DNA from: Undaria pinnatifida | Taxonomy: Eukaryota > Sar > Phaeophyceae > Laminariales > Alariaceae | Assembly: GCA_012845835.1 (NCBI GenBank) | Contig: JABAKD010000021.1 | Coordinates: forward strand, 1,501,185-1,565,184 | Length of the DNA stretch: 64,000 nt | Direction of reading: 5' to 3' | In this document: one piece after another, positions 1-64,000 of the stretch | Layout: each line of letters starts with the position of its first letter | Position numbering within the stretch: the first letter of the stretch is position 1 | Program-made: the position numbers and the translations under genes | Notes under the pieces: generated by a model | Seen by the model: only the letters and a program-made list of their open reading frames with translations | Told to the model about the DNA's origin: nothing | Databases searched by the model: none

Positions 1-235
1 TGGACATTAGACTTTAGTAGACGTTAGACGTTAGACATTAGACATGAGACATTAGACATTAGACATTAGTAGACGTTAGACATTGGACATTAGACATTAG
101 TAGACGTTAGACGTTAGACATTAGACATTAGACATTAGTAGACGTTAGACATTGGACATTAGACATTAGTAGACGTTAGACGTTAGACATTAGACATTAG
201 ACATTAGACATTGAACATTAGACATAAGACAAACC
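1..235. repeat. Minisatellite of TTAGACATTAGAC-type units
   Basis: Irregular tandem array built from variants of ATTAGACATTAGTAGACGTTAG, with higher-order blocks of about 65 bp. It begins at the window edge, so its full length is unknown. It is not a telomere: the unit is not a plain TTAGGG-type repeat and ordinary intron follows it. Confidence 0.9.
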
Positions 236-1333
236 AAAAACAAAAATATTATAACAAACTGCAAATCGATGTTTCCCTGAACTCTGGGTCAGCTCACCTA
301 TGCTGTCGCAATAGGAACTCGACGTCTTCCCGATCGACGTTTACTCCGTTAGCCAAACAAACAGTCTAAGGGCGATGAGGCAGAGAGGGGAGATGGGAGA
401 TAGTGGGTAGCGGGGGGGCATAAGGGTCGGGGCGACAAAGGGGAGCAGCAAGGGAGGTTAGGGGTGAGGGGGGGAGTGGAGGGCGGGAGTAACACCGGGG
501 CGGGGGGGGGGGTGGCATTGGGGGGGGAGAACGGGGTGGCAGGCGGGGGCGGGGGGAGGGGGGGGGGGGGGCGCGGGTGGATACATCAACGTTTTGGCGA
601 GATTTTCTGTCGATACAAAGTCGACAGTCGACAGTGGCGCACATCTTCGGGAAGCAAGCGGCAGCCCCACGACCGATATATATGTATCTTCGCCGAGAGG
701 ACGAAACGGGGAATTCGGGGATGGCAGTCCTCCCGCAGCACTTGGAGCACGACTGCTGCAGTATCTTACGCTAGGTCTGCAGCAGTGATGCAGCTTTTAG
801 GAAGGAAGGGGGGAGCGGGGAGCTCCCCCAGCTCAGATTTCAAGAGCTAACGGCGAAGACAACGAGGCGACGAAAAGCATAAGCACCTAGGGCGCCACAA
901 GTGTCTGATAGAACACTGTGCTACGTCACGTCGTCACAGGCATAATTATAGAGATAACATGTCTTGCACGAAATGTTTTCTGGATGACGGACTACTCCCC
1001 TGGTGAAACTTTACTGTGCATCAGGAATCCCGTTTAGGTTTCCAGAGTGTATTCCTTACAAGCCGTCTGATTGTTCCTCGGATTGATCTCAAGAAGGTTC
1101 TCATGGAGCCCTTCGCCTGAGGCTAGGCTCACAGGAAAAAAAAAAATGGAATTTACCTTTACCACCGCAGTATGAGTCGTCTGCACTTTAAACTTCCGCT
1201 CGTCGGTGGAATATCGGAACTCGCGGTCGCTTCAAACCAAACAGCGAAGATAATCGGTACCTATCCCGCATTGTATGGCAAGAATCCCGCGCCGTATAGC
1301 CGAACATGAACGGAAAACAAACGAACGCCTTAC
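236..1333. other. Stretch with no recognised gene; G-rich tract inside
   Basis: No exon with splice borders and no member of the named repeat families was seen. Positions about 465-575 are a purine-rich, nearly pure G stretch on the plus strand. Short open frames crossing it come from that composition. The stretch lies downstream of the lowest exon found and is probably intron. Confidence 0.5.
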
Positions 1334-1427
1334 CTGAAAGTGTTTGGCGCTGATCACGCCTCGGCGGTAAGGGTTCTCGCACTGCTTGAAGCCCTTCAGA
1401 AGGGCTTTCGCACTCTTCGTCACGTCC
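1334..1427 (-). CDS. Exon of giant EF-hand gene (lowest one found)
   Basis: Minus-strand exon between an acceptor (TTGTTCTAG) and a donor (GTAAGG). It starts with one base that completes a codon and ends on a codon boundary. The product begins DVTKSAKALLKGFKQ and contains NPYRRGVISAKHF. This has the spacing of a degenerate EF-hand loop (G at loop position 6, I at 8, F after 12) but lacks acidic ligands, so calcium binding is doubtful. Because a good donor follows, the gene should continue to the left of the window. The previous exon found, at 14861-15028, ends in a different phase. At least one exon is therefore missing from the 13-kb interval between them. Confidence 0.6.
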
Positions 1428-2337
1428 CTAGAACAACGCACACATACGTGTGGCAGGGACGACGTGAGGGCAAAAAGTGGTAACTTCAAGGTGTGGTTGG
1501 TCCGACTTTTTTCAGTGCTACAGCTCCACGCTCACTGCAATTTTGTGGCGACTTCCTAGGAACCAGCCTCAGCACGTGTAGGTGATAGTCTGACTTGCTG
1601 TGCGAATGTGTTGCTTGATGTGCGTGTGGGAGATGCATTTTTTTGCTGGTTACAGCACAGCATGTGGGTGAAGATGTATCCCTATCTACGGCGACAAGCC
1701 TTGAGGCCAACGGTCGATTATTTCTGAACAATTTTTACCCCAGGTTTCTATGTCCAAAACCTTGTTGAGCGTGAACGAATATCGAACGACTCGCTGCAGG
1801 ACTACAGGGTCCACCGGCTAACCAAGCGGCCTTGGTCAACGCATGGTGCATCCTGCGTCGAAATCACCTTTGTGTTTTCGTCTCTAAACGGCCTCATCCC
1901 CTCCGAGAGAGCTATGTATAGTTACACCAAACACAAGCCGAGTTCGATATCGCCGAGCGGCTAGAGGAAGGGCGGACAGCGGCACGGGTGCGTGTTTTGA
2001 TCTGGGTGTAGCGCTCTTCGACCAAAACATGTTTTTTCCTGTATGACTAGGGTCGTCGTTGAGCAAAAATATCGTTCTTGATTGGCAACAGCATTCTTCG
2101 TTTTTTTTTCTCAGATCGTCTCAAATGGTAGGAGTTGCACGTTTTGGTACAGGCGTTTCTGACCGGTTGAGCTCCTCCTAAAGCAGGGAAATATTGGTTA
2201 GTTTTATGATCATTTTACGAGTACGATGGTTGTTTTAGGACTAGCGCACAAAATTGTTGGCCGGGTTGCGCAGGAACGAACGCCTTCGAAGTCATGTTTC
2301 GGGCGGGGAAAATTCTTCAGCTCCTCGCGTGTTAAAA
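1428..2337. other. Intron stretch, mostly unrecognised
   Basis: No exon seen. Around 2250-2335 there is a fragment related to TIR-B: the GGGTTGCGCAGGAACGAACG and AAGTCATGTTTCGGG words recur near 12235 and 32770. The rest resembles nothing else in the window. Confidence 0.5.
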
Positions 2338-2340
2338 CAA

Positions 2341-2374
<34 letters not shown>

Positions 2375-2461
2375 GGCAACAGCAACAGCAACAACAACAC
2401 AACAGCAAAAGCAACAGCAAACGCAGCAGCAACAGCAACAGCAGCAACAGCAGCAGCAGAG
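2338..2461. repeat. CAACAG/CAGCAA microsatellite
   Basis: About 120 bp of mixed CAA and CAG triplets with a few interruptions. Frames through it read as poly-Gln or poly-Ala/Val/Leu, which is a by-product of the repeat and not a protein signal. Confidence 0.95.
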
Positions 2462-2739
2462 TGTACGTTTCGTGCGTCTACAAGTGACGCCTGGTACGAG
2501 AGAGGTAGCTCTTTGAGGTGTCCACCTTTTTTTTTTTTTATCAAAATCGTCGGAGTGCCGGGTTCAGGTTTCGGCCTCTAACAGCTTTGGTTGTATGCCT
2601 ACGTCCCGTGGGATTGTGCATCGTGGTTGATTTTTTCATAACCAGGTTTCGGATGAGGTCTATTCAGAGCAGGTCAACTGGCGAATTCACCCAAGAGAAA
2701 CTTGAGATGCTCCTCTACCGAGGTATGCGTCTACGACCA

Positions 2740-3010
2740 GACGCTTGCTGCGACGACAGAGGTAGCACTTTGCGTCTGAAACGTTTTTCTCTGAATGACG
2801 GGGCTCCTACCCAAAATCCTCGGGAATTGGCCATTTTTGTTCCTTTGCAATGATTCTCGTCGTGTAACCTAGGCCATGAGATTTTGTCATCGGGTGGCAG
2901 TTTTTGTTATCTCCAAATCAGTTTTTGGGATAAGAAATGTCTTAAGCTCCCAAATTGAGGGGTAGTATTGAGAAAAAAAAAAGAGGAGCACCTTTATCGT
3001 AGCATGCGTC
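2740..3010 (+). mobile_element. TIR-A element, full-length copy
   Basis: Reference-like copy of the commonest element here. The left end GACGCTTGCTGCGACGACAG and the right end ACCTTTATCGTAGCATGCGTC are inverted copies of each other (consensus GACGCGTGCTACGATAGAG). Shared internal words are CTGAATGACGGGGCTCC, AAAATCSTCGG, CCTAGGCCATG, TCTTAAGCTCCC and a short poly-A near the right end. It is 271 bp with no coding capacity, so it looks like a non-autonomous, MITE-type DNA transposon. Confidence 0.85.
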
Positions 3011-3196
3011 TTAACTTGGAAAAGTATCGTCATTCAACGCGCACGTGGATACCCTGCTTGACGCCTGCAAGACCCACACCTTACTCCGCCAGCTCGGGCT
3101 CATCATGTGGCCGATTTTGCAATCGTTGACACAAGCTGGTCTCTGGGAATTTTTCGCCTCTGACACTCCAGAACGTTTAACTCAGAAAGGTGGTAT

Positions 3197-3455
3197 GACG
3201 CGTGCTACGGTAGAGGAGGGGTGCACCACTTTTTTTCTGAGGTTCTTCAATTTTGGGAGCTTGATGACCTCCCCCAATAACTGATTTGGAGGTGAAAACA
3301 GAACCGCCACCGGATGAGAAATACCAAGCTCTTAAGTACACAACGAGAATCATTTACAAGGATGGCCCATTTCCGACGATTTTGGGTTAAGAAACCCCAT
3401 CATTCAGAAAACATTTTCGCCAAAAAAAAGGTATACCTCTATCGTAGCTCGCGTC
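3197..3455 (-). mobile_element. TIR-A element, reverse copy
   Basis: 259 bp with the ends GACGCGTGCTACGGTAGAGG and CCTCTATCGTAGCTCGCGTC. The internal words are the reverse complement of the forward copies (GGGAGCTTGATGACC, CCGACGATTTTGGGTTAAG, CATTCAGAAAACATT). It lies about 190 bp from the previous copy in the opposite orientation. Confidence 0.85.
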
Positions 3456-3489
3456 TCAAATCGATTGAGTCGAAGGGGTGTTGCTTCCC

Positions 3490-3670
3490 ACGGTAACGCT
3501 GCAGCAGAAGCTTCGGAGAGCTCCTAACATGAGGAGCTAGATAGATCACCCGAAGCGCCACCGCAACAGATACGTTCGCTCGTGGATTCCAACTGACACC
3601 TACTTCGAAGCTAGACCAGGTCCTGAGTGCATAAAAGATACTCGTACGGGAGTGCATCAGAATAACCGGT
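3490..3670 (+). repeat. TIR-B fragment
   Basis: Contains GCAGCAGAAGCTTCGGAGAG, CTCCTAACATGAGGAGCTAG and ATCACCCGAAGCG. These words match the left half of the TIR-B copies at 8977 and 56070. No complete right end is present. Confidence 0.6.
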
Positions 3671-3784
3671 AGGGTTTATCATTTGAGGGAGTTCAACCGG
3701 CGAGAAACGTTTTGCCCCGAAAATGGAAACCCCAGCCGTGGAATAACGCCAAACAAGTTAGCTCCCACAGAGGCGTGCTACGAT

Positions 3785-4059
3785 GACGCGTGCCACGATA
3801 GAGGTGCACCACTTTGTTTCCTAACACTACCCCTCGGTTTGGGAGCTTAAGACATGTCCTCCTTATCCCAAAAACTGATTTTGGAGGAAACAAAAACTTC
3901 TACATACCGGATGAAAAATCCCACCATGGCCTAGGTTACACGACGAGAATCATTTCAAAAAGAAAATGGCCTGTTTCCGACGATTTGGGGTTAAGGAGCC
4001 CCGTCATTCGGATAAAACTAGTTCAGACGGAAAGCGCTACCTCTATCCTAGCAAGCGTC
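3785..4059 (-). mobile_element. TIR-A element, reverse copy
   Basis: 275 bp, from GACGCGTGCCACGATAGAGG to ACCTCTATCCTAGCAAGCGTC, with the family's internal words GGGAGCTTAAGACATG, CATGGCCTAGG and AAGGAGCCCCGTCATTC. Confidence 0.85.
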
Positions 4060-4691
4060 CGCCACATCGAAATAGTCGATACTCCAGGTACAGTATACTC
4101 GGTGCGTATTTCATATTGTATCGTATGGTGGCTCACTTTTTCATAGCACGATGTATTGGCGTGGTCTTCGGCACCTCCGCCCGTTGCCCGACGAGGTTGG
4201 GAAGGACCGGTGCGCTTCTCGACCCCTGAGAGGCAAAGGTACGGAGTTTGTAGCGAGCGAGCACGCGTGGTCACAACGGAGCACAGGGGAATAAACGAAG
4301 GAGCACGGTTTTCTTCGCGCAGCTCTCGCTAGAAAAATGATATTTTTTACTGTGTCACGACGGCGGTCAAAGCCAAGGTGAGAGGGGGGAAGTCCATTTT
4401 CGCTACCAGGTGTGCACCGCTCGCACGATGTTTGATCCTGTGGTGTACCTCTCGGACGAAAATCGTTTAGGAGATATTTCTGCGCAAGCGTAGCTTGCCG
4501 TTCCATTGGTGATTCACATCGCAAAGTTTACGAAAATTAAGAAGCTTAAGACCGAAAAATAACAGGGGGGAGCACGATTAACCCCGAGCCAATGTAAGAA
4601 AAAAAACGCCATAAAAGCGGCCTTGGTCCAGCTTGTACTATTAGTATTGTATACATCGTGTACATCGTACATTAGAGGTTGTCTTGAGCTA

Positions 4692-4800
4692 GACGCGTAC
4701 TACGACAGAGGCGCACCATGTTTCTCCAGACGTTTCTCAGTTTGAGAGCTTAAGACATGTCCTTCTTAACCCAACAAATATCTTTGAGAAAAATAAATAA
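4692..4800 (-). mobile_element. TIR-A fragment
   Basis: Only the right-end third of the element is left: GACGCGTACTACGACAGAGG, then TTGAGAGCTTAAGACATG. It ends in an A-rich stretch, so it is truncated. Confidence 0.7.
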
Positions 4801-5188
4801 AAAACGAGCGGTTTGACAGGGGAGCACAAACAAAACCAAGCTCAACCACAATTGATTTTATAGCGAGCCAGGCGAGGTGGGGTTACGAAAGCCAAGGAAA
4901 ACATGGTTGTGAAAAAAAAACGTCATTTTCTCCATTCGCACACAACATCACAACGATCCTGACTTCTTCTTTTGCGTTTTGACCTTTCTAGGAGTGCGGC
5001 TCCGTTTTTTTTTTGTGTGTGTGTGTGCTGCTCCCCCCTGGTTTCCATTAAGAAGAACATGCCCAAGGCCTATGATTTCTCCAAACAACAATGTGAAACA
5101 TAAGTGAGCCTTGATTGAAGTATGAAACAACTCGTCGGAGGTCGACACGTGCTACCTATGTACCGTAGCGTGCGCCTCACCCTCATCG
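4801..5188. other. Intron stretch, nothing recognised
   Basis: A mixed-composition region with a short GT run near 5017. No exon, inverted-repeat end or tandem array was seen. Confidence 0.5.
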
Positions 5189-5570
5189 GCACGTCCTACG
5201 ATAGAGGTATACCTTTTTTTGGCGATTTTTTTTTCTGAATGACTGGGCTCCTTAACCCAAAATCGTCGGAAATACGCATGCTACGATAGAGGTATACCTT
5301 TTTTTGGCGAAGAAAAAGGTTTCTGAATGACGGGGTTCCTTAACCTACTAATACTACACTATGCTAATACTATACTAATACTATAGTCGGAAAAAAACGA
5401 CATTATTTTGCGTGATTCTCGCTGTGTACCTAGGCCATGGGTTTTTGTACACGGCAGCGGCTTATTGTTCTCAAAATCAGATTTTTGGGGAGATACCTTA
5501 AGCTCCAAAATTGAGAGAACCCTCAGAAAAAAAAAAAGTGGTGTAGTGCCTCTATCGTACCGCGCGTCTT
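5189..5570 (+). mobile_element. TIR-A copy with doubled left end
   Basis: The left end occurs twice (CTACGATAGAGGTATACC near 5198 and again near 5281), followed by one shared body and the right end TGCCTCTATCGTACCGCGCGTC. Near 5345-5390 the body is interrupted by a short array of CTAATACTA units. It is either a partial tandem copy or one element inserted into another. Confidence 0.75.
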
Positions 5571-5945
5571 CCCAACGCTGTCTTGCCGTGGAAAATCTCG
5601 TCGAAGCGTAGACTACTAGCTGAATGGTCTAACTCGTGAAGATCTTGTGTCGTCTTAGAAGCGCTCGTCGTGCTCGCTGCCATGAGGCTAGCCCTTCTGC
5701 GGCCAAGCTACATTAACTTCTGACGGGGTTTTTCTAAAAACTATGGAACGCTACGATATCGGTTTTTGTCTACGGCTGGGGGGGCATAGTAATCAATAAC
5801 CAGGACCAAACACGGTCAGCAAAAATTGGGGTTCCAATAATCAGGTCTTTGTGTTTATCGTAGGTCCTAGTTGCTAAGGTCTCCCGTGCACAGGAGGCGT
5901 GCTGCTGATTGCCTTAGTCTCCCGTAAGCAGGAGGCGTGCAACAC
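5571..5945. other. Intron stretch; small tandem duplication
   Basis: About 5870-5945 holds two imperfect copies of GTCTCCCGTRCACAGGAGGCGTGC. A 43-codon minus-strand open frame at about 5560-5690 has no convincing splice borders and is not called. Confidence 0.45.
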
Positions 5946-6165
5946 AGAGGTCGTAGCACGTTTCGGCGAAAAGTTGTTTTGGACGACGGAGCTCCTTAGC
6001 CAAAAATCGTCGGAAATAGCCCATATTTTCATCCGGCAGATTGATATTTTTTTTTTCTCCTAGGTCGTGGGTTTCCTCATCGGGTAACATTCAAGAATGA
6101 TCTACTGGAAAACGGTCTTAGGCAAGGCACAGAACGCCTCCCTAATTGAGGCAGACGCCTCCGAT
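5946..6165 (+). mobile_element. Decayed TIR-A copy
   Basis: CGTAGCACG..TTTCGGCGAAAAG, GACGACGGAGCTCCTTAGCC, AATCGTCGGAAATAG and a CATCGGGTAAC word keep the family order but have diverged. The right end is not clear. Confidence 0.6.
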
Positions 6166-6852
6166 TGCAAAAACTTTCACCGCGGCATGTGTCCTGCTGT
6201 AGGTCGTGGGGTTGCCCTTTTCCATATTTTCTTCAAGTCGACTACTTCGCTGAGGTAAAAAAACGCCTCCTCCTCAAATGGGAAACTTCGCACGATTTAG
6301 ATGCATCTCTACCTACCGCAGCATGCACGTTGCATACCACTGTACCTGCATGAAAGACCCGCGGTCTATATCTCCACCACCCGCCGCGAATCGTTTGGAA
6401 TACCCTTGTCCCGCAGACAGCTCCACCTGGGGTAGCCGAAAAGAGTGCCGTGGTGTCTCAGCGGACGGCATAGAAGGGAGACAACAAGCGGTGCTGCGGT
6501 GGCATTCAAGCAGGTCCGCACACGGTACGAAGCGGCGTCTAGATCATTCTAAATTTACCCCGCGCTTCGGCTCCACTATTAGCTACACCGACGCTGTCAG
6601 CGTTGGGCGGCGAAAGCAACTGATTGAAATCGACACACGACGCGTATGAAAATACGTGGAATTTTGGTGAGCTAAAGCTTTATTTGCCCCATCCGCCGGA
6701 GGATAAAACAGAAAAAAAAAATGTTTCCAGGACAAAACTACTCAGGGATTGCCATTATGTATTTTTAATTTTTCTGCACATCACTATTTATAGCCAACCC
6801 GTGCCACGTTAGAAGTGACTAATGTTCACGGTATTTCACGGGTAGAAGAGCC
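6166..6852. other. Intron stretch, unassigned
   Basis: Fairly GC-rich between 6360 and 6560, with open frames on both strands. I found no pair of splice borders giving a convincing exon, and no known motif. Confidence 0.4.
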
Positions 6853-7098
6853 TTACTACGGTAGCCCCCCCCAACTTGTCTGTGACGAAATCAGTGGTTT
6901 CGAAATCGGCTCCCGAGCGTATCTCTCCTCAAATAGGGCGCCCTTTGCCACTCCGACGTCATCGTCCGACAGTCCCCTCTCCAGACAAGAGGATGCATGA
7001 AGATATTCGTTTCATAGCATCCTTAGCTGTGTCGAGCAGCGCCATGAACCATTCGTTAAAGAAGATCGCTGGTTTTGTGAAGGGGCTGTCGCGAAACC
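6853..7098 (+). mobile_element. TIR-C element
   Basis: About 246 bp. It shares with 19642-19883 and 39695-39955 the ordered words GTAGCCCCCCC, GAAATCRSYGGTTTCGAAA, GACGTCATCGTYCGA, CATGAACCRTTCGTTAAAGA and TCGGCTCCCG/CAGCTCCCG. Its terminal inverted repeat (consensus GTTCTACGRTAGCCCC) is eroded here. Confidence 0.75.
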
Positions 7099-7138
7099 GT
7101 TTCGGGTCGCTTCTCGGGGAATGGGGTGAACCAGGGTC

Positions 7139-7288
7139 ACCCGACCCGACCCGACCCGACCCGACCCGACCCGACCCGACCCGACCCGACCCGACCCGAC
7201 CCGACCCGACCCGACCCGACCCGACCCGACCCGACCCGACCCGACCCGACCCGACCCGACCCGACCCGACCCGACCCAACCCGACCCA
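7139..7288. repeat. CCGAC pentanucleotide array, about 30 units
   Basis: An almost perfect pentamer array. The flank to about 7410 (ACCCGAGCCGACTTGACCCG) is a diverged continuation. The same GGGTCGGGT wording recurs at 30015-30395 and 53875-53935, so this is one locus of a dispersed family whose core expands. Confidence 0.97.
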
Positions 7289-7840
7289 TGAGATTCGAAA
7301 CCTGCTAACCGACCCAACCCGTCATTTCGAACCCCTCCTGACCCGAGCCGACTTGACCCGCGAGATACCCGGGGGTCTGGTCATGATCCGTGAAAAGCCC
7401 TGTACTTTTGGGCTAAAGTGTTATCTGAATAACGGCACCTCCTTAACCCAAAATCGCCGTGAAAAAAAAATTTTAATCGTTTTCCTACTACGGAGATCCA
7501 TTGCTAACAAACAGGATGAAATTTCACAAATTCACAACAAAAAGGGAAGCATCGCCACTTTTTAGGCGAGCTCTCCCGCGCCACAACTGTGTTTGATTGA
7601 GGCTCTGTGTTGTTGGCAAGTCCAGCCAACGAAATAATCTGTAGCCAAGCGCTTTTACACGAAAAAGCCGGGTGTCTTTTTTGCCCCCTGCTAACATCAG
7701 ATCTCCGTAACATTTTGATTTTTTTCATGCCTAAGGTCATGGGTTTGTTCATTGGGGCGCGGTTTCCGGTTAGCTCAAAACAGTCTGGTACGTAGTTAGG
7801 GTTTGGAGATCCTCACGTCAACAACCTCAGAGGGGGAGGT
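7289..7840. other. Intron stretch with a TIR-A scrap
   Basis: Around 7418-7475 the words TTATCTGAATAACGGCACCTCC and TTAACCCAAAATCGCCG are a TIR-A remnant. Nothing else was recognised. Confidence 0.5.
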
Positions 7841-8095
7841 AGGGGGGGGGGGGGGGGGGGGGGGTGAACTTCAACCCGTAGCATTCATCACCTTTCGTTC
7901 GACACTCCTAGCCCTCCTCCGCCTCTCTCTGCTATTAATAGACGCATCTGCAGTGCGAGCTCTGTCGCCTCCAGCGCCCACTGGTCCGCAGAAGCCCGTC
8001 GGGATGGTGGTGTCACTGAACCCGAAACGAAAAGAGGTGGTGATGCCGTGGATGCGAAACGATCACGGCGCGCGGGGGGGGGGGGGGGGGTCAGG
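7841..8095. repeat. Two poly-G runs flanking unassigned sequence
   Basis: Pure G runs lie at about 7845-7864 and 8074-8090 on the plus strand. The sequence between is GC-rich, and its open frames show no splice support. Confidence 0.85.
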
Positions 8096-8794
8096 TCTCG
8101 GCTAAGTTACAGCAGGGGATTCACGTTTCGGGTAGACTCTATTTCGGGGGGAAAAAAAAAAGGTTTCCAAAAACACGTCACTGCTCTGTGACCTCGATCA
8201 ATTTCGGGGTCGGTCTACTCATATTTGCAAGCTGCGGGTCTATCTGTTCGGTGGCTCAGGGCCGCTGGCGTCGTCAGGGATCACCAAGTTTTGAGGTACA
8301 GTTCGGCGCGAGTCGACGAGGAAAGAAAATGCTGACTTATTCTCGCGTTAAAATATTAGGGCAGGTACCGTAGTGGGGAGGGGCGAGAAGGGCCCGCTAC
8401 GTGACCCCGGATCTGAGTTACTTCTGGGAGGGAGGGCGAGAGAGTAGTGCGAGGAAAATATATGGGGCGAAGGTAAAACAACAACAAAACGAACAAACAA
8501 ACAAGCAAACAAACAAACAGACAAACAAAAATGATGTTGCGCTTTTTTCCAAGGTGTCACGATATGTTTACGTAAAGAGAGGTATGTATACATTTATATA
8601 AATTTATACTAGTATATTTGTACTTTTCGCCACCAAAAAGTTGTTTCGTGAGGCCTCGACAACTAAAACGTTTCAAAATATACCACTGTTACGATATAGG
8701 TAGCACTTAAACATACATATAGATATATATACATATTTTGTCGCCACCAAACAGTTGTTTGTTGCGCTGCGACAACAAAAGCACTTCAATCGAC
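8096..8794. other. Intron stretch with AAAC microsatellite
   Basis: About 8480-8530 is an (ACAA/AAAC) array, and about 8585-8740 is AT-rich with ATATAT runs. No exon seen. Confidence 0.55.
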
Positions 8795-8945
8795 GACCGC
8801 TACGATAGAGATATGGCACCTTTTTGGCTTAATCGGCGGTGCCTAAAATGACGGGGCCGCTTACCCGCGAAACAAGTGAAAAAAAATCATTTTTTTTTAT
8901 TGTTGAGGCATATTTTTGTTGCACCCCTAGATGCCGTCATGAGAA
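8795..8945 (+). mobile_element. TIR-A fragment, left half
   Basis: GCTACGATAGAGATATGGCACC followed by TTTTTGGCTTAATCGG and AATGACGGGGCCGCTTACCC. The right half is lost. Confidence 0.65.
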
Positions 8946-8976
8946 TATTTTAATCGAGAGGCGTGTAACGAAAGAG

Positions 8977-9243
8977 CCATCTCACGGTAGCGGTGCAGCA
9001 GATTCTAGGAAATTTCTGAGCTCCTAATATGAGAAGCTGAATCAAATTATGACCCGAAGCACGACTTCGAAGGCATTCGTTCGCGCAACCCGACCGAGCT
9101 TCTATGCCTTCATCCAAAACAATATACACCCACTCGTTAAATTACTTGACAAAGGGCTAACCGCTAGTTCTTCACTTGAGGGAGGTCAATCGGGCAGGTA
9201 CAATATTAGTCAATCTAACAACTGCAACTCCTACCGTGGGATG
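8977..9243 (+). mobile_element. TIR-B element, full-length copy
   Basis: 267 bp. The left end CCATCTCACGGTAGCGGTG and the right end CTGCAACTCCTACCGTGGGATG are inverted copies (consensus CATCCCACGGTAGGGGTTGC). Internal words TGAGCTCCTAATATGAG, CGAAGGCATTCGTTCG and CCCGACCGAGCTTCTATGCC recur at 55.7-56.4 kb. It has no coding capacity. Confidence 0.85.
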
Positions 9244-9690
9244 ACCAGCTTTCAGGTCAGGAGCCTCGGAAAATGAATGATGCACCTTTTTCCCGTACCG
9301 TGCGTCAATATCAATATCGCGTGGTTGTGAAAACCGGGGATAACCCTAACCCGGAATAACCCCTACCATAAGGTTGGGATCGCTACCGGAAGCAAGAAGG
9401 GTTTCTCATGTACTTGTAAAATCGCTTGGTCAGTGACTAACCGGTATTTACCTGCTTGGGGAGCTCAATCGGACACGTACATTACACGTTAATCCAACAA
9501 CTGCAACCCCTACCGTGGGATGACTCAACAGGTTAGGAGCCTCGGAAAATGAATGATGCACCTTTTTCCCGTACCGTGCGTCAATATCAATATCGCGTGG
9601 TGGTCAAAACCGGGGATAACCGTAACCCGGAATAACCCCTACCATAAGGTTGAGATCGCTACCTGAAGCAAGAAGGGTTTCTCCATATGC
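9160..9690. repeat. 276-bp tandem duplication carrying a TIR-B end
   Basis: The segment from about 9160 to 9435 is repeated at 9436-9690. AGGAGCCTCGGAAAATGAAT starts at 9259 and again at 9535, and both copies end with AAGCAAGAAGGGTTTCTC. The duplicated unit includes the right end of the TIR-B element at 8977-9243, so duplication came after that insertion. Confidence 0.9.
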
Positions 9691-9998
9691 CCCTCGAGAG
9701 AGCCGGTGCTGTGGCACGAGGGCGACAAAGCGATTAGGTTTTTTTAAGTATTCGATGTTCTAGTGACCCTTAAAAGTAGACCGCTTTCCCCCATCCTATT
9801 CATGCAAGGTAGGTTGGTTTAATACCGGAGGTTTGTCCATTACGCCGGTATATTCCCCACGTTTTTCGAGACGGTTGCCTAGGTGGAACGGAGGGCACAG
9901 GGCGTCGCGAATGCCGCGATCAGTTCGTCATGTTCGTGGCTGTTTCGCAGCGAGTCGCTTCAAGATGGAGGTGTAGGTTATCCCCATGCTTCCTCTAA

Positions 9999-10175
9999 AC
10001 GTTCGCCCCAGTGTTTGTTGTTCGTGCGAAAGACAGCTTCCCCGATGAGGGCGTACCCATTGCGTGGTTGATATATCGCGGATGGAACTCCCCGCCGGGG
10101 GTCGAAGCAAAGACTTGGCGACCCTCAACAATCGGGTCACGTTACGGAAAGCAGGTAGTACGTGGCCACAGATAG
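9999..10175 (+). other. Short plus-strand open frame of unknown nature
   Basis: A 58-codon frame, stop to stop, with protein-like composition (VFVVRAKDSFPDEGVPIAW near its start). It has no ATG at the front and no clear splice borders, and I recognise no family. It could be a decayed transposon fragment or chance. Confidence 0.2.
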
Positions 10176-10201
10176 GTAAAATATCCATATCCTCTTACTG
10201 G

Positions 10202-10317
10202 AAAAGAACGCTCCGTGGATCAGATGTATCATAGTTTGTTGCCTCCAGATTTAGGCATCAAAGAACGTTCCGTGGATCAGATGTATTAAAAAGTCTGTTG
10301 CTTCCAGATTTAGGCAT
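10202..10317. repeat. 58-bp tandem duplication
   Basis: Two copies of AAGAACGYTCCGTGGATCAG.. ending in CCAGATTTAGGCAT, with small differences. Confidence 0.9.
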
Positions 10318-11384
10318 TTTCAGGTCCAAGAGGGGTCAAGACTCTGGTGAGACGGGAACTAGGTCGGGTTATCTCGTGAGAACTACGAAGAGAGCCCCAC
10401 GCTAAAACCACTCTGGTGCCTCGTCCTTCGCCTCTTGTCTCAAGCACATCCTCTGAGTATCATCAACAAGAAAAGCTAAACAAGGTAGACCGGTGCTCCG
10501 AGCCAGTACCGGCGTTCGGCGCCCAATGCCTCTAGAAAACGGGCTGCGATCGAGCTAGCACACTAGCAAAAATTAAATCATGAAGGACGGGACTCCTTGA
10601 CCCAAAATTGTCAGACTGCCATTTTCGATGTTGTTGTGCAAAACGGGCTGCGTTTTAGTTTTTGTCCTAGGCCACGGTTTTTGGTCAGCCGAGTGGGGAG
10701 GGGGCGGGGGGGGGAGGGGTGGGGGGGAGGGAGAGAGAAGAAGGAAGGGGAGAGGGGTGGAGGAGGGGGGGCGTTTTTGGCCGGCCGGTTTGCACTTTCA
10801 GTTAGCTCTACGTAACAAACACCAGTTTGTTTGGGGTGAAGGCATAAACTCCTCGAGCAAGGAGGACTCCGAAGCAATATGGTGCATGCATACCGTACCA
10901 TGTGTCCATGCAGTACGTTGGCCACACCGCGTAAGCACGCGTTGGCAAGCCGAACCCCCCCCTGAACGAACAGTGCACGTGCCATCGTCGTGTTCTTGCC
11001 CCGGCAGGAAGGGCGCTTTTTGGCCGACACAAATAGAACAGACCAGACCCCGCAACTATTAATAAGCAACTGGTCAGTACGTTAGAGCCAAGCTTACCTA
11101 TTAATAGTGTGTTTCACACGTTTATGTTTGCGTGATACCTGGTGACGCAGGAATTGGTAAGCAGGCGGAGCGCACTATGGTCTCTGTGTCGGGTTGGGCA
11201 AGGCTTACTGCTGCTCACTTTAGAGAGATTGTTTACCCTCTGCCGTTGGATGGTGGAGATGTGGTAACAACATGGCTAGAGTATGGTTCCGACATTGAAC
11301 CCATGCCAATGGCTCTAGCCTTCACCCTCACCGCGTGGGCAAAAGAACGTGTTGTTGCTTTTGTTCTCGCATTATTTCGCACAG
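10318..11384. other. Intron stretch with purine-rich tract
   Basis: Positions 10690-10775 are G/A-rich on the plus strand. The region 10800-11070 is open in several frames on both strands without splice support. A plus-strand frame at 11132-11533 is discussed under rejections. Confidence 0.45.
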
Positions 11385-11535
11385 ACAGTCGAATCAGTGG
11401 TCACAGGGTAGGCTCCGGCCACTCTGGAGTGGAAGAATACCGCAGAATGAAAGAACTTCAAGCTACTACATTGGTCTACGCGTATATATCAAAGCTGATG
11501 CAGGTCGTAAAAGCGCCAAAACCAAAAAGGTAAAG
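11385..11535 (+). repeat. Dispersed repeat R2
   Basis: The order AGTGGTCACAGGGTAGGCTCC, CACTCTGGAGTGGAAGAA, CGCGTATATATCAAAGCTGA matches 28245-28385 and, less well, 31930-32060. It is part of a longer dispersed element whose ends I could not fix. Confidence 0.6.
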
Positions 11536-12057
11536 GTGAAGTCGAACGCCCGTGTACGTACGTACGTACGTTTGAGGCTTACAATTCTACTCGATCAACT
11601 ATATATTCGACTCGACTCTGGGCCAAGTCGTAACCTTCATATCACCGCCCACCAACAAAGTCACCTTGCGGTCTTAGCATTAGCGATGTCACCCTGAGCT
11701 CCGCACTTTGCCGCAGAGGCAGTGCTGGGACGAGGAGGAGCCAGCGTTAGGTGAAGGTTAGGACTCGACCTGGGGAGTCACACGGCCGGGAACGGGCGGG
11801 AGGGAGTCGAACTCGGTCGGGGAGGGGTCGGGAAGGGGGCGGCGGGGGGGGGATACATTTGAAGAGAACTACGGGCTACCTACGGGCTACCTCATTAGGA
11901 AGTAGTGTCCCACGCTCTGGGTTGCCGTGTACGGAGGTTTTGGGTGTTCGTGAGGATACGCATCCTACGGGTAGAAGTTCGGTTTTTGCGCAAAATGCTT
12001 TCTGGGTAAGCGCCTCCTCAGGCGAGGGAACCACCCAGCATGTTTGAACGCCGATTC

Positions 12058-12353
12058 ATGCCACGGTAGGGGCTAAGTAACGTTCCTGATAACGTTCCTG
12101 GGAACGGTCCTTGTAACCTTTCTGTCCGATTGAGCTCCTCAAGTGAGGAACTAGCGGTCAGTCATGAATCAAGTAATTTCAACAGCATCCTTTTCTTCTT
12201 GAGGACTCTAAGGCACAGAAGCTTGGTCGGATCTTGCGCGAACAAATGCGTTCCAAGTCATGTTTCGGGGGTGAGATATAGAGCTCCTCCTCGTGTTAGG
12301 GACCCAAAAAAAAATCTCAGAACCTTCCGCACCCCCCCCTAGCGTGGGATGGC
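12058..12353 (-). mobile_element. TIR-B element, diverged reverse copy
   Basis: The ends ATGCCACGGTAGGGGCT and CCCCCCTAGCGTGGGATGG are inverted copies. Inside are GCGAACAAATGCGTTCC, CATGTTTCGGGGGTGAG and GAGCTCCTCCTCGTGTTAG, the reverse wording of the family. Confidence 0.65.
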
Positions 12354-12477
12354 TCGGCCCGATGGTGTATCGTAGCCTATTGGTGGTACACCCTAGCTTC
12401 CCATGGGATTGGTCGTCTGTTGCGATTTACGGTGCCCCCCGATGTATGGGATCCCTTTCGCAATATCCGAACCCCAC

Positions 12478-12615
12478 TTCGATGTATCACCCCCCCCTGA
12501 AATATATCAACCCCCCCCCCCTGAAATATATCAACCCCCCCAGAAGAATATAATCCCCCCCTTGAAATATATCCCCCCCCCCCATGAAATGTATCACCCC
12601 CCCCCTGAAATATAT
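12478..12615. repeat. C-tract/TGAAATATATCA tandem array
   Basis: Five to six units of about 24 bp: a run of 6-10 C followed by TGAAATATATCAA or a variant. Confidence 0.9.
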
Positions 12616-12801
12616 GGTTCTTGTTTCGGGTGAGGTGAGTCATCCGCCGCGATATCGCTAGGGGTTGCACGCTTTTGGGGCCAAATATTGTTTGGGCGGT
12701 TGACCTCCTCAACCGTGGGACTGTTGGTTGGCATAGTAATGTTTTACGAGTATCTAAACCGTCGTCCTAGTGACTAGCGCATACAAGTATTGGTCGGGTT
12801 G

Positions 12802-13074
12802 GACGCTTGCTACGATGAAGGTGCAGCACTTTTCGTCTGAGTCGGTCGGTTCTGAACGACGGGCCTCCTTAACCCAAACAATCGTCGGAAATGGACCATT
12901 TGTTTCTCGCGTGATGATTCTCATTTCATACCTAGGCCATGGGGTTTTCCATCCGAGTTCGTAGCCGTTCTATGTTTCTCCATAATTCAGTTTTTTGGGA
13001 CTTGGTCTTAAGCTCCGAAAATTTGAGGAACCTCAGAGAAAGAAAAGTGGTGCACCTGTACCGTAGCGCGCGTC
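12802..13074 (+). mobile_element. TIR-A element, full-length copy
   Basis: 273 bp, from GACGCTTGCTACGATGAAGG to CACCTGTACCGTAGCGCGCGTC. The internal order CTGAACGACGGGCCTCCTTA, CCTAGGCCATGGGG, TCTTAAGCTCCG is kept. Confidence 0.85.
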
Positions 13075-13649
13075 GTTGAGCGAACGAATGCCTCCATAAC
13101 CCTGCCTCGGGTGAGACGTTGACCTCTCTGACGTTAGGGTCTCACAGACGCATGACGTCTGGTACACCCGTGGCGAGGGATAGGACTTAGAAACAAAAAA
13201 GTGAAGTGAACAGCTGTGTGTCACCATGGCATGCGTCTGAATACCACGGCGGTCTTTTACTATTTTTCCGCGCCGCCGCGACATTTAAGCTGACGGCACA
13301 GGCTACAATAGATGGCAGCACAGGTGCACCGTTCCATTCCGTGTGAGGTTCACTCACTCGAAAGGGTTCTGTACATCGCCCAAGCCCTGAGCTTGAGCAG
13401 ACTGTAAGACCAGTGCTACGGTACCGTAAGGATTCCCTTTGGGGGGGCATTTTTTCGGTGGCTTGGGGCTCACTCGCGCAATTGTGCCCCCATGTTCCCC
13501 GCGGTCATAGGCTTGCACGCGTTGTTCTATTTTTCGTTTTGTGGAATCCCCGACGAGATGGTTCTTGCTACGCTGCGACGAACGAGCCACCTGGCATGTT
13601 TTTGTCAGAGAGTTATAGAGTCACTCTCGCGCGACTGTGACAGCTCAGA
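13075..13649. other. Intron stretch with repeat scraps
   Basis: About 13078-13160 carries TIR-B words (GCGAACGAATGCCTCC, TGACCTCTCTGACGTTAG). About 13480-13640 shares GGCTCACTCGCGCRAYTG and GTTATAGAGTCACTC with 16320-16520 and with ends at 28050, 37920 and 45640. That is a further family marked by ACTCGCGCGAGT. Confidence 0.5.
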
Positions 13650-14395
13650 TTCGGTAGTAAAAATTTGGGGTACCCCCGTACCGTAGCCTTGATCAGAGGT
13701 ATACCCTTTTTTGGCTTTGACCCGGTAGTGAAAATTGGGGGTACCCCCCCACCGTAGCCTTGATCAGAGATGTACCCTTTTTCGGCTTTGATCCGGTAGT
13801 GAAAATTGGTGGGTCGTAGCCTTGATCAGAGGTATACCCTTTTTTGGCTTAGACCCGGTAGTGAAAATTGGAGGTACCTCCCTACACCGTCGTCTTGATC
13901 AGAGGTATACCCTTTTTTGGCTTTGACCCGGTAATGAAAATTGGAGGTATCCCCCCACCGTAGCCTTGATCAGAGGCATACCCTTTTTTGGCTTTGAACC
14001 GGTATTGAAAATTGGGGGTACCCCCCTACCGTAGCCTTCATCAGAGGTATACCCTTTTTTGGCTGTGACCCGATAGTGAAAATTGGGGGTACCCCCCTAC
14101 CGTAGCCTTGATCAGAGGTGTACCCTTTTTCGGCTTTGACTCAGTAGTGGAAATCGGGGGTATCCTCCTAACGTAGCCTTGATCAGAGGTACACCCTTTT
14201 TCGGCTTTAAACCGGTAGCCAAAATTGGGGGTATCCTCCTACCGTAGGCTTGATCAGAGGTATACCCTTTTTTGGCTTTGACCCGGGAGTGAAAATTAAG
14301 CGGTACCCCGCTACCGTAGGCTTGATCAGAGGTATACCCTTTTTTTTCTTTGACTCGGTAGTGGAAATCGGGGGTACCCCCCTACCGCAGCCTCA
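13650..14395. repeat. 72-bp minisatellite, about 11 units
   Basis: The unit reads CGGTAGTGAAAATTGGGGGT, then ACCCCCCTACCGTAGCCTTG, then ATCAGAGGTATACCC with TTTTTTGGCTTTGACC. Units start near 13650, 13722, 13792, 13855, 13929, 14001, 14072, 14142, 14213, 14284 and 14357. The GAGGTATACC-TTTTTTGGC part matches the left end of TIR-A, so the array may descend from one. Confidence 0.95.
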
Positions 14396-14414
14396 AATGG
14401 AAGTGCCACTCGAG

Positions 14415-14575
14415 GAACAAACCCATGACCTAGGTATACAAAAAAAAAAAACTGAAAATGACGAGAATGATGGCATTCCGACGATTGTGGATTAAAACGG
14501 GTTAAGGAGCCCATTACTTTGTTCAGCAAAAGAATTTTAGCGACAAAATTGCTCCCTCGCCGTCGTAGCCTGGTC
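14415..14575 (-). mobile_element. TIR-A fragment
   Basis: CCATGACCTAGGTATAC, ATTCCGACGATTGTGG, GGGTTAAGGAGCCCATTAC and a CGTCGTAGCCT end keep the reverse-orientation order. It borders the 72-bp array. Confidence 0.65.
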
Positions 14576-14860
14576 ATTCGGAAAAGAACCAAAACTAGAC
14601 AAAAAAAAGCGCCCCGTCTACCGTGGCATCCGCATGACATGGATTGGCTTTCCGCTGGCCCTCCGAACAACTTCGAAGGTATGAAAGTCGGAGGTGTGAG
14701 AGGTTTGCGACGGAACGAACAGGTTTGCGGCCAAGACCCAGACTGCTGCACAATCAACCCGGCAAAACGGCGGCATCGATTCCCACCCCCTAACCCCCCC
14801 CCCCCCCCGCCCCGCGCGCGTACGGTTCTTCAACAAAGAAGCTGCACCTGCTAGGTTCAC

Positions 14861-15028
14861 CCGTCTGGAGATTCTTGCGCGGCAACTTTGCCGGAGCAGC
14901 GGCAGCAGCAGCGGAAGCGGCAGCAGCCGCGGCTACCGCTGCGACGGCGGACGACGATTCGGCGCCCCTCACAGCGGCCGTGAAACTGGCAACGAAGGCA
15001 GGATAGTTCACGTAGGATCCCCCCTGCT
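14861..15028 (-). CDS. Exon of giant EF-hand gene (EF-hand exit helix and Ala-rich linker)
   Basis: Minus-strand exon between an acceptor (CCGCTGCGCAG) and a donor (GTGAACC). It starts with two bases completing a codon and ends one base into a codon. It reads QGGSYVNYPAFVASFTAAV, the second half of an EF-hand loop followed by its exit helix, and then an alanine-rich linker of about 25 residues and a basic end (PAKLPRKNLQT). Joined to the 17-nt exon at 15387-15403 it completes a loop SKQGGSYVNYPA, which lacks acidic ligands and probably does not bind calcium well. Confidence 0.7.
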
Positions 15029-15386
15029 CTGCGCAGCGGTGGCGTTGTAGTAGCCTGTTCAAGACAAGAAGGGGAGGAGGAATGAGAGCGGTAGAGTTAT
15101 GGTCTAGGGGCCAGGGAGGCTGCAGCGAGGACCTGTACGCCGCAAAACACTGCTGTCGCGCGTGGAGCAACCAGTGTCTTTGGATGGACCCGTACGAGAG
15201 ATGCGCTTGGGGATCAGCAAATGGCGGAAAAAACATTATATAGCCCGGGAGTAGCGGGCGTTCTTAGGGCAAGCCGGCCTCTTCGCGAGCAGTATTGCGT
15301 ACTCCGTGGATACGCAACTGGGAGAGCATCTTCCAAAGAAAGCGGAAAGAGATCTAGCGAGCCAACTTGAAGCTGCCACGGCCTAC

Positions 15387-15403
15387 TCGAATATAGGTCT
15401 TCT
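15387..15403 (-). CDS. Probable 17-nt microexon of giant EF-hand gene
   Basis: AGAAGACCTATATTCGA on the minus strand lies between TAGTGCAG and GTAGGC. The upstream exon (15491-15645) ends two bases into a codon and the downstream exon (14861-15028) needs two bases. Seventeen bases is a length that repairs the phase, and it encodes REDLYSK across the joins. That supplies the missing helix residues between AELTR and QGGSYVNY of the EF-hand. I inferred it from phase and motif spacing; no transcript was available. Confidence 0.5.
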
Positions 15404-15490
15404 CTGCACTATCAATAGATGTCGATAACCAAGGCCGAGCGGCCAAGCACGACACCTGATACCGCAAGATGCGACAGATGGTGCCCTCAC

Positions 15491-15645
15491 CGCGTAAGCT
15501 CGGCCTCTCCAACTCTTCCAAGGCCGCCCTCCTTCTCCAAGGCCTTGGCAAACGCACGGCGCGTCGCTTTGCCGGTCCTGTCTTTGTCCGCGAACTTCAG
15601 AACGTCCGACAACCGCCGCACTTGAGTCAGAAGCTTAGCTCGGGC
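15491..15645 (-). CDS. Exon of giant EF-hand gene (degenerate EF-hand)
   Basis: Bounded by an acceptor (ATCGCAACAG) and a donor (GTGAGG). It starts on a codon boundary and ends two bases into a codon (155 bp). It encodes ARAKLLTQVRRLSDVLKF, then the loop DKDRTGKATRRA, then an exit helix (FAKALEKEGG) and the start of the next EF-hand (RVGEAELTR). The loop has D at 1 and 3 and G at 6 but A at 12, so the calcium-binding Glu is missing. The phase matches the preceding exon at 20507-20612. Confidence 0.8.
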
Positions 15646-16379
15646 CTGTTGCGATGTTTCGGAAGCGTTAAATACAGTCAAGCGCAGGGCATGATGGCGA
15701 ATAATACCCAGGGACTAAGGCTACAGTAGACGGGTTACATTTAGGGTTTCTCTTTTCGGGCGGCTCAGGATCTCACTCCCACGCGAGTGTCTGCTAAATT
15801 TTTTTCAGGATCGTAATACATGTTTTTTTGTGTTTTGCGGTTTCGGGAAGTGAACCGCAACGCGATTTTATTTTGCATCGCGCCAACAAAAAAGGATAAA
15901 ACAGCTTTGCTAGGGCCATTCCTAACGAGCACAAAAAAAAAAAAAAAAAAAAAAACAGAAATCGTTACGAAAAAGCGCGACATTGTCACGAAACGTGATA
16001 CTTTTACTCGCCAGGAATCCGGACGTTGAGTCGAGTTTTTTAATTCCCCATTATAAATTGATATCAGGATCCCTGACAAAAAGAAAAAAAAATAAAAAAT
16101 TATTGTTTCATTTTTTTTTAAAAAGAGTGGCCTCTCGGAATGTAATAATGTCAGGAATCGTCATTTTTTTGTTTTCCTTCTTTAGAAATGACGCCTCGTG
16201 AAGAGCTAGCTCTCCGTGCGGCTGTGAAAATGGGAGGGCATTCGAATGACCGATGACCACTGACCACAACGCTACGATACGGGGAGCGTGTCTCTTTTTA
16301 AGGGCATTTTTCTGCGGTGGCCCGGAGTCACTCGCTTGAGTGACATGCTCTCTCTTCCTTTGCGGTCTTGAGCTTTTTC
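15646..16379. other. Intron stretch with dispersed repeat R3
   Basis: About 15790-16160 is AT-rich with CAGGATCGTAATACATG, CGTCACGAAACGTGATAC, CCAGGAATCCGGAC and GATCCCTGACAAAAAG. The same words occur at 31475-31700, so this is a dispersed family. A 21-base A run lies near 15934. Confidence 0.6.
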
Positions 16380-16392
16380 TTGTTTTGTTTTG

Positions 16393-16421
<29 letters not shown>
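16380..16421. repeat. TGTTT microsatellite
   Basis: Eight near-perfect TTTTG units. It sits inside a repeat that has ACTCGCTTGAGTGAC to its left and GAGTCACTCGTGCGAGT to its right. Confidence 0.9.
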
Positions 16422-16423
<2 letters not shown>

Positions 16424-16523
16424 TGTTTCGCGACACGAATCCTCAATGCAACAGTTAGCCACGCTGCGCCAAGCGCACCTTGTAAAGTATTTTCGTCAGT
16501 GAGCTACAGAGTCACTCGTGCGA

Positions 16524-16967
16524 GTATGATATGATAGTATGATATGATAGTATACTATGATAGTATGATATGATAGTATGATATGATAGTATGATACGAG
16601 GTAGCATGATATGATAGTATGATGTGATAGTATGAAGTGATAGTATGATATGATACGAGGTAGCATGATATGATAGTATGATATGATAGCATGATATGAT
16701 AGTATGATATGATAGTGTGATATGATAGTATGATATGATAGTATGATATGATAGTATGATATGATAGTATGATATGATAGTATGATATGATAGTATGATA
16801 TAATAGTATGATATGATACGAGGTAGCATGATATGATAGTATGATATGATATGATAGCATGATATGATATGATAGTATGATATGATATGATAGCATGATA
16901 TGATATGATAGTATGATATGATAGTAGTATGACATGATAGTATGATATGATATGATAGTATGATAGC
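16524..16967. repeat. ATGATATGATAGTATGAT array
   Basis: About 440 bp of 8- to 13-bp units built from GATATGATAGTAT, with higher-order inserts ACGAGGTAGC about every 70-190 bp. All three minus frames stay open because of the repeat; there is no gene here. Confidence 0.97.
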
Positions 16968-17801
16968 TCAAATCCCATGGGCGAAAAAACGGGGTAAGAT
17001 ACTACAGTACCCTAGGCTTGGCCACATCGACGGCTTCCCCTTACAACCTGAGGAAGAGTAGACCAAGGGCCCAAGCTAAGGTAGCGGAGTCACTCTTGGA
17101 ACCTTTGTTCGCAGCATCGGGGGTCATTTCCGCGAGTGAACCCCGTTCCATGGCGGGTCTTGACCCCTTTAGAGCCCCCGAGACCCTCCCTATACTAAAC
17201 CCAAGTAATTTTGTCCCCCAAAACGGGTTTCCAGTTGTAAAGTGGTTTTTGTTTTTGCCTCGGGGGGAAACTGGGCTGGAGCGATTGATTACGCCGCGTC
17301 AAACAAAAGTCGTCGAAAATAGTACCAGGTATCTTTTTTGCCTGTTAGCGAGGGTGAAAGGTTGCTCGACCGCGTGACTCAAAGCTGACAGTGTACAAAA
17401 GTGGGTGTATCCCCCCCCCGCCATGGCACTCTCCCGCCGGAGCCATGGCCAGATGTGTCCCACGATACGGGCAGGCCAGGGCTACCGTAGCAAGGGGGAT
17501 GCTATTAATAATACCCCCCATTTGCACTGCCGGGTTTCCATTCATCACTCGCACCGAGTGCCTCTACCCCTCGCCGACAAAATTATATAAGGCGTTCTTG
17601 TTGTGGGCAGCATCGGTTACCATTCCATTGCCGATCCATGAATCAAGGTCAAAAAGCACGACACAGCTTAAGGCCGCAAAAAGGAAAAGGAGGTCCGCGA
17701 GTGACCGCCGAGCCACTGCTAAAAAAAAAACAAAAAACAAAAAAAATGATGGGATCCTTACCCTTATGGTACCGTAGCCTTGGTGACCAGCCCCAAATTT
17801 C
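16968..17801. other. Intron stretch with dispersed repeat R1 and another repeat
   Basis: About 17150-17265 is dispersed repeat R1: GACCCCTTTAGAGCCCCC, CCTATACTAAACCCAAGTAA, GGGTTTCCAGTTGTAAAG. R1 recurs at 29590, 29870, 31055, 31340, 44885 and 48510, and reversed at 23860 and 40075. About 17585-17720 is related to 18680-18850 (TTACCATTCCATTGCCGATC against TTTCCCTTCCATTGCGGATC). Confidence 0.6.
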
Positions 17802-18072
17802 GACGCGTGCTACGATAGAGGTATGAAGGTATACCGTGTTCTGGCGAAAATTGTTTCTATATGACGGGGCTTCTCAGCCCAAAATCGTCGGGAAAGTTCT
17901 AGGTCGTTTTTTTCGCGTGGTTATCGTTGTGTACCTAGGCCATGGGAGTGTTTTTATTCGGTAGCAGTTTTATTTTTCTCCAGAACGTTTTTTTTTCGGG
18001 AGAGGTCTCGAGCTCCGAAATTGAGGTGCCTTCAGGGGAAAAAAGTGGTGCACTTCTATTTGTAGCACGCGC
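17802..18072 (+). mobile_element. TIR-A element, full-length copy
   Basis: 271 bp, from GACGCGTGCTACGATAGAGG to CACTTCTATTTGTAGCACGCGC, with the internal words CCCAAAATCGTCGGGAAAG, GTACCTAGGCCATGGGAG and GGTCTCGAGCTCCG. Confidence 0.85.
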
Positions 18073-18278
18073 CTTTCGTCTCTGTATATTTTCTGGACTA
18101 CGGGCGAATCGCTACTCCCCCCTAATCTCTCGGACTGGTGTTCTTGTTTCACAAGATATTTCGTTTTGGCAACCTAGACCATGGGAATAAATCATCGAAT
18201 TGCACCTTTTTCCCATCTCTCGGCTCTAAAGCTTGGGTGAGGTGTAGAGCCCTCGCGTAGGTGAGCAGCCTCACAACA

Positions 18279-18549
18279 GACGCGTGCTGCGATGATAGAG
18301 GTATACCTTTTTTCACCGAAAATATTTTCTGAATGACGGGGCTCCTCAACCCAAATTCGTCGAAAAAAACGCCATTTTTGTTTTGCACAATTCTCGTTGT
18401 GTACCTGGGCCATGGGAGGTTTTCACTAGGTACTATAGCAGTTTTATCTTTTCTCCGACTCGGCATTTGGGGGAGGTCTCAAGCTCCCAAAATCGAGGAA
18501 CCTCAGAAAAAAAGTGCCGCACCTCTATCCCTCTATCCTAGCATGCGTC
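18279..18549 (+). mobile_element. TIR-A element, full-length copy
   Basis: 271 bp, from GACGCGTGCTGCGATGATAG to CTATCCTAGCATGCGTC. It is in the same orientation as the copy 200 bp to its left, and the body is well conserved. Confidence 0.85.
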
Positions 18550-19641
18550 AACATCCAGAATAGGCTTGGACTATTTCGTGTGTCGCACCAAACGCAACCG
18601 GTAGGAGGGGGGGGGGGGGGGTACCCTGTTTCCACTACTGGTTTCGAGATGCTCGCACGAGTAACTCCGTACGTGTTAGGTCATCTTCTTGGCGCAGCTC
18701 GTAGTTTTCCCTTCCATTGCGGATCCACAATGCCGCCGTGAATGTCAACCACGCGACAGCTCCAGGCCGCGGCGGAACAAGGGGGCCATTCGCCCCGAGT
18801 CACGCCGAGTCGCTGCAAGCAAAGGGCCCGAACCGTCACCCCGCCAACCGCAACCTGGAACGTGTGAGAACGTGTAGATGTACCTCTAGCGTAACCAGCG
18901 TTCTTGAGGTACGCATCAACGCTGTGTGCTGTGCGGTAGGGCGGTCATTTTCAGGGCCTTCGTTTTCAGTAACTAAGGAGCCACTCGTGCGGGCGGCCGC
19001 TTGTGTATTCAGCTCTTGTCTTCCTAATGGTCGCCTCAAATTACGAGTTATCGAATTACTCTCGCGATAACTCTGCGCCAAAAACGTGTTTTGTTTTTCA
19101 ATTCCGGCTTTGGGCGAGGTTGTGAGCAACGCGCGCGAGCGGCCCCAAATATGGTGACGTGAAAAATGTTGAAGTACACTTCCCCACTGCACCCTTCGGT
19201 CAGCACTCGCTTCGTATGTGCCATTTTACAGGTTTAACCTTGGCCATTCTTTGACGAGAAAGGTAACTTTGCGCCGGCGCGGATTGGCATCGCAGTGGCG
19301 ACGAACCGAACGTTGAACTCATGTCAAATTCCATCGAGGGATATCTCTTGTGCCCGCCGTGCAAACACGCACGAACACTTTCAGGCCGATCACGCGGCCG
19401 ACCCACGCAGAGCTCGGCTATCTGTGCAGGGCGCGTAGTGTTAACAGCGTTCACCAGAGTTGAACCCTTGCTGTGCAGCCTCACAGGTAGAGAATATCCT
19501 TTCGGGTAGGGTATCTGCAGTAGGCCAGGAAACGCTCTAAACCTCTGAAAATATATGCCTTGTACGCAGTTCGAGTCGGGTCGACGAGGGAAGAACTAGC
19601 TAGAGTATTTTCCAAATAAAAATAAAGGCGTGTGGTGAGTC
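18550..19641. other. Intron stretch, unassigned
   Basis: A G run lies at about 18607-18621. Open frames on both strands at 18700-19500 have decent composition. I could not find splice pairs giving a consistent phase or any EF-hand-like motif. Confidence 0.4.
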
Positions 19642-19883
19642 GTTCTATGGTAGCCCCTCCAACACTTCTTTAAACGAAATCGCCGGTTTCGAAACCAGCT
19701 CCCGGCCGTATCTCCTGAAAAACGGTGCCCCCTTGCCCCCCCGACGTCATCGTTCGAAAGTCCTTTGCAAACAGAAAAATATATGAAGATTGTATTTTGA
19801 TACCATCCTTCCTCGTGTCGAGCAGCCATGAACCGTTCGTTAAAGAAAAAATCACTGGTTTTGAGGGGGGGCTATCGTAGAAC
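19642..19883 (+). mobile_element. TIR-C element, full-length copy
   Basis: 242 bp. The left end GTTCTATGGTAGCCCC and the right end GGGGGCTATCGTAGAAC are inverted copies. The internal words are shared with 6853-7098 and 39695-39955. No coding capacity. Confidence 0.85.
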
Positions 19884-20024
19884 CAGTCGTGTACCGTGGT
19901 GACGAGGTTGGAGAAGAGTCGACTTGCTGACCCCGGACCTGAGCTACGTCTAAGGAAGGAGAAGGAGGCCAAAAAAATGGCGATGATAGAAGAGAAGGGC
20001 GAAAAAAGAAACGACCCTCGGGAA

Positions 20025-20230
20025 TTGAGTCTACGCTCAGCAAAATGTCTACCATCAGGATCTACCCTCTCCTCGGGCAGTTCTCTACCCTCACGTCGGG
20101 TTCCTACCCTGAGACGTGGTGTTTACCTTCCCACCTTCAGGCAGAGGGTCCACGCTCATGTATAGAGTGTTTGCCCTCAGGTACAGTGTCTAATTAAGGG
20201 TAGACTATCTCCCGTCTAACATTGGGTACG
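20025..20230. repeat. Minisatellite of about 24 bp
   Basis: Irregular units around TCTACCCTCAGG-CAGTGTT, eight or so copies with much drift. Confidence 0.75.
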
Positions 20231-20506
20231 GCTGCTCTCAGTTTTACGGATTTGCTGCGGATGACCTCACCCTGGTGAAAAGTTATTGCCTTCGAAGCCG
20301 TAGGTGGCTCGTCGTTTTGGCTTCGACGCTGCCCAGGATTCTGCGGTGCTATTAGCACACGTGTTGCGGTATACCATTCTCCGGCATTCGCAACCTAAGT
20401 GATGTCACGAAACTATCCACGGAATTATACACGAGCACACCCGAATGGAAGAGGGTTTCTGTACGCCGAAAATGAAACAAAACACATCCACCACATCAGG
20501 CCTTAC

Positions 20507-20612
20507 CTTGTTGCCTTCGCCAACCAGGGCGGCTCGTTTCGCGTCGATGTTGCTCTGGACGGTGCAGCTGCGCTCGCGGGCCAGGGCGATTGCCGCACGG
20601 CACTCGGCAGGC
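20507..20612 (-). CDS. Exon of giant EF-hand gene (Cys/Ala/Arg linker)
   Basis: Between an acceptor (AGCTTCTACAG) and a donor (GTAAGG). It starts with one base that completes a codon and ends on a codon boundary, which fits the next exon at 15491-15645. It encodes PAECRAAIALARERSC, then a stretch ending in ALVGEGNK: a helical, Ala/Arg-rich piece with no motif I can name. Another frame is also open, but only this one fits downstream. The upstream exon (22474-22677) ends in phase 0, so a linking exon is missing between them. Decayed copies of its acceptor side lie just upstream (20613-21900). Confidence 0.65.
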
Positions 20613-21900
20613 CTGTAGAAGCTCACGAAGTCGTTTGCGGTCCAGTTCTATGCGTTGCAACAATAGCGGTAGACAGTGCAGAAACGAATCAACAAAAATC
20701 ATCACAGCCGGCTACTCTGCCGATCCTGGCGAATTAACGCATGGTCCATCTAACGCCCGTTGTACGTAGTATAAGGACTAGCCTTCGCAACCGGGAGGTC
20801 TGTAGGAACGCACGAAGTCATTTACGGTCCGTCTCACTGCGTTGGGGCGGTAACGTCCGGGAGCCGAGAAACGGATCAAGGCAATCAATCACAACCGACG
20901 GCTCTGTTAATCCTGACGAGGTCGATTCATCCTCCCTCTAAAACGCGTTGTACCGTGAATAAGGACGAGCGATCACAATTAGTCGGTACAAACTCACGGA
21001 ATCGTTCATCTGGTCCATGGATGAGTGTACCGGGGGTAGCGGTAGGCGACATGGGATCGTATTTGTATGAAGACGTGCATTCAACGCTCTCTGCTCTGTT
21101 GAAGGTGGTAAAGAAACTCATGGTCCACACCTCTGGATTCAGCGACGACAGCGATAGACAGCATAGAAGCTGCACTTTTTGTCAGGAAAAGGTTAGTCTA
21201 TACAATCAGCAGGCCTGTACAAGCGCACAAAAGTTGTTCATCGTGCGGCTCCGTGCATTGCGGCTTTGGCATTTTCAGGTGGCACAAAAACTTAACGTAT
21301 CAAGACAAATTATCACAACCGACTGCGCTGTGGATCTTGACTAGAGCTCGTGCATGGTTCATCTAAAACCCGTTGTACCAAGCATTCGAACACGCCATCA
21401 CAATGGGCAGGCCTGCAGTAGCTGACAATTTTTTTTCATTGTCCATATATGAGCATTGCGGCGGTGGCGGTAGGCGACGTAGAAAGGTGTGTATCAAGAT
21501 AGGCGACGGTAAGCAGCAGGTCCGCATCATGTAAACGTAGTAGTCTGCCGTGCTGCTGGGAAGAGGCTGCTTTCGTGACAACACAACTCCCGCTTGTTGC
21601 TCACTTGGCACACATGAACACGGCTGCATCACCTGACTGGTAGGTTTTTACCCGTCAGAATTCTCACGCAAGCTAGGCCATATGACAAGAAGCTGAAAAA
21701 TCAATTCATGTTGAGTATCTTGGCAGTACGAGATTAGCGACAGACAGCATAGAGAAACGTTTGTGTCAGGAACACGAGATCACGTCTGGCTCCTACATTG
21801 AAGCCGGTAAGACCCTCCATTGTCCATGTCAATATGCCTTGCAGTGGTGGTAGCCATAGACAAACATTACTCGCGCTCACCTCTCCACCGGCGTCCGATG
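20613..21900. repeat. Tandem copies of an exon acceptor region (~190-230 bp units)
   Basis: The wording at the acceptor of the 20507 exon, GGCAGGCCTGTAGAAGCTCACGAAGTCGTT, recurs in decayed form near 20795, 20985, 21210 and 21410. Each is followed by related GTGCAGAAACGAATCA-, TCACAACCGACGGCTCTG- and CATGGTYCATCTAACGCCCG-type words. Each unit is therefore a copy of exon edge plus upstream intron. Confidence 0.8.
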
Positions 21901-22423
21901 AGTGTTTGTTCAGCACTCGCATAAGGACCTCATCACAAGCGTCGTCGCCTGAAACACCGGCGTTTCTGGACGCGATCTTGAGGGCTGGCAGCCCTATGAC
22001 CCCCCCGTCTTCAGCTGTGAGTGATCGAAAGCACGCCTCGGCCTGTTCCGGGGGGGGGTGTCATCATCACGGGAGTATCAGTGTTTAGAGCGGCAGACGA
22101 GTAATAGCTGTGGCGCAGGCATCCTCTGGTGTGCATACTTTTACGGTTTTCGATGCCAGAAGGCTGTGGTTCACTCCGATAATGGCGTGTTAACTTGATT
22201 AGCCTACTTATACCCCATCCCCTTTAGGTGGACAAACCAGTGTTGAATTACTATTGATATCGCTGCCATGACAGCTTGCGGTACGTACGTGTCGTACTGT
22301 TCGGTGCTATTCAGCACGGTTCGTGCCGTATACCAAACTGTGCGTTCATATCGCCAACCTGCTAACTCCAGAGCCCCTTCCATTGCAACAACACGACGCC
22401 AACATGACGCCAACATGACGACA
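21901..22423. other. Intron stretch, nothing recognised
   Basis: No repeat family, array or exon was identified. Short open frames on both strands lack splice support. Confidence 0.45.
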
Positions 22424-22463
22424 GCAGCAGCAGCAACAACAACAACAACAACAACAACAACGA
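22424..22463. repeat. AAC microsatellite
   Basis: About 13 AAC units directly downstream of the donor of the next exon (reading the minus strand). Confidence 0.95.
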
Positions 22464-22473
22464 ACATTCATAC

Positions 22474-22677
22474 CAGGTACTCCTCGTGCCGAGTTCCGTT
22501 CTGGTGAGTGCTCACGTCGTCTAGGTGCTTCTTCCAGAGCCCCTTCCTGAGCTTGGTTTCGACCTGCTTAATGGCTTCGTCCGACAGCTTTTTTACAACA
22601 TCCAGTCGTTGCTTACGCTGTCCCGTGGTCAGCCTCCGCGGCAAGGTTTCATTGTTCGTTATCGTCTCCATCAGTTC
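22474..22677 (-). CDS. Exon of giant EF-hand gene (completes an EF-hand loop; basic coiled linker)
   Basis: 204 bp between an acceptor (TCGCTCGAAAG) and a donor (GTATGA), in phase at both ends (68 codons). Its first residue is the Glu at position 12 of the loop begun by the exon at 25509-25644, giving DWRQNGSVQFQ joined to E. That is strong evidence the two exons are adjacent in the mRNA. After ELMETITNNETLPRR comes a charged helix (QRKQRLDVVKKLSDEAIKQV, then LRKGLWKKHLDDV) likely to be a coiled linker. It ends HEEYL. An alternative internal donor (GTGAGC after LDD) is also in phase. Confidence 0.85.
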
Positions 22678-23199
22678 CTTTCGAGCGACAAGGCGAAGAA
22701 GACAGAAGAAGCGTTAGACCGTTTTTCCTGCCTACCAGCCCGAAATACGTATAAGCTCGAAATGAATAACGCTTCGAAACCAGGGGAAAACTCCGAGATC
22801 GTAGGTAGGGGATGAAAATGAACATCCCCGGGTTAACCATTACGAACATAAGTCTGTCAATTCTCCGTCGATAACGGTAAACGATGGCTTGGATTGTTCG
22901 CATAGGCCTCACGGTCACGGCGCAAAAATAAAAAATAAACAATATGATGTTCTGGCCGAAATATTGCGAAAATTATGAGAAATTTCCGGTGAATTTTTTG
23001 CAACATGATGAGGCATTTACCCCTGTTCACAATGGATCTTCGTAATAATTGCATGATTCAGTCATTGTATCCTTGTGCTTGGAGACACGGTCACTACACA
23101 TTCTTATGTTCGTGATAAAAGTACCCCATGGCGTCAACTCCACATCGAGTGAACGGTCACTTTTTTTCCTGTCGAGCTCTTGTTTAGTGCCGGACTGTT

Positions 23200-23640
23200 T
23201 TGCCAGCCTTCGTGGAGAGGCGAACGGCGTTGACTATCAATGCCGCTGTCTACCGTTATTTTGTCAGTCTGGGTGGAGAGGCGAAGGGCGTTGACTACCA
23301 ATGCCGCTGTCTACCGTTGCGAAGAGAGAATATAGGCTAATCGACAAGTGGTTCGGCCTCCGCGGCAAACTTTCGATTTTCCGTAGTCGTCTCCAGCAGG
23401 CAGTGGGGACAAAGGGTAGGACAGTGCTTGCCGCGAAGTGCGCAAAGCTCTCAACTACAGCGTGGGTACGATGCTACTGCTGTGAGGGAGAATATAGACT
23501 AATCGACAAGTGGTTCAGACCCCGCGGCAATTTTTCGATTTTCTGTAGCCGTCTCCATCAGTAAGTAAGGACAATGGGGTGAGACAGTGCTTGCCGTGAA
23601 GTGCGCAAACCTCTCGACTTCAGCATGGGCACGCCGATTT
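23200..23640. repeat. Decayed copies of an exon edge
   Basis: CCTCCGCGGCAA..TTTCGATTTTCCGTAGTCGTCTCCAGCAG at about 23356-23400, and CCCCGCGGCAAT..CGTCTCCATCAG at about 23520-23562, both match the 5' part of the 22474-22677 exon (CCTCCGCGGCAAGGTTTC..ATCGTCTCCATCAG). Flanking words (GAATATAGRCTAATCGACAAG, GTGCTTGCCGYGAAGTGCGC) repeat with them. About 23210-23310 is another local duplication (GGTGGAGAGGCGAAGGGCGT). Confidence 0.8.
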
Positions 23641-24548
23641 AAGAGCGCCCCGTGACAACCCGAAGCCTGTGCTCTCGACTACAACAGCGCTCCTATCTGC
23701 AGTGCGAAATATACAGCCTTTAGTGCGGCGGGACATGTTGCATTGACCGCTCCGATTTCCCGAATGCTCATAACCCGGGTGCTCTTAATCTCCACTGTAT
23801 ACGGTTAAGCGGTCTCAACTATACGGCTAAGCCGAAAGTAGGTGCAGTGGGGTACCCGCTTTGGAAACGCCTTTACGACTAGAAAGCTGTTTTGGCGCCA
23901 AATTACTTGAAATTGGTATGGGGGGTTTTGGGCCTCTAAAGGGGTTAAGACATCCGATTTTTATATTATGGGGGAAATCAGGACGAGGTGAACCGGCTTG
24001 TCGCGAAATCAAAATGGAAAAAATCTTTTTGCCTCCTATCCTCCAAAAAGTGTGTTTCCCCAGGACCATAACGCCTCCACACCTATACATAGAAGCGCGT
24101 TATCGCTCCTGCCATTATGTTGTCTGCCTCAGGAGCATGGGGATTGATCTCGGGCGAGGTTCAAGTCCAGTAGGTCGTGTATAGTGGTTACGAGCAGTCG
24201 CAGGATTGATAATTTCCCTCCGATTTAAGAACCATTTCGGTCATATCCCAGAGCTAGAGCATCGCGGTCATAAATTGAGATATGGCAGGAACGGAGATAA
24301 GATCATCTAAGTTGGCTCATGTTCCGCCTAGTCAAGACCGCCTCCGGTCACGTCCCAAAGTATAACCACCGCAGTCTTGACTGTTAGACAAGACCTAAAC
24401 GGAGATGACATCATCTAATTCGGCTCGTCACGAGGTGGTCTTGAGTTCGGCACCCCACTGTATATTTTAGAGTTAGGAACGAGCCCAGTTTTCGTTTTCG
24501 TTTCTCCGTTGGCATTCTTCGTGATTGCGGGGGGGCTCCCTCCCCTCC
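23641..24548. other. Intron stretch with reversed R1
   Basis: About 23860-23955 is repeat R1 in reverse (GCCTTTACGACTAGAAAGC, GCCTCTAAAGGGGTTAAG). Near 23633 the words CGATTTAAGAGCGCCCCGTGAC recur at 62541. The rest is unassigned. Confidence 0.5.
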
Positions 24549-24690
24549 TCACTCCATCCCTCTCTCGCTATCCTGCTCCTTCCCACCTTCCCTCTCTCCC
24601 TCCCTCCTCCCTTCCTTTCTTCCGTCCCTTTCTCTCGCCTTCCCTCCCTCCCTCCCTCCCTCCCTCCCTCCCTTCGTTTCTCCCTCCCTC
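24549..24690. repeat. CCCT/CTCC pyrimidine array
   Basis: About 140 bp of TCCC and CCTTTC variants, purine-rich on the minus strand. Confidence 0.95.
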
Positions 24691-24764
24691 GCAGGGGTTA
24701 GGGGTAACAGTTGAAGCTCATGATGTACATCCCTCCATGGAAACCCCGGGAAACCCCGGGCACA

Positions 24765-24950
24765 CACGACGCACGCTACGGCGGAGGTGCGTCAAGCATT
24801 GTATTTTCTGAAGCCCAACTTATTTTGGGGAAAAACTGATCTTGAAACCCGATCGCTGAGAATGGAACCGGATCACCAAAACCATGGCCTAGGCCTGACA
24901 AGGTGGACACATTGCCGAAACAAAACGAACGACATTCCGACGATGCCATT
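24765..24950 (-). mobile_element. TIR-A fragment
   Basis: GACGCACGCTACGGCGGAGG start, then ATGGCCTAGG and ATTCCGACGATG in reverse-orientation order. The distal end is lost. Confidence 0.65.
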
Positions 24951-25031
24951 ATGAGTTATCTCCTCTACAACTGGAAACCCTTTTTTCTAACAAATTTACT
25001 TGAAGCTAGTATACGGAGGGGTTTTGGCAGG

Positions 25032-25284
25032 GACGCGTGCCACGATATCTAGAGGTACACCATTTTTTTTATCGAAAATGGCTTTTGACGTTTATACCAC
25101 ATTTTTTTGTTGGTTCATGAGCTCTCGTTGTGTTAACTTAGGCCATGTGGGATTTTTCATCCGGTCTACTCGTAACACTTTTATTTTTTCTTCCACAAAT
25201 CAGTTTATTTTAGGGAGAGGGTCTTAAGCTCCCAATTTGAGAAAGCCTCAGAAAAAACAATGGTTGGTGTACCTCTATCGTAGG
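25032..25284 (+). mobile_element. TIR-A element, slightly shortened
   Basis: From GACGCGTGCCACGATATCTAG to GTACCTCTATCGTAGG, with the internal words CTTAGGCCATGTGGG and GTCTTAAGCTCCC. The last bases of the right end are missing. Confidence 0.8.
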
Positions 25285-25508
25285 TTTAAGGAGGGTCAAC
25301 GAGGGAGTCATTTAGAAATTATTTTCGTCAAAAAAGAGCAAATTTCACCGCGGTCAAGCACAATACGACACCAAACAAACGACCACAAAAAGCAATTCCA
25401 GAGCCTACGTTGTGTTTAGAAGCCGTTTTTTTCAACGTGAAACTCCGAATGGCCGTGGCGTATATAAACTTCATGGTCCAAAATTGTTATCTTAGCGTTT
25501 TCTTTCAC

Positions 25509-25644
25509 CTGAAACTGTACGCTCCCGTTCTGGCGCCAGTCGTAGGCCTTGAAGAGACGATCGGCGTTCGCCTTGTCGCCGCCTAGACCGAATGATTCCA
25601 CTGCCTCTCGGAAATCAGCAGCGGTTATATCAGACCCCTTCTTC
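25509..25644 (-). CDS. Exon of giant EF-hand gene (EF-hand pair, split)
   Basis: 136 bp between an acceptor (TGGTATTTCTCAG, preceded by about 75 bp with no other AG) and a donor (GTGAAAG). It starts with one base that completes a codon and ends on a codon boundary. It encodes KKGSDITAADFREAVESFGL (end of one EF-hand), then KANADRLFKAY and loop residues DWRQNGSVQFQ. The Glu at loop position 12 is supplied by the next exon (22474-22677), so this is a near-canonical EF-hand split by an intron. The entry helix of the first EF-hand is in the exon at 26931-26996, but the phases do not close. A microexon of about 8 nt would supply the missing F-D-x and fix the phase. Confidence 0.88.
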
Positions 25645-26179
25645 CTGAGAAATACCATACCGGAACGGTTGAGGGCGATATGGGTTTCAGAAGGACGATA
25701 TCAGAACAAGCAAACGCCAAGACAGTGGTCGCGGACGACGACCGTATTAAGCGTCGCAGAGACAACGGGCGGCGGCATTTTGTTTTTGTTTTTCACCCAG
25801 ACCGAGAGATGCCGGGTAGCTTCACGTACATCCGCGGTAGCTTAATCAAAGTCGGCATTCCCGCGCAATAAAAATATGAAAGCGGAAGAATCAATGGCTC
25901 GGTGTATCGCAGAAACTATGTCGGAATGCGTAACGCCAAAACTAATATGTTTTTTTTTCAATAATGCCCGTAGATTTTTTTACGGAGACGATGACCGTTC
26001 GCGTTTTTCGCTAGACACTCGCTCGCTAAGGCGGAGGTGCGCCATTTTTTGCTGGAGCGCTTATCGCTTTTGAAGAGCTCTGATTAATTTTTGGCAAACC
26101 GAAAAAGAGTGCAACCCAACGAACACACACAAAACCCGTCGCTCTTAAGCGCAAAAGTCAATCCATCGTTTCGCTAAAC
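25645..26179. other. Intron stretch, nothing recognised
   Basis: No repeat family member was identified. A missing microexon of the EF-hand gene should lie between here and 26930. Confidence 0.45.
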
Positions 26180-26297
26180 GAAAAAAATATTTCGACGATT
26201 TTGGATTACGAAGCCTCATCCTTCAGGAAATTGTTTGGCCAAAACACACAAAGCGTGACGAAAATCGACTGCTGTCTCTGTGGTAGCGCGCGTTTCC
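26180..26297 (-). mobile_element. TIR-A fragment
   Basis: TTTCGACGATTTTGGATTACGAAGCCTCATCCTTCAGGAAATTG-type order followed by CTCTGTGGTAGCGCGCGT. Only the left-end part (reverse orientation) remains. Confidence 0.6.
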
Positions 26298-26930
26298 AAC
26301 CCAGACCGAACCGCAAGATATCGGACCAACCAACTCCGATGAAAACAAGAATCAGGATCGATGCGGAAAAAAAAATTAGCCCAGCCCCATTTCAGCAAAC
26401 CATGCCCGAACCCACCAACGCCCAGAGGCTACCAGAAAAGGTGCCAGAAACGACCAAAGCCTAGCAGCCGATTCTGGAACAATGCCCTAGTACTCAATGC
26501 CGAAAATGGTACAGGGAGAGACACGCTGGCGGAACAACAAACGTCGACAAAACAGCAAGACCGGCGCCGGGATAATACGTGCCGACACCACAAAAACACA
26601 GAAGCAGGGATACCGGAACAAACCGTGCCGTGCCGCGAAACGTTCTAGGGAACGATGCCAGAACAGTTTCACGACGAGAATACAAACTCGAGAAGGGGGC
26701 CGTGATGGTCGTTTGCGGCATACACATCGAGCGTTCCGTTGATAAGGTGGAAACTTTCGTCATTGAGGAGACTCGTCAACGGACGCAAGTGTCGAAGGGG
26801 GGAGAAGGGAGATACGTGAGACGCAGAATACAACCTACACAAGATCTATCCAAGCGAAACGGTATATATCAAAGCACCAAATACGAGATTCGTCGACCAA
26901 GATAGCTCTCTATCTTGCTTGCCTGGTTAC
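26298..26930. other. Intron stretch, unassigned
   Basis: A-rich and open in the plus strand over about 100 codons (26579-26905), with no recognisable motif and no splice-supported exon. Confidence 0.4.
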
Positions 26931-26996
26931 CCTCCTGAAGGCGCGTAGAAGGTTGCGGTGGTCCGACTTGAACGACTCCATAACCTTGGCGCGCAG
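26931..26996 (-). CDS. Exon of giant EF-hand gene (EF-hand entry helix)
   Basis: 66 bp between an acceptor (GCACTCATCAG) and a donor (GTAACC), in phase at both ends. It encodes LRAKVMESFKSDHRNLLRAF, then RR. This is the entry helix that should precede the half-loop KKGSDITAADF in the exon at 25509-25644. The upstream exon (28625-28771) ends two bases into a codon, so another exon is missing on that side. Confidence 0.7.
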
Positions 26997-28106
26997 CTGA
27001 TGAGTGCGGTAAGGCATGCATGGTGCGTCGACGCAGCACAGTAGGGCATGCATAGTGCGTCAGAGCAACAATCAGGATGGAGGGAGAAGCAGAGCTGCCT
27101 TTAGGCTGAGCGTTGTGTGAGGTAATGCATACACCAATGGACCGTACACGACGACTTCAGTGTTGATGTTGTGCACGTGTTGGCCTGGCAAAATAGATGC
27201 GGGACTTTGACAGGGATCGATAGGGTGTTTGCGCGATACGAAAGTTGGTTGGGTAGGAGCTGGGTAGGATATCTCATCGTTCATGTCTTAGCATTCAAAC
27301 CGTTGAACGTCAAAATCCAAGGCCGACTTAACCCACCAAACCGTGTACGAACAAAACAGGTTATATGTTCACGTTTTCCATAATTTAGTGAGTTACTAGA
27401 AAACAAAACTCTTGGATTGGTTGGCCGTGGCCATATGATCTTCGTCGGTTTCGAAACGATTGATGTAATGTCTTATATGATCTTCGTCGGTTTCGAAACG
27501 ATTGATGTAATGTCTTCTAGCCCGCCAGAATTTGACGCGGCGTGCCACGAAAGGAGCGGCATATTTCGGGTGAAATATATTTTCTGAACATGACGTGGCT
27601 CTCCTTAACCCAACGTCGTTGGAATCTCATCATCATCATCATCATCCTTGTTTTTTGCCCAGTCTGTCTCTGTCGAGAAACGTCTTCCAGGCCACGACTG
27701 ACACTACTACTGTTTGTTCGGGTTCATTTTCGTTGTTCTAAAAATAAAAGAAACAGTTGTTTCGTGGACGACGGTATAGGTCTAGAGCTCGTCAAAAAAC
27801 GAGTGAGTCTCGGCATGAAAAAAACGGCGCACCTCCACCGCAACGCATCGACCGCATCGACCAAGGGTACACCCTTTTTCACCACCGAATTCGAGCCTCT
27901 CGCACGAGGGACCCTGTACCTCACGGACACAAGGACTTCAGGCGGGGGGCCTTTCAGGCGCAGCAGCGTAGCTGGCCATTGTACTGCGAATACATGTCGC
28001 GTACTTGAACCAGCACGGAAGATTAAGACCGCTAAAGGGATCAGGGGGGGGGACTCGCGCGAGTGACCCCTAGCCGCTGAAAAACATGGCCCCCGAAAAG
28101 GGACCC
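26997..28106. other. Intron stretch with small duplications
   Basis: 27010-27068 has two copies of GGCATGCATRGTGCGTC. 27433-27516 has two 42-bp copies of ATATGATCTTCGTCGGTTTC and its continuation. About 27560-27615 has TIR-A-like words (TTTTCTGAACATGACGTGGC). Near 28050 the ACTCGCGCGAGTGACCCC mark of another family appears. Confidence 0.6.
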
Positions 28107-28120
28107 TTGTTGTTGTTGTT

Positions 28121-28186
<66 letters not shown>

Positions 28187-28232
28187 GCTGTTGCTGTTGT
28201 TGTTGCTGTTGTTGTTGTTGTCGTTGTTGCTC
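28107..28232. repeat. GTT microsatellite
   Basis: About 40 GTT/GCT triplets. Minus-strand frames read poly-Thr, which is a repeat by-product. Confidence 0.97.
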
Positions 28233-28244
28233 TCACATCAACTC

Positions 28245-28385
28245 GCATAATCAAGTCCGTGGTCACAGGACAGGCTCCAGTCACTCGGGAGCTGAGGAAC
28301 ACCCCAGGGAAGAAAAAAACACAAACAAACCAAAGGTGGTACACGCATATACCACAGCTGATGCAATTCATACCTCCGCCAGAAA
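28245..28385 (+). repeat. Dispersed repeat R2, second copy
   Basis: GTGGTCACAGGACAGGCTCC, CACTCGGGAGCTGAGGAA and CGCATATACCACAGCTGATG align in order with 11385-11535. Confidence 0.6.
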
Positions 28386-28624
28386 CACATGAAAAGTGAA
28401 ATCGGGAGTCAGCCTACGATGTGCCAGGTCCATACTGGTTATGGCGCCGTAGCCTTGGCTAGTGTCAAGCATATGCTTACGATCACAGCATCGGCAACGC
28501 GAAGCAGCTCGAGCGGCCAGGGTAGGGCGTGTGTCCAAACCAAAATGATCAAGGCCACGACAGGGTACTCGCGCTTCGGTAGTCAATTTTCAGCGAGTCA
28601 AGAGCCGTTCGAGCGAGTACCTAC

Positions 28625-28771
28625 CCATTAGGCACGCGGTTCTCAAGTTTCTTCATGTGCGCCGGCACCAGCTTCCTCGTCGCGCTTGCGTAAACCAAGC
28701 GTGTTCCAAATTCCATTTTCGAGCCAGGTGCAAAGCTGGTCACGTGGGTGGCCAATTCACGGCAACGAAAA
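28625..28771 (-). CDS. Exon of giant EF-hand gene (linker, tentative)
   Basis: 147 bp between an acceptor (GGGGGCTCAG) and a donor (GTAGGT). Only one frame is open: RCRELATHVTSFAPGSKMEF, then TRLVYASATRKLV, then AHMKKLENRVPNG. A TAG lies in frame just past the donor, so this could also be a last exon if it is not spliced. Its entry phase (needs one base) does not match the exon at 29052-29132, and its exit phase does not match 26931-26996. It therefore needs partner exons I did not find. No domain recognised. Confidence 0.55.
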
Positions 28772-29051
28772 CTGAGCCCCCCCCCCCCCCCGCTACCTTG
28801 CGAAGCTTTAAAAGCTGTTCTTAGTAGGACGCAGCTCACCCTACATGCGACTCGCCGAGCACCTCACGGCGCTTCGCACTTGGTGCAAGCAATGCCTGCC
28901 TGGTCGGTGAAAACCCGACGTGCTCCGTCCCGGCATAGTAGGGATGCGAGGGTCTATGGCCATACGGTTGCAACCATGCATGAATATCGAGTACACGCCC
29001 ATCTATCGTAGGCACGGTCCAATGTCGTAGTAGGGAAACGTCTTACGATAC

Positions 29052-29132
29052 CTCTTGGTGAAGGGTCGAGAGCCCATAGTGTTCCGCTGCGTATTCTGCC
29101 GCGATGGCGATGTCGCCCACGCTCGTATTCAT
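29052..29132 (-). CDS. Exon of giant EF-hand gene (helical linker)
   Basis: 81 bp, in phase at both ends, between an acceptor (GTGCGCTGAAG) and a donor (GTATCG). It encodes MNTSVGDIAIAAEYAAEHYG, then LSTLHQE, an amphipathic helical piece. The phase agrees with the upstream exon at 37277-37405, 8 kb away. Other frames are open too, so the reading rests on phase and composition. Confidence 0.6.
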
Positions 29133-29189
29133 CTTCAGCGCACAGCGAATGACAACACAAAACAATCGAGCACGGAAGCGCCGACGTAT

Positions 29190-29285
29190 GGCGGGGGGGG
29201 GGGGAAGGGGCGCCGTAGCGAGGAACGTCAGTTACCACAACGAGGAGCAATGGGGAGAGGGGGGGCGAGGGGGGGGGGGGGGTAT
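29190..29285. repeat. Two G-rich runs
   Basis: G runs at about 29192-29204 and 29262-29282 on the plus strand, separated by GC-rich sequence that is open in several frames without splice support. Confidence 0.8.
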
Positions 29286-30014
29286 TCATTGGTTGATTGC
29301 TTTGGTGGCTTGACCGTTGAACACGCATTCCTTTCGAGACGGAGCACTGTTTCTCTGCTCCTAGTAGAGACACCTCCAACATTTGCGGCGCTCCGCACGT
29401 TTCTTCCATGCAGTACACAAAACAATTGTTGTCCGTCTTATCTCTTGCCTCTTTGAACATCTGTGGGGCAGGGGTGGGGGGCAGATTACAGACTAATACC
29501 CATGGCGTGGGGGTGGATCTTGGGTAGGAGGAAAGAAATTAGAAGCTACTCTAGTAGTCCATATCGGGGCGGCATGGGTGCGCCAACTAGGGGGGGAAGT
29601 ACATCGTTTAACCCCCCCAGTGCCCGAAAACCCCTCCATATACTAACTTAAAGAAAAAATGTAAAAAAAAAGGCTTCCCAGTTGTAAAGGCGTTAGTAAA
29701 GGGACCCCAGAAAAAAAAAAATGCGCACCTCGTCGTTTTGTCTTTACGGCGACGGCGCGAAAATCTCTACAGCAAAAAAGACCCAAAACAAATGACGAAA
29801 CCTTTTGGTTTGTTCAACATGTTGGCCTTGCCATTAGCATTATTAATAGCAACGAACTAACGTCCTGAAGCCCTTAACCCCCTTTAGAGCCCTCAAAACC
29901 CCTCTCTATACTAAATTCAAGTATTTTCGTAAACAAAAAAAAAGGTTGGTTCCAGTTGTAAAGGCGTTTTTCTTCCATTTTTATTTTTTGTCATTATCCG
30001 ATCCGCGGATCGAG
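29286..30014. other. Intron stretch with two R1 copies
   Basis: R1 words (CCCCCCAGTGCCCGAAAACC, CCATATACTAACTTAA, CCAGTTGTAAAGGCGTTA) at about 29605-29700. They recur at about 29875-29970 (CCCTTTAGAGCCCTCAAAAC, CTATACTAAATTCAAGTA, CCAGTTGTAAAGGCGTTT). Confidence 0.65.
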
Positions 30015-30395
30015 TCAAGAGGTTGTCAAGTTCTCCCGGGTCGAGTCGGATATGGTTGAAATATCACGGGTCAGAACGCGTTGGGTCGGCAGTTGTTCAA
30101 ATTCTTCGGGGTCGAGTCGGATATGGTTTCAAAATATCACGGGTCAGAACGAGTTGGGTCGGCAGTTGTTCAAATTCTCCGGGGTCGAGTGGGATATGGT
30201 TGAAAATATCACGGGTCAGAACGGGTTGGGTCGGCAGTTGTTCAAATTCTCCAGGGTCGTGCCGGGCATGATTGAAAATATCACGGGTCAGAACGGGCTG
30301 GGTCGGCGGTTGTTCAAATCTCGCGGGTCGGGTCGGGTCCGGTCGGGTCATCCCGACCCGCGAGTCGTGACCCGACCCCGTCAAAAGTCTTGATA
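30015..30395. repeat. 72-bp minisatellite of the GGGTCGGGT family
   Basis: Five units with starts near 30018, 30090, 30163, 30234 and 30307, containing AGTTGTTCAAATTCTCCGGG, GTCGAGTCGGATATGGTT and ATATCACGGGTCAGAACG. The right flank has GGGTCGGGTCGGGTCCGGTC facing CCCGACCCGCGAGTC, an inverted arrangement. Related to 7139-7410. Confidence 0.93.
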
Positions 30396-31054
30396 CGACA
30401 CGAGTTACGGCTTTAAACCCCAACTAATCATGCCTTTCGAACCGCCCACTACCCTATGGCAATTCCATTGTTGATTTGTAACCGACGCGTGCAACGAAAT
30501 GGGTCGAACGATGTGGCCAACATGTTTTCTGATCGGTGCCACTCCTTCCCCCAGAAGACATCGTCGAAACGTCATTCTTGTTTCGGAAGAATGACCGCTT
30601 TGTCATACCTGGGCCACAGTTTTTTGTGTTTGTTCGTCGGATTGCACGTTCAGTTTTCAATCGAATTCCCTTTTTTTTTAGAGAGATTGAGAGAGAGCTT
30701 CCTCAAGCGAGGAACTCCGAAAAAAAAAAAAAAAATGCGGTGACGTCTGCCGTAGCATACGTTGCGGTACAGCAGAGGTGCGGCACGATCTAGCCAGTCG
30801 GATCGTTCGTCAGATTGCGCCCACATTTTATCACAGCATCGTCCGGGATGCTTACGAAGTCGGGGGTACGGCGCTTCTCGTGCGGGAGAGCCGAGAACAT
30901 TAACGATATTGCCCGAACTTCTATCCTATGGGAGGGAGAAAAAAAAAAAAACGAACCTCAAGGAAAAGTCAGGATGAGATTAACCAAATTCACTCATTTA
31001 TTCGGGGGGGGGGGGGGAGCGGTCTGTTGAAGGTTTGCGCAGGAATCATCCAGC
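30396..31054. other. Intron stretch with TIR-A-like scraps
   Basis: About 30530-30620 contains TCTGATCGGTGCCACTCC, ACATCGTCGAAACGTCATTC and TACCTGGGCCACAG, in TIR-A order but poorly conserved. A 14-base A run lies near 30723 and a G run near 31004-31018. Confidence 0.45.
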
Positions 31055-31440
31055 CTGGGTCTTGACCCCTTTAGAGTCCCCAAAACCCCGCCCTGTACAA
31101 ACTTCAAGAGAAAATTGAATAAAAATAGGGGTTCCAGTAGTGCATGGGTTAAGTTGTACCGTTTTTTGGCACGTGGTACGATAGAGGTGCTCCACTTTGT
31201 TTCCGAGGTTCCTATCCCCTGAAGGGCTGTACCATGCCTCGCCCAAAAACTGTTTCCGAGGTTCCTATCCCCTGAACAGCTGTACCATGCCTCGCCCAAA
31301 AACTGAGTTTGAGCAAAAGCCGAAAGTGCAGCCCGATGAGACAAACCCGTGGCTTATTAAGAGCCCAAAATCTCTTCCCATATTAACTTCAAGTAAATTT
31401 GTCCCCAAATGGGTTTCCGGTTGTAAAGGCGTTAAGGCCG
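31055..31440. repeat. R1 copies and a 53-bp duplication
   Basis: R1 lies at about 31058-31155 and 31340-31435. Between them, TGTTTCCGAGGTTCCTATCC.. ending in GCCTCGCCCAAAAAC occurs twice (31199 and 31251). A TIR-A end scrap (GTACGATAGAGGTGCTCCAC) lies near 31176. Confidence 0.8.
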
Positions 31441-31474
31441 TTCTTGACAACAACAACTATATATATATATATAT

Positions 31475-31700
31475 CAGGAATCGTGACAACAAGAAAAGAA
31501 AAGAGTTATTTTCGCGAATCGTGATATTAGTCAGGAATCCGGACTTTCAATTTGTTTTTACATGTTATTTTCTGTAAAAAAAGAATTGCTGTGCCTGGAT
31601 TCCTGACAAAACTAGAAAGAAAAACACATGATTTTGTCTTTGAAAACGTGACATTTCAGAGCCTCAAAAATTAAGGGATCGCGATTTTTGTTATTTTACA
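31475..31700 (+). repeat. Dispersed repeat R3, second copy
   Basis: CAGGAATCGTGACAACAAG, GCGAATCGTGATATTAGTC, AGGAATCCGGAC and GGATTCCTGACAAAAC match the order at 15790-16160. Confidence 0.65.
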
Positions 31701-31784
31701 GGATTCGTGTTTGGTTTTGTTTTGTTTTTGCGTTAGTTCGGAACGACCCTTAGGCATAACAAGAAAAAAAAATTGCGAAAAAGA

Positions 31785-31890
31785 ATCATGACTTTCCGAC
31801 GAATTTGGGCTATAGAGGGTTAAGGAGCCCCGTCATTCAGAAAATATTTTGACTTACAAGGGCTACCTCTACCGTGGCAGGCGTCGTCTC
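31785..31890 (-). mobile_element. TIR-A fragment
   Basis: CTTTCCGACGAATTTGGGC, GGTTAAGGAGCCCCGTCATTC and CTACCTCTACCGTGGCAGGCGTC: the left-end third of the element in reverse orientation. Confidence 0.7.
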
Positions 31891-32469
31891 ACATAGGATA
31901 CTTCGGCTACGGATGTTTCTTGTTGTCACATTATCTCGTCGCCATGCTCTATCACAGTCGATGGTCACGGGGCAGACCCAACTAACTCACGAGCGGAAGC
32001 CTACCTCAGAAAAAAAAAAAAAAAAAAGCGAAAGCAAGTACATTGTACAGATAACTGAAGCTACATGCTGCCGTACGCCAGGAAACGAAAAGGCGGCCTA
32101 CACTTGTTGCGTTCAATAGCTCTCACATTTTCCTTGGCGATCTTGCCGGCGCCGGCGATCTTGCCGTCTCCGACCTGCCAGAGTCGTTCATCAAACCGCG
32201 GAGAAGACAATATTCGGGGTCACGTCATGTTGGGGAGTACAGGCATTGCGTTTATCACGGGGGGGGGGGGGGAGAGAGAGTCGCCGATTCAGCTGTCGAG
32301 TCATCTCACGGCAGGACAGGGTTTGCGCATTTTGGAGCAAACGTTTCTGCCCGGTGTGTGTGAGCTCCTCAAATGTTGGAAGTATCGGCGGCTAGCACGA
32401 TAGCTTTTACGAGTATACGTGTGTTTGGGACCATTGACAGCGCAAGGAAACCTTTTGGTCCCGGCCTCG
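31891..32469. other. Intron stretch with R2-like scrap
   Basis: About 31930-32060 contains GATGGTCACGGGGCAGACCC and TAACTCACGAGCGGAAG, a diverged R2, plus a 17-base A run and a G run at about 32260-32271. No exon seen. Confidence 0.45.
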
Positions 32470-32766
32470 GACGCGTGCGCCACGATGGAGGTGCTGCATC
32501 ACTTTTCTCTTTTCTGAGGCTTCTCGCTTCAGGAGCGTAAGACATGTATGTCCCAAAAAAAAAGATTCGGACAAAAATAAAACCGCTATGATCCCGGATG
32601 GAAGACTCCATGGGGCCTAGGTATATTACACGCCGAGAATTCATGCCAAAAAAAAAAACGTCCTAATATTTTTTTTTTTCCGACGATTTTGGGAGCCCCG
32701 CCGTTCAGAAACCATTTTCGCCAAAAAAAGGTATACCTTAATACGTCTATCGTAGCATGCGGTGTC
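32470..32766 (-). mobile_element. TIR-A element, full-length copy
   Basis: 297 bp, from GACGCGTGCGCCACGATGGAG to TACGTCTATCGTAGCATGCG. The internal words GGGGCCTAGGTATATTAC, TTCCGACGATTTTGGGAGCC and CGCCAAAAAAAGGTATACC are kept. Confidence 0.8.
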
Positions 32767-32924
32767 GGGTTTGCGCGACGGAATGACCATGGTTCGGGGG
32801 CGAGACAATCGATTTCCTCACGTTAGGAGCTCAGAAAGTTCTTAGAATTTTCTTGCACCCCTGGCGTGAGGTGAATCCGCCAGGAAGACAAGGGTTGGTG
32901 GTAGCGTCAGGTAGAGGGCGTCCA
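32767..32924 (-). repeat. TIR-B fragment
   Basis: GTCGGGTTTGCGCGACGGAA, GGTTCGGGGGCGAGAC, CTCACGTTAGGAGCTCAG and TTGCACCCCTGGCGTGAGGTG keep the reverse order and right end of TIR-B. It directly abuts the TIR-A copy. Confidence 0.6.
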
Positions 32925-33480
32925 GCTTTGCCGTTGGCGGGACAGCCGTCGGTGCCGCCATCGGAATTACAGCCATTGGAATTTGCGTATATCTTTGGGA
33001 ACACGGTCGCTTGTTGGTTTTTATCACGGAAGGGACGCAGTGTCGTTGATTTGTACCGTGAGGAAGATGTTGGTTGGTTTTTTGCGTGTCATGGGGGAGA
33101 CAGTTGCTGCTTCCATTGTGAGGGGCACGGTCGGTGGGTTCGTCTCGGGAGAGATAGCTGTTCGTTTTATCGTGAAAAAGATAGCCGTTGTTTTCTTGTA
33201 TATTGGGGAAAGATAAGTCTTGCTTTTGGTCGTCGGGACGATAGACGTTGCTTTTGCATATCTCTAGGGAAGATCATCGTCGATACGATCGTAGGAAATA
33301 CTAAATATGTTTGTTGAATTCAACGTAGGAACTATAGTCAATGAAAATATAATCGAAAAGTTAGACGCTGTTCTTATCGTCGGGAGAAGAGTCGTACCGT
33401 TATCGTGGGGAAGAGCGTCGTTGGTGTTGTTGTGGGGAAAATAGCCGTTGAACTTACAGCGAAGAAGATGGCCGTCGTTT
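32925..33480. repeat. Minisatellite of about 40-48 bp
   Basis: About 12 diverged units around GGGGAAGATAGCCGTTGTTTTTATCGT on the plus strand. The array seems to start in the GC-richer GCCGTTGGCGGGACAGCCGTCGG at about 32930. Open frames here come from the unit. Confidence 0.75.
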
Positions 33481-34659
33481 TGACGGTCGTTAGATATTGC
33501 TCGTCTTGGAAAAGACAGTCGTTGGCTTTATTGCAAGGAAACGTAGTCGTTGCATGTGTTGTCATGAACAAAAGTATTCGGTGTTGTCGGCGCCAGTATA
33601 CACATGGGGCTTTCGTTTTGTGGGGAAGGTAGCCGCTGAATTCAATGTCGGGGAAATCGACGGCCACAGCGTGGCTTCCGACCCTATGACCCCAGTGGAA
33701 CTGCGCTCGGTTCGATTGGGGCAAGCAGGTCGATCCACAGGTAACACCAACCCCTGAGTATTCCACCTACTGACAATTCATTTCCTGAAAAAGCAGCGGT
33801 ATCCCACCCGTTACTTTGGCCCCGAACCCCTGACACAGCTTTTGGGTGCAGCAAATATTATAAAAAATTAAAAATACACTCCAGCTAGCTGTGAGATCGA
33901 ATATTTTGTCGAAACTCATCTTTGCAAGCTGTGTGTGATACTCCGATCGCGCGTATCACGGGTTGTGCAGCAAATATTGTGTGACGCTGCTTCGATGTAC
34001 ACCCAGCAGGACTGTGCCGGCTGTTTTCAGGGATAACTATACCAAGACAGCGCTTGCTGCACTGAAAATGTTGGATAGGTTCCAGGCCAGTTCAATGGTC
34101 CGAATACCGTTGCTTTTCAGATATTTCCGATAGGTTGAGTACTCGTAGATTGTTACCCTTGTTACCTAGTAGGTATGGACCCATTTGTTACCTACCGGTA
34201 ATTACCGCAAATCAGCTTTGTGTATTAACATCCGGCAAATTACCGCAATTCCGGGGACGGTTAAAACGCTCCCCCGGGTTTCCACTTGATTTTTTACTAA
34301 AACCAGTGTAAATCTGCGAAAAAACGCCTAAAAAACATGTGCTCTGGTAGACATGCAGCAGCCATTGTTGTCAGTCGCCCTGGTGCAACGTCGTTGGCTT
34401 GATAAAAACAACGGTTGGTACCCAAAAAACTGATTGGTTGAAAGCGTGGGCCAAAAACGAAGGTGCTACTATCGTGATCAACATCCATGGCCTAGGGCAT
34501 GCCAGAAAAAGAAATAACACACTGCGAATCGAGAGACGCATGCACGGGTATAGGTTTACCAAGTTTTTTTTTGGTTTTTTTTTCCTACTGACGCGCTCCT
34601 CCGTTAAGGGGGACGAAAAAAAAACAAAAAAAATCTCATAGCCTGTAGGAAAAAAACGA
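33481..34659. other. Intron stretch, nothing recognised
   Basis: 33640-33750 is GC-rich, with a plus-strand frame ahead of a GTAAC. There is no acceptor that convinces and no motif. About 34140-34215 repeats TTGTTACC words. Confidence 0.4.
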
Positions 34660-34885
34660 ATATTTGGCCAAACAAATGCTGAATTTTCGACCATTTTGGG
34701 GGAAGGAGCCCCGTCGTCGTCCAGAAGACGAAAAAAAATCAGTCAGCCAGAAAAATAATGACGTTTTTCCTGCGAAGATTGTGGGTCAAGAATCACCTTT
34801 TAAGTACAGAAAAATGTTTCATGAGAAAAAGGGGCCTGTATACCCTCATGGCTCTATCGTGCGAGTTGCTCGCGTCTGCTGTGTG
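34660..34885 (-). mobile_element. TIR-A fragments, decayed
   Basis: TTTTCGACCATTTTGGGGGAAGGAGCCCCGTC-type order, followed by a second partial (CCTGCGAAGATTGTGGGTC, AAAAAGGGGCCTGTATACC). Both are truncated. Confidence 0.55.
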
Positions 34886-35894
34886 GTGATGTGCCCGTTT
34901 ACGTACTCATCGTTGGTGTAGGCATGCTGAGTGCGGGAGGCGACATCGCCTGCAACTCTTGGTGGTACCGAAGTGTGTTCGCTTCTTTTTTTTTTCTGTC
35001 CAAAGGAAGATGAGGGGCCCGATGTTACCTCCGTATTTTTCACGACTTTTTTTTAAGTTTTCCTACAGTCCACATACCGCACTGTAGCTACTACGGGTAT
35101 TCTATCGGTCTACAGGTCAAATACCAATCCCTGCGAATACCCGTACTCGTGCCTTTCTCGTCGAGGGTGCCTTGTTACACGAATGACGGCCCAGAAATGC
35201 CGACGCATCATCGAATAACTCCCGCCCAGGACGCGTGCTACAACACACGCGGGTAGAACGTTTCGGCGCAACAGCCTCTGCCAGACGGGGAATGGCTCTT
35301 CCGCCGGGCAACTATCAATAATACCCAAAATTGCAGAAACCAAATGCGCCAGATATTCCTCTACACTCGTAGTCAATATCTAGGGCATGGATAAATGCTC
35401 GTCGGGCCCTTCCCCTTCACTTTTCGTTTTCGGAATTCGTACAGAGCTCTTGGAATGAGGAGCGACAAAACCATTACACGCAACACCGACGTAGCATTCG
35501 TTCCGAGGCCACGTCCCCGGCTTCCATTCGGAAAATTCGGCGTCCGGCGAAAAACGAAACCGCCTCTCCGGGAAAAAAATGGCAAAATACGATACGAACA
35601 TTGTTATCGTCCACACACTCACCATCGACGGACCGAATTTGGTGCGTGAGAGCGAGGTTTGCCGACTCCTAGCGGCGGCCGCTTTCTCCTCGCAACGGTT
35701 CACGGCCAGCTATGATCATGGCATGGAAAGTGGAAGCAGCAGCAGCAGGAGAGGCGGGGGGGGGGGGGGGGGGGGGCGTGAAACGGTCACCGAAACGGAT
35801 CTCTTTGGGATACATAGTAGTGATAGTTTTACAAGTGTGACATTTCTTTTTTAGCGGGCTTGTAAAACGTGAGAAATGCGCACCTGTCTCCCCA
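34886..35894. other. Intron stretch, unassigned
   Basis: A G run lies at about 35757-35776. GC-rich open frames at 35100-35700 lack splice support and EF-hand motifs. Confidence 0.4.
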
Positions 35895-35895
35895 G

Positions 35896-35928
<33 letters not shown>

Positions 35929-35931
35929 GTT
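35895..35931. repeat. GTT microsatellite
   Basis: About ten GTT units. Confidence 0.95.
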
Positions 35932-35954
35932 GGCTGATGCGCTTTTGACTTGAC

Positions 35955-36226
35955 GCTTCCTATCGCGACGGAGGTAGCACTTATCGTCAGAAACGACTTT
36001 TTTTTGTCTATGACGAGCGGATTCCTTAACCCCAAATCGTCGGGGGAAAAAAAAAAAATAATGGCCATTTTTAAACGATTATCGTCATGTACCTGCGAAG
36101 GTAGGTAGCCATTCTGCTCTTCTCCAGATCGTTTTTTTTTGGGAGAGGTCTTAAGAAGCTCCCACATTGAGGAGACCTCTGAATTAAAAAAAAGGGGTGA
36201 TTTCGCCTCTATCGTAGCACTCGTCC
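35955..36226 (+). mobile_element. TIR-A element, diverged copy
   Basis: From GACGCTTCCTATCGCGACGG to GCCTCTATCGTAGCACTCGTC. The body keeps TTCCTTAACCCCAAATCGTCG, CATGTACCTGCGAAGG and GGTCTTAAGAAGCTCCC. Confidence 0.75.
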
Positions 36227-36444
36227 CGTCAGGATCTCTACGAAACCCAGCCGGATGATCGCATCCATAGCCTAGGTAACAAAAAAAAAACAAGTCAAAA
36301 TGACACATGATACGACGCCAATTTTTCTTTTGGTTCTGGCGCTCTTCACTTGAAGGGATCCGTAATTGCGTCACCCCCAAAAGGGTATTCATCATAATTA
36401 AATCGCAAGTGCAGTCCGAGGAAAGAGACCCCATGTTCCCGGTT

Positions 36445-36708
36445 GTACAGATAGCGGTATACCATATTCTGGCTTTTTTTTTCTGAATAACTGGGGCTTC
36501 TTGACCCAATAGTACCGTCCCAAAAATAGCTCATACTCTTGCGTGGTTCTCGACGTGTACCGCGGCCATGGGATTTTTCGTCCGGTATCATAGCAGCTTT
36601 GTTTTCCTCACCAAAACCAGTTTTTGGGAGGGACGTGTCTTAAGATCCCGAATTGAGGGGTAGTATTAGGAAAAAAAGTGGTGTACCTCTACCGTAGCAT
36701 GCGTCGTC
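36445..36708 (+). mobile_element. TIR-A element, left end eroded
   Basis: Starts GATAGCGGTATACCATATTC and ends GTGTACCTCTACCGTAGCATGCGTC. The internal CGTGTACCGCGGCCATGGG and GTGTCTTAAGATCCCG are kept. Confidence 0.8.
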
Positions 36709-37276
36709 CAGAAACCAAGGTAGTCAAAAAACGGTATACCTTAACACCTCCAATCATAGCGTGCGTCTATTACTACCGTTCTAAAGCTGGAAACACAACA
36801 AAAAGATGGCCAAACCCATGGCCAAAAGGGCGCGAACAGCAGGATTCATCTTGCAAAATAATAAAAAACAAAAGAAGGACATTCCGACGGTTTTGGGCGA
36901 AAGGAGCTTAGGGCATTCGTTCAGAAGGCGTTTTTTTTCGGCTTTTGTTTTTTTTTAAACGGTGCTATCTCGATATTAGCACGCTAATTCCATTATTATC
37001 ATCCCCCACACAAATGTGCACGTAGTGCCGGAAAGGGGTCGTCGCAGCCACCACCCTCCCACACGATCCACAAGAAGATTACACCATACGCCAGCCGTTG
37101 CAGGTGGTCACGGGGTTTCGTAAGAAACTGGTGTTTCGCTTCCTATCCGAAAACGTGCAGCTTGAGCGCCAACATAAAACCAAATTCGCACAAAACGAAT
37201 AAACTCAGGACCGTCTCGATAAAAACGTGAATGCGCGACAACAAGATATATTTGAGCAAAATGGATAACCTCGTAC
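36709..37276. other. Intron stretch with TIR-A scraps
   Basis: 36720-36765 has AAACGGTATACCTTAACACC, and 36880-36935 has ATTCCGACGGTTTTGGGCG with TTCAGAAGGCG, both reverse TIR-A remnants. The remainder, up to the exon donor, is unassigned. Confidence 0.5.
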
Positions 37277-37405
37277 CGCGAGTCCTGTCTGGTTGATGTC
37301 GCTCTGGAGGAAGCGCCGGAACTCCGAGAAGTCGATCTCGCCGGACCCGTCGACGTCAAAGTGCCCGAACAGCGACTTGATTTGTTCTTCGCTCAGTCCG
37401 AGCCC
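37277..37405 (-). CDS. Exon of giant EF-hand gene (canonical EF-hand)
   Basis: 129 bp, 43 codons, in phase at both ends, between an acceptor (TTCGATGACGGACAG) and a donor (GTACGAG). It encodes GLGLSEEQIKSLFGHF, the loop DVDGSGEIDFSE, and the exit helix FRRFLQSDI, then NQTGLA. The loop has D1, D3, S5, E7, D9 and E12 with G6 and I8, so it is a complete calcium-binding EF-hand. Together with the upstream exon (38088-38235) it forms a standard EF-hand pair whose phases agree. It is one of the two best diagnostic exons in the window. Confidence 0.93.
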
Positions 37406-37454
37406 CTGTCCGTCATCGAAACAACAATCGGCAGCATCATCCCTAGCATTTCGT

Positions 37455-37617
37455 CGTCGTCACCATCATCGTCATCATTTCCATCATAATCACCATCATC
37501 GTTATCATCGCCATCATTTTCACACTATCATCATCAGCATCATCATCATCACCATCTTCATCATCATCATAATCATCATCATCATAATCCTCATCCTCAT
37601 CATCATCATCACAATCG

Positions 37618-37663
<46 letters not shown>

Positions 37664-37693
37664 CAACATCATCATAATCCTCAACATCACCAC

Positions 37694-37725
<32 letters not shown>

Positions 37726-37747
37726 CCATCATCACCACCATCACCAC

Positions 37748-37782
<35 letters not shown>

Positions 37783-37798
37783 CCACCACCACCTCGCA
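37455..37798. repeat. CAT (TCATCA) microsatellite
   Basis: About 340 bp of CAT and CAC triplets with AAT/CCT interruptions, directly upstream of the canonical EF-hand exon (reading the minus strand). Frames read poly-His, poly-Ile, poly-Asp or poly-Met as a by-product. It ends about 50 bp from that exon's acceptor. Confidence 0.97.
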
Positions 37799-38087
37799 CA
37801 CCCAACACTTGACAACAAAGTAGCAACATATCTTCAGCCTCTGAGCAAAATCTCGACGATTTGCTTGATTTATATCGAAAAAACAAAATCAGCCCGAAAG
37901 CTCAAGACCGCAAGGTAACACGAGAAGTCACTCGCGCGAGCGACCCCCGAGGCACCTCACAAACTGCAGAAATAAAAAAATCGATCCCCCTACAGCAGCT
38001 TTGGTCAGTCAAACGCCGCTCACTCCACTAGCCGCTGCATGCGGTACCTCTCTCGTGAGCCAAGCGAAACCACGCCTCTATCTATAC
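37799..38087. other. Intron between paired EF-hand exons, rest
   Basis: 37915-37955 has CACTCGCGCGAGCGACCCCC, the mark of a family also seen at 28050 and 45640. Otherwise unassigned. Confidence 0.5.
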
Positions 38088-38235
38088 CTGCTGCTTGATG
38101 CTCTCGCGGAACTCCCTGTAGTCCATGAACAGCCGTCGCCCGACAGCGGCCGGTCGAAAGTGGCGGAAGGCTCGGAGCATCTCCAGTGACCCCCCCTTGA
38201 CCTGTTCGCGTCGTCCGATCACAACGTCGCCCCCG
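38088..38235 (-). CDS. Exon of giant EF-hand gene (degenerate EF-hand, first of a pair)
   Basis: 148 bp between an acceptor (GCGCTAATCAG) and a donor (GTATAG). It needs one base from the previous exon and ends on a codon boundary. It encodes GGDVVIGRREQVKGGSLEML, RAFRHFRPAAVGRR and LFMDYREFRESIKQQ. The spacing is that of an EF-hand (RAFRHF entry helix, F-M-D-Y-R-E-F exit), but the calcium ligands are missing. It pairs with the canonical loop in 37277-37405. The upstream exon (40599-40718) ends in phase 0, so an exon is missing between them. Confidence 0.85.
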
Positions 38236-39002
38236 CTGATTAGCGCAAAACATGCTAGCCAAACGTTTCGAGCTCCCACCGTCTTTAGCCCCCTTGTTCG
38301 ATCGCGTTCTTCGGGGTTTGTCTTCTCGGAATAAAGCAACACCAAATTTGCTACATGGAGGAGACGAGTTCGGGGCTGCCGCGTACTGTACACCAGCCGA
38401 GATTCGGATGCCGCCGCAAAACACAAGCAAAGGTGGCTGGATGTCTACCTCTAGATTTCAGTCAAACCACAGAGCGGCCTACAGCTCACCGCCGTTCGTT
38501 TATAGCCCACTGCACACATACACCGGGCACAGTAGCGTGTGGTAGGAATAAAAACGATATGTGCCATAGGAAACAGTGTAAAAGGTGGCATTGAAACCCG
38601 ACGAACGTCTAAACCCACGAAGAAATTAGGTTAGAAGAAGCAGTGCCATTTTAATGGCCTGTTCGTGTGGCATTTTTTTTGCTCAGGTTGGGGTTCGCCG
38701 TCGGTTTTGACCTTCGTCGGTTTCAATGCCGTTGTCTAACATATGTTGCTACCCAATCAAAAAAAAAAATATCCCGCACGACGCCCTATATTCTCACCGA
38801 CAGGCAAGGTGTTTTCTTTCCGAGAGCCCTCTACTAATAGTGTTGATCGATACCGAAAAAAGAAAACGAGCTTCGACCTGTATCGCGTGAGATAGGATGG
38901 TAACCTGAACCTCCTCACGCACAGCTTAAGACACACGCTGCGGTAGAGGCCACCGTTTTTTTTTTTCTGTGGTTTCTCGCTCCAAAAGAAACACAAAAAA
39001 AT
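38236..39002. other. Intron stretch with TIR-A scrap
   Basis: 38935-38985 holds GACACACGCTGCGGTAGAGG and GTGGTTTCTCGCTCC, the right end of a reverse TIR-A. The rest is unassigned. A missing exon of the gene should lie between here and 40598. Confidence 0.45.
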
Positions 39003-39395
39003 CGACGCGTGCTACGATAGAGGTATACCTTTTTTTTTGGCAAAAACGTTTTCTGAAAGATGGGACTTCTTAACCCATCTTAACTCATCTTAACCCAAAA
39101 TCGTCGAAATGACAATATTTTTTCACTCAGTAGAGTGATGTTTTAACGTTTTTTTTTAATCACAGGACTCCTAAACCCTCCTTAACCACGATCGTCGGAA
39201 TGCCAAAAAGTTTCACGCAGTGGAGTGACGTTTTGGTTACCTAGACCTTGCGTCTGTTCATGAAGCTGCACTTTTCAGGTTTGTTGAAAAACAAAACAAA
39301 AAGCTTTTATTTTTTTGGACGAGGTATGGAGCTCTCTTAAGTGGGAATCCTCAGGAAACAATGTGGTGCACCTCTATTTATTGTATCGTAGCGTG
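39003..39395 (+). mobile_element. TIR-A element, enlarged
   Basis: Left end GACGCGTGCTACGATAGAGG, right end CACCTCTATTTATTGTATCG. It is longer than usual (393 bp) because the AACCCAAAATCGTCG part is partly duplicated (39065-39200) and the body carries extra sequence. Confidence 0.75.
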
Positions 39396-39459
39396 TGTGT
39401 GTTTTTGAGTGAAAATGAACGTGTAGCCCGACGAAAAAAAACAATTTTCGAGTCATCCA

Positions 39460-39605
39460 ACGGCAAGAGGGTGGGGGGGTGCAGCGCGGAAACTTTCCGA
39501 GCTCCTCCTGAAACAACGCGGCTCAACATCTCCACAACGAAGCATGGCTTCGAAGGCATTCGCTCGCGGAAACCCCGACGAAACACTCCCACGAGCGCTA
39601 GTCCT
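39460..39605 (+). repeat. TIR-B fragment
   Basis: GGTGCAGCGCGGAAACTTTC, CGAGCTCCTCCTGAAAC and GGCTTCGAAGGCATTCGCTC: the left half of TIR-B. Confidence 0.6.
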
Positions 39606-39694
39606 AAAACCGAACAAGGCTCGTAAAAGCACCAGGCTGAACCAGTAGTTTCTCGATTTAGAAAAGTATGGCGCAAAACGTGTAACACCTGACT

Positions 39695-39955
39695 GATTCT
39701 ACGATAGCCCTCCCGAAAAAAAAAGCAGCGATCTTCTTCAACGAACGGTTCATGGCGCTGCTCGACACGCCGAAGGATGCTATGAAAGAAATATCTTCAT
39801 GCATCCTCTTGTCTGCAGAGGAGACTGTCGAACGATGACGTCGGGGTGGCAAACGGCACCGTATTTTGAGGAGAGATACGGCCGGTATCATAGCAGCTGC
39901 TTTCGAAACCAGCGATTTCGTCATGGACAAGTTGGGGGGGGGGCTACCGTAGAAC
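39695..39955 (-). mobile_element. TIR-C element, full-length copy
   Basis: 261 bp with the ends ATTCTACGATAGCCC and GGGGGCTACCGTAGAAC. The body is the reverse complement of the 19642 copy (GAACGGTTCATGGCG, CGAACGATGACGTCGGGG, TTTCGAAACCAGCGATTTCG). Confidence 0.85.
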
Positions 39956-40598
39956 GACTGACCTACCGTCGCTACTTACTGTCTGGACGTCTAGTCATAA
40001 CTGTACCGAACCTTCATGTTGATGTTGCGCAAAGAATAGGACGAAATCGCGACGATTTTGGGATAACGCATGTACAACTGGAAACCCGTTTTCGGTGACA
40101 AAACTACATGAAATTAGTATAGGGAGGGGTTCGGGGGGCTCTAAAAATGGGGGTTAAGGAGCGGCCCCGTCGTTCAGACACGAGTTTTGCGAACAGCAAG
40201 AGTGCACTCCAACGAAAAGAGGGGGGCGGGGGGCGTCATGGAGTTAGACCCAAGCCGAGTAGCTCGGCTCTTCGGTTTTAGCGATCGCGGCGAACATGGA
40301 CTGAGCCCATACGAGACGCGGAGCGAATGACCCGACCGATACCTGACACCTTCCCCCGCAATTGTCTCACTCGTCCGTACGCATTCATCCGCACGTTAAG
40401 CGCACAGTTCTCGAATGGCAGATAGATTCTGAATATTACAAGCGACTACAGTAGAAACGGGCTTTGTATCTCCTTGTTATCACCGCACTCCCGACACGGG
40501 GACAAAAACACTTAGAATTAGAGTACAACAACACTGTGGAAGTTAGGAAAGGGTTGAGGTCCGAAAATGTCACGCGACAAGCCTTTAAATATTCTCAC
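39956..40598. other. Intron stretch with reversed R1
   Basis: About 40075-40160 is R1 in reverse (ACTGGAAACCCGTTTTC, TTAGTATAGGGAGGGG, GGGGCTCTAAAAATGGGGG). About 40480-40525 shares CACTCCCGACACGGGGACAA with 62580. The rest is unassigned. Confidence 0.5.
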
Positions 40599-40718
40599 CT
40601 GCGACAGAATGTTGTCCTTCACACCCTGGGCCTTCTCCTCACGGCTGGCGGAGCGAGCACGGGCGGGGTGATCTCCCGGGTCCCGCGTCGCGTCATCGGC
40701 GTCGTCGGCCAGTTTCTT
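40599..40718 (-). CDS. Exon of giant EF-hand gene (charged linker)
   Basis: 120 bp, 40 codons, between an acceptor (CTGCGCGTTGCAG) and a donor (GTGAGA). The other two frames have stops, so phase 0 entry and exit are firm. It encodes KKLADDADDATRDPGDHPAR, then ARSASREEKAQGVKDNILSQ, an acidic-then-basic disordered or helical linker with no named domain. The upstream exon at 43610-43805 matches in phase only if a weaker internal donor (GTTAAG) is used there. Two decayed copies of its acceptor side lie upstream (40880 and 43378). Confidence 0.8.
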
Positions 40719-40871
40719 CTGCAACGCGCAGCGGATGCATAGGGTGGTTTTCGTAAATATATTCGGATGCCGAAACTGACGATGGTGGCCGTACCCGGGG
40801 GGATAGTCGGGGGCATGCACAGTCGGTATGAATCCTTGAAGTATTGACGCCGTACTAGTAGCTCGCGCGAC

Positions 40872-40920
40872 GTGTCATGGGCGTCTTCTGTCAGATTGTT
40901 CTGCTTCACGCACTAAGCCG
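40872..40920 (-). pseudogene. Decayed copy of the 40599 exon's 5' edge
   Basis: The acceptor (CGTGAAGCAG) and then NNLTEDAHDTSRE aligns with KKLADDADDATRD of the exon at 40599-40718. No matching donor side is present, so it is a fragment. Confidence 0.75.
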
Positions 40921-41059
40921 AGCGCATCGAGCTAGCGACAGACACAATTTTTCGTCTTGGGACTGTAAAGCAACGGACATGCTGAATCACAACAATAAGA
41001 CATGAAGTATGCGCGTGACTGCATCGACGAGGGGGGCACGTCGATGAAGCTACAGTAGT

Positions 41060-41345
41060 ATCCGGCGTATGTGCTGCAGCATGGGAATTAACTGTTCGTA
41101 CTACTCGTGCAAAAACAAAAAGAGAAAGCGCTAGCCTCGGCGTGGGACCTGCAGGATGGGAATTGTTCGTACTACCAGGTACACGTAAAAAAACAAAAGA
41201 GCTACTGCAGCTTCGGCTTGGGAGCTGTAGCATGTCAGATAATTTGTTCTACTCGTAAAAGAAAAAAGAAAGCACTAGCTTCGGCGTGGGAGCTGTAGTA
41301 GTATAGGGAATTGTTTGTGCTGCTCAACAATAAAAAAAAAGCACG
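41060..41345. repeat. Minisatellite of about 75 bp
   Basis: Four units with GCTTCGGCGTGGGAGCTGTA, GGGAATTGTTCGTACTAC and a GTAAAAAAACAAAAGA stretch. Confidence 0.85.
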
Positions 41346-41724
41346 CTTTCTTGGCGAAGATGATATTCATGTTCGTGTCGCTGGAACCGGTTCAAAACGC
41401 TTCGCATGTGTCCCCTCTAAAAACTCTGGCACATGGGAACGGTAGAGATGCAACAGTTTTTCTTCTTTGTTTTTCTGACAAGCCTCATTCGAGGAGTTCC
41501 ACGCCCCACAAAACAAAACAAAAATAAACACCGATTGTGATGAAAGGGAATTAAACAAAACGTGCAAATCCGACGAACTCACGGCTGACGTCCTAAAACA
41601 TTTTTTTTATAATTTCCGACGACCGAACCCATTGCCTACGTACAAAAATAAAAATGAATATGCATATATACAGCATATAATATATATACCTATAGTCTAT
41701 ATCTTGTCACACAAGAACGATGAC
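41346..41724. other. Intron stretch, AT-rich in part
   Basis: 41635-41705 is AT-rich with ATATATAT runs. 41455-41525 resembles the ACTCGCGCGAGT family body (TTTTTCTGACAAGCCTC). No exon seen. Confidence 0.4.
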
Positions 41725-41800
41725 ATTCCGATTTACTAATAGGTTAAGGAGTCCCCGTCATCCAGGAAATATTTTCGCCCGAAAAACGTGTACCTTTTTA
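41725..41800 (-). mobile_element. TIR-A fragment
   Basis: ACATTCCGATTTACTAATAG, GTTAAGGAGTCCCCGTCATC and TATCGTAGCACCCG in reverse order: the left-end third. Confidence 0.6.
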
Positions 41801-41828
41801 TCGTAGCACCCGGGTACCGAATCTGGTT

Positions 41829-42205
41829 GGACGCGTGCTACGATAGAGGTATACCTTTTTTTGGCGAAAAACGTTTTCTGAATGACGGGGTGACGGGAAA
41901 AAAAAAAAAAAAAAAAAGTGGGACATTTTTTTTTTGTTTTACACATCCGAACATTTTGTAAGGCCCTCCCTGGTCATGGGGTCGACTGTTTGTTCATCTG
42001 GACGATTTGACCAATACGTCAAGGAGTCCCCGTCGCCCACAAAAAAAAAAATGTTTTTTAATTCCAAGAATTGGCGTAGCTTTATTCGTAGCGTGCGTCT
42101 CACACTCTCACTCGGATGCGATAGAGGTACATAGCCCCTTTCGGGCAAAAACAGTTTCGGAATGACGGGAGTCGACCTGACCCAAAATGGTCGGAACACT
42201 ATCAT
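41829..42205 (+). mobile_element. TIR-A left end and second diverged copy
   Basis: A perfect left end GACGCGTGCTACGATAGAGG at 41829 is followed by CTGAATGACGGGGTGACGGG and a 20-base A run that cuts the body. A second remnant (GCGATAGAGGTACATAGCCC, GGAATGACGGGAGTCGACC) runs at about 42118-42200. Confidence 0.7.
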
Positions 42206-42691
42206 CATTCGGTTTTTGCAGATCTGAATACATACATTATGCCTGGCCGATCGGGTTGCACTTCTCCGTTTCACCCGCAAAAACATGTCATCACTTTTTC
42301 GGCCAGGCGTGGGACTCCTCGAGCCAATAACGTTGCGGGGGAAGAAATGATGTCACCGTTCGACCGTAGCAAGCGGGGTTGTACTGTCCATGCACGAGTG
42401 GATTACTCTGGCGACGCCTCGTAGGCGTCTTCGGGCGGTTTATTTCGCTCCGCGCGACAACGCAAGCACTGCAACAGGGAGGGCTTAGTACGGCGGTGTC
42501 CTATCTATATACATATATTTCCTGGGTACCAACCTGGCCGTATTTTCTAAAAATGTGTCTGCAGATGTGAGCTCGACCGATTGAAGTGTTCCATGCTCAT
42601 ATTTGCAAGCTGAGTGACACTCCGGTCGCGTGTTTTGACAGATACATTGCGCGTATGGAAGATGTCCGCGTGCACTGAATGTTGTCAGCGT
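42206..42691. other. Intron stretch, nothing recognised
   Basis: No exon, element end or array seen. Confidence 0.4.
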
Positions 42692-42812
42692 GCATCAGCA
42701 TCAGCATCAGCATCAGCATCAGCATCAGCATCAGCATCAGCATCAGCATCAGCATCAGCATCAGCATCAGCATCAGCATCAGCATCAGCATCAGCATCAG
42801 CATCAGCATCAG
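42692..42812. repeat. CATCAG hexanucleotide array, 20 units
   Basis: Essentially perfect. Six-frame translations give Ser-Ala, His-Gln, Ile-Ser, Met-Leu or Asp-Ala dipeptide runs, all by-products. Confidence 0.98.
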
Positions 42813-42963
42813 CGTGTGCAGGATTATTTTGCCCGGTTGTCAATCTCAGTCCATAAACCTGGTCACAATGGTCATACCACCAGCAAAATACCCCGGGGAC
42901 GCCCCCTGGGCATGTCGTCGGCCAGTGTATGTACGCTGCTTCGCGTAACAACGTAGGAATTGC

Positions 42964-43247
42964 CGGGGGGGGAGGGGGGGCGGGGGGGGGGGGAGGGGGG
43001 GGGGGGGGGGGGAGGGAGGGGGAGAGCGGGAGGGAGGGGGGGGGGGGAAGGGGGGGGGGGAAGGGGGGGGGGAAGGGGGGGGGGGAGGGGGAGGGGGGGG
43101 AAGGGGGGGGGAGGGGGGGGGGGGGAGGGGGAGGGGAGGGAAGGGGGGGGGAGGGGGGGGGGGGGAGGGGGAGGGGGGGGAATGGGGGGTGGGGGAAGGG
43201 GGGGGGGGGGGAGGGGGGGGTGGGGGAAGGGGGGGGGGGGGGGGGGG
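42964..43247. repeat. 284-bp near-pure G tract
   Basis: G runs of 7-16 with single A, C or T interruptions (GGGGAGGGG, GGGGAAGGGG). The plus strand could form many stacked G-quadruplexes. Since the gene is on the minus strand, the G-rich strand is the template and the RNA would be C-rich. Confidence 0.97.
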
Positions 43248-43374
43248 TACCATATATACCCTGGAGTATGATACCGGGGTGCCTAACCCGATGATCATTG
43301 GTCATACCCACCAGTAGATGGATACCCGTGGACGTCCAGAGTGTGCGCCTTCGACGAATTGACACCATAACTCT

Positions 43375-43430
43375 CGCGGCGCGTCACTGGCGTCGTCGGC
43401 CGGTTGATTCTGCTCCGCGACACACCGTTC
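43375..43430 (-). pseudogene. Second decayed copy of the 40599 exon's 5' edge
   Basis: The acceptor (CGCGGAGCAG) and then NQPADDASDAPREL aligns with KKLADDADDATRDP. It sits 2.7 kb from the exon, just below the next exon at 43610. Confidence 0.75.
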
Positions 43431-43609
43431 GTCGGTTTCAATGCCAGCTCGATTTATATCGGAACCGGATCTACGCTGTATTGTGGGAGAGCAATAATAA
43501 ATAGTACTCCGTAATAAGTTGTACAACTACTACTGTGAAACGTTTTCCTACCCAGCCAAAAGTCGGTATCCCGCAAAAACATCCTAATTTCGTGTGCAAG
43601 AGGTGTCAC

Positions 43610-43805
43610 TGCTGTTCTGCAGAGTAGCGTTGGAGCGGAGCTTAACGGTGGGCGCGGACTTGTCCGATATCGCGCGGAGCTTGGAACTTGCCTTGGCTTT
43701 GTCCCTGGAGAGCTTGGCATGGTGCGTGGAACCATCGTAGTCGTCGGGCACTAGGAGGTTTGACGCTTTGCTTCTCGCGATTTTGATCTGCTCCAAATGC
43801 TCCTC
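43610..43805 (-). CDS. Exon of giant EF-hand gene (basic helical linker)
   Basis: Minus exon between an acceptor (TACCATGTGCAG) and a donor (GTGACA). It starts in phase with the EF-hand exon at 46814-46978 and ends one base into a codon. It encodes EEHLEQIKIARSKASNLLV, then PDDYDGSTHHAKLSRDKAKA and a Ser/Lys/Arg-rich end (SDKSAPTVKLRSNATLQNS). This looks like a surface-exposed basic linker, with no domain I can name. An alternative internal donor (GTTAAG after SAPT) would be in phase with 40599-40718. Four related copies of its 5' edge lie upstream. Confidence 0.8.
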
Positions 43806-44339
43806 CTGCACATGGTACAACGCATCAATCACCCCACCGCGCAGTACAGGACGCACGACGAAGAAACAGGGGCAACACGAAAACCGGGTTGAGATTTGCA
43901 AGAAAAATGGGAAACCCGGGGACATTTGTCTCCCTCCGTAGACGCAACTCAGGTCCAACGTCACTACGAAGGACATTTCCCTCCCCCCCCCCCCCCCGCC
44001 CGTCCCTGGTACGGCTCGTTTCTTAATTTTTATCGCCAGGGGAAAAAATCAACCCTTTCTCCCCTCGTCGACTCGCATCGAATTGCGCGCCTGCCTTCGC
44101 TGCTAGGCGCTCTCAGCGGTTGACTCCTTTGATTTTGATTTTTTTTGTTTTCAGATATTCTTACAAAATTCCGGCCCATGTGAAGTTCGAGCTCCAGAAC
44201 CGGGTGTTACCGCTGGGGCTTCATGACAAGCACAGAGCAATCAGAAAACCAGCATGAGATTCGATTACCAGGAAAACAAGAAATTCTGGGCTATTGTAGA
44301 GCGCACCCTCTCCCAAATAAGAAGTCCAGTCTGGGTCAG

Positions 44340-44720
44340 TGTTTCCTGATTATTGCTAGGCATCATGTTCTGTATGCCGTTTACTTCTTGCATGGCTGTG
44401 CGCGGTGTTGTATTGCATTGTGTTGGTGAGGAGCTATCGCAAATAGTCAGACACGAGAGAGTTCGATGCTTGTCCCAATGAGAAACCCAGCCTGGGTCAG
44501 TGTTTCGTGTCATCTCGCTAGGTATCCTGTACTGGGTGCCATTAATTTGTCGCATGGCTGTACACGGCACGGTGTTGCATTGTGTTGGTGAGGAGATATC
44601 GAAAATAGTCAGGCACGAGAGGGTTCGATGCTTTTGCATCCTCGCGATTTCGATCTGGTCCGAAACCCTCCTCCTCCTCCTCCTCCTCCTCCTCCTCCTC
44701 CTCCTCTTCTCCTCCTCCTG
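44340..44720 (-). pseudogene. Tandem decayed copies of the 43610 exon's 5' edge
   Basis: The copy at about 44590-44727 keeps an acceptor (CGACTTGCAG), an expanded GAG run and DQIEIARMQKHRTLS, matching EQIKIARSKASNLL. A second copy at about 44415-44480 shares CTCACCAACACAATGCAA and its flank, and is offset by about 180 bp. The GAG expansion (CTC on the plus strand, about 44670-44712) arose from the exon's own GAGGAG start. Confidence 0.8.
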
Positions 44721-44884
44721 CAAGTCGGTGGTAAACATAACACCGTGCCGACAGAGGGGTGTACCAACTCTGATTTGTTGGAGAAACATTACATGTTTGA
44801 CCCAAAAAATGGCAAATCCCATGTCCTACAGCAGGCACACAGCAAACCATTTGGGGGAACCACGGCAGCACAATAGCATTAAAA

Positions 44885-44975
44885 GGCTAGCCCCTTTAGA
44901 GCCCCCAAAATCCCTCCCTGTACTAGCTTCAAGTAATTTTTCCCAAAAAAAGGGTTCTCAGTCGTAAAGGCATAC
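44885..44975 (+). repeat. Dispersed repeat R1
   Basis: AGCCCCTTTAGAGCCCCC, CTCCCTGTACTAGCTTCAAG and TCTCAGTCGTAAAGGC. Confidence 0.75.
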
Positions 44976-45105
44976 ATAACACGCTTCAGCCAAAAAACGG
45001 TATACCTCAACACATCTCTACCGCAGCACGGGATCAGGGCTAAGGTAGGGTGGACAACCCCCTTTTGCACGACCGGGTTTCCATTCGTCACTCCCACGAG
45101 TGACG

Positions 45106-45483
45106 CTTTTTTTCCCCATTTTTTAATTTTTCACGCACACCTACTTTCTAGCTTCTCGACAACATACATATTACTGTACAAAACAATCGTCGAGGGTGGC
45201 CGATACGAGCAGCCCAGGGCCGTGGTCACAAGTGTCGGCCCCTTCTCCCCCCCTCGGTTCTTGCCTTCAATTTTTGATCGCGCATAGGGTTCAGCAATCC
45301 CACTGCTCGTCGATTTTTCATCTCGAGTGTTGCTAACTCACGCTCTCGCGCTTTCCGCAAGTCAACTCGTGCACAAGAAAAAAGTCCCCACGATTTTTTG
45401 CGAGTATGCAATCGGGGGGATTCGAAGCGACGAAACTGACCTATACCAGGCTCGAGGATACCCTGATACGCCACCGGGGCGAC
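45106..45483 (-). mobile_element. tRNA-derived SINE, copy 1
   Basis: The minus-strand head (45483 downward) has a GTCGCCCCGGTGGCGTATCA start with an A-box-like TGGCGTATCAGG and a B-box-like GCTTCGAATCCC about 55 nt on. A body of about 270 bp is shared with 60391-60707 (GCAAGTCAACTCGTGCAC, GGTTCAGCAATCCCACTGC and TTCTTGCCTTCAATTTTT on the plus strand). The 3' end is A-rich (T-rich on plus at 45106-45130). This is the usual layout of a tRNA-derived SINE. Confidence 0.75.
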
Positions 45484-45754
45484 TCAACACCTCGCCTACG
45501 ACAAAACCACGTTAGGCGGTCTCTTTGGCGCAGAGTAGGTAAGAATCCGATCGGGGATGCATTATTTCGAAACGTCAAAAAAAAAAAAAAAGGCGAGAAC
45601 GCCTACTTCGAAGTATGACCACAGGGAATAGGGAGGGGGGTTCACTCGCGCGAGGGATCCCGACCCACAACAACAACATAAAAAAAGCCTCAGAAGGGAG
45701 CCCCCGCCCCCCCACCATACCGTTGGCGTGAGATGAGGAGCTATCGTATCGTAT
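45484..45754. other. Intron stretch with family mark
   Basis: 45645-45670 has TTCACTCGCGCGAGGGATCC and 45720-45745 is GC-rich. Nothing coding. Confidence 0.45.
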
Positions 45755-45860
45755 AATCGTCAGACACGAGAGAAGGCTTGACGCTTTGCTTTTGCTTTTG
45801 CGTTGCATGCTTGCCGTCTTGATCTGCTCCAAAACGATCCTCCTCCTGTATCAGTTTCTA
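45755..45860 (-). pseudogene. Fourth copy of the 43610 exon's 5' edge
   Basis: The acceptor (AACTGATACAG) precedes GAGGAGGATCG. The product MEQIKTASMQRKSKSKASSL aligns with LEQIKIARSKASNL, with an inserted QRKSK from a CAAAAG expansion. This is the best-preserved extra copy. Confidence 0.8.
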
Positions 45861-46180
45861 GCGCACGCAGCAACACAACACATCGCGTCAACGTTGATCT
45901 GTCAACACTACTAACACCACACTAATTTTATCACACGCCTCGCCCGAGGCGAACGCCCCGGGTCGCTGTTTTCCACCAAAACGAGCGTATTTCCGGGACA
46001 AACGCCCCCTATTTGAAAAAAAGTGCGACAAACAACCCGCCCACACCGTAAACGCCCCCCCCCCCCACCCTTTCAAGTGATTGGAGTGGACGCCCCCAGG
46101 GCGTAGACGGCAAGGCGACAGACGTAGCACCTAATTTACTTTGAGGCCTCTCTCTGGAGGGGTTTTCCACCTCATCCCAA
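45861..46180. other. Intron stretch with C run
   Basis: A C run at about 46049-46063; otherwise unassigned. Confidence 0.45.
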
Positions 46181-46535
46181 GCGTGTGCTGCGACAAAAAA
46201 AAAGTGGTATATCACGTTTAGACAATTATTGTTTTGTCAGAAAAATCGTCAGAAAAAGAAAACAAATACCTGGTAGTTATTTATTTCGATCGTATGAATA
46301 TTCTTCTTGTTTTTTCACCTTAGAGGTGCACTTTCAGTTTACTGAAAATCTACGATAAAAAAAAAGTGGTATATCGACTTTTAGGCATTTTTTTTTTGTT
46401 GTCCGGAATGACGAGACTCCTAGACCCAAGATCGTCAGAAGAAAATTTAGAAACTTTTTTTTTTTCGGTATGAATGTTTTTGTTTCTTAACCTAGAGGTG
46501 CAATTTCAGTTTGCTAAATATATATATTTTGGGTG
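46181..46535. repeat. Two copies of a ~175-bp TIR-A-related unit
   Basis: AAAAGTGGTATATCRACKTTTAG.. CCTTAGAGGTGCACTTTCAG and its repeat at 46355 (..CCTAGAGGTGCAATTTCAG). CCGGAATGACGAGACTCCTAG and CAAGATCGTCAG link it to TIR-A. Confidence 0.7.
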
Positions 46536-46813
46536 TTCCTGAAGTAAGGATCTTCGGCAGAAAAAAAAGTCAAACTCTACCTTAAGCATGCGTCAAAAGT
46601 GCCAAAACAAAACGCCGAATATCTAGACCAGATTCCGGCGATGCTGGGTCGTTCCTGAGACGAGAGACCCCGGCCACCAGAAAATACCTGGCCTAAATTT
46701 GCGACCTCTACCGCAGCACGCTTCAGCCGTGGAACTCCACAAAATAAATGGCGTAATATATTTAATGATATAAAACACCACCTTGCTGCGCCAAAATCAC
46801 GATGACGAAATAC
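46536..46813. other. Intron downstream of the canonical EF-hand exon
   Basis: Contains a TIR-A-like CTACCGCAGCACGC scrap near 46710 and AT-rich sequence before the donor. Nothing coding. Confidence 0.45.
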
Positions 46814-46978
46814 CTCTTGGAGAGCCCAGTAGTCCGTGTTGCCCCTCCCGTCCTGCATGCGCTCCTCCCACATCAAGAAGTCGGTCAGGTCGACCACCCC
46901 GTCCCCGTTGTGATCCATGCGGGAGAAAAGCTCTTTGGTGTCGAGCTCCCCTCGCAGGTCAGGCAGCATGCTTCCAAT
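46814..46978 (-). CDS. Exon of giant EF-hand gene (canonical EF-hand)
   Basis: 165 bp, 55 codons, in phase at both ends, between an acceptor (GGTTAACAAACAG) and a donor (GTATTTC). It encodes IGSMLPDLRGELDTKELFSR, then MDHNGDGVVDLTDFLMWEER and MQDGRGNTDYWALQE. The loop DHNGDGVVDLTD has D1, N3, D5, D9 and D12 with G6 and V8, so it is a complete calcium-binding EF-hand with Asp instead of Glu at position 12. It is the clearest coding evidence in this half of the window. Phases agree with 48676-48802 upstream and 43610-43805 downstream. Confidence 0.93.
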
Positions 46979-47150
46979 CTGTTTGTTAACCACGAACAAT
47001 CGAGTCGATGGTGCGGGTGATTTTGCGGCATGCAATCTGTTTGTTAACCACGAACAATCGAGTCGATGGTGCGGGTGATTTTGCGGCATGCAATCTGTTT
47101 GTTAACCACGAACAATCGAGTCGATGGTGCGGGTGATTTTGCGGCATGTA
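46976..47150. repeat. 58-bp tandem repeat, three units, covering an acceptor
   Basis: AATCTGTTTGTTAACCACGA.. GGTGATTTTGCGGCATGC occurs three times (GTTAAC at 46985, 47043 and 47101). Each unit contains the splice acceptor AACAAACAG plus the first three exon bases, so three potential acceptors stand in a row. Confidence 0.95.
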
Positions 47151-47259
47151 GGGCGTCGCACATCCCGCACCTGTACGAGTACCGTGTTAGCGCTCCAAGA
47201 AAAGGCAATCGATTTCATGGTTAGAAGTGCGGCGAAGACAAAACCGACGGCCTAGACGC

Positions 47260-47890
47260 TTTCCGAGGAGACCTGGGCGATGGCTTGTGGTCAGTGCGAG
47301 AAAACGCTCTTTGGTGTCGAACTCCTCTCGCAGGTCTGGCAGTATGCTTCTAAACTATTTAAATAGGCAAGTGCGAAGTCGGGAGTATAGGTAATGGTGC
47401 TGATCCTCGCGAAGAAAAAAAAACATGATATAACTAGCTAAATCCCTTACAGCCAGCAGTACACGAGAAGCAAAAGTCCTATTTACTTGTCAGGAGCGCA
47501 CGAAAAAAGGACACAACCTACGAAGCTTTCCGGAGACCTAGGGAAGAGGCTGTGATCCACGCAAGACAAACCCGCTTGATGTATCGAACCTCCCTCTACG
47601 ACTTCGTTAGGCCTAGCGGCATGTTTCCAATGCAGGAAAAAAAACGGGATCAAAAGTATGGGCGCGCTCGAAGAAGAACAAATTAACGGGAGAGCAAAAC
47701 TGCCTCCTCCCAGGTCTGGCGGCATGTTTCCAAGCCTGTTTAACAGGAAATCGCGGAGGCCGGGATCTAGGGGTGTTGGCCGCTCGAGCAAAAAACGTAT
47801 CAATGCGAGGAGAAAAAAAAGGCTGCTGAATGTCGAACTCCCTCTCTCAGGTGTGCCAGCGTGCTTTGTATCTGGTTCAAGGAAGAAGGG
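47260..47890 (-). pseudogene. Decayed copies of the 46814 exon's 5' edge
   Basis: Four copies: 47308-47372 (GCTCTTTGGTGTCGAACTCC..CTCGCAGGTCTGGCAGTATG), about 47585-47632, about 47698-47752 (CCTCCCAGGTCTGGCGGCATG) and about 47833-47885 (GAACTCCCTCTCTCAGGTGT). They match the exon's CTCTTTGGTGTCGAGCTCCC..CTCGCAGGTCAGGCAGCATG. The frame is lost in all of them. Confidence 0.8.
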
Positions 47891-48675
47891 GTGCTTGTGG
47901 CACCGGTAAAACAAAAAGGTGGGACCGAAACGCTGAGAAGCTGATGAGTCCGATCTCTATAGTTATCAAACGTGGGCGCGCAGTGGCTTGGGTAGCGCCT
48001 TTTGCCTTGCCCAGCGGGTTTCGTACGTGAGAGTGGAGTGCGTCCTCCAGCGGCAATTCTGGGCGAGAAGTGCGACCAGCACGCCACCAGCGCAGGTCCT
48101 ACTCGTAGAGCTATCGTTTGGGCTCTCAATTTTATCCGGAAACAGGGTGACGCAGTAAGAAGCACATTGTTTTTTGTCGGATGCACGCTAGGGTAGATGG
48201 AGGGCGTGCACTTGAGAAAGCCCCACGCCACACCCAAAACAAATGGCGCAAGGGAAACACGAAAGCCTGGCCCGAAGAATGGTCCAATAGCCTTGGCACA
48301 AGACCCACTCTACTAATAGTACGTTAGAGGTACGTGCGCCATGGCTTTCCGTGAGGAGCTCCATGATACATACCCCCAAAAACACGCTTTTTTGACAAGA
48401 AATGAAAGGGCAATCCCGACGAACAACACATCGGCCTACGTAGGCATGCCAAAAACAAAGCATACCCCAAAACAAACAAACGTTCTTTTTTTGTTTCCGA
48501 CAAGTTTTGGTTTAAAAGCCCCTCCCTAGATACTGCTGTAGTTCCAAGCGATTGTGTCCCCCCCCAAAAAGGAGTTCCAGCTGTGACAGCGTTAAAGAGC
48601 TATCTCCTATCGTAGCACAGGCCATGAACCAAACGAAAAAACGCAAAATGCACTCCAACGATATGGGGAGGCTAC
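47891..48675. other. Intron stretch, unassigned, with R1
   Basis: 48510-48600 is repeat R1 (CCCCTCCCTAGATACTGCTG, TTCCAGCTGTGACAGCGTTA), ending in a TATCGTAGCACA scrap. The GC-rich part at 47990-48130 has no splice-supported exon. Confidence 0.45.
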
Positions 48676-48802
48676 TTCCGCTGGTGTCGCGCGCGACTTC
48701 GGACAAACATGCGTATATGTTTTGAGGCGATCGGCCGTAGAGAGAGAAATATTTGGGCTTGCCTGTTTCTTGAAGACGGCATACGGCATCCTTTCGCTCC
48801 CC
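48676..48802 (-). CDS. Exon of giant EF-hand gene (linker, phase-supported)
   Basis: 127 bp between an acceptor (CTTTCCCCGACAG) and a donor (GTAGCC). It takes one base from the upstream exon (50750-50811, which ends two bases into a codon) and ends on a codon boundary that fits 46814-46978. It encodes GSERMPYAVFKKQASPNIS, then LSTADRLKTYTHVCPKSRAT and PAE. No domain recognised. I rely on splice borders and a two-sided phase match; composition alone would not decide the strand. Confidence 0.5.
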
Positions 48803-48834
48803 CTGTCGGGGAAAGGAATCAGGCGAAGCGCGTC

Positions 48835-49400
48835 ACGGAGGTGAGGGGCCAGCAAGTATCAAAACAATACCAAATTGGCTGTGTTCGGCACACTACTGTA
48901 ACTCTTGACAAAAGAAGCACACGGAGAAGGGCCAGAAGAGAGGGATAGCGAGTATTCAAAAAAAAAAAAAAAACGGCTGTGTTTTTGACAAACAAGCTAT
49001 TGACGAAAGTAGTACGGAGAAGGGTCAGCACGTGCAAAAAAAATAAACTGGTGGCTGTTTTTCCTACGAGTTAAACTCTTCGCGAAATAACACGCCACAG
49101 CGGAGGGCGAGCGAGAAAAGGAGAAAAAAAAAAGGATTTAGTACGCAGCTTGCAAAGAGGATTGTTAGCCCTAAATTCGTCGGTATCACAGCTGTTGTCG
49201 TTAGAACCATCTCACGAATAAAATGGCTGTTTTCGACCAAGAACAAATTCTGGATAAGCCTGCATGGAGAAGGGCCATCGAGTGAAAAAAAAACGAGAAT
49301 GGCTGTTTTTTTCTACGAATTAGTTGTAAACAACAGTGGCTGCTTTCAACAAACCACGTAGATAGTAACAAAATAGCTCTTTCTCGACAAACCCATTCTT
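48835..49400. repeat. Irregular ~100-bp tandem repeat
   Basis: Units with CGGAGAAGGGYCAGMA, an A run of 7-16, TGGCTGTTTTT and GACAAA words at about 48840, 48930, 49018 and 49263. Strongly drifted. Confidence 0.65.
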
Positions 49401-50055
49401 AACGAAGCAGTACGCGATATCGACCGCTTCATTGCATGTGCCACGAATTGCACGCAGAACCCCCCCCCCCCCCCCTCCCCCACCCTCCCCCGTGGTACGA
49501 TTACTAAAGGGTTACGGTAATAAATGCGCTTTACCAGCAATGTTCAGAAGAAGCGGGGAAAATGCCTCGACGGGTGTCACTGTCAGCCCCCGCCGACTAT
49601 CTCCCGCGCCGGGCTAACAACATTACGGCTAACTGAAAAGGAATAACGCACGTTCCAAACCGTTCGGTGCACTGCATATTTATCGGTCCACGTTTCACCC
49701 TCGGACAGACTGCTTGAGCCCGGCCACGTGTGCAATAGCTCGTAGCAGCGAGAGTAATCTCATACGAAAGAGCTCAGACAGGAAGCATTCAGCTTTGAGA
49801 TATCCAAGGAAACAAGAAGTTCGAGATCGGTTACACCAAGTTTAGCGTGGGGAAAAAAATATTTTCGAAAATAAGACACTCGGCCCCTGGGCTACAGCAG
49901 TACCCCGGTATATATATATATACAGAAGGCTACGGTAGGGAGGGGGCACCCTCTGTTTTCATTGCCGGATTTGGGCCATTGGCTGAAAAAGAATATCCTA
50001 CTACTACTACTACAAAAAAAAAAAAAAAGTTTCGCACGGCTTGGAACAGGGGGGG
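49401..50055. other. Intron stretch with C run and TA repeat
   Basis: C run at about 49460-49480, a short ATATATAT run at 49913, and a 15-base A run near 50015. About 49930-49980 has CTACGGTAGGGAGGGGGCAC, resembling an inverted-repeat end. Nothing coding. Confidence 0.5.
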
Positions 50056-50312
50056 GCGCGTGCATCGCTAGAGGTGCACCAGTTTTTTTTTTCAAGAAGA
50101 GGTTCCTCGATTTGGGAGCTTCAAGACCTCTCCCCCCCAAAAGCAGATTTGGAGGAAAACAGAGTTGGTACCACCGGGTGAAACGGCCCATGGGCGTAGG
50201 TTGTACAACGAGAACAATCTGGCCAAGCAAAATTATGTCATACTTTCGACGAGTTTGGGGCAAGGAGCCCGCCATTCAGGAAAAAAAAATCGCCAGAAAA
50301 CAGCTCCCTCTT
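50056..50312 (-). mobile_element. TIR-A element, ends eroded
   Basis: Starts GCGCGTGCATCGCTAGAGG. The body has GGGAGCTTCAAGACCTC, CATGGGCGTAGGTTGTAC, CGACGAGTTTGGGGCAAGG and CCATTCAGG. The far end is worn away. Confidence 0.7.
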
Positions 50313-50749
50313 GTCAAGGAATTATTAGGGTATTAGTCCGTTCGACCACTCGAAAAAAGGTTAGCCAATAGCTTACCCAAACTATGCCTTATAACACTCT
50401 CCCCCCCTAAAACGGCGGGATACCAGGTCGGCCGGATATACGGGCGGACCTGCCAATTATGCAAGCCGTTTCATTTCCTGGGTAAACCGGGGAGAGCATT
50501 TTTCAAGTTCAACATGTACATGGGGAAAGTCTGAAAACGTTCACGTATTATGGTGGATGTGGGATTTGAACCCACGACCCAAAAAACCCATGGTCTATCG
50601 GCGACGCCATTTGCCAAGGGATTAGTAGGATATTAGTCCGTTTGACCACTTGCAATAGGTTAACCAATAGCGTACCCAAACTAAGACTTATAACACTCTA
50701 TCGAAGCATGCGTCGGTTTTTTCAGAAGAGAAGCGTTGTTCGCGCACAC
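50313..50749. repeat. Duplicated segment with a tRNA-like piece between
   Basis: GGATTAGTAGGATATTAGTC.. ACTTATAACACTCT at about 50620-50700 repeats 50318-50401 (GGAATTATTAGGGTATTAGTC..). Between them, on the minus strand, lies a tRNA-like 3' half (see next entry). Confidence 0.75.
50551..50622 (-). ncRNA. tRNA-like relic (T-arm and CCA end)
   Basis: The minus strand reads GTGGGTTCAAATCCCAC, a perfect 5-bp T-stem with a 7-nt loop, followed by ATCCACCA. An A-box-like TGGCAAATGG lies about 50 nt upstream. The anticodon arm does not fold and the 5' acceptor strand is missing. It is a relic or a SINE head and not a working tRNA. Confidence 0.45.
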
Positions 50750-50811
50750 CTCGAGAACGCTTTGAAAGCCGCCAGCCCGTCCATACGCCCTGTTGCCGAG
50801 GCCTCCGTCTG
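50750..50811 (-). CDS. Exon of giant EF-hand gene (short linker)
   Basis: 62 bp between an acceptor (GCAACACCCAAAG) and a donor (GTGTGC). It starts in phase with 51899-52012 and ends two bases into a codon, which fits 48676-48802. It encodes QTEASATGRMDGLAAFKAFS, a short helical piece. A second open frame exists on this strand; the phase match on both sides favours the one given. Confidence 0.6.
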
Positions 50812-51533
50812 CTTTGGGTGTTGCCACCATTTCGTGTGGAGGGCACCGGACAGGGAAATAAACAATGTTAGACGCTCTACTAGGGTTCTCGCCCACATAT
50901 CGGTCTGCGCTTTATGACCGACGCTACCTTCCCTGGGGATATGCTGACGATTTCTATTCCGCCGCATAAAAAAACATTTCAAGGAAGACGTTTTTCCGGC
51001 GGAAAAGCTCAATAAACTCATGAACGAATGGCAACGAACGTGCCCAATCAGCGTGCAACAGGCACGTGCATGACCGCTTTGATTGGCTGATCGATGAGGA
51101 TACACTCAGCTCCGGCTACTTTTTCGGCGTTGTTCATGAGATATAAACGAACGGACTAAAACGCTGTTCTTGGCTGACCCAGCTCGCATTAGCGTTGAGG
51201 GGTACAAGCACCCTCAATGTGCACGCCTGTGACACAGTTCCCTACATTTCCGTTATGATACGTGCCATGCCCTAATAGCGGTTTCGCTGGGCCGCTACTG
51301 TACTCAAGTTACTTTCATTTCGACAAATTTCCCACACGTAGGACAAATCACCGATGCCCGCTGGATCATCTAGATCGTTCGGGGAAGATCTGTACGGTGT
51401 AGCTCATGTTACCGGGTGGGAGCCGTGCGATCTGCCTCATCTAGCAAAAGTTTCCAGGGTTGGAGTTGCACCTCTCTATGTGCAGGTCCTGCACGACATC
51501 TCATCACGGAAGATACGGGATCTCCTGCTGTAG
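50812..51533. other. Intron stretch, nothing recognised
   Basis: About 51000-51130 contains two GCGTGCAACAGGCACGTGCA-like words but no array. No exon or element seen. Confidence 0.4.
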
Positions 51534-51848
51534 ATGATCTATATGATCTATATGATCTATATGATCTATATGAACTATATGATCTATATGAACTATATGA
51601 TCTATATGATCTATATGATCTATATGATCTACATAATCTATATGACCTATATGACCTGTATGATCTATATGCTCCATATGATGTATGTGATCTATATGCT
51701 CCATATGATGTGTATGATCTATATGCTCTATATGCTCTATTAATATATGATCTATATGATCTACATGATCCATATGGGCTATATGATATATGATCTAGAT
51801 AGTGATCTATATTATCTATATGACCTATACTATCTAGATCGTGATCTG
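51534..51848. repeat. 10-bp ATGATCTATAT-type array
   Basis: About 310 bp of TATATGATCT units with CTCCA/CTGTA variants. It ends about 50 bp below the next exon's donor. Confidence 0.97.
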
Positions 51849-51898
51849 TCCGAGCTGAAGCCCCAGAAAAGTGTTGATAACGTGGTGATGTGCCGCAC

Positions 51899-52012
51899 CT
51901 TTCTTCTGGCCTTGATTTTGTCGAGCAGAATGTGGTCGACCACGGACTTTTGCGCGTCTGTAAGCCCGCTGGGCTTGTTGTGAAGCTTGTCGCGGTGCTT
52001 CATTAAGTGAGT
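51899..52012 (-). CDS. Exon of giant EF-hand gene (helical linker)
   Basis: 114 bp, 38 codons, in phase at both ends, between an acceptor (GTACTTGTTGCAG) and a donor (GTGCGG). It encodes THLMKHRDKLHNKPSGLTDA, then QKSVVDHILLDKIKARRK, a charged helix pair with EF-hand-linker character but no loop. Phases fit 54799-54899 upstream and 50750-50811 downstream. Confidence 0.8.
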
Positions 52013-52034
52013 CTGCAACAAGTACCGCACGGCG

Positions 52035-52446
52035 AGGCAAAGCAAAGTAAAGTAAAGCGAAGAAAGGGAATCAAATCGAATCAACGCGAAGCAAAGCGAA
52101 GCATAGCGAAGCCAAGCCAAGCCAAGCCAAGCCAAGCCAAGCCAAGCCAAGCCAAGCCAAGCCAAGCCAAGCAAAGCGAAGCGAAGCCAAGCAAAGCGAA
52201 GCAAAGCGAAGCAAATCGAACCAAAGCGAAGCAAAGCGAAGTAAAGCCAAGCCAAGCCAAGCCAAGCCAAGCCAAGCCAAGCCAAGCCAAGCCAAGCAAA
52301 GCAAAGCAAAGCGAAGCCAAACCAAGCCAAGCCAAGCCAAGCGAAACAAAGCAAAGCAAAGCAAAAGCAAAGCAAAAGCAAAAGCAAAGCAAAGGCAAAA
52401 GGAAAAGCAAAGCAAAAGCAAAAGCAAAGCAAAAGCAAAGCACAGC
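52035..52446. repeat. CAAGC/AAAGC pentamer array
   Basis: About 80 units of CAAGC, CGAAG, AAAGC and, at the right end, AAAAGC. It begins about 20 bp upstream of the 51899 exon's acceptor. Every frame is long and open because of the repeat. Confidence 0.97.
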
Positions 52447-53523
52447 AATGCACACGACCACCTCCACAAGTCAGAAAGCTCATGAGTAAGGTCACAAAAT
52501 CTACCATAGTTTATTTACACTCGACGGACATGTGTCATTCTAGCTTTCAAGACAATTACCCATCCGGAGCTTCGGAGACAACCAACACGACGATTATTAA
52601 AGAAGTTCGCAGCAATTTCAGCAGCGACGCGAGTTGCTAGGATAAGAAACAATTCCAGCGGAAGGGGTTGTGGTACTAATAACAAGGTTATGCATCAACT
52701 CCATTCGGGGTTGACTTGGTTATTGATTATTCCGCCCACTATTGGTGAGTCGGCCGCGCGTAGTTTTGGTAATATCAACATATGATGAATGCCAGCACAT
52801 CATGCAGGCGATGCTGTGGTTGATCATCGTGGTTTTTCAGTTTTTTTTTAACCTCGAACGCGTTATTTTCCTACTAAAAACTAAATCGCTTATATTCAAG
52901 GGATTTTGTCGATGTTTATCACGACGATTACGTAGGACACTCACCTAATCGTGATTTTTTTATACCAAACAATAATAAGCAGATCACGATTACATCCGAT
53001 AATCACCTAGTCATGACTATTAGGTCATGCTCATTAATTATCAACGACATTTAATCAAGCTAATAATGACCAAAAATGGTCACATAAATTAATCATGCAC
53101 TGCACGTGAGTATGAGTTGATGGACGACCCCGCGTAACACACGCACGTGCTATCGTAGACTGCACGCTTGCACTACGCTATGACCGCAGTTCTCCTTTTT
53201 TGGTGTATCGCTGCGACATCCACCAGGGAGAGGGTTCATCCGTTTCGTCTATTTCCTTGCACCTTCCTGCATCGTCTGTCTGCTAAGTCTCGTTCCATCC
53301 AGGAGTCTCCCTGCTTTTGGTACTTTTTTGTTTTGTTCTCGTAGCTCCTTTTATTCTTCTTTTGGCCTCGTTCTTTCACTCGGACCCACCTGGCACGCCT
53401 GTCATTTCTTTTGCTTCCCTCTGTCCTTCTGCGATTGTTTGCAATTTGTGGTTTCTTCTTTTCACGTCTGCCACCCCACAATTCCATTTCTCTTTAAGAT
53501 GATGAACCCTCTAGGATAGACAC
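52447..53523. other. Intron stretch, AT-rich middle
   Basis: 52950-53105 is AT-rich with repeated TAATCATG and GATTACG words. 53230-53500 is pyrimidine-rich on the plus strand. No exon or element end seen. Confidence 0.45.
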
Positions 53524-53787
53524 TGGGTGTTCTAGTGATTTCGCTGTGTACGACAAAAAAAAAAAACTAATTGTGAAGATGACACGCACACGGCCCCAAA
53601 AATACATTTTAACAGAAATGCATTTTCACCGTTCATTGGCCCGATGCGCGGGTAATGGGTGTTCTAGTGATTTCGCTGTGTACGACAAAAAAAAAAACTA
53701 AATGTGAAGATGACACGCACACGGCCCCAAAAATACATTTTAACAGAAATGAATTTTCACCGTTCATTGGCCCGATCCGCGGGTAAT
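53524..53787. repeat. 133-bp tandem duplication
   Basis: GGGTGTTCTAGTGATTTCGC starts at 53524 and 53657. The two copies differ by a few bases and by the length of an internal A run. Confidence 0.97.
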
Positions 53788-54284
53788 GTTAGGAGGATTA
53801 CAACAACAAATAAACACGGTCGAGACTGGTCGGGCGAAGACGTGTTCGAAATGCCACCGGTCAAGCCTGGTCCCGGGCGCCCTGATCCGACCCGGCCCGC
53901 GCTAATTGATCCGATCCGTCGAAAGCCCTGACTATATATTTTCCCCCTTGTTGTTTGTGTATGTGAATTTCGCGAATTTCGCGAATTTCGCACAAAAGTT
54001 CCATGTGGTTTTGTACGAATCTACTTCACATCGGGATATAGGTAAAAGAGCACGCTTATACCCGTAGAAAACACGAACAAATCGTCGATTTAGGCCAAAA
54101 CAGTTGCGGGCCTAATGGGTCAAAAGCCTCGAGCGATTGATAGGAGCACAATAAGGTGACAACGCCGCATGCATGAAGCGACGGGAACACCACGACACAG
54201 AAAGGGAAACAAAGAGAGAGGAAAAAGGGGGGAGAAACGACAAAATAAAGAGATGGATGCGCATACTAAGGGAGTTGCAACCCA
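53788..54284. other. Intron stretch with GGGTCGGGT-family scrap
   Basis: 53875-53935 has CCTGATCCGACCCGGCCCGC and CGAAAGCCCTGAC, related to the flank of the CCGAC array at 7288-7410. About 53965-53990 is a CGCGAATTT triple repeat. Confidence 0.5.
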
Positions 54285-54700
54285 AAGCCTGTGCGTACGT
54301 CACCCACCCTGACAATATCGCGGTCGGCGTGCTCCAAGATGTGCCCGCATCATAAAACCAAAAAAGACCGGGGAGGGGAGAGGGACCAACAGAGAGAAAG
54401 AGAAAGAAAGATATAGAGATAAAGATAACACTAGTGGAGCCCAACTACTAATACTACACGTACGTGACCCACCTTGAGCATAGCACGGTCTGCCTGCTCC
54501 ATGATTTTGACCACAACACAAAGGAGAAAGAATGGGGAAGAGATAGAGCAATAGAGAGAAAGATATATATATATAAATAAATATATCATTGGTGAAACCC
54601 AACTACTAATACTACACGTACGTGACCCACCTTGAGCATAGCACGGTCTGCCTGCTCCATGCTTATGACTACAACACAAACGAGAAAGAAGGGGGAAGAG
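54285..54700 (-). pseudogene. Three tandem copies of the 54799 exon's 3' edge
   Basis: 54634-54661 reads MEQADRAMLK then the donor GTGGGT. 54473-54503 reads the same. About 54309-54340 reads LEHADRDIVR then GTGGGT. Each is followed by the same intron words (ACGTACGTGTAGTATTAG on minus) at a spacing of about 165 bp. Two keep the ten residues and the donor intact, so they are real candidates for alternative exons if an acceptor is used. Confidence 0.85.
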
Positions 54701-54798
54701 ATAGATCAATAGAGAGAAAGAGAAAAAGGTGTATACACATACATATAAACATATCATTAGTGGAACCCAACTACTAATACTACACGTACGTAACGCAC

Positions 54799-54899
54799 CT
54801 TGAGCATAGCGCGGTCGGCCTGCTCCATGCTCATGCCCTGGGCGTTCTTCGCGCTCGCTCTCAATCCACCGGAGGAGTCGTTCGACCGAGGCTTGCGCG
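54799..54899 (-). CDS. Exon of giant EF-hand gene (linker)
   Basis: 101 bp between an acceptor (GTGTGACGCAG) and a donor (GTGCGT). It takes two bases to complete a codon left open by 57549-57714 and ends in phase with 51899-52012. It encodes ARKPRSNDSSGGLRASAKNA, then QGMSMEQADRAMLK. A second frame is also open, but phase on both sides and the conserved MEQADRAMLK of its three extra copies decide for this one. The first half looks disordered and the second half helical. Confidence 0.82.
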
Positions 54900-55194
54900 C
54901 TGCGTCACACGCATAGATACGACAAAGGGACATTTTTTTGTCAGCCCCGAACAGCATTGTCGTGGAACAGTATGATCATGGAAACTTTCACTTTCAGCGA
55001 GCTTTTGCGTGGGCTTCAGCGGATTACCGACGGAACCGCAACCAGCCATGTCTTGCGAAATACCGTGTATACATTGAAACGAGATATATTTTCAGTCGCG
55101 AGCAACGCTTTGGCAGAATTTTCGGTGATTTTTCCCTGGGGTTTGGGCTGAGTGCCAGCGGAACCGGCCACTTCTCGCACAATAGATAGCTTTG

Positions 55195-55250
55195 TGATGG
55201 GCAAGACTACAGCTCTCAACCCGCCGCAAGAAGAATCGTTCGAACAGTGA
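55195..55250 (-). pseudogene. Decayed copy of the 54799 exon's 5' part
   Basis: CTCTCAACCCGCCGCAAGAAGAATCGTTCGAAC on the plus strand aligns with CTCTCAATCCACCGGAGGAGTCGTTCGACC of the exon. It is in no usable frame. Confidence 0.7.
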
Positions 55251-55664
55251 CATCTCGTCCCCAAATGGTACTGTCCCGCCATTCCTAATAAGTGGCATGC
55301 CGCTACCAGCAATGGTAGTGTAACGCCATTCCTAATGAGTGGCATGCTGTCCTTAGCAGCGGTCGTGTCATTCCTAACAGCAGTGCTATGCCATACGAGG
55401 TACCCATTAGCTTTTGGCATGACAACGGACGCAAAACACGCAAAACGAAAGAAGCATTTAAGCTTTCAGGCCGCACCATCGTCAATCGCCGCGACAAAAA
55501 ATGGGGGCCTACTGCAGTAGCTAACCTCGATTTTTGTTCAGCGTTTTTGTTCTCTCCCGTCTCGAGATACCACTGTTGGCGTGCCATCCGTCAACACTGG
55601 CGTGTCCTCCCTAACAGCAGCACTGCATCCCTGGCAGCATGGGCATGCCTTTCCCGAGCCATCC

Positions 55665-56388
55665 CACGGTGGGGGTGCAGCAGAAGATTCTAAGGATTTT
55701 CTGAGCTCCTAACATGAGGAGCTAACCCAGTATCAACATCATCCATCGACAGCATCATCCATCATCACCCGAAACATGCCTTCGAAGGCATTCGTTCGCC
55801 CAACCCGACCAAGCATCTATGCAGCACTGCATCCCTGGCAGCATGGGCATGCCTTTGCCGAGCCATCCCACGGTGGGGGTGCAGCAGAAGATTCTAAGGA
55901 TTTTCTGAGCTCCTAACATGAGGAGCTAACCCAATATCAACATAATCCATGGACACCATCATGCATCATCACCCGAAACGTGATGCCTTCGAAGGCATTC
56001 GTTCGCCCAACCCGACCAAGCATCTATGCAGCACTGCATCCCTGGCAGCATGGGCATGCCTTTCCCGAGCCATCCCACGGCGGGGGTGCAGCAGAAGATT
56101 CTAAGAATTTTCTGAGCTCCCCTAACATGAGGAGCTAGCTCAATACCAAAACATCATCCATCAACATCATCATCCATCATCACCCGAAACGTGATGGCTT
56201 CGAAGGCATTCGTTCGCCAAACCCGACCAAGCTTCTACGCCTTAGTCCTAAAATAAACACCAGGTATGTATTCTCGTTAAATTACTTGATCAATTACCAA
56301 CCCCCAGTTCCTCACTTGAGGAGGAGCTCGATCGGACACAGGTACATTAACAGTTGATCCAACAACTGCAACCCCTACCGCGAGATGG
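55665..56388 (+). mobile_element. TIR-B array: two partial units and one full copy
   Basis: CATCCCACGGTGGGGGTGCA starts near 55662, 55865 and 56070. Each is followed by TTTTCTGAGCTCCTAACATGAGG and CGAAGGCATTCGTTCGCC. Only the third unit runs to the right end (CAACCCCTACCGCGAGATGG, 56388). The spacing of about 205 bp with shared flank shows local tandem duplication of the left part. Confidence 0.85.
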
Positions 56389-56499
56389 GTCTCCCAACAG
56401 AGGCGTACCACCCCTGACACCATCGATAGTGGTGGCATCTCACTCCAAGACACCAGTGGCATCTCACCCCCTAACAGTAGCGGAACAACAAGGCAGGCT

Positions 56500-56625
56500 A
56501 ACCAAAAAAAAAAAAAAAAAAGACGGTACGCTACCTTTTCCGACGCTCCATTGCCCCCCACCCCCCCCCCCCCCCCCGTCGTCGTCGTGGCGACAGGCTT
56601 TTCGGGGGGGGGGGGGGGGGGGACC
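56500..56625. repeat. A run, C run and G run close together
   Basis: A run at 56503-56521, C run at about 56555-56577, G run at about 56606-56622 on the plus strand. Confidence 0.85.
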
Positions 56626-57548
56626 TCGCCAACGTCATCGCCGTCAATAACGTGGGATTCGTTAACATTGGCACGACATCTCAACCGGTCGGTGACATGC
56701 CACCCCTACCGGTAGGTGGCACACCGCCCGCAACAGTAGCATTCCATCACGAGAAATGGCATTATCCGACCACAAGACGTCACCTTTGGGTGATTGGGCG
56801 CCTCCACCCCGGTTCCCGCGACAGGCTTGAGGGCATCGCCAAGGTCGCCCTCAACGTTGGCGTGTCATCTCTTGACAGTGACATGCCACCCCTATTTCCT
56901 TCCCACAGTAGCAGTGCCATATCGCCCTCAACAGTGGCATGCCACGCCCAACAGTGGCATCCCCAGGTCCCTATCAGTGAGATTCTTGGTATCACAAGAA
57001 GGCGTCACGTCTGAGCAACTCCATCCCCGTCGCCACAATGGGCGTAACGGCCTCAAAAACCACCGACTTTTTTCAGCGACCCCCCTCCTCCCGCCTCGAG
57101 CGACTCTACGATATGGACTTGCCATCCCTACCACCGGCATGTCCTCCCTGAGAGTGACTGCATCCCTTTGACAGTAGTGACATGCCATCCCGAACGGCGA
57201 CATATCGGCCCCAGTGATGCGTTACCCTTGAATGCGGCGTATCATCCCTACCCGTGGTATCCGTAGCCCATACCTGGTACCCAGCAGTAGCGTCTCCTCC
57301 CCAACAGTGGGGATTAATTAGCCAACCACAACAGCAGTGACAAATCATTCCTAACACCGGCATGTCGTTTCCAACAGCGGTCGCATACATATTCCCTTAT
57401 TTTTTTACCCTTCGGCGGATGGGGAAAGTAAAGCTTAAAGCGCACCACACCCCTCGCGTGCGGCATTCCATCTCCACCAGTGGCAAACCCTAGCTCCAAG
57501 TAAACGGCATGCCAAAGCTGTAGCAACAAAAAAGGAGTTACGATTCAC

Positions 57549-57714
57549 CTTTAGGCAGCTCCATCCCCGACGCCGCGACAGGCTTGACGGCCTCGCTGAT
57601 CCCGAATTTGTTCAGCGACCTCTCCCCCGTCTCGAGCCAGTGGCAGAACTCATCGAAATCGAGCTGCCACGTCCTCGGCTCAGTGTCGAAAATATCGAAA
57701 GTCGCGAGGATCAG
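57549..57714 (-). CDS. Exon of giant EF-hand gene (EF-hand-like)
   Basis: 166 bp between an acceptor (AAAAATCGTACAG) and a donor (GTGAATCG). It starts on a codon boundary and ends one base into a codon. It encodes LILATFDIFDTEPRTWQLDF, then DEFCHWLETGERSLNKF and GISEAVKPVAASGMELPK. DTEPRTWQLDFDEF has EF-hand spacing with one extra loop residue, so it is a diverged motif. Phase fits the next exon (54799-54899) exactly. Upstream, a 13-nt exon at 58202-58214 would bridge it to 59605-59723. Confidence 0.87.
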
Positions 57715-57732
57715 CTGTACGATTTTTAACAT

Positions 57733-57875
57733 GCGTACGGACGTCACACGTTCAGCGTTCGGAGGGGGGGCATACATATATATATATAGTCATCACACGT
57801 TTAGTGTCCCGGGGGGAGGGGCATGCGTGTATACAGTTGTTCCAGTCTTAGTGTTCGAGGGGGGGAGGCATACGT
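57733..57875. repeat. ~45-bp tandem repeat, three units
   Basis: CGTCACACGTTCAGCGTTCGGAGGGGGGGCATAC-type unit at about 57740, 57792 and 57843, with a TATATATATA stretch in the first. Confidence 0.85.
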
Positions 57876-58201
57876 ACAACACAGTCGGTACAAGATTCGA
57901 AGTGCGTCGAACTGGTGGAAAAATTGTCTCGCAAAGGAAAATTTGCATCTCCATGGGCGATTTGCACGTCCCCCCGGGAAAAACACACTATCGAACAGAC
58001 CGCGCCATCACTTTATCGCTGAAAACTAAGGCGATGACGTTGCTATAATAGAAGTTTGACGCAAATCGACGAGCGTAAAAAGCTAAAAATTTGGGACTGC
58101 TGTTCCCCACGCGTGAGAAAAACGAAAAACATGTACCGAGGTGGAGAAGGGAAGACACCCGTGACCACGGGTTATCCACAAGGTCGCTCAGGGTGACACA
58201 C
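57876..58201. other. Intron stretch, nothing recognised
   Basis: No array, element end or exon seen. Confidence 0.4.
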
Positions 58202-58214
58202 CTTGTAAGTTGAG
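58202..58214 (-). CDS. Possible 13-nt microexon of giant EF-hand gene
   Basis: CTCAACTTACAAG on the minus strand lies between a pyrimidine-rich acceptor (TTTTCTTTCCAG) and a good donor (GTGTGTC). The upstream exon (59605-59723) ends two bases into a codon and the downstream one (57549-57714) starts on a boundary. Thirteen bases closes that gap, giving SSTYK between KRSF and LILATF. Any longer use of this acceptor meets a stop. This is inference from phase and signals only. Confidence 0.4.
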
Positions 58215-58364
58215 CTGGAAAGAAAACGATAATGACTAATAGTAAAACGTAACATAGCCTCTTCACCACCGGATGGAAGAGACGGTGCGATCTTCTGCCG
58301 TGACCAATCCTACCATATTCATATCACATCAATCGAATGCGGCCAACACATCACTTCGACCAAA

Positions 58365-58790
58365 CAACAGACGGGGGCCTGTCTCTGCGACACCAGCAAT
58401 GGCCGTCGCCTCCACCTTCCTCTGCTATCCACCCTTAGCCGAACGCGTTCGGAAAAAACAAAATCCAAATTCACAGACGGACTTGCCTCTGCATTGTATG
58501 CCAGGAAAATACAGCGTCCTGAGCTTCCGCTGTGATACATCCTTAGATGAACGCTTTCAGAAAAAAACGGCCCGAAAAGCACAGACGGGGGCCTGCATCC
58601 CAGAAATACACGGCGCGTGATCTATCGCTGTCGTAAATCTTCACAGTAACGCCTTCGGCGAAAGCAATCATGGAATAACCAGACGGGGATCTGGCTATTC
58701 GTATGCATTACCAGACACGCGCGGCGCTCCCGCTTTCCGCTACTATTGGCCATGAGACGGACGCTTTCGGAAAGACAGAACAAAAATCAT
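58365..58790. repeat. ~115-125-bp irregular tandem repeat
   Basis: Three to four units with ACAGACGGGGGCCTG, TTCCGCTRTGATACATCC, GAACGCGTTCGGAAAAAAC and similar words, strongly drifted. Confidence 0.75.
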
Positions 58791-59449
58791 ACCAACCCTA
58801 CAATACACACAACAAGCTTGACAACAAAACATTAAATGTATAACCTCGATGCGGAATTGAGTCCATTCGGTACTGCTATAATAAACCTAAGACTCGTTGG
58901 TGATCGTATTCCAGTGCAGATAGCTCTAATGATTGAGGTATCCATTGGTTGATTCGGGGATGCCAATTTATCACCCCCTCCCTAAGATCTCAAAGCTTCT
59001 CACATTCCCCAAGCATTATTCATATCGAGCCTACATGAACTGTCGGACTGGTACTCGGTGATGCTTTCCCCACTCTGGCGTCGATCAACGCTACAATGCT
59101 AGAATGAGCACCTGAAGGGGGATAAGAGCTCCAAATGTGTTGGACAGCCCCTCCTTAAATTCGTCGAGAGTCAACACGTGCCCTTGACCTCGGTGTAGAT
59201 GCCTGCCAGCAAGCATGGAAAACCCAAGGCACAGGGTCACAGGGAAATATGCCACACCAAAAAGCGAATTTCAAGACGAAGCAGCAGAAGGCCAAAAATA
59301 TTATGGATTCGCTAACACGCCTCTTTTCAAGCCCTATATGCGCCAGACGGTTAACTCCCACCTCGCGAGGCCGGTAGTCCGGGTCATGCGGATATGCTTA
59401 TGATTGCATTGACTTTGGTCGACATCATATTTAGTTTTGTTCCGCTTAC
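58791..59449. other. Intron stretch, nothing recognised
   Basis: AT-richer at 58800-59000. No exon or element end seen. Confidence 0.45.
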
Positions 59450-59522
59450 TTGAACGAGCGCGTTGCGAGCTCTTTGGAGGCGTGCTCGGAGTTGGCATTG
59501 CTCGGAAGGCGGTGTCGAAGGA
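59450..59522 (-). pseudogene. Decayed tandem copy of the 59605 exon
   Basis: It reads HRLPSNANSEHASKELATRS, then F, then the donor GTAAGC, against NRLLGNGNSKHAAKELVKRS in the exon at 59605-59723, with the same donor phase. I find no acceptor giving the right entry phase. It is probably a relic, though it would be a candidate for a mutually exclusive exon. Confidence 0.75.
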
Positions 59523-59604
59523 GGTGGCATATGGGATACATGTCTACGAAGGACGAGGTTGTATGATTGTGGGCTGGTCCCCATTACTGTTATGTTCGGC
59601 TGAC

Positions 59605-59723
59605 CTGAAAGAGCGCTTGACAAGTTCTTTGGCCGCGTGCTTGGAGTTCCCATTGCCAAGAAGGCGGTTTCGGAGGTATCCTCCCATCAGCTTAGACTTC
59701 ACCGCGTTCACGTCCGGGGTTTC
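59605..59723 (-). CDS. Exon of giant EF-hand gene (helical linker)
   Basis: 119 bp between an acceptor (TGCCAAACATGCAG) and a donor (GTCAGC). It starts in phase with 61359-61779 and ends two bases into a codon. It encodes ETPDVNAVKSKLMGGYLRNR, then LLGNGNSKHAAKELVKRSF. The helix is basic and amphipathic, with no EF-hand loop. One decayed tandem copy lies about 160 bp downstream. Confidence 0.8.
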
Positions 59724-60197
59724 CTGCATGTTTGGCAAACACAAGAAGGCCGGAAAATCCATGTATCAACAATATAGATCGGATGCATGAAGGTGTTTGC
59801 TATTGTCAAACTCGATGGAAATGGGAAAAAAAAGTAAAACAGCAAAACCTGAACGGGTGCTGCTCAATGTTTGGTGAAATTTGTTGGCCATTTTGGGTTG
59901 GAGCTAACTCGACCAATCCAACCCAGGAATGGTTTTGAAGGCTGTGGGTAAAGAGGGCTATTTTAACCGTTTTATCTGGTTTTCGCCGTTTGGAGTGGCC
60001 TTGGGGTTTTGAAATTCGTCGATACCAAACCCAGGCCCTGGGCTCCGTAAACCCTGATCACAAAGCGCCTCGCGCCTGTTGAACGCCGGCCCGGTCCGCA
60101 TTGACATGATCGAAGACGGCTATGGGCGAGCTGATAGAGCAGCTTGGGCTAAGGGATGTTTTTATCTCTCGGGGTTTCGAATTTATTTATTGGCGTG
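59724..60197. other. Intron stretch, nothing recognised
   Basis: A TTTGGGTTGG-type word repeats near 59895-59950. No element end or exon seen. Confidence 0.4.
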
Positions 60198-60786
60198 GAC
60201 CCGTGCTACGATAGAGGTGCACCACATTTTTTTTCTGACGTTCCTCAGTTTGCGAGCTTGAGACACGTCCTTCTTAAGCCAAAAACTGATGTGGAGGAAA
60301 GTGAACCTGCTTTATCGCGGATGAAAAATCCCATGGCCGAGGTATAGCACGATAACCATCCGAAACACAAAATGGCCTATTTCCGCCGATTTTTTTTTTT
60401 TTCTTTTTTTTTCTTCACACTTCTACTTTCCAGCTTCTGCACAAGCCGTGGTCACAGGTGTCGTCCCTTCTCCCCCCCGGTTCTTGCCTTTAATTTTTAT
60501 CGCGCATAGGGTTCAGCGATCCCACTGCTCGTCGATTTTTCATCGAATATTGCTAACTCACGCTCGCGCGTTTTCCGCAAGTCAAAATGTGCACAAAAAA
60601 AAAGTCCCTACTAATTTATACGAGTATGTATGCACCCGGGGGGATTCGAACTCACGAAACTGACCCATACCAGGCTCGAAGATAACCTGATACGCCACCG
60701 GGGCGACCGGCTTTGGTTAAGGAGCCCCGTCGTTGATAAAGCATTCATTTCAGACGAAAAATGCCACCTCTATCGTAGCACGCACC
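60198..60786 (-). mobile_element. TIR-A element split by a SINE
   Basis: The two halves, 60198-60390 and 60708-60786, together make one ordinary reverse TIR-A: GACCCGTGCTACGATAGAGG, GCGAGCTTGAGACACG, TATTTCCGCCGATTTT, then GGTTAAGGAGCCCCGTCG and CACCTCTATCGTAGCACGC. The break falls in the word CGATTTTGGGTTAAGGAGCC, where the SINE inserted. Confidence 0.85.
60391..60707 (-). mobile_element. tRNA-derived SINE, copy 2 (inside TIR-A)
   Basis: The minus-strand head has GTCGCCCCGGTGGCGTATCA, with an A-box-like TGGCGTATCAGG and the B-box GAGTTCGAATCCC. The body matches 45106-45483. It ends in an A-rich tail (T runs with TTC interruptions on plus, 60391-60414). Insertion into a TIR-A copy shows that it moved as a unit. 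Confidence 0.82.
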
Positions 60787-61358
60787 CGTGCCACATCTAA
60801 AAGAAAACGCTCGGGTATCTGCTACTACAAGTTTATCGTACGTAAAAAAAAAACAACTCCGGATTTGGCTTGAACTGGCTTGAACGAACTAGATGGAGCT
60901 CCGCCTCGCGGCCTGGGTTCAACTGTGGCCAAACCGTTTACAATTCATTGACGCCGAAAATGCTGCCGATTGAAACGGGGACTCCCTGCCGTGCCGGGCC
61001 CCAGTCAATCCCTCTACGTGTTGCGTACACAATGCCCCGGTTCGCAGTATTCGGCAGCGTCTAACGTCCACCACGTGGGGTGTAAAGGTGAGGACCGGTG
61101 TTGCATTCTACATTCTAGTCACCAAACATTATCCATATGGACATGCAGGGTGGTGCCACACATGGTAAGGCAAGCACATCAAGCGGAACACCATGTCTAG
61201 TCTACGTATCATACGTCCCAGGGGAAATAGGGCCGCCCCCTCCGCCCCCCCCAAAAAAAACAAAGTACGACGTATCAAGTTTTGGTGCGCAGCAAAACAT
61301 GTTTATCTGGTACAACCATGTACATTGTTGCAAAACAAAATGCGAACAATAACCTCAC
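60787..61358. other. Intron stretch, nothing recognised
   Basis: A C/A-rich patch at 61230-61262. No exon or element end seen. Confidence 0.4.
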
Positions 61359-61779
61359 CTCGGCACTGCTGCTGCTCTCTCTTCTATCCACGCACCGAGG
61401 CGGCCCAGGTGGCGGCCGCCCCCCCCCTCCCCCATCCCCCCCTCCCCTAATATCGCCATTGCCTTTACTTTCGCTGATTTCCTGTACGCCTGTAGGTACC
61501 CTTTCTTGCCCAGGGGACACCACCAGAGCTCGATTATCGCTCGTGGACGTCGAAGGTCTGCGCGTAAGAATTGTGGACAACAGCGCCTCGTTGTTGTCGG
61601 GAACACTTCCTCGAGAAGACACGGGGCGGCCTGAATTGGCAGGTGTGAGTGACGCTCGCGAGGAAAGCTCAACGGCTTCTCCTTGGATGCCCGGCATCAT
61701 GGCCGTCGGCTGCACCTGGACACTCATGTTCGCGAGGGGTGGGCTGCTGCCTGCCCGCGACAGAGTCATGCGCAGTAAA
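61359..61779 (-). CDS. Exon of giant EF-hand gene (Ser/Pro/Gly-rich region)
   Basis: The longest exon found, 421 bp, with donor GTGAGG and acceptor GAAGTTGAAG; a second acceptor (CGGGCAGGCAG) nearby keeps the same frame. It takes one base from 61902-61960 and ends in phase with 59605-59723. It encodes MTLSRAGSSPPLANMSVQVQ, then Ser/Thr/Pro-rich sequence (ASLTPANSGRPVSSRGSVPD; TRRPSTSTSDNRALVVSPGQ) and a Gly/Pro run ending RRESSSSAE. This is low-complexity and probably disordered. The ATG could be a start codon if the upstream exon is not used. Confidence 0.7.
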
Positions 61780-61901
61780 CTTCAACTTCTCTCACGAAAA
61801 AAACTTGGTGTTGGAGCCGCGTCGAAGACAGACAGACGTCTCGGGTGCTATCTTGGGCACGGCAAAGTCACTAGTACACCAGCATGGACTCTTCCTAGTA
61901 C

Positions 61902-61960
61902 CTGCGACCGGCGGCGTAGGCACTGTGAGCCGGGGCCTGCAGTGTCACCCTTCGGCCAGG
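61902..61960 (-). CDS. Possible upstream exon of giant EF-hand gene
   Basis: 59 bp between an acceptor (CGTCCTGTTTACAG) and a donor (GTACTA). The only frame suiting the next exon reads PGRRVTLQAPAHSAYAAGR and ends two bases into a codon, fitting 61359-61779. Short and without a motif, so only moderately supported. Confidence 0.45.
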
Positions 61961-62763
61961 CTGTAAACAGGACGGTCAACATGACGAAACATGCGGTGGA
62001 ATAAATCAAGCAACGCCAAAATGAAACCGACGTCCCCCGTTTCCCTGTTTATCATGGCCATTCAGTACATTGAAACCCTTTTTTTCGGTTGCAAAACACA
62101 GGGTACGAAGAAAGAAGACACGAGACGTACTAATGGGAGCGACAGCCAAGGACGGACAGCGAAAGGAGCGGTGAGTGGCTGCATTATCCTCCGACCCGCA
62201 CCTTAAGAGTTACGCTTGCTCTCAGCCAAGTTCTGCGCTTGACGTACGTACAATGTTTCCATGCGGTAGTTTTATTCCCAACGGTCTACTGTCATCTCCG
62301 GGGCAGTCTCTGCTTTGCTCTCTATTCTGCCCCGTACAACGCTGCCCTCCACGCCGCTGCACTGCACTGCTGTGCACTGCTGTGCCCGGCTTCCCTGTAC
62401 TGGTCCTTCTGTGCTATATTGTGCTATCTCGACCAGCTCTGGGTGCTACACACAATCTGTGCTTGTCCGTGGTGCAGAAGTTTGGTGTTTGATGCAGATT
62501 CCCGCGTTTCGTTGTTTGACTTCGGTCGGTACCCACCCCGATTTAAGAGCACGCCGTGACACGCCGAAGCTTACGGCATCGCGCTCCCGACATGGGGTCA
62601 AAACACTTAGAGTTAGAACAGCATACGTTTAGAAGTTGCAAATGGGTTGACTACACATTGCTCTCACCTGTGGTGGAAATTATATACCGCTGTAGGGTTT
62701 AGCACAGAGGGGCATGCTGGTTTGACCGCTCAATGCTCTTGTCCTTGGCGCTTTTAAATCGGC
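61961..62763. other. Stretch with one dispersed repeat
   Basis: 62535-62625 has CGATTTAAGAGCACGCCGTGAC and GCTCCCGACATGGGGTCAAA. These are shared with 23633 and 40480, so there is a dispersed family with a GATTTAAGAG start. The first exons or promoter of the gene were not found. Confidence 0.45.
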
Positions 62764-63249
62764 GTACAGTAGCGGCTACGGTTTAAGAGAAAATGTTTTA
62801 GAGAAAGTACGGGTTTAAGAGAGATGAACTGGCTGGCACGACCAAAATCGATTTAAGAGATAACTGGTCTTATGTCTAGGATTTTCTCTTAAATCGAGCT
62901 GCTGGAAATCACACCACACAGCCATCACACTCATCACACACACACCTGTAGCGGGCAGTCGCTGCACAGCTGTCCCCGACCCCACGCCAGGCCCACCGAA
63001 GTTCACAAATCACCAATGCAGAGGCGTCTGCGGGCAGTACCTCCATGGCACTTGTGGTGTGGTGGACCCGCTCGGGACCAGCGAGATGCACCGCATTTGG
63101 CACACCTGTGCGACCTCCTGCGAGAGTGATATACGATTTAAGAGAGTATTCTCTTATACCGTAGCCAACACAGTATAACAGAAAGCCGGATTGAAGAGAG
63201 GGAAACTGCGCTGGCACGGACCTCTCTTAAACCGTAGCCGCTACTGTAC
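62764..63249. mobile_element. TIR-D element, 486 bp
   Basis: GTACAGTAGCGGCTACGG.. at 62764-62790 and its perfect 27-base inverted copy at 63223-63249 define the ends. Inside are further GATTTAAGAGA/TCTCTTAAATC inverted pairs (62849-62896 and 63132-63156), suggesting nested or composite structure. No coding capacity seen. Confidence 0.85.
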
Positions 63250-64000
63250 CCACTACCAGTACCTTGTAGCCGAATTTCTTGGCCCATACCGGAACCCTTT
63301 TTAGTTTAGAGCAGCAGGCGTGGTTCCTCTCACTACCAGTACGAGTGCGGTACCGTGCCAGAGATGGCAGCACGACACAGTACCCGCACTCAAGCGGGAC
63401 CCCTAATTGTCTCGGGATGGTGCGGTATGGCGCCCTGTAGCAGGACGAGGCAATGACAAACGAGTTCGGCCTGGCAACTAAGAGTATAGTACCACAATTA
63501 CCACATGTACTACAAGGGCTCCGCTCCGCGGGCGGCTGACGCCGCCCCCTACGCTCGCGCAAGGCAAGGAAGAATGCAACTAAAAACATGTACTAACTGT
63601 AAAGGGCTAACTGTAAAGGGGGCAGAAAGAAGAGGCCCGTGATTTGGTGCGAACAGCGGTTTGATACTGCCAAGAGCTGGTTATGCAGAGCAAATTGCCC
63701 TGCTGTACCCAGCTGTGCTGTGTGCTTTTGTTACCGGTGTTACGTTCTGATCGGCAGTACGGGGGTAATTTCCGGAGGGGAAAAAACAGGGGGCCGTGAG
63801 GCCATTTCTTATGCAGTCGGATTTGTCAGTCGAAAACGGCAAATCGGGCTTTCTTACGCAATCGAAAAAGGGCTTTTTCGACTCATTTTTTTTTGACTGA
63901 AAGTTCCGACTGGCGGATCCAGTCGAAAAACTCAGTCGAAAAAGTTTTACACGTGTTTTTTGAACCGATCGCATCGCCCATCCCACCACCGAACACACAC
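63250..64000. other. Stretch with no recognised gene
   Basis: 63285-63330 and 63340-63375 share CACTACCAGTACNNNG words. 63525-63555 is GC-rich. Near 63880-63950 AGTCGAAAAAG repeats. No exon or element end convinced me. Confidence 0.4.

Follow-up and report, generated by a model that had tools for sequence, protein, structure and literature searches.

The gene and its exons

The window analysed here, a stretch of 64,000 nucleotides, carries a single gene on the minus strand; it comprises at least 15 exons, runs from 59723 to 1334 and encodes a multi-EF-hand protein (Table 1). The window has a G+C content of 49.5%; neither an Rfam match nor a tRNA was found in it. Exons were scored by combining a codon and a splice score, and because the scorer was trained on the same exons that it then scored, the exon scores are optimistic. 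The named exons all lie on the minus strand and their low-coordinate ends are thus the donor ends.

Table 1. Exons of the gene and copies of their edges (positions in the window)
Feature	Position	Strand	Evidence or remark
Exon A	59605..59723	-	codon and splice score 20.4
A donor-edge copy, GT kept	59399..59521	-	73% over 123 columns, E 2e-15
Exon B	57549..57714	-	score 31.5
B donor-edge copy, GT kept	57005..57101	-	74% over 97 columns, E 6e-12
B 3' end, second partial copy	56794..56839	-	78% over 46, E 2e-5
Exon C	54799..54899	-	score 27.1
C donor-edge copy 1, GT kept	54571..54667	-	90% over 97, E 2e-27
C donor-edge copy 2, GT kept	54413..54512	-	86% over 100, E 2e-25
C donor-edge copy 3, GT kept	54294..54346	-	80% over 54, E 3e-7
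Exon X52	51899..52012	-	edge copy: none found
Exon D (EF-hand)	46814..46978	-	score 36.6
D 58-bp unit x 3, each with acceptor	46975..47148	-	100% identical (tandem repeat scan)
D 5' edge, older copy	47285..47360	-	83% over 77, E 2e-15
D 5' edge, weak short copy	47706..47741	-	83% over 36, E 0.001
Exon E	43610..43805	-	score 24.0; donor uncertain, phase mismatched with next exon
E acceptor-edge copy, AG kept	44544..44675	-	79% over 57 columns, E 1e-6
E acceptor-edge copy 2, AG kept	45734..45847	-	two pieces, E 0.003 and 0.008
Exon F	40599..40718	-	score 36.3
F acceptor-edge copy 1, AG kept	40863..40912	-	76% over 50, E 1e-5
F acceptor-edge copy 2, AG lost	42411..42455	-	73% over 45, E 0.002
F acceptor-edge copy 3, AG kept	43372..43419	-	81% over 48, E 3e-7
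Exon X38	38088..38235	-	start further in fits phase; edge copy: none found
Exon X37 (EF-hand)	37277..37405	-	edge copy: none found
Exon X26	26931..26996	-	edge copy: none found
Exon X25	25509..25644	-	edge copy: none found
Exon G	22474..22677	-	acceptor 22677 from frame and phase; scan favoured start at 22633
G acceptor-edge copy 1, AG lost	23348..23424	-	81% over 52, E 3e-6
G acceptor-edge copy 2, AG lost	23510..23587	-	pairwise alignment
Exon H	20507..20647	-	score 30.1
H acceptor-edge copy 1 and about 140 nt intron	20787..20978	-	67% over 187, E 3e-10
H acceptor-edge copy 2 (weak)	20986..21127	-	pairwise alignment only
H acceptor-edge copy 3 and intron	21203..21399	-	E 4e-5
H acceptor-edge copy 4	21401..21485	-	E 1e-4
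Exon X15	15491..15645	-	edge copy: none found
Exon X1	1334..1427	-	edge copy: none found

Copies of exon edges in the adjoining introns

Eight of the 15 exons (A to H) have drifted direct copies of one of their edges in the adjoining intron, one to four per exon, with best matches per exon between E 1e-6 and E 1e-27. All eight had been named in an earlier, sequence-only reading of the window, and the sides which that reading assigned were right as well. Copies derive from the acceptor side at exons D, E, F, G and H and from the donor side at A, B and C. For the seven remaining exons (X52, X38, X37, X26, X25, X15 and X1) no local direct copy was found up to E 0.5. The ages of the copies run from 100% identity, in the array at exon D, down to the limit of detection. 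In that array, a recent duplication as judged by its 100% identity, the real acceptor sits in the exon-adjoining unit of the three. The first copy at exon E extends, by pairwise alignment, over 120 exon columns of the 196-nt exon, and a third, weak copy of this edge was detected by pairwise alignment only. At exon G, copies 1 and 2 lie inside a 149-bp direct pair (84%), and the donor side has a weak match (70%, E 0.001).

The copies had been described as tandem, which holds for exons D, C and H, where the units are adjacent and head to tail, but not for exon F, whose copies lie 182, about 1,730 and 2,691 nt from the exon. A genome-wide search (511,146,479 bases, 68 contigs) with the ladders of copies at H and C matched their own locus only; a dispersed element is thus ruled out for these two ladders, there being no matches elsewhere in the 511 Mb.

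Duplications along the introns and at the edges

Between 12 and 16% of intron points in the window lie inside a local direct pair. Non-dispersed local pairs number 96 direct and 6 inverted, and 45% of the 96 direct pairs have an offset of at most 1.3 times their length. The sequence-only reading had set its edge copies against duplications spread evenly along introns and against copies of intron sequence alone; duplications do spread along the introns, yet the copies contain exon sequence as well as intron.

Clustering at edges was tested by rotation, with matched pseudo-exons, in other loci and against a background free of exon hits. Edge copies recur in other genes of the genome, where that reading had suggested looking, at 7 of 32 exons in nine loci, three of the seven belonging to one gene (L012). 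The 32-exon set derives from an earlier one of 38 exons (10 with copies, background 0.22) and omits six of these, one in L002, a reverse-transcriptase-like frame, and five in L003, whose protein is internally repetitive; three of these five exons had copies. Two kinesin exons, one in L011 and one in L012, were recoordinated, and the limits given for some kinesin exons are those of the domain match rather than splice sites; in L006 no exon reached the cut-off of 17.

When window and loci are pooled, 15 of 47 exons have an edge copy, against 8.0–10.9 expected (ratio 1.4–1.9, p 0.009–0.11, with 0.009 belonging to the strictest background, from which hits landing on exons were removed). This modest excess is found at E ≤ 1e-5 or looser, where random exon-sized intron segments have an edge-crossing copy in about 17–30% of cases. 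It is absent from the best-preserved copies (E ≤ 1e-12; 6 of 47 exons, against 5.8–7.0 expected), and none is seen when the independent loci are taken by themselves (7 of 32 exons; 0.18–0.20 expected per exon; p 0.37–0.48 at E ≤ 1e-5 or looser). In the rotation test, 3–7 of 30 edges are touched (3.2–4.4 expected) and 3–7 of 15 exons (2.3–3.3 expected; p 0.02–0.46).

Exon conservation alone can mimic a clustering of duplications at exons, and this calls for caution. In simulations, constrained pairs, in which only the exon member is conserved, are 1.35–1.5 times more detectable, a figure obtained by integration over the simulation table. The excess at edges roughly matches what this longer visibility of old pairs beside a conserved exon would produce, the pooled ratio lying at or somewhat above the simulated range. 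Clustering specific to edges was rejected, the excess being small and absent in the strongest class. The view that exon-edge ladders form a separate system is not supported either, since what remains approximates the effect of exon conservation.

Decay of the copies and their splice dinucleotides

Between exon and copy, 797 of 951 exon columns and 660 of 869 intron columns are identical, a distance ratio of 0.63. The copies had been said commonly to keep their AG or GT. Of 26 copies, 15 retain the dinucleotide, against 17.1 expected under passive decay, so that its retention is no signal; by type, GT is kept in 7 of 9 donor copies and AG in 8 of 17 acceptor copies. The 26-site set omits the copies at exon D (where the array units do not differ from the edge and the older copy aligns within the exon only), the second copy at B, the third at E and G's weak match on the donor side; one further site is gapped, and H copy 1 was scored as AG lost though a CAG lies two bases off. 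Splicing at the copies of exons A, B, C and D would add an in-frame stop.

When copies are compared with each other, neither being the exon, 386 of 537 exon-like columns and 253 of 418 intron-like columns are alike (five ladders, H copy 2 omitted). In these counts, and in those between exon and copy, pooled columns are non-independent and local alignment trims poor ends. The exon-like surplus is strongest in the ladders of C, F and kinesin and hardly present in H or G; with longer units, H and C show it as well. Free decay of the copies would predict this surplus only if duplicated blocks stopped close to the splice site or copies derived from other copies.

Origin of the copies

We consider it likely that the edge copies are by-products of a general local head-to-tail duplication inside genes and do not reflect a special system at exon edges. 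Introns would lengthen through frequent duplication of this kind, in blocks whose lengths range from tens to hundreds of bases, and a block that happens to straddle an exon edge would leave a spare edge, comprising part of the exon, the splice site and part of the intron, inside the intron. The gene would still work if splicing takes the edge still attached to the remainder of the exon, that is, the downstream copy on the acceptor side and the upstream copy on the donor side, and the spare copy would then escape selection and decay. Conservation of the exon member would keep old edge duplications recognisable for longer than those of intron alone, so that they stand out to a reader. Splicing presumably ignores the copies, and slippage, unequal exchange or break repair may be the molecular cause. 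The proposal that introns grow in this way here is supported in a general form, since local duplication in head-to-tail order is common along introns of the window and of the other loci. Three observations sit less well with our explanation: the irregular spacing of the exon F copies, which is not simple tandem, the pooled excess where it exceeds the simulated range, and the surplus likeness of exon-like columns between copies.

Introns could instead be built from their own junctions by a process that duplicates exon edges preferentially, for instance through stalling or breakage at splice junctions. The 8 of 15 window exons with copies, against 0.18–0.30 expected per exon, and the lower end of the pooled p values speak for it, but the window was chosen by the reader for this same pattern, the independent loci alone are without excess, and the best-preserved copies, where the signal should be clearest, are no more frequent at exons than expected; we therefore regard such targeting as unlikely. 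It is somewhat less likely still that selection keeps the copies as decoy or alternative splice sites which regulate the splicing of the parent exon. The retention of donor GT, the likeness between the donor of exon C (AAG/GTGCGT) and its copies 1 and 2 (AAG/GTGGGT), and the similarity of exon-like columns even between copies would fit this role, whereas an overall retention no higher than passive decay gives, poor acceptor retention, the in-frame stops and the half of the gene's exons that have no copies do not. Thus, of the suggestion that the copies supply decoy or alternative sites, what stands is that some keep their GT or AG, albeit at a passive rate.

The copies could also be decayed whole-exon duplications, formerly mutually exclusive exons, as the long exon E copy and a kinesin donor-side copy spanning 152 of the 216 nt of its exon might suggest. 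No single copy has both exon edges, however (0 of 8 ladders in the window, 0 of the 7 exons with copies elsewhere). What is conserved is the end that faces the copy-holding intron, and at H and C the tandem units stop inside the exon, which makes this origin highly improbable. A broader reading, in which edges are mildly preferred for local duplication or copies are kept as splice decoys, would place about one in three internal exons, 15 of the 47 covered here, beside recognisable spare junctions that tune splicing. We hold this to be improbable too; if it were true, the exon-like likeness between copies would be a trace of selection.

By-products of local duplication as we take them to be, the copies, which are of every age, document non-transposon intron lengthening in a large-intron genome, in which natural duplicated splice sites adjoin their parent exons. 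The three identical acceptors of exon D and the near-equal donors of exon C offer ready tests of splice-site choice.

Comparison with known systems

In experiments with duplicated splice sites, several copies of one site compete in one transcript; the duplicates here, on the other hand, are natural and known from sequence alone. Minisatellites and intronic tandem arrays share the head-to-tail units, and both the ladder at C and the array of three 58-bp units at exon D are of this kind, but the units here are few, mostly much diverged and include an exon edge with its splice site, and those of exon F are non-adjacent. Introner elements are likewise repeated sequences tied to splice sites and introns, with near-identical copies spread over many genes (PMC9860276), whereas the genome has no further match to the ladders at H and C. 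Closest are the published cases of intron gain by tandem duplication within genes, among them Drosophila cases and a potato case in which the duplicated block crosses an intron–exon boundary, taking the old splice signals along (PMC2891723). These share with our copies an intragenic direct duplication that includes splice-site sequence, and in them a new intron arises (in potato, a new exon piece too); here neither a new intron nor a new exon was observed, and the copies sit within introns already present in the 15-exon model, which they lengthen. The earlier statement that no named system does this thus holds in a narrow sense only, the underlying mutation being already published. Tandem duplication, published as a source of new introns, here lengthens existing ones on our explanation.

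Exon-edge copies and their host gene

A codon and splice-site scan of the window, whose G+C content is 49.5%, finds a single minus-strand gene of at least 15 exons, running from 59723 to 1334, with introns of ~0.7 to 14 kb in the gene model. Each of the 15 exons scores at least 19, the next-best candidate after low-complexity filtering reaching 13.5, a gap that is optimistic because the scan was trained on these same exons. In our reading of the scan, exon phases are compatible at 10 of 14 junctions; small exons or alternative splice sites have probably been overlooked at the other four (A-B, E-F, F-X38 and X26-X25, as modelled), since phases fail to join there, and at F-X38 a later acceptor would restore the phase. 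In Pfam the joined product hits EF-hand families (best E 7e-18), its closest solved structures being flagellar radial spoke protein 7 and caltractin/centrin; the gene is an ordinary multi-EF-hand gene.

Eight exons (A to H) had been claimed to carry ladders, that is, an exon edge accompanied by drifted direct copies of that edge in the adjoining intron. Using each exon with 60-bp flanks as query for local direct matches, we find a copy of one edge at all eight, and none in the same search at the other seven exons of the gene. The matches are beyond chance and the copies contain exon sequence, so that they are not duplicates of the intron only. Edge copies also recur in other genes of this genome (Table). 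Two kinesin loci among the genome matches are separated by ~29 kb and score identically at three exons, resembling either a recent duplication on the scale of a gene or a duplicate in the assembly.

Table. Edge copies and other repeats in the window and in other sampled loci (L)
Feature	Position	Description
Exon H	20507	Ladder: exon edge plus four more units of ~190 bp, matching 31-46 nt of exon H
Exon C	54799	Ladder: exon edge plus three donor-bearing units
Exon D	46814	58-bp unit x 3 spanning the acceptor, 100% identical; older copies farther out
Exons A, B, E, F, G	59605, 57549, 43610, 40599, 22474	One to three copies each
Kinesin exon	L012:7432-7647	One donor-side and three acceptor-side copies in flanking introns
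Exon	L010:4141-4366	Acceptor-side copy, 93%
Exon, predicted cupin-like (our reading of its translation)	L007:1829-2032	Donor-side copy, 79%
Direct duplication	L003:1550-2727	~590 bp, 96% identity, within predicted coding frame
Kinesin locus pair	C2:16034374-16037637, 16063521-16066784
Tandem array	13652-14393	71-bp unit, ~10.5 copies, 83% match
Pentamer array	7139-7287	ACCCG ~30 times, near-perfect, 98%
Hexamer array	42692-42813	~20 times, near-perfect, 100%
G tract	42965-43247	~280 bp nearly pure G, plus strand, within intron
Direct pair	45219-45483, 60445-60707	~265 bp, 87% identity, 15 kb apart
Dispersed family, probably an old transposable element	2740-3010, 3195-4079, 12802-13074, 17782-18528, 36544-36705, 60198-60393	Both orientations, ~67-79% identity

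Splice sites within the copies

Of the 26 copies in which both positions align, 15 retain the AG or GT, against 17.1 expected from each copy's identity; by our count from the same 26 sites, 7 of 9 donors survive, as do 8 of 17 acceptors. As candidate splice sites some copies look equal in quality to their parent, for example exon C copies 1 and 2 (AAG/GTGGGT, compared with AAG/GTGCGT at exon C itself). In the D array, choosing the second or third acceptor leads to a stop after 16 codons, and translation continued past exons A, B and C runs into a stop ahead of the first copy.

Clustering at exon edges

Duplications are weakly in excess at exon edges. Within the window, local direct pairs within 4 kb occupy 12-16% of intron points, and in a rotation test such pairs touch 3-7 of 30 edges against 3.2-4.4 expected. 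At E<=0.01, 8/15 exons have edge copies against 0.25-0.29 per exon in matched pseudo-exons (p 0.016-0.043); at E<=1e-12 the count is 3/15 against 0.12-0.15 per pseudo-exon. Because the sequence-only reading had picked the window for this very pattern, other loci were required, and we took six kinesin gene loci (picked from 130 kinesin matches) and six 10-kb tiles of the same genome as an independent sample. Edge copies occur there at 10/38 exons against a background of 0.22 per exon, and, once one retroelement-like and one repeat-protein locus are omitted, at 7/32; the background is then 0.18-0.20 per exon for cut-offs of E<=1e-5 or looser (p 0.37-0.48). Pooling window and other loci gives 15/47 exons against 9.7-10.9 expected (ratio 1.38-1.55, p 0.045-0.11), with 11/47 against 8.5 at E<=1e-8 and 6/47 against 7.0 at E<=1e-12. 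A stricter background, in which hits landing on exons are dropped and, in one variant, dispersed sequence as well, lowers the pooled expectation to 8.0-9.7 at E<=1e-3 and 1e-5 (ratio 1.54-1.87, p 0.009-0.046), to 7.1-7.8 at 1e-8 (p 0.09-0.15) and to 5.8-6.4 at 1e-12 (p 0.53-0.63).

Old edge copies would be over-represented because a conserved exon member slows divergence, the exon part of the pair diverging at roughly half the rate of two unconstrained copies. When pairs are simulated and put through the same search, constrained ones are ~1.35-1.5x more detectable; this figure is our integration of the simulation table to an age of 0.4 substitutions per site. Real exon-copy pairs are 83.8% identical in exon columns (797/951) and 75.9% in intron columns (660/869), a distance ratio of 0.63. 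Running against the conserved-exon account is the likeness of copies to one another: with the exon excluded, exon-like columns again agree more often (386/537) than intron-like columns (253/418), chiefly in ladders C, F and the kinesin ladder and scarcely in H and G; with longer units ladder H also shows an exon-like excess (162/268 vs 415/838). Blocks ending just inside the intron, alignment ends or copies of copies could explain this likeness, and weak selection may act on the copies.

Origin of the copies and relation to known intron gain

The window and the other loci, 175 kb together, contain 96 direct and 6 inverted local pairs when dispersed families are set aside (149 and 39 for all local pairs), with a median offset of 258 nt and a median aligned length of 130 nt. 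This pattern points to head-to-tail duplication as their source. Ladders H and C, the two searched across the assembly (511.1 Mb, 68 contigs), have no match elsewhere in the genome. A duplicated edge would be tolerated when splicing picks the one contiguous with the main part of the exon; edge relics would be the expected survivors because whole-exon duplication would add an exon and duplication inside an exon would alter the protein. This is in line with the absence, among window exons and other loci, of any copy with both exon edges. The suggestion that introns here grow by edge ladders stands in part: the copies are a genuine record of intron growth, recurrent across genes of this genome, but the underlying process is ordinary mutation, without demonstrated preference for exon edges.

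Among the matches listed, where subscription literature is thinly covered and absence is unproven, titles and abstract openings do not describe introns packed with copies of the edges of their own exons; the review PMC3488318, as excerpted, treats intron length and does not describe exon-edge copies. Intron gain by tandem duplication is itself already published, with the Rogers model and a potato tandem duplication that crosses an intron-exon boundary (PMC4974935), as well as Drosophila cases of intron gain by this route (PMC2891723).
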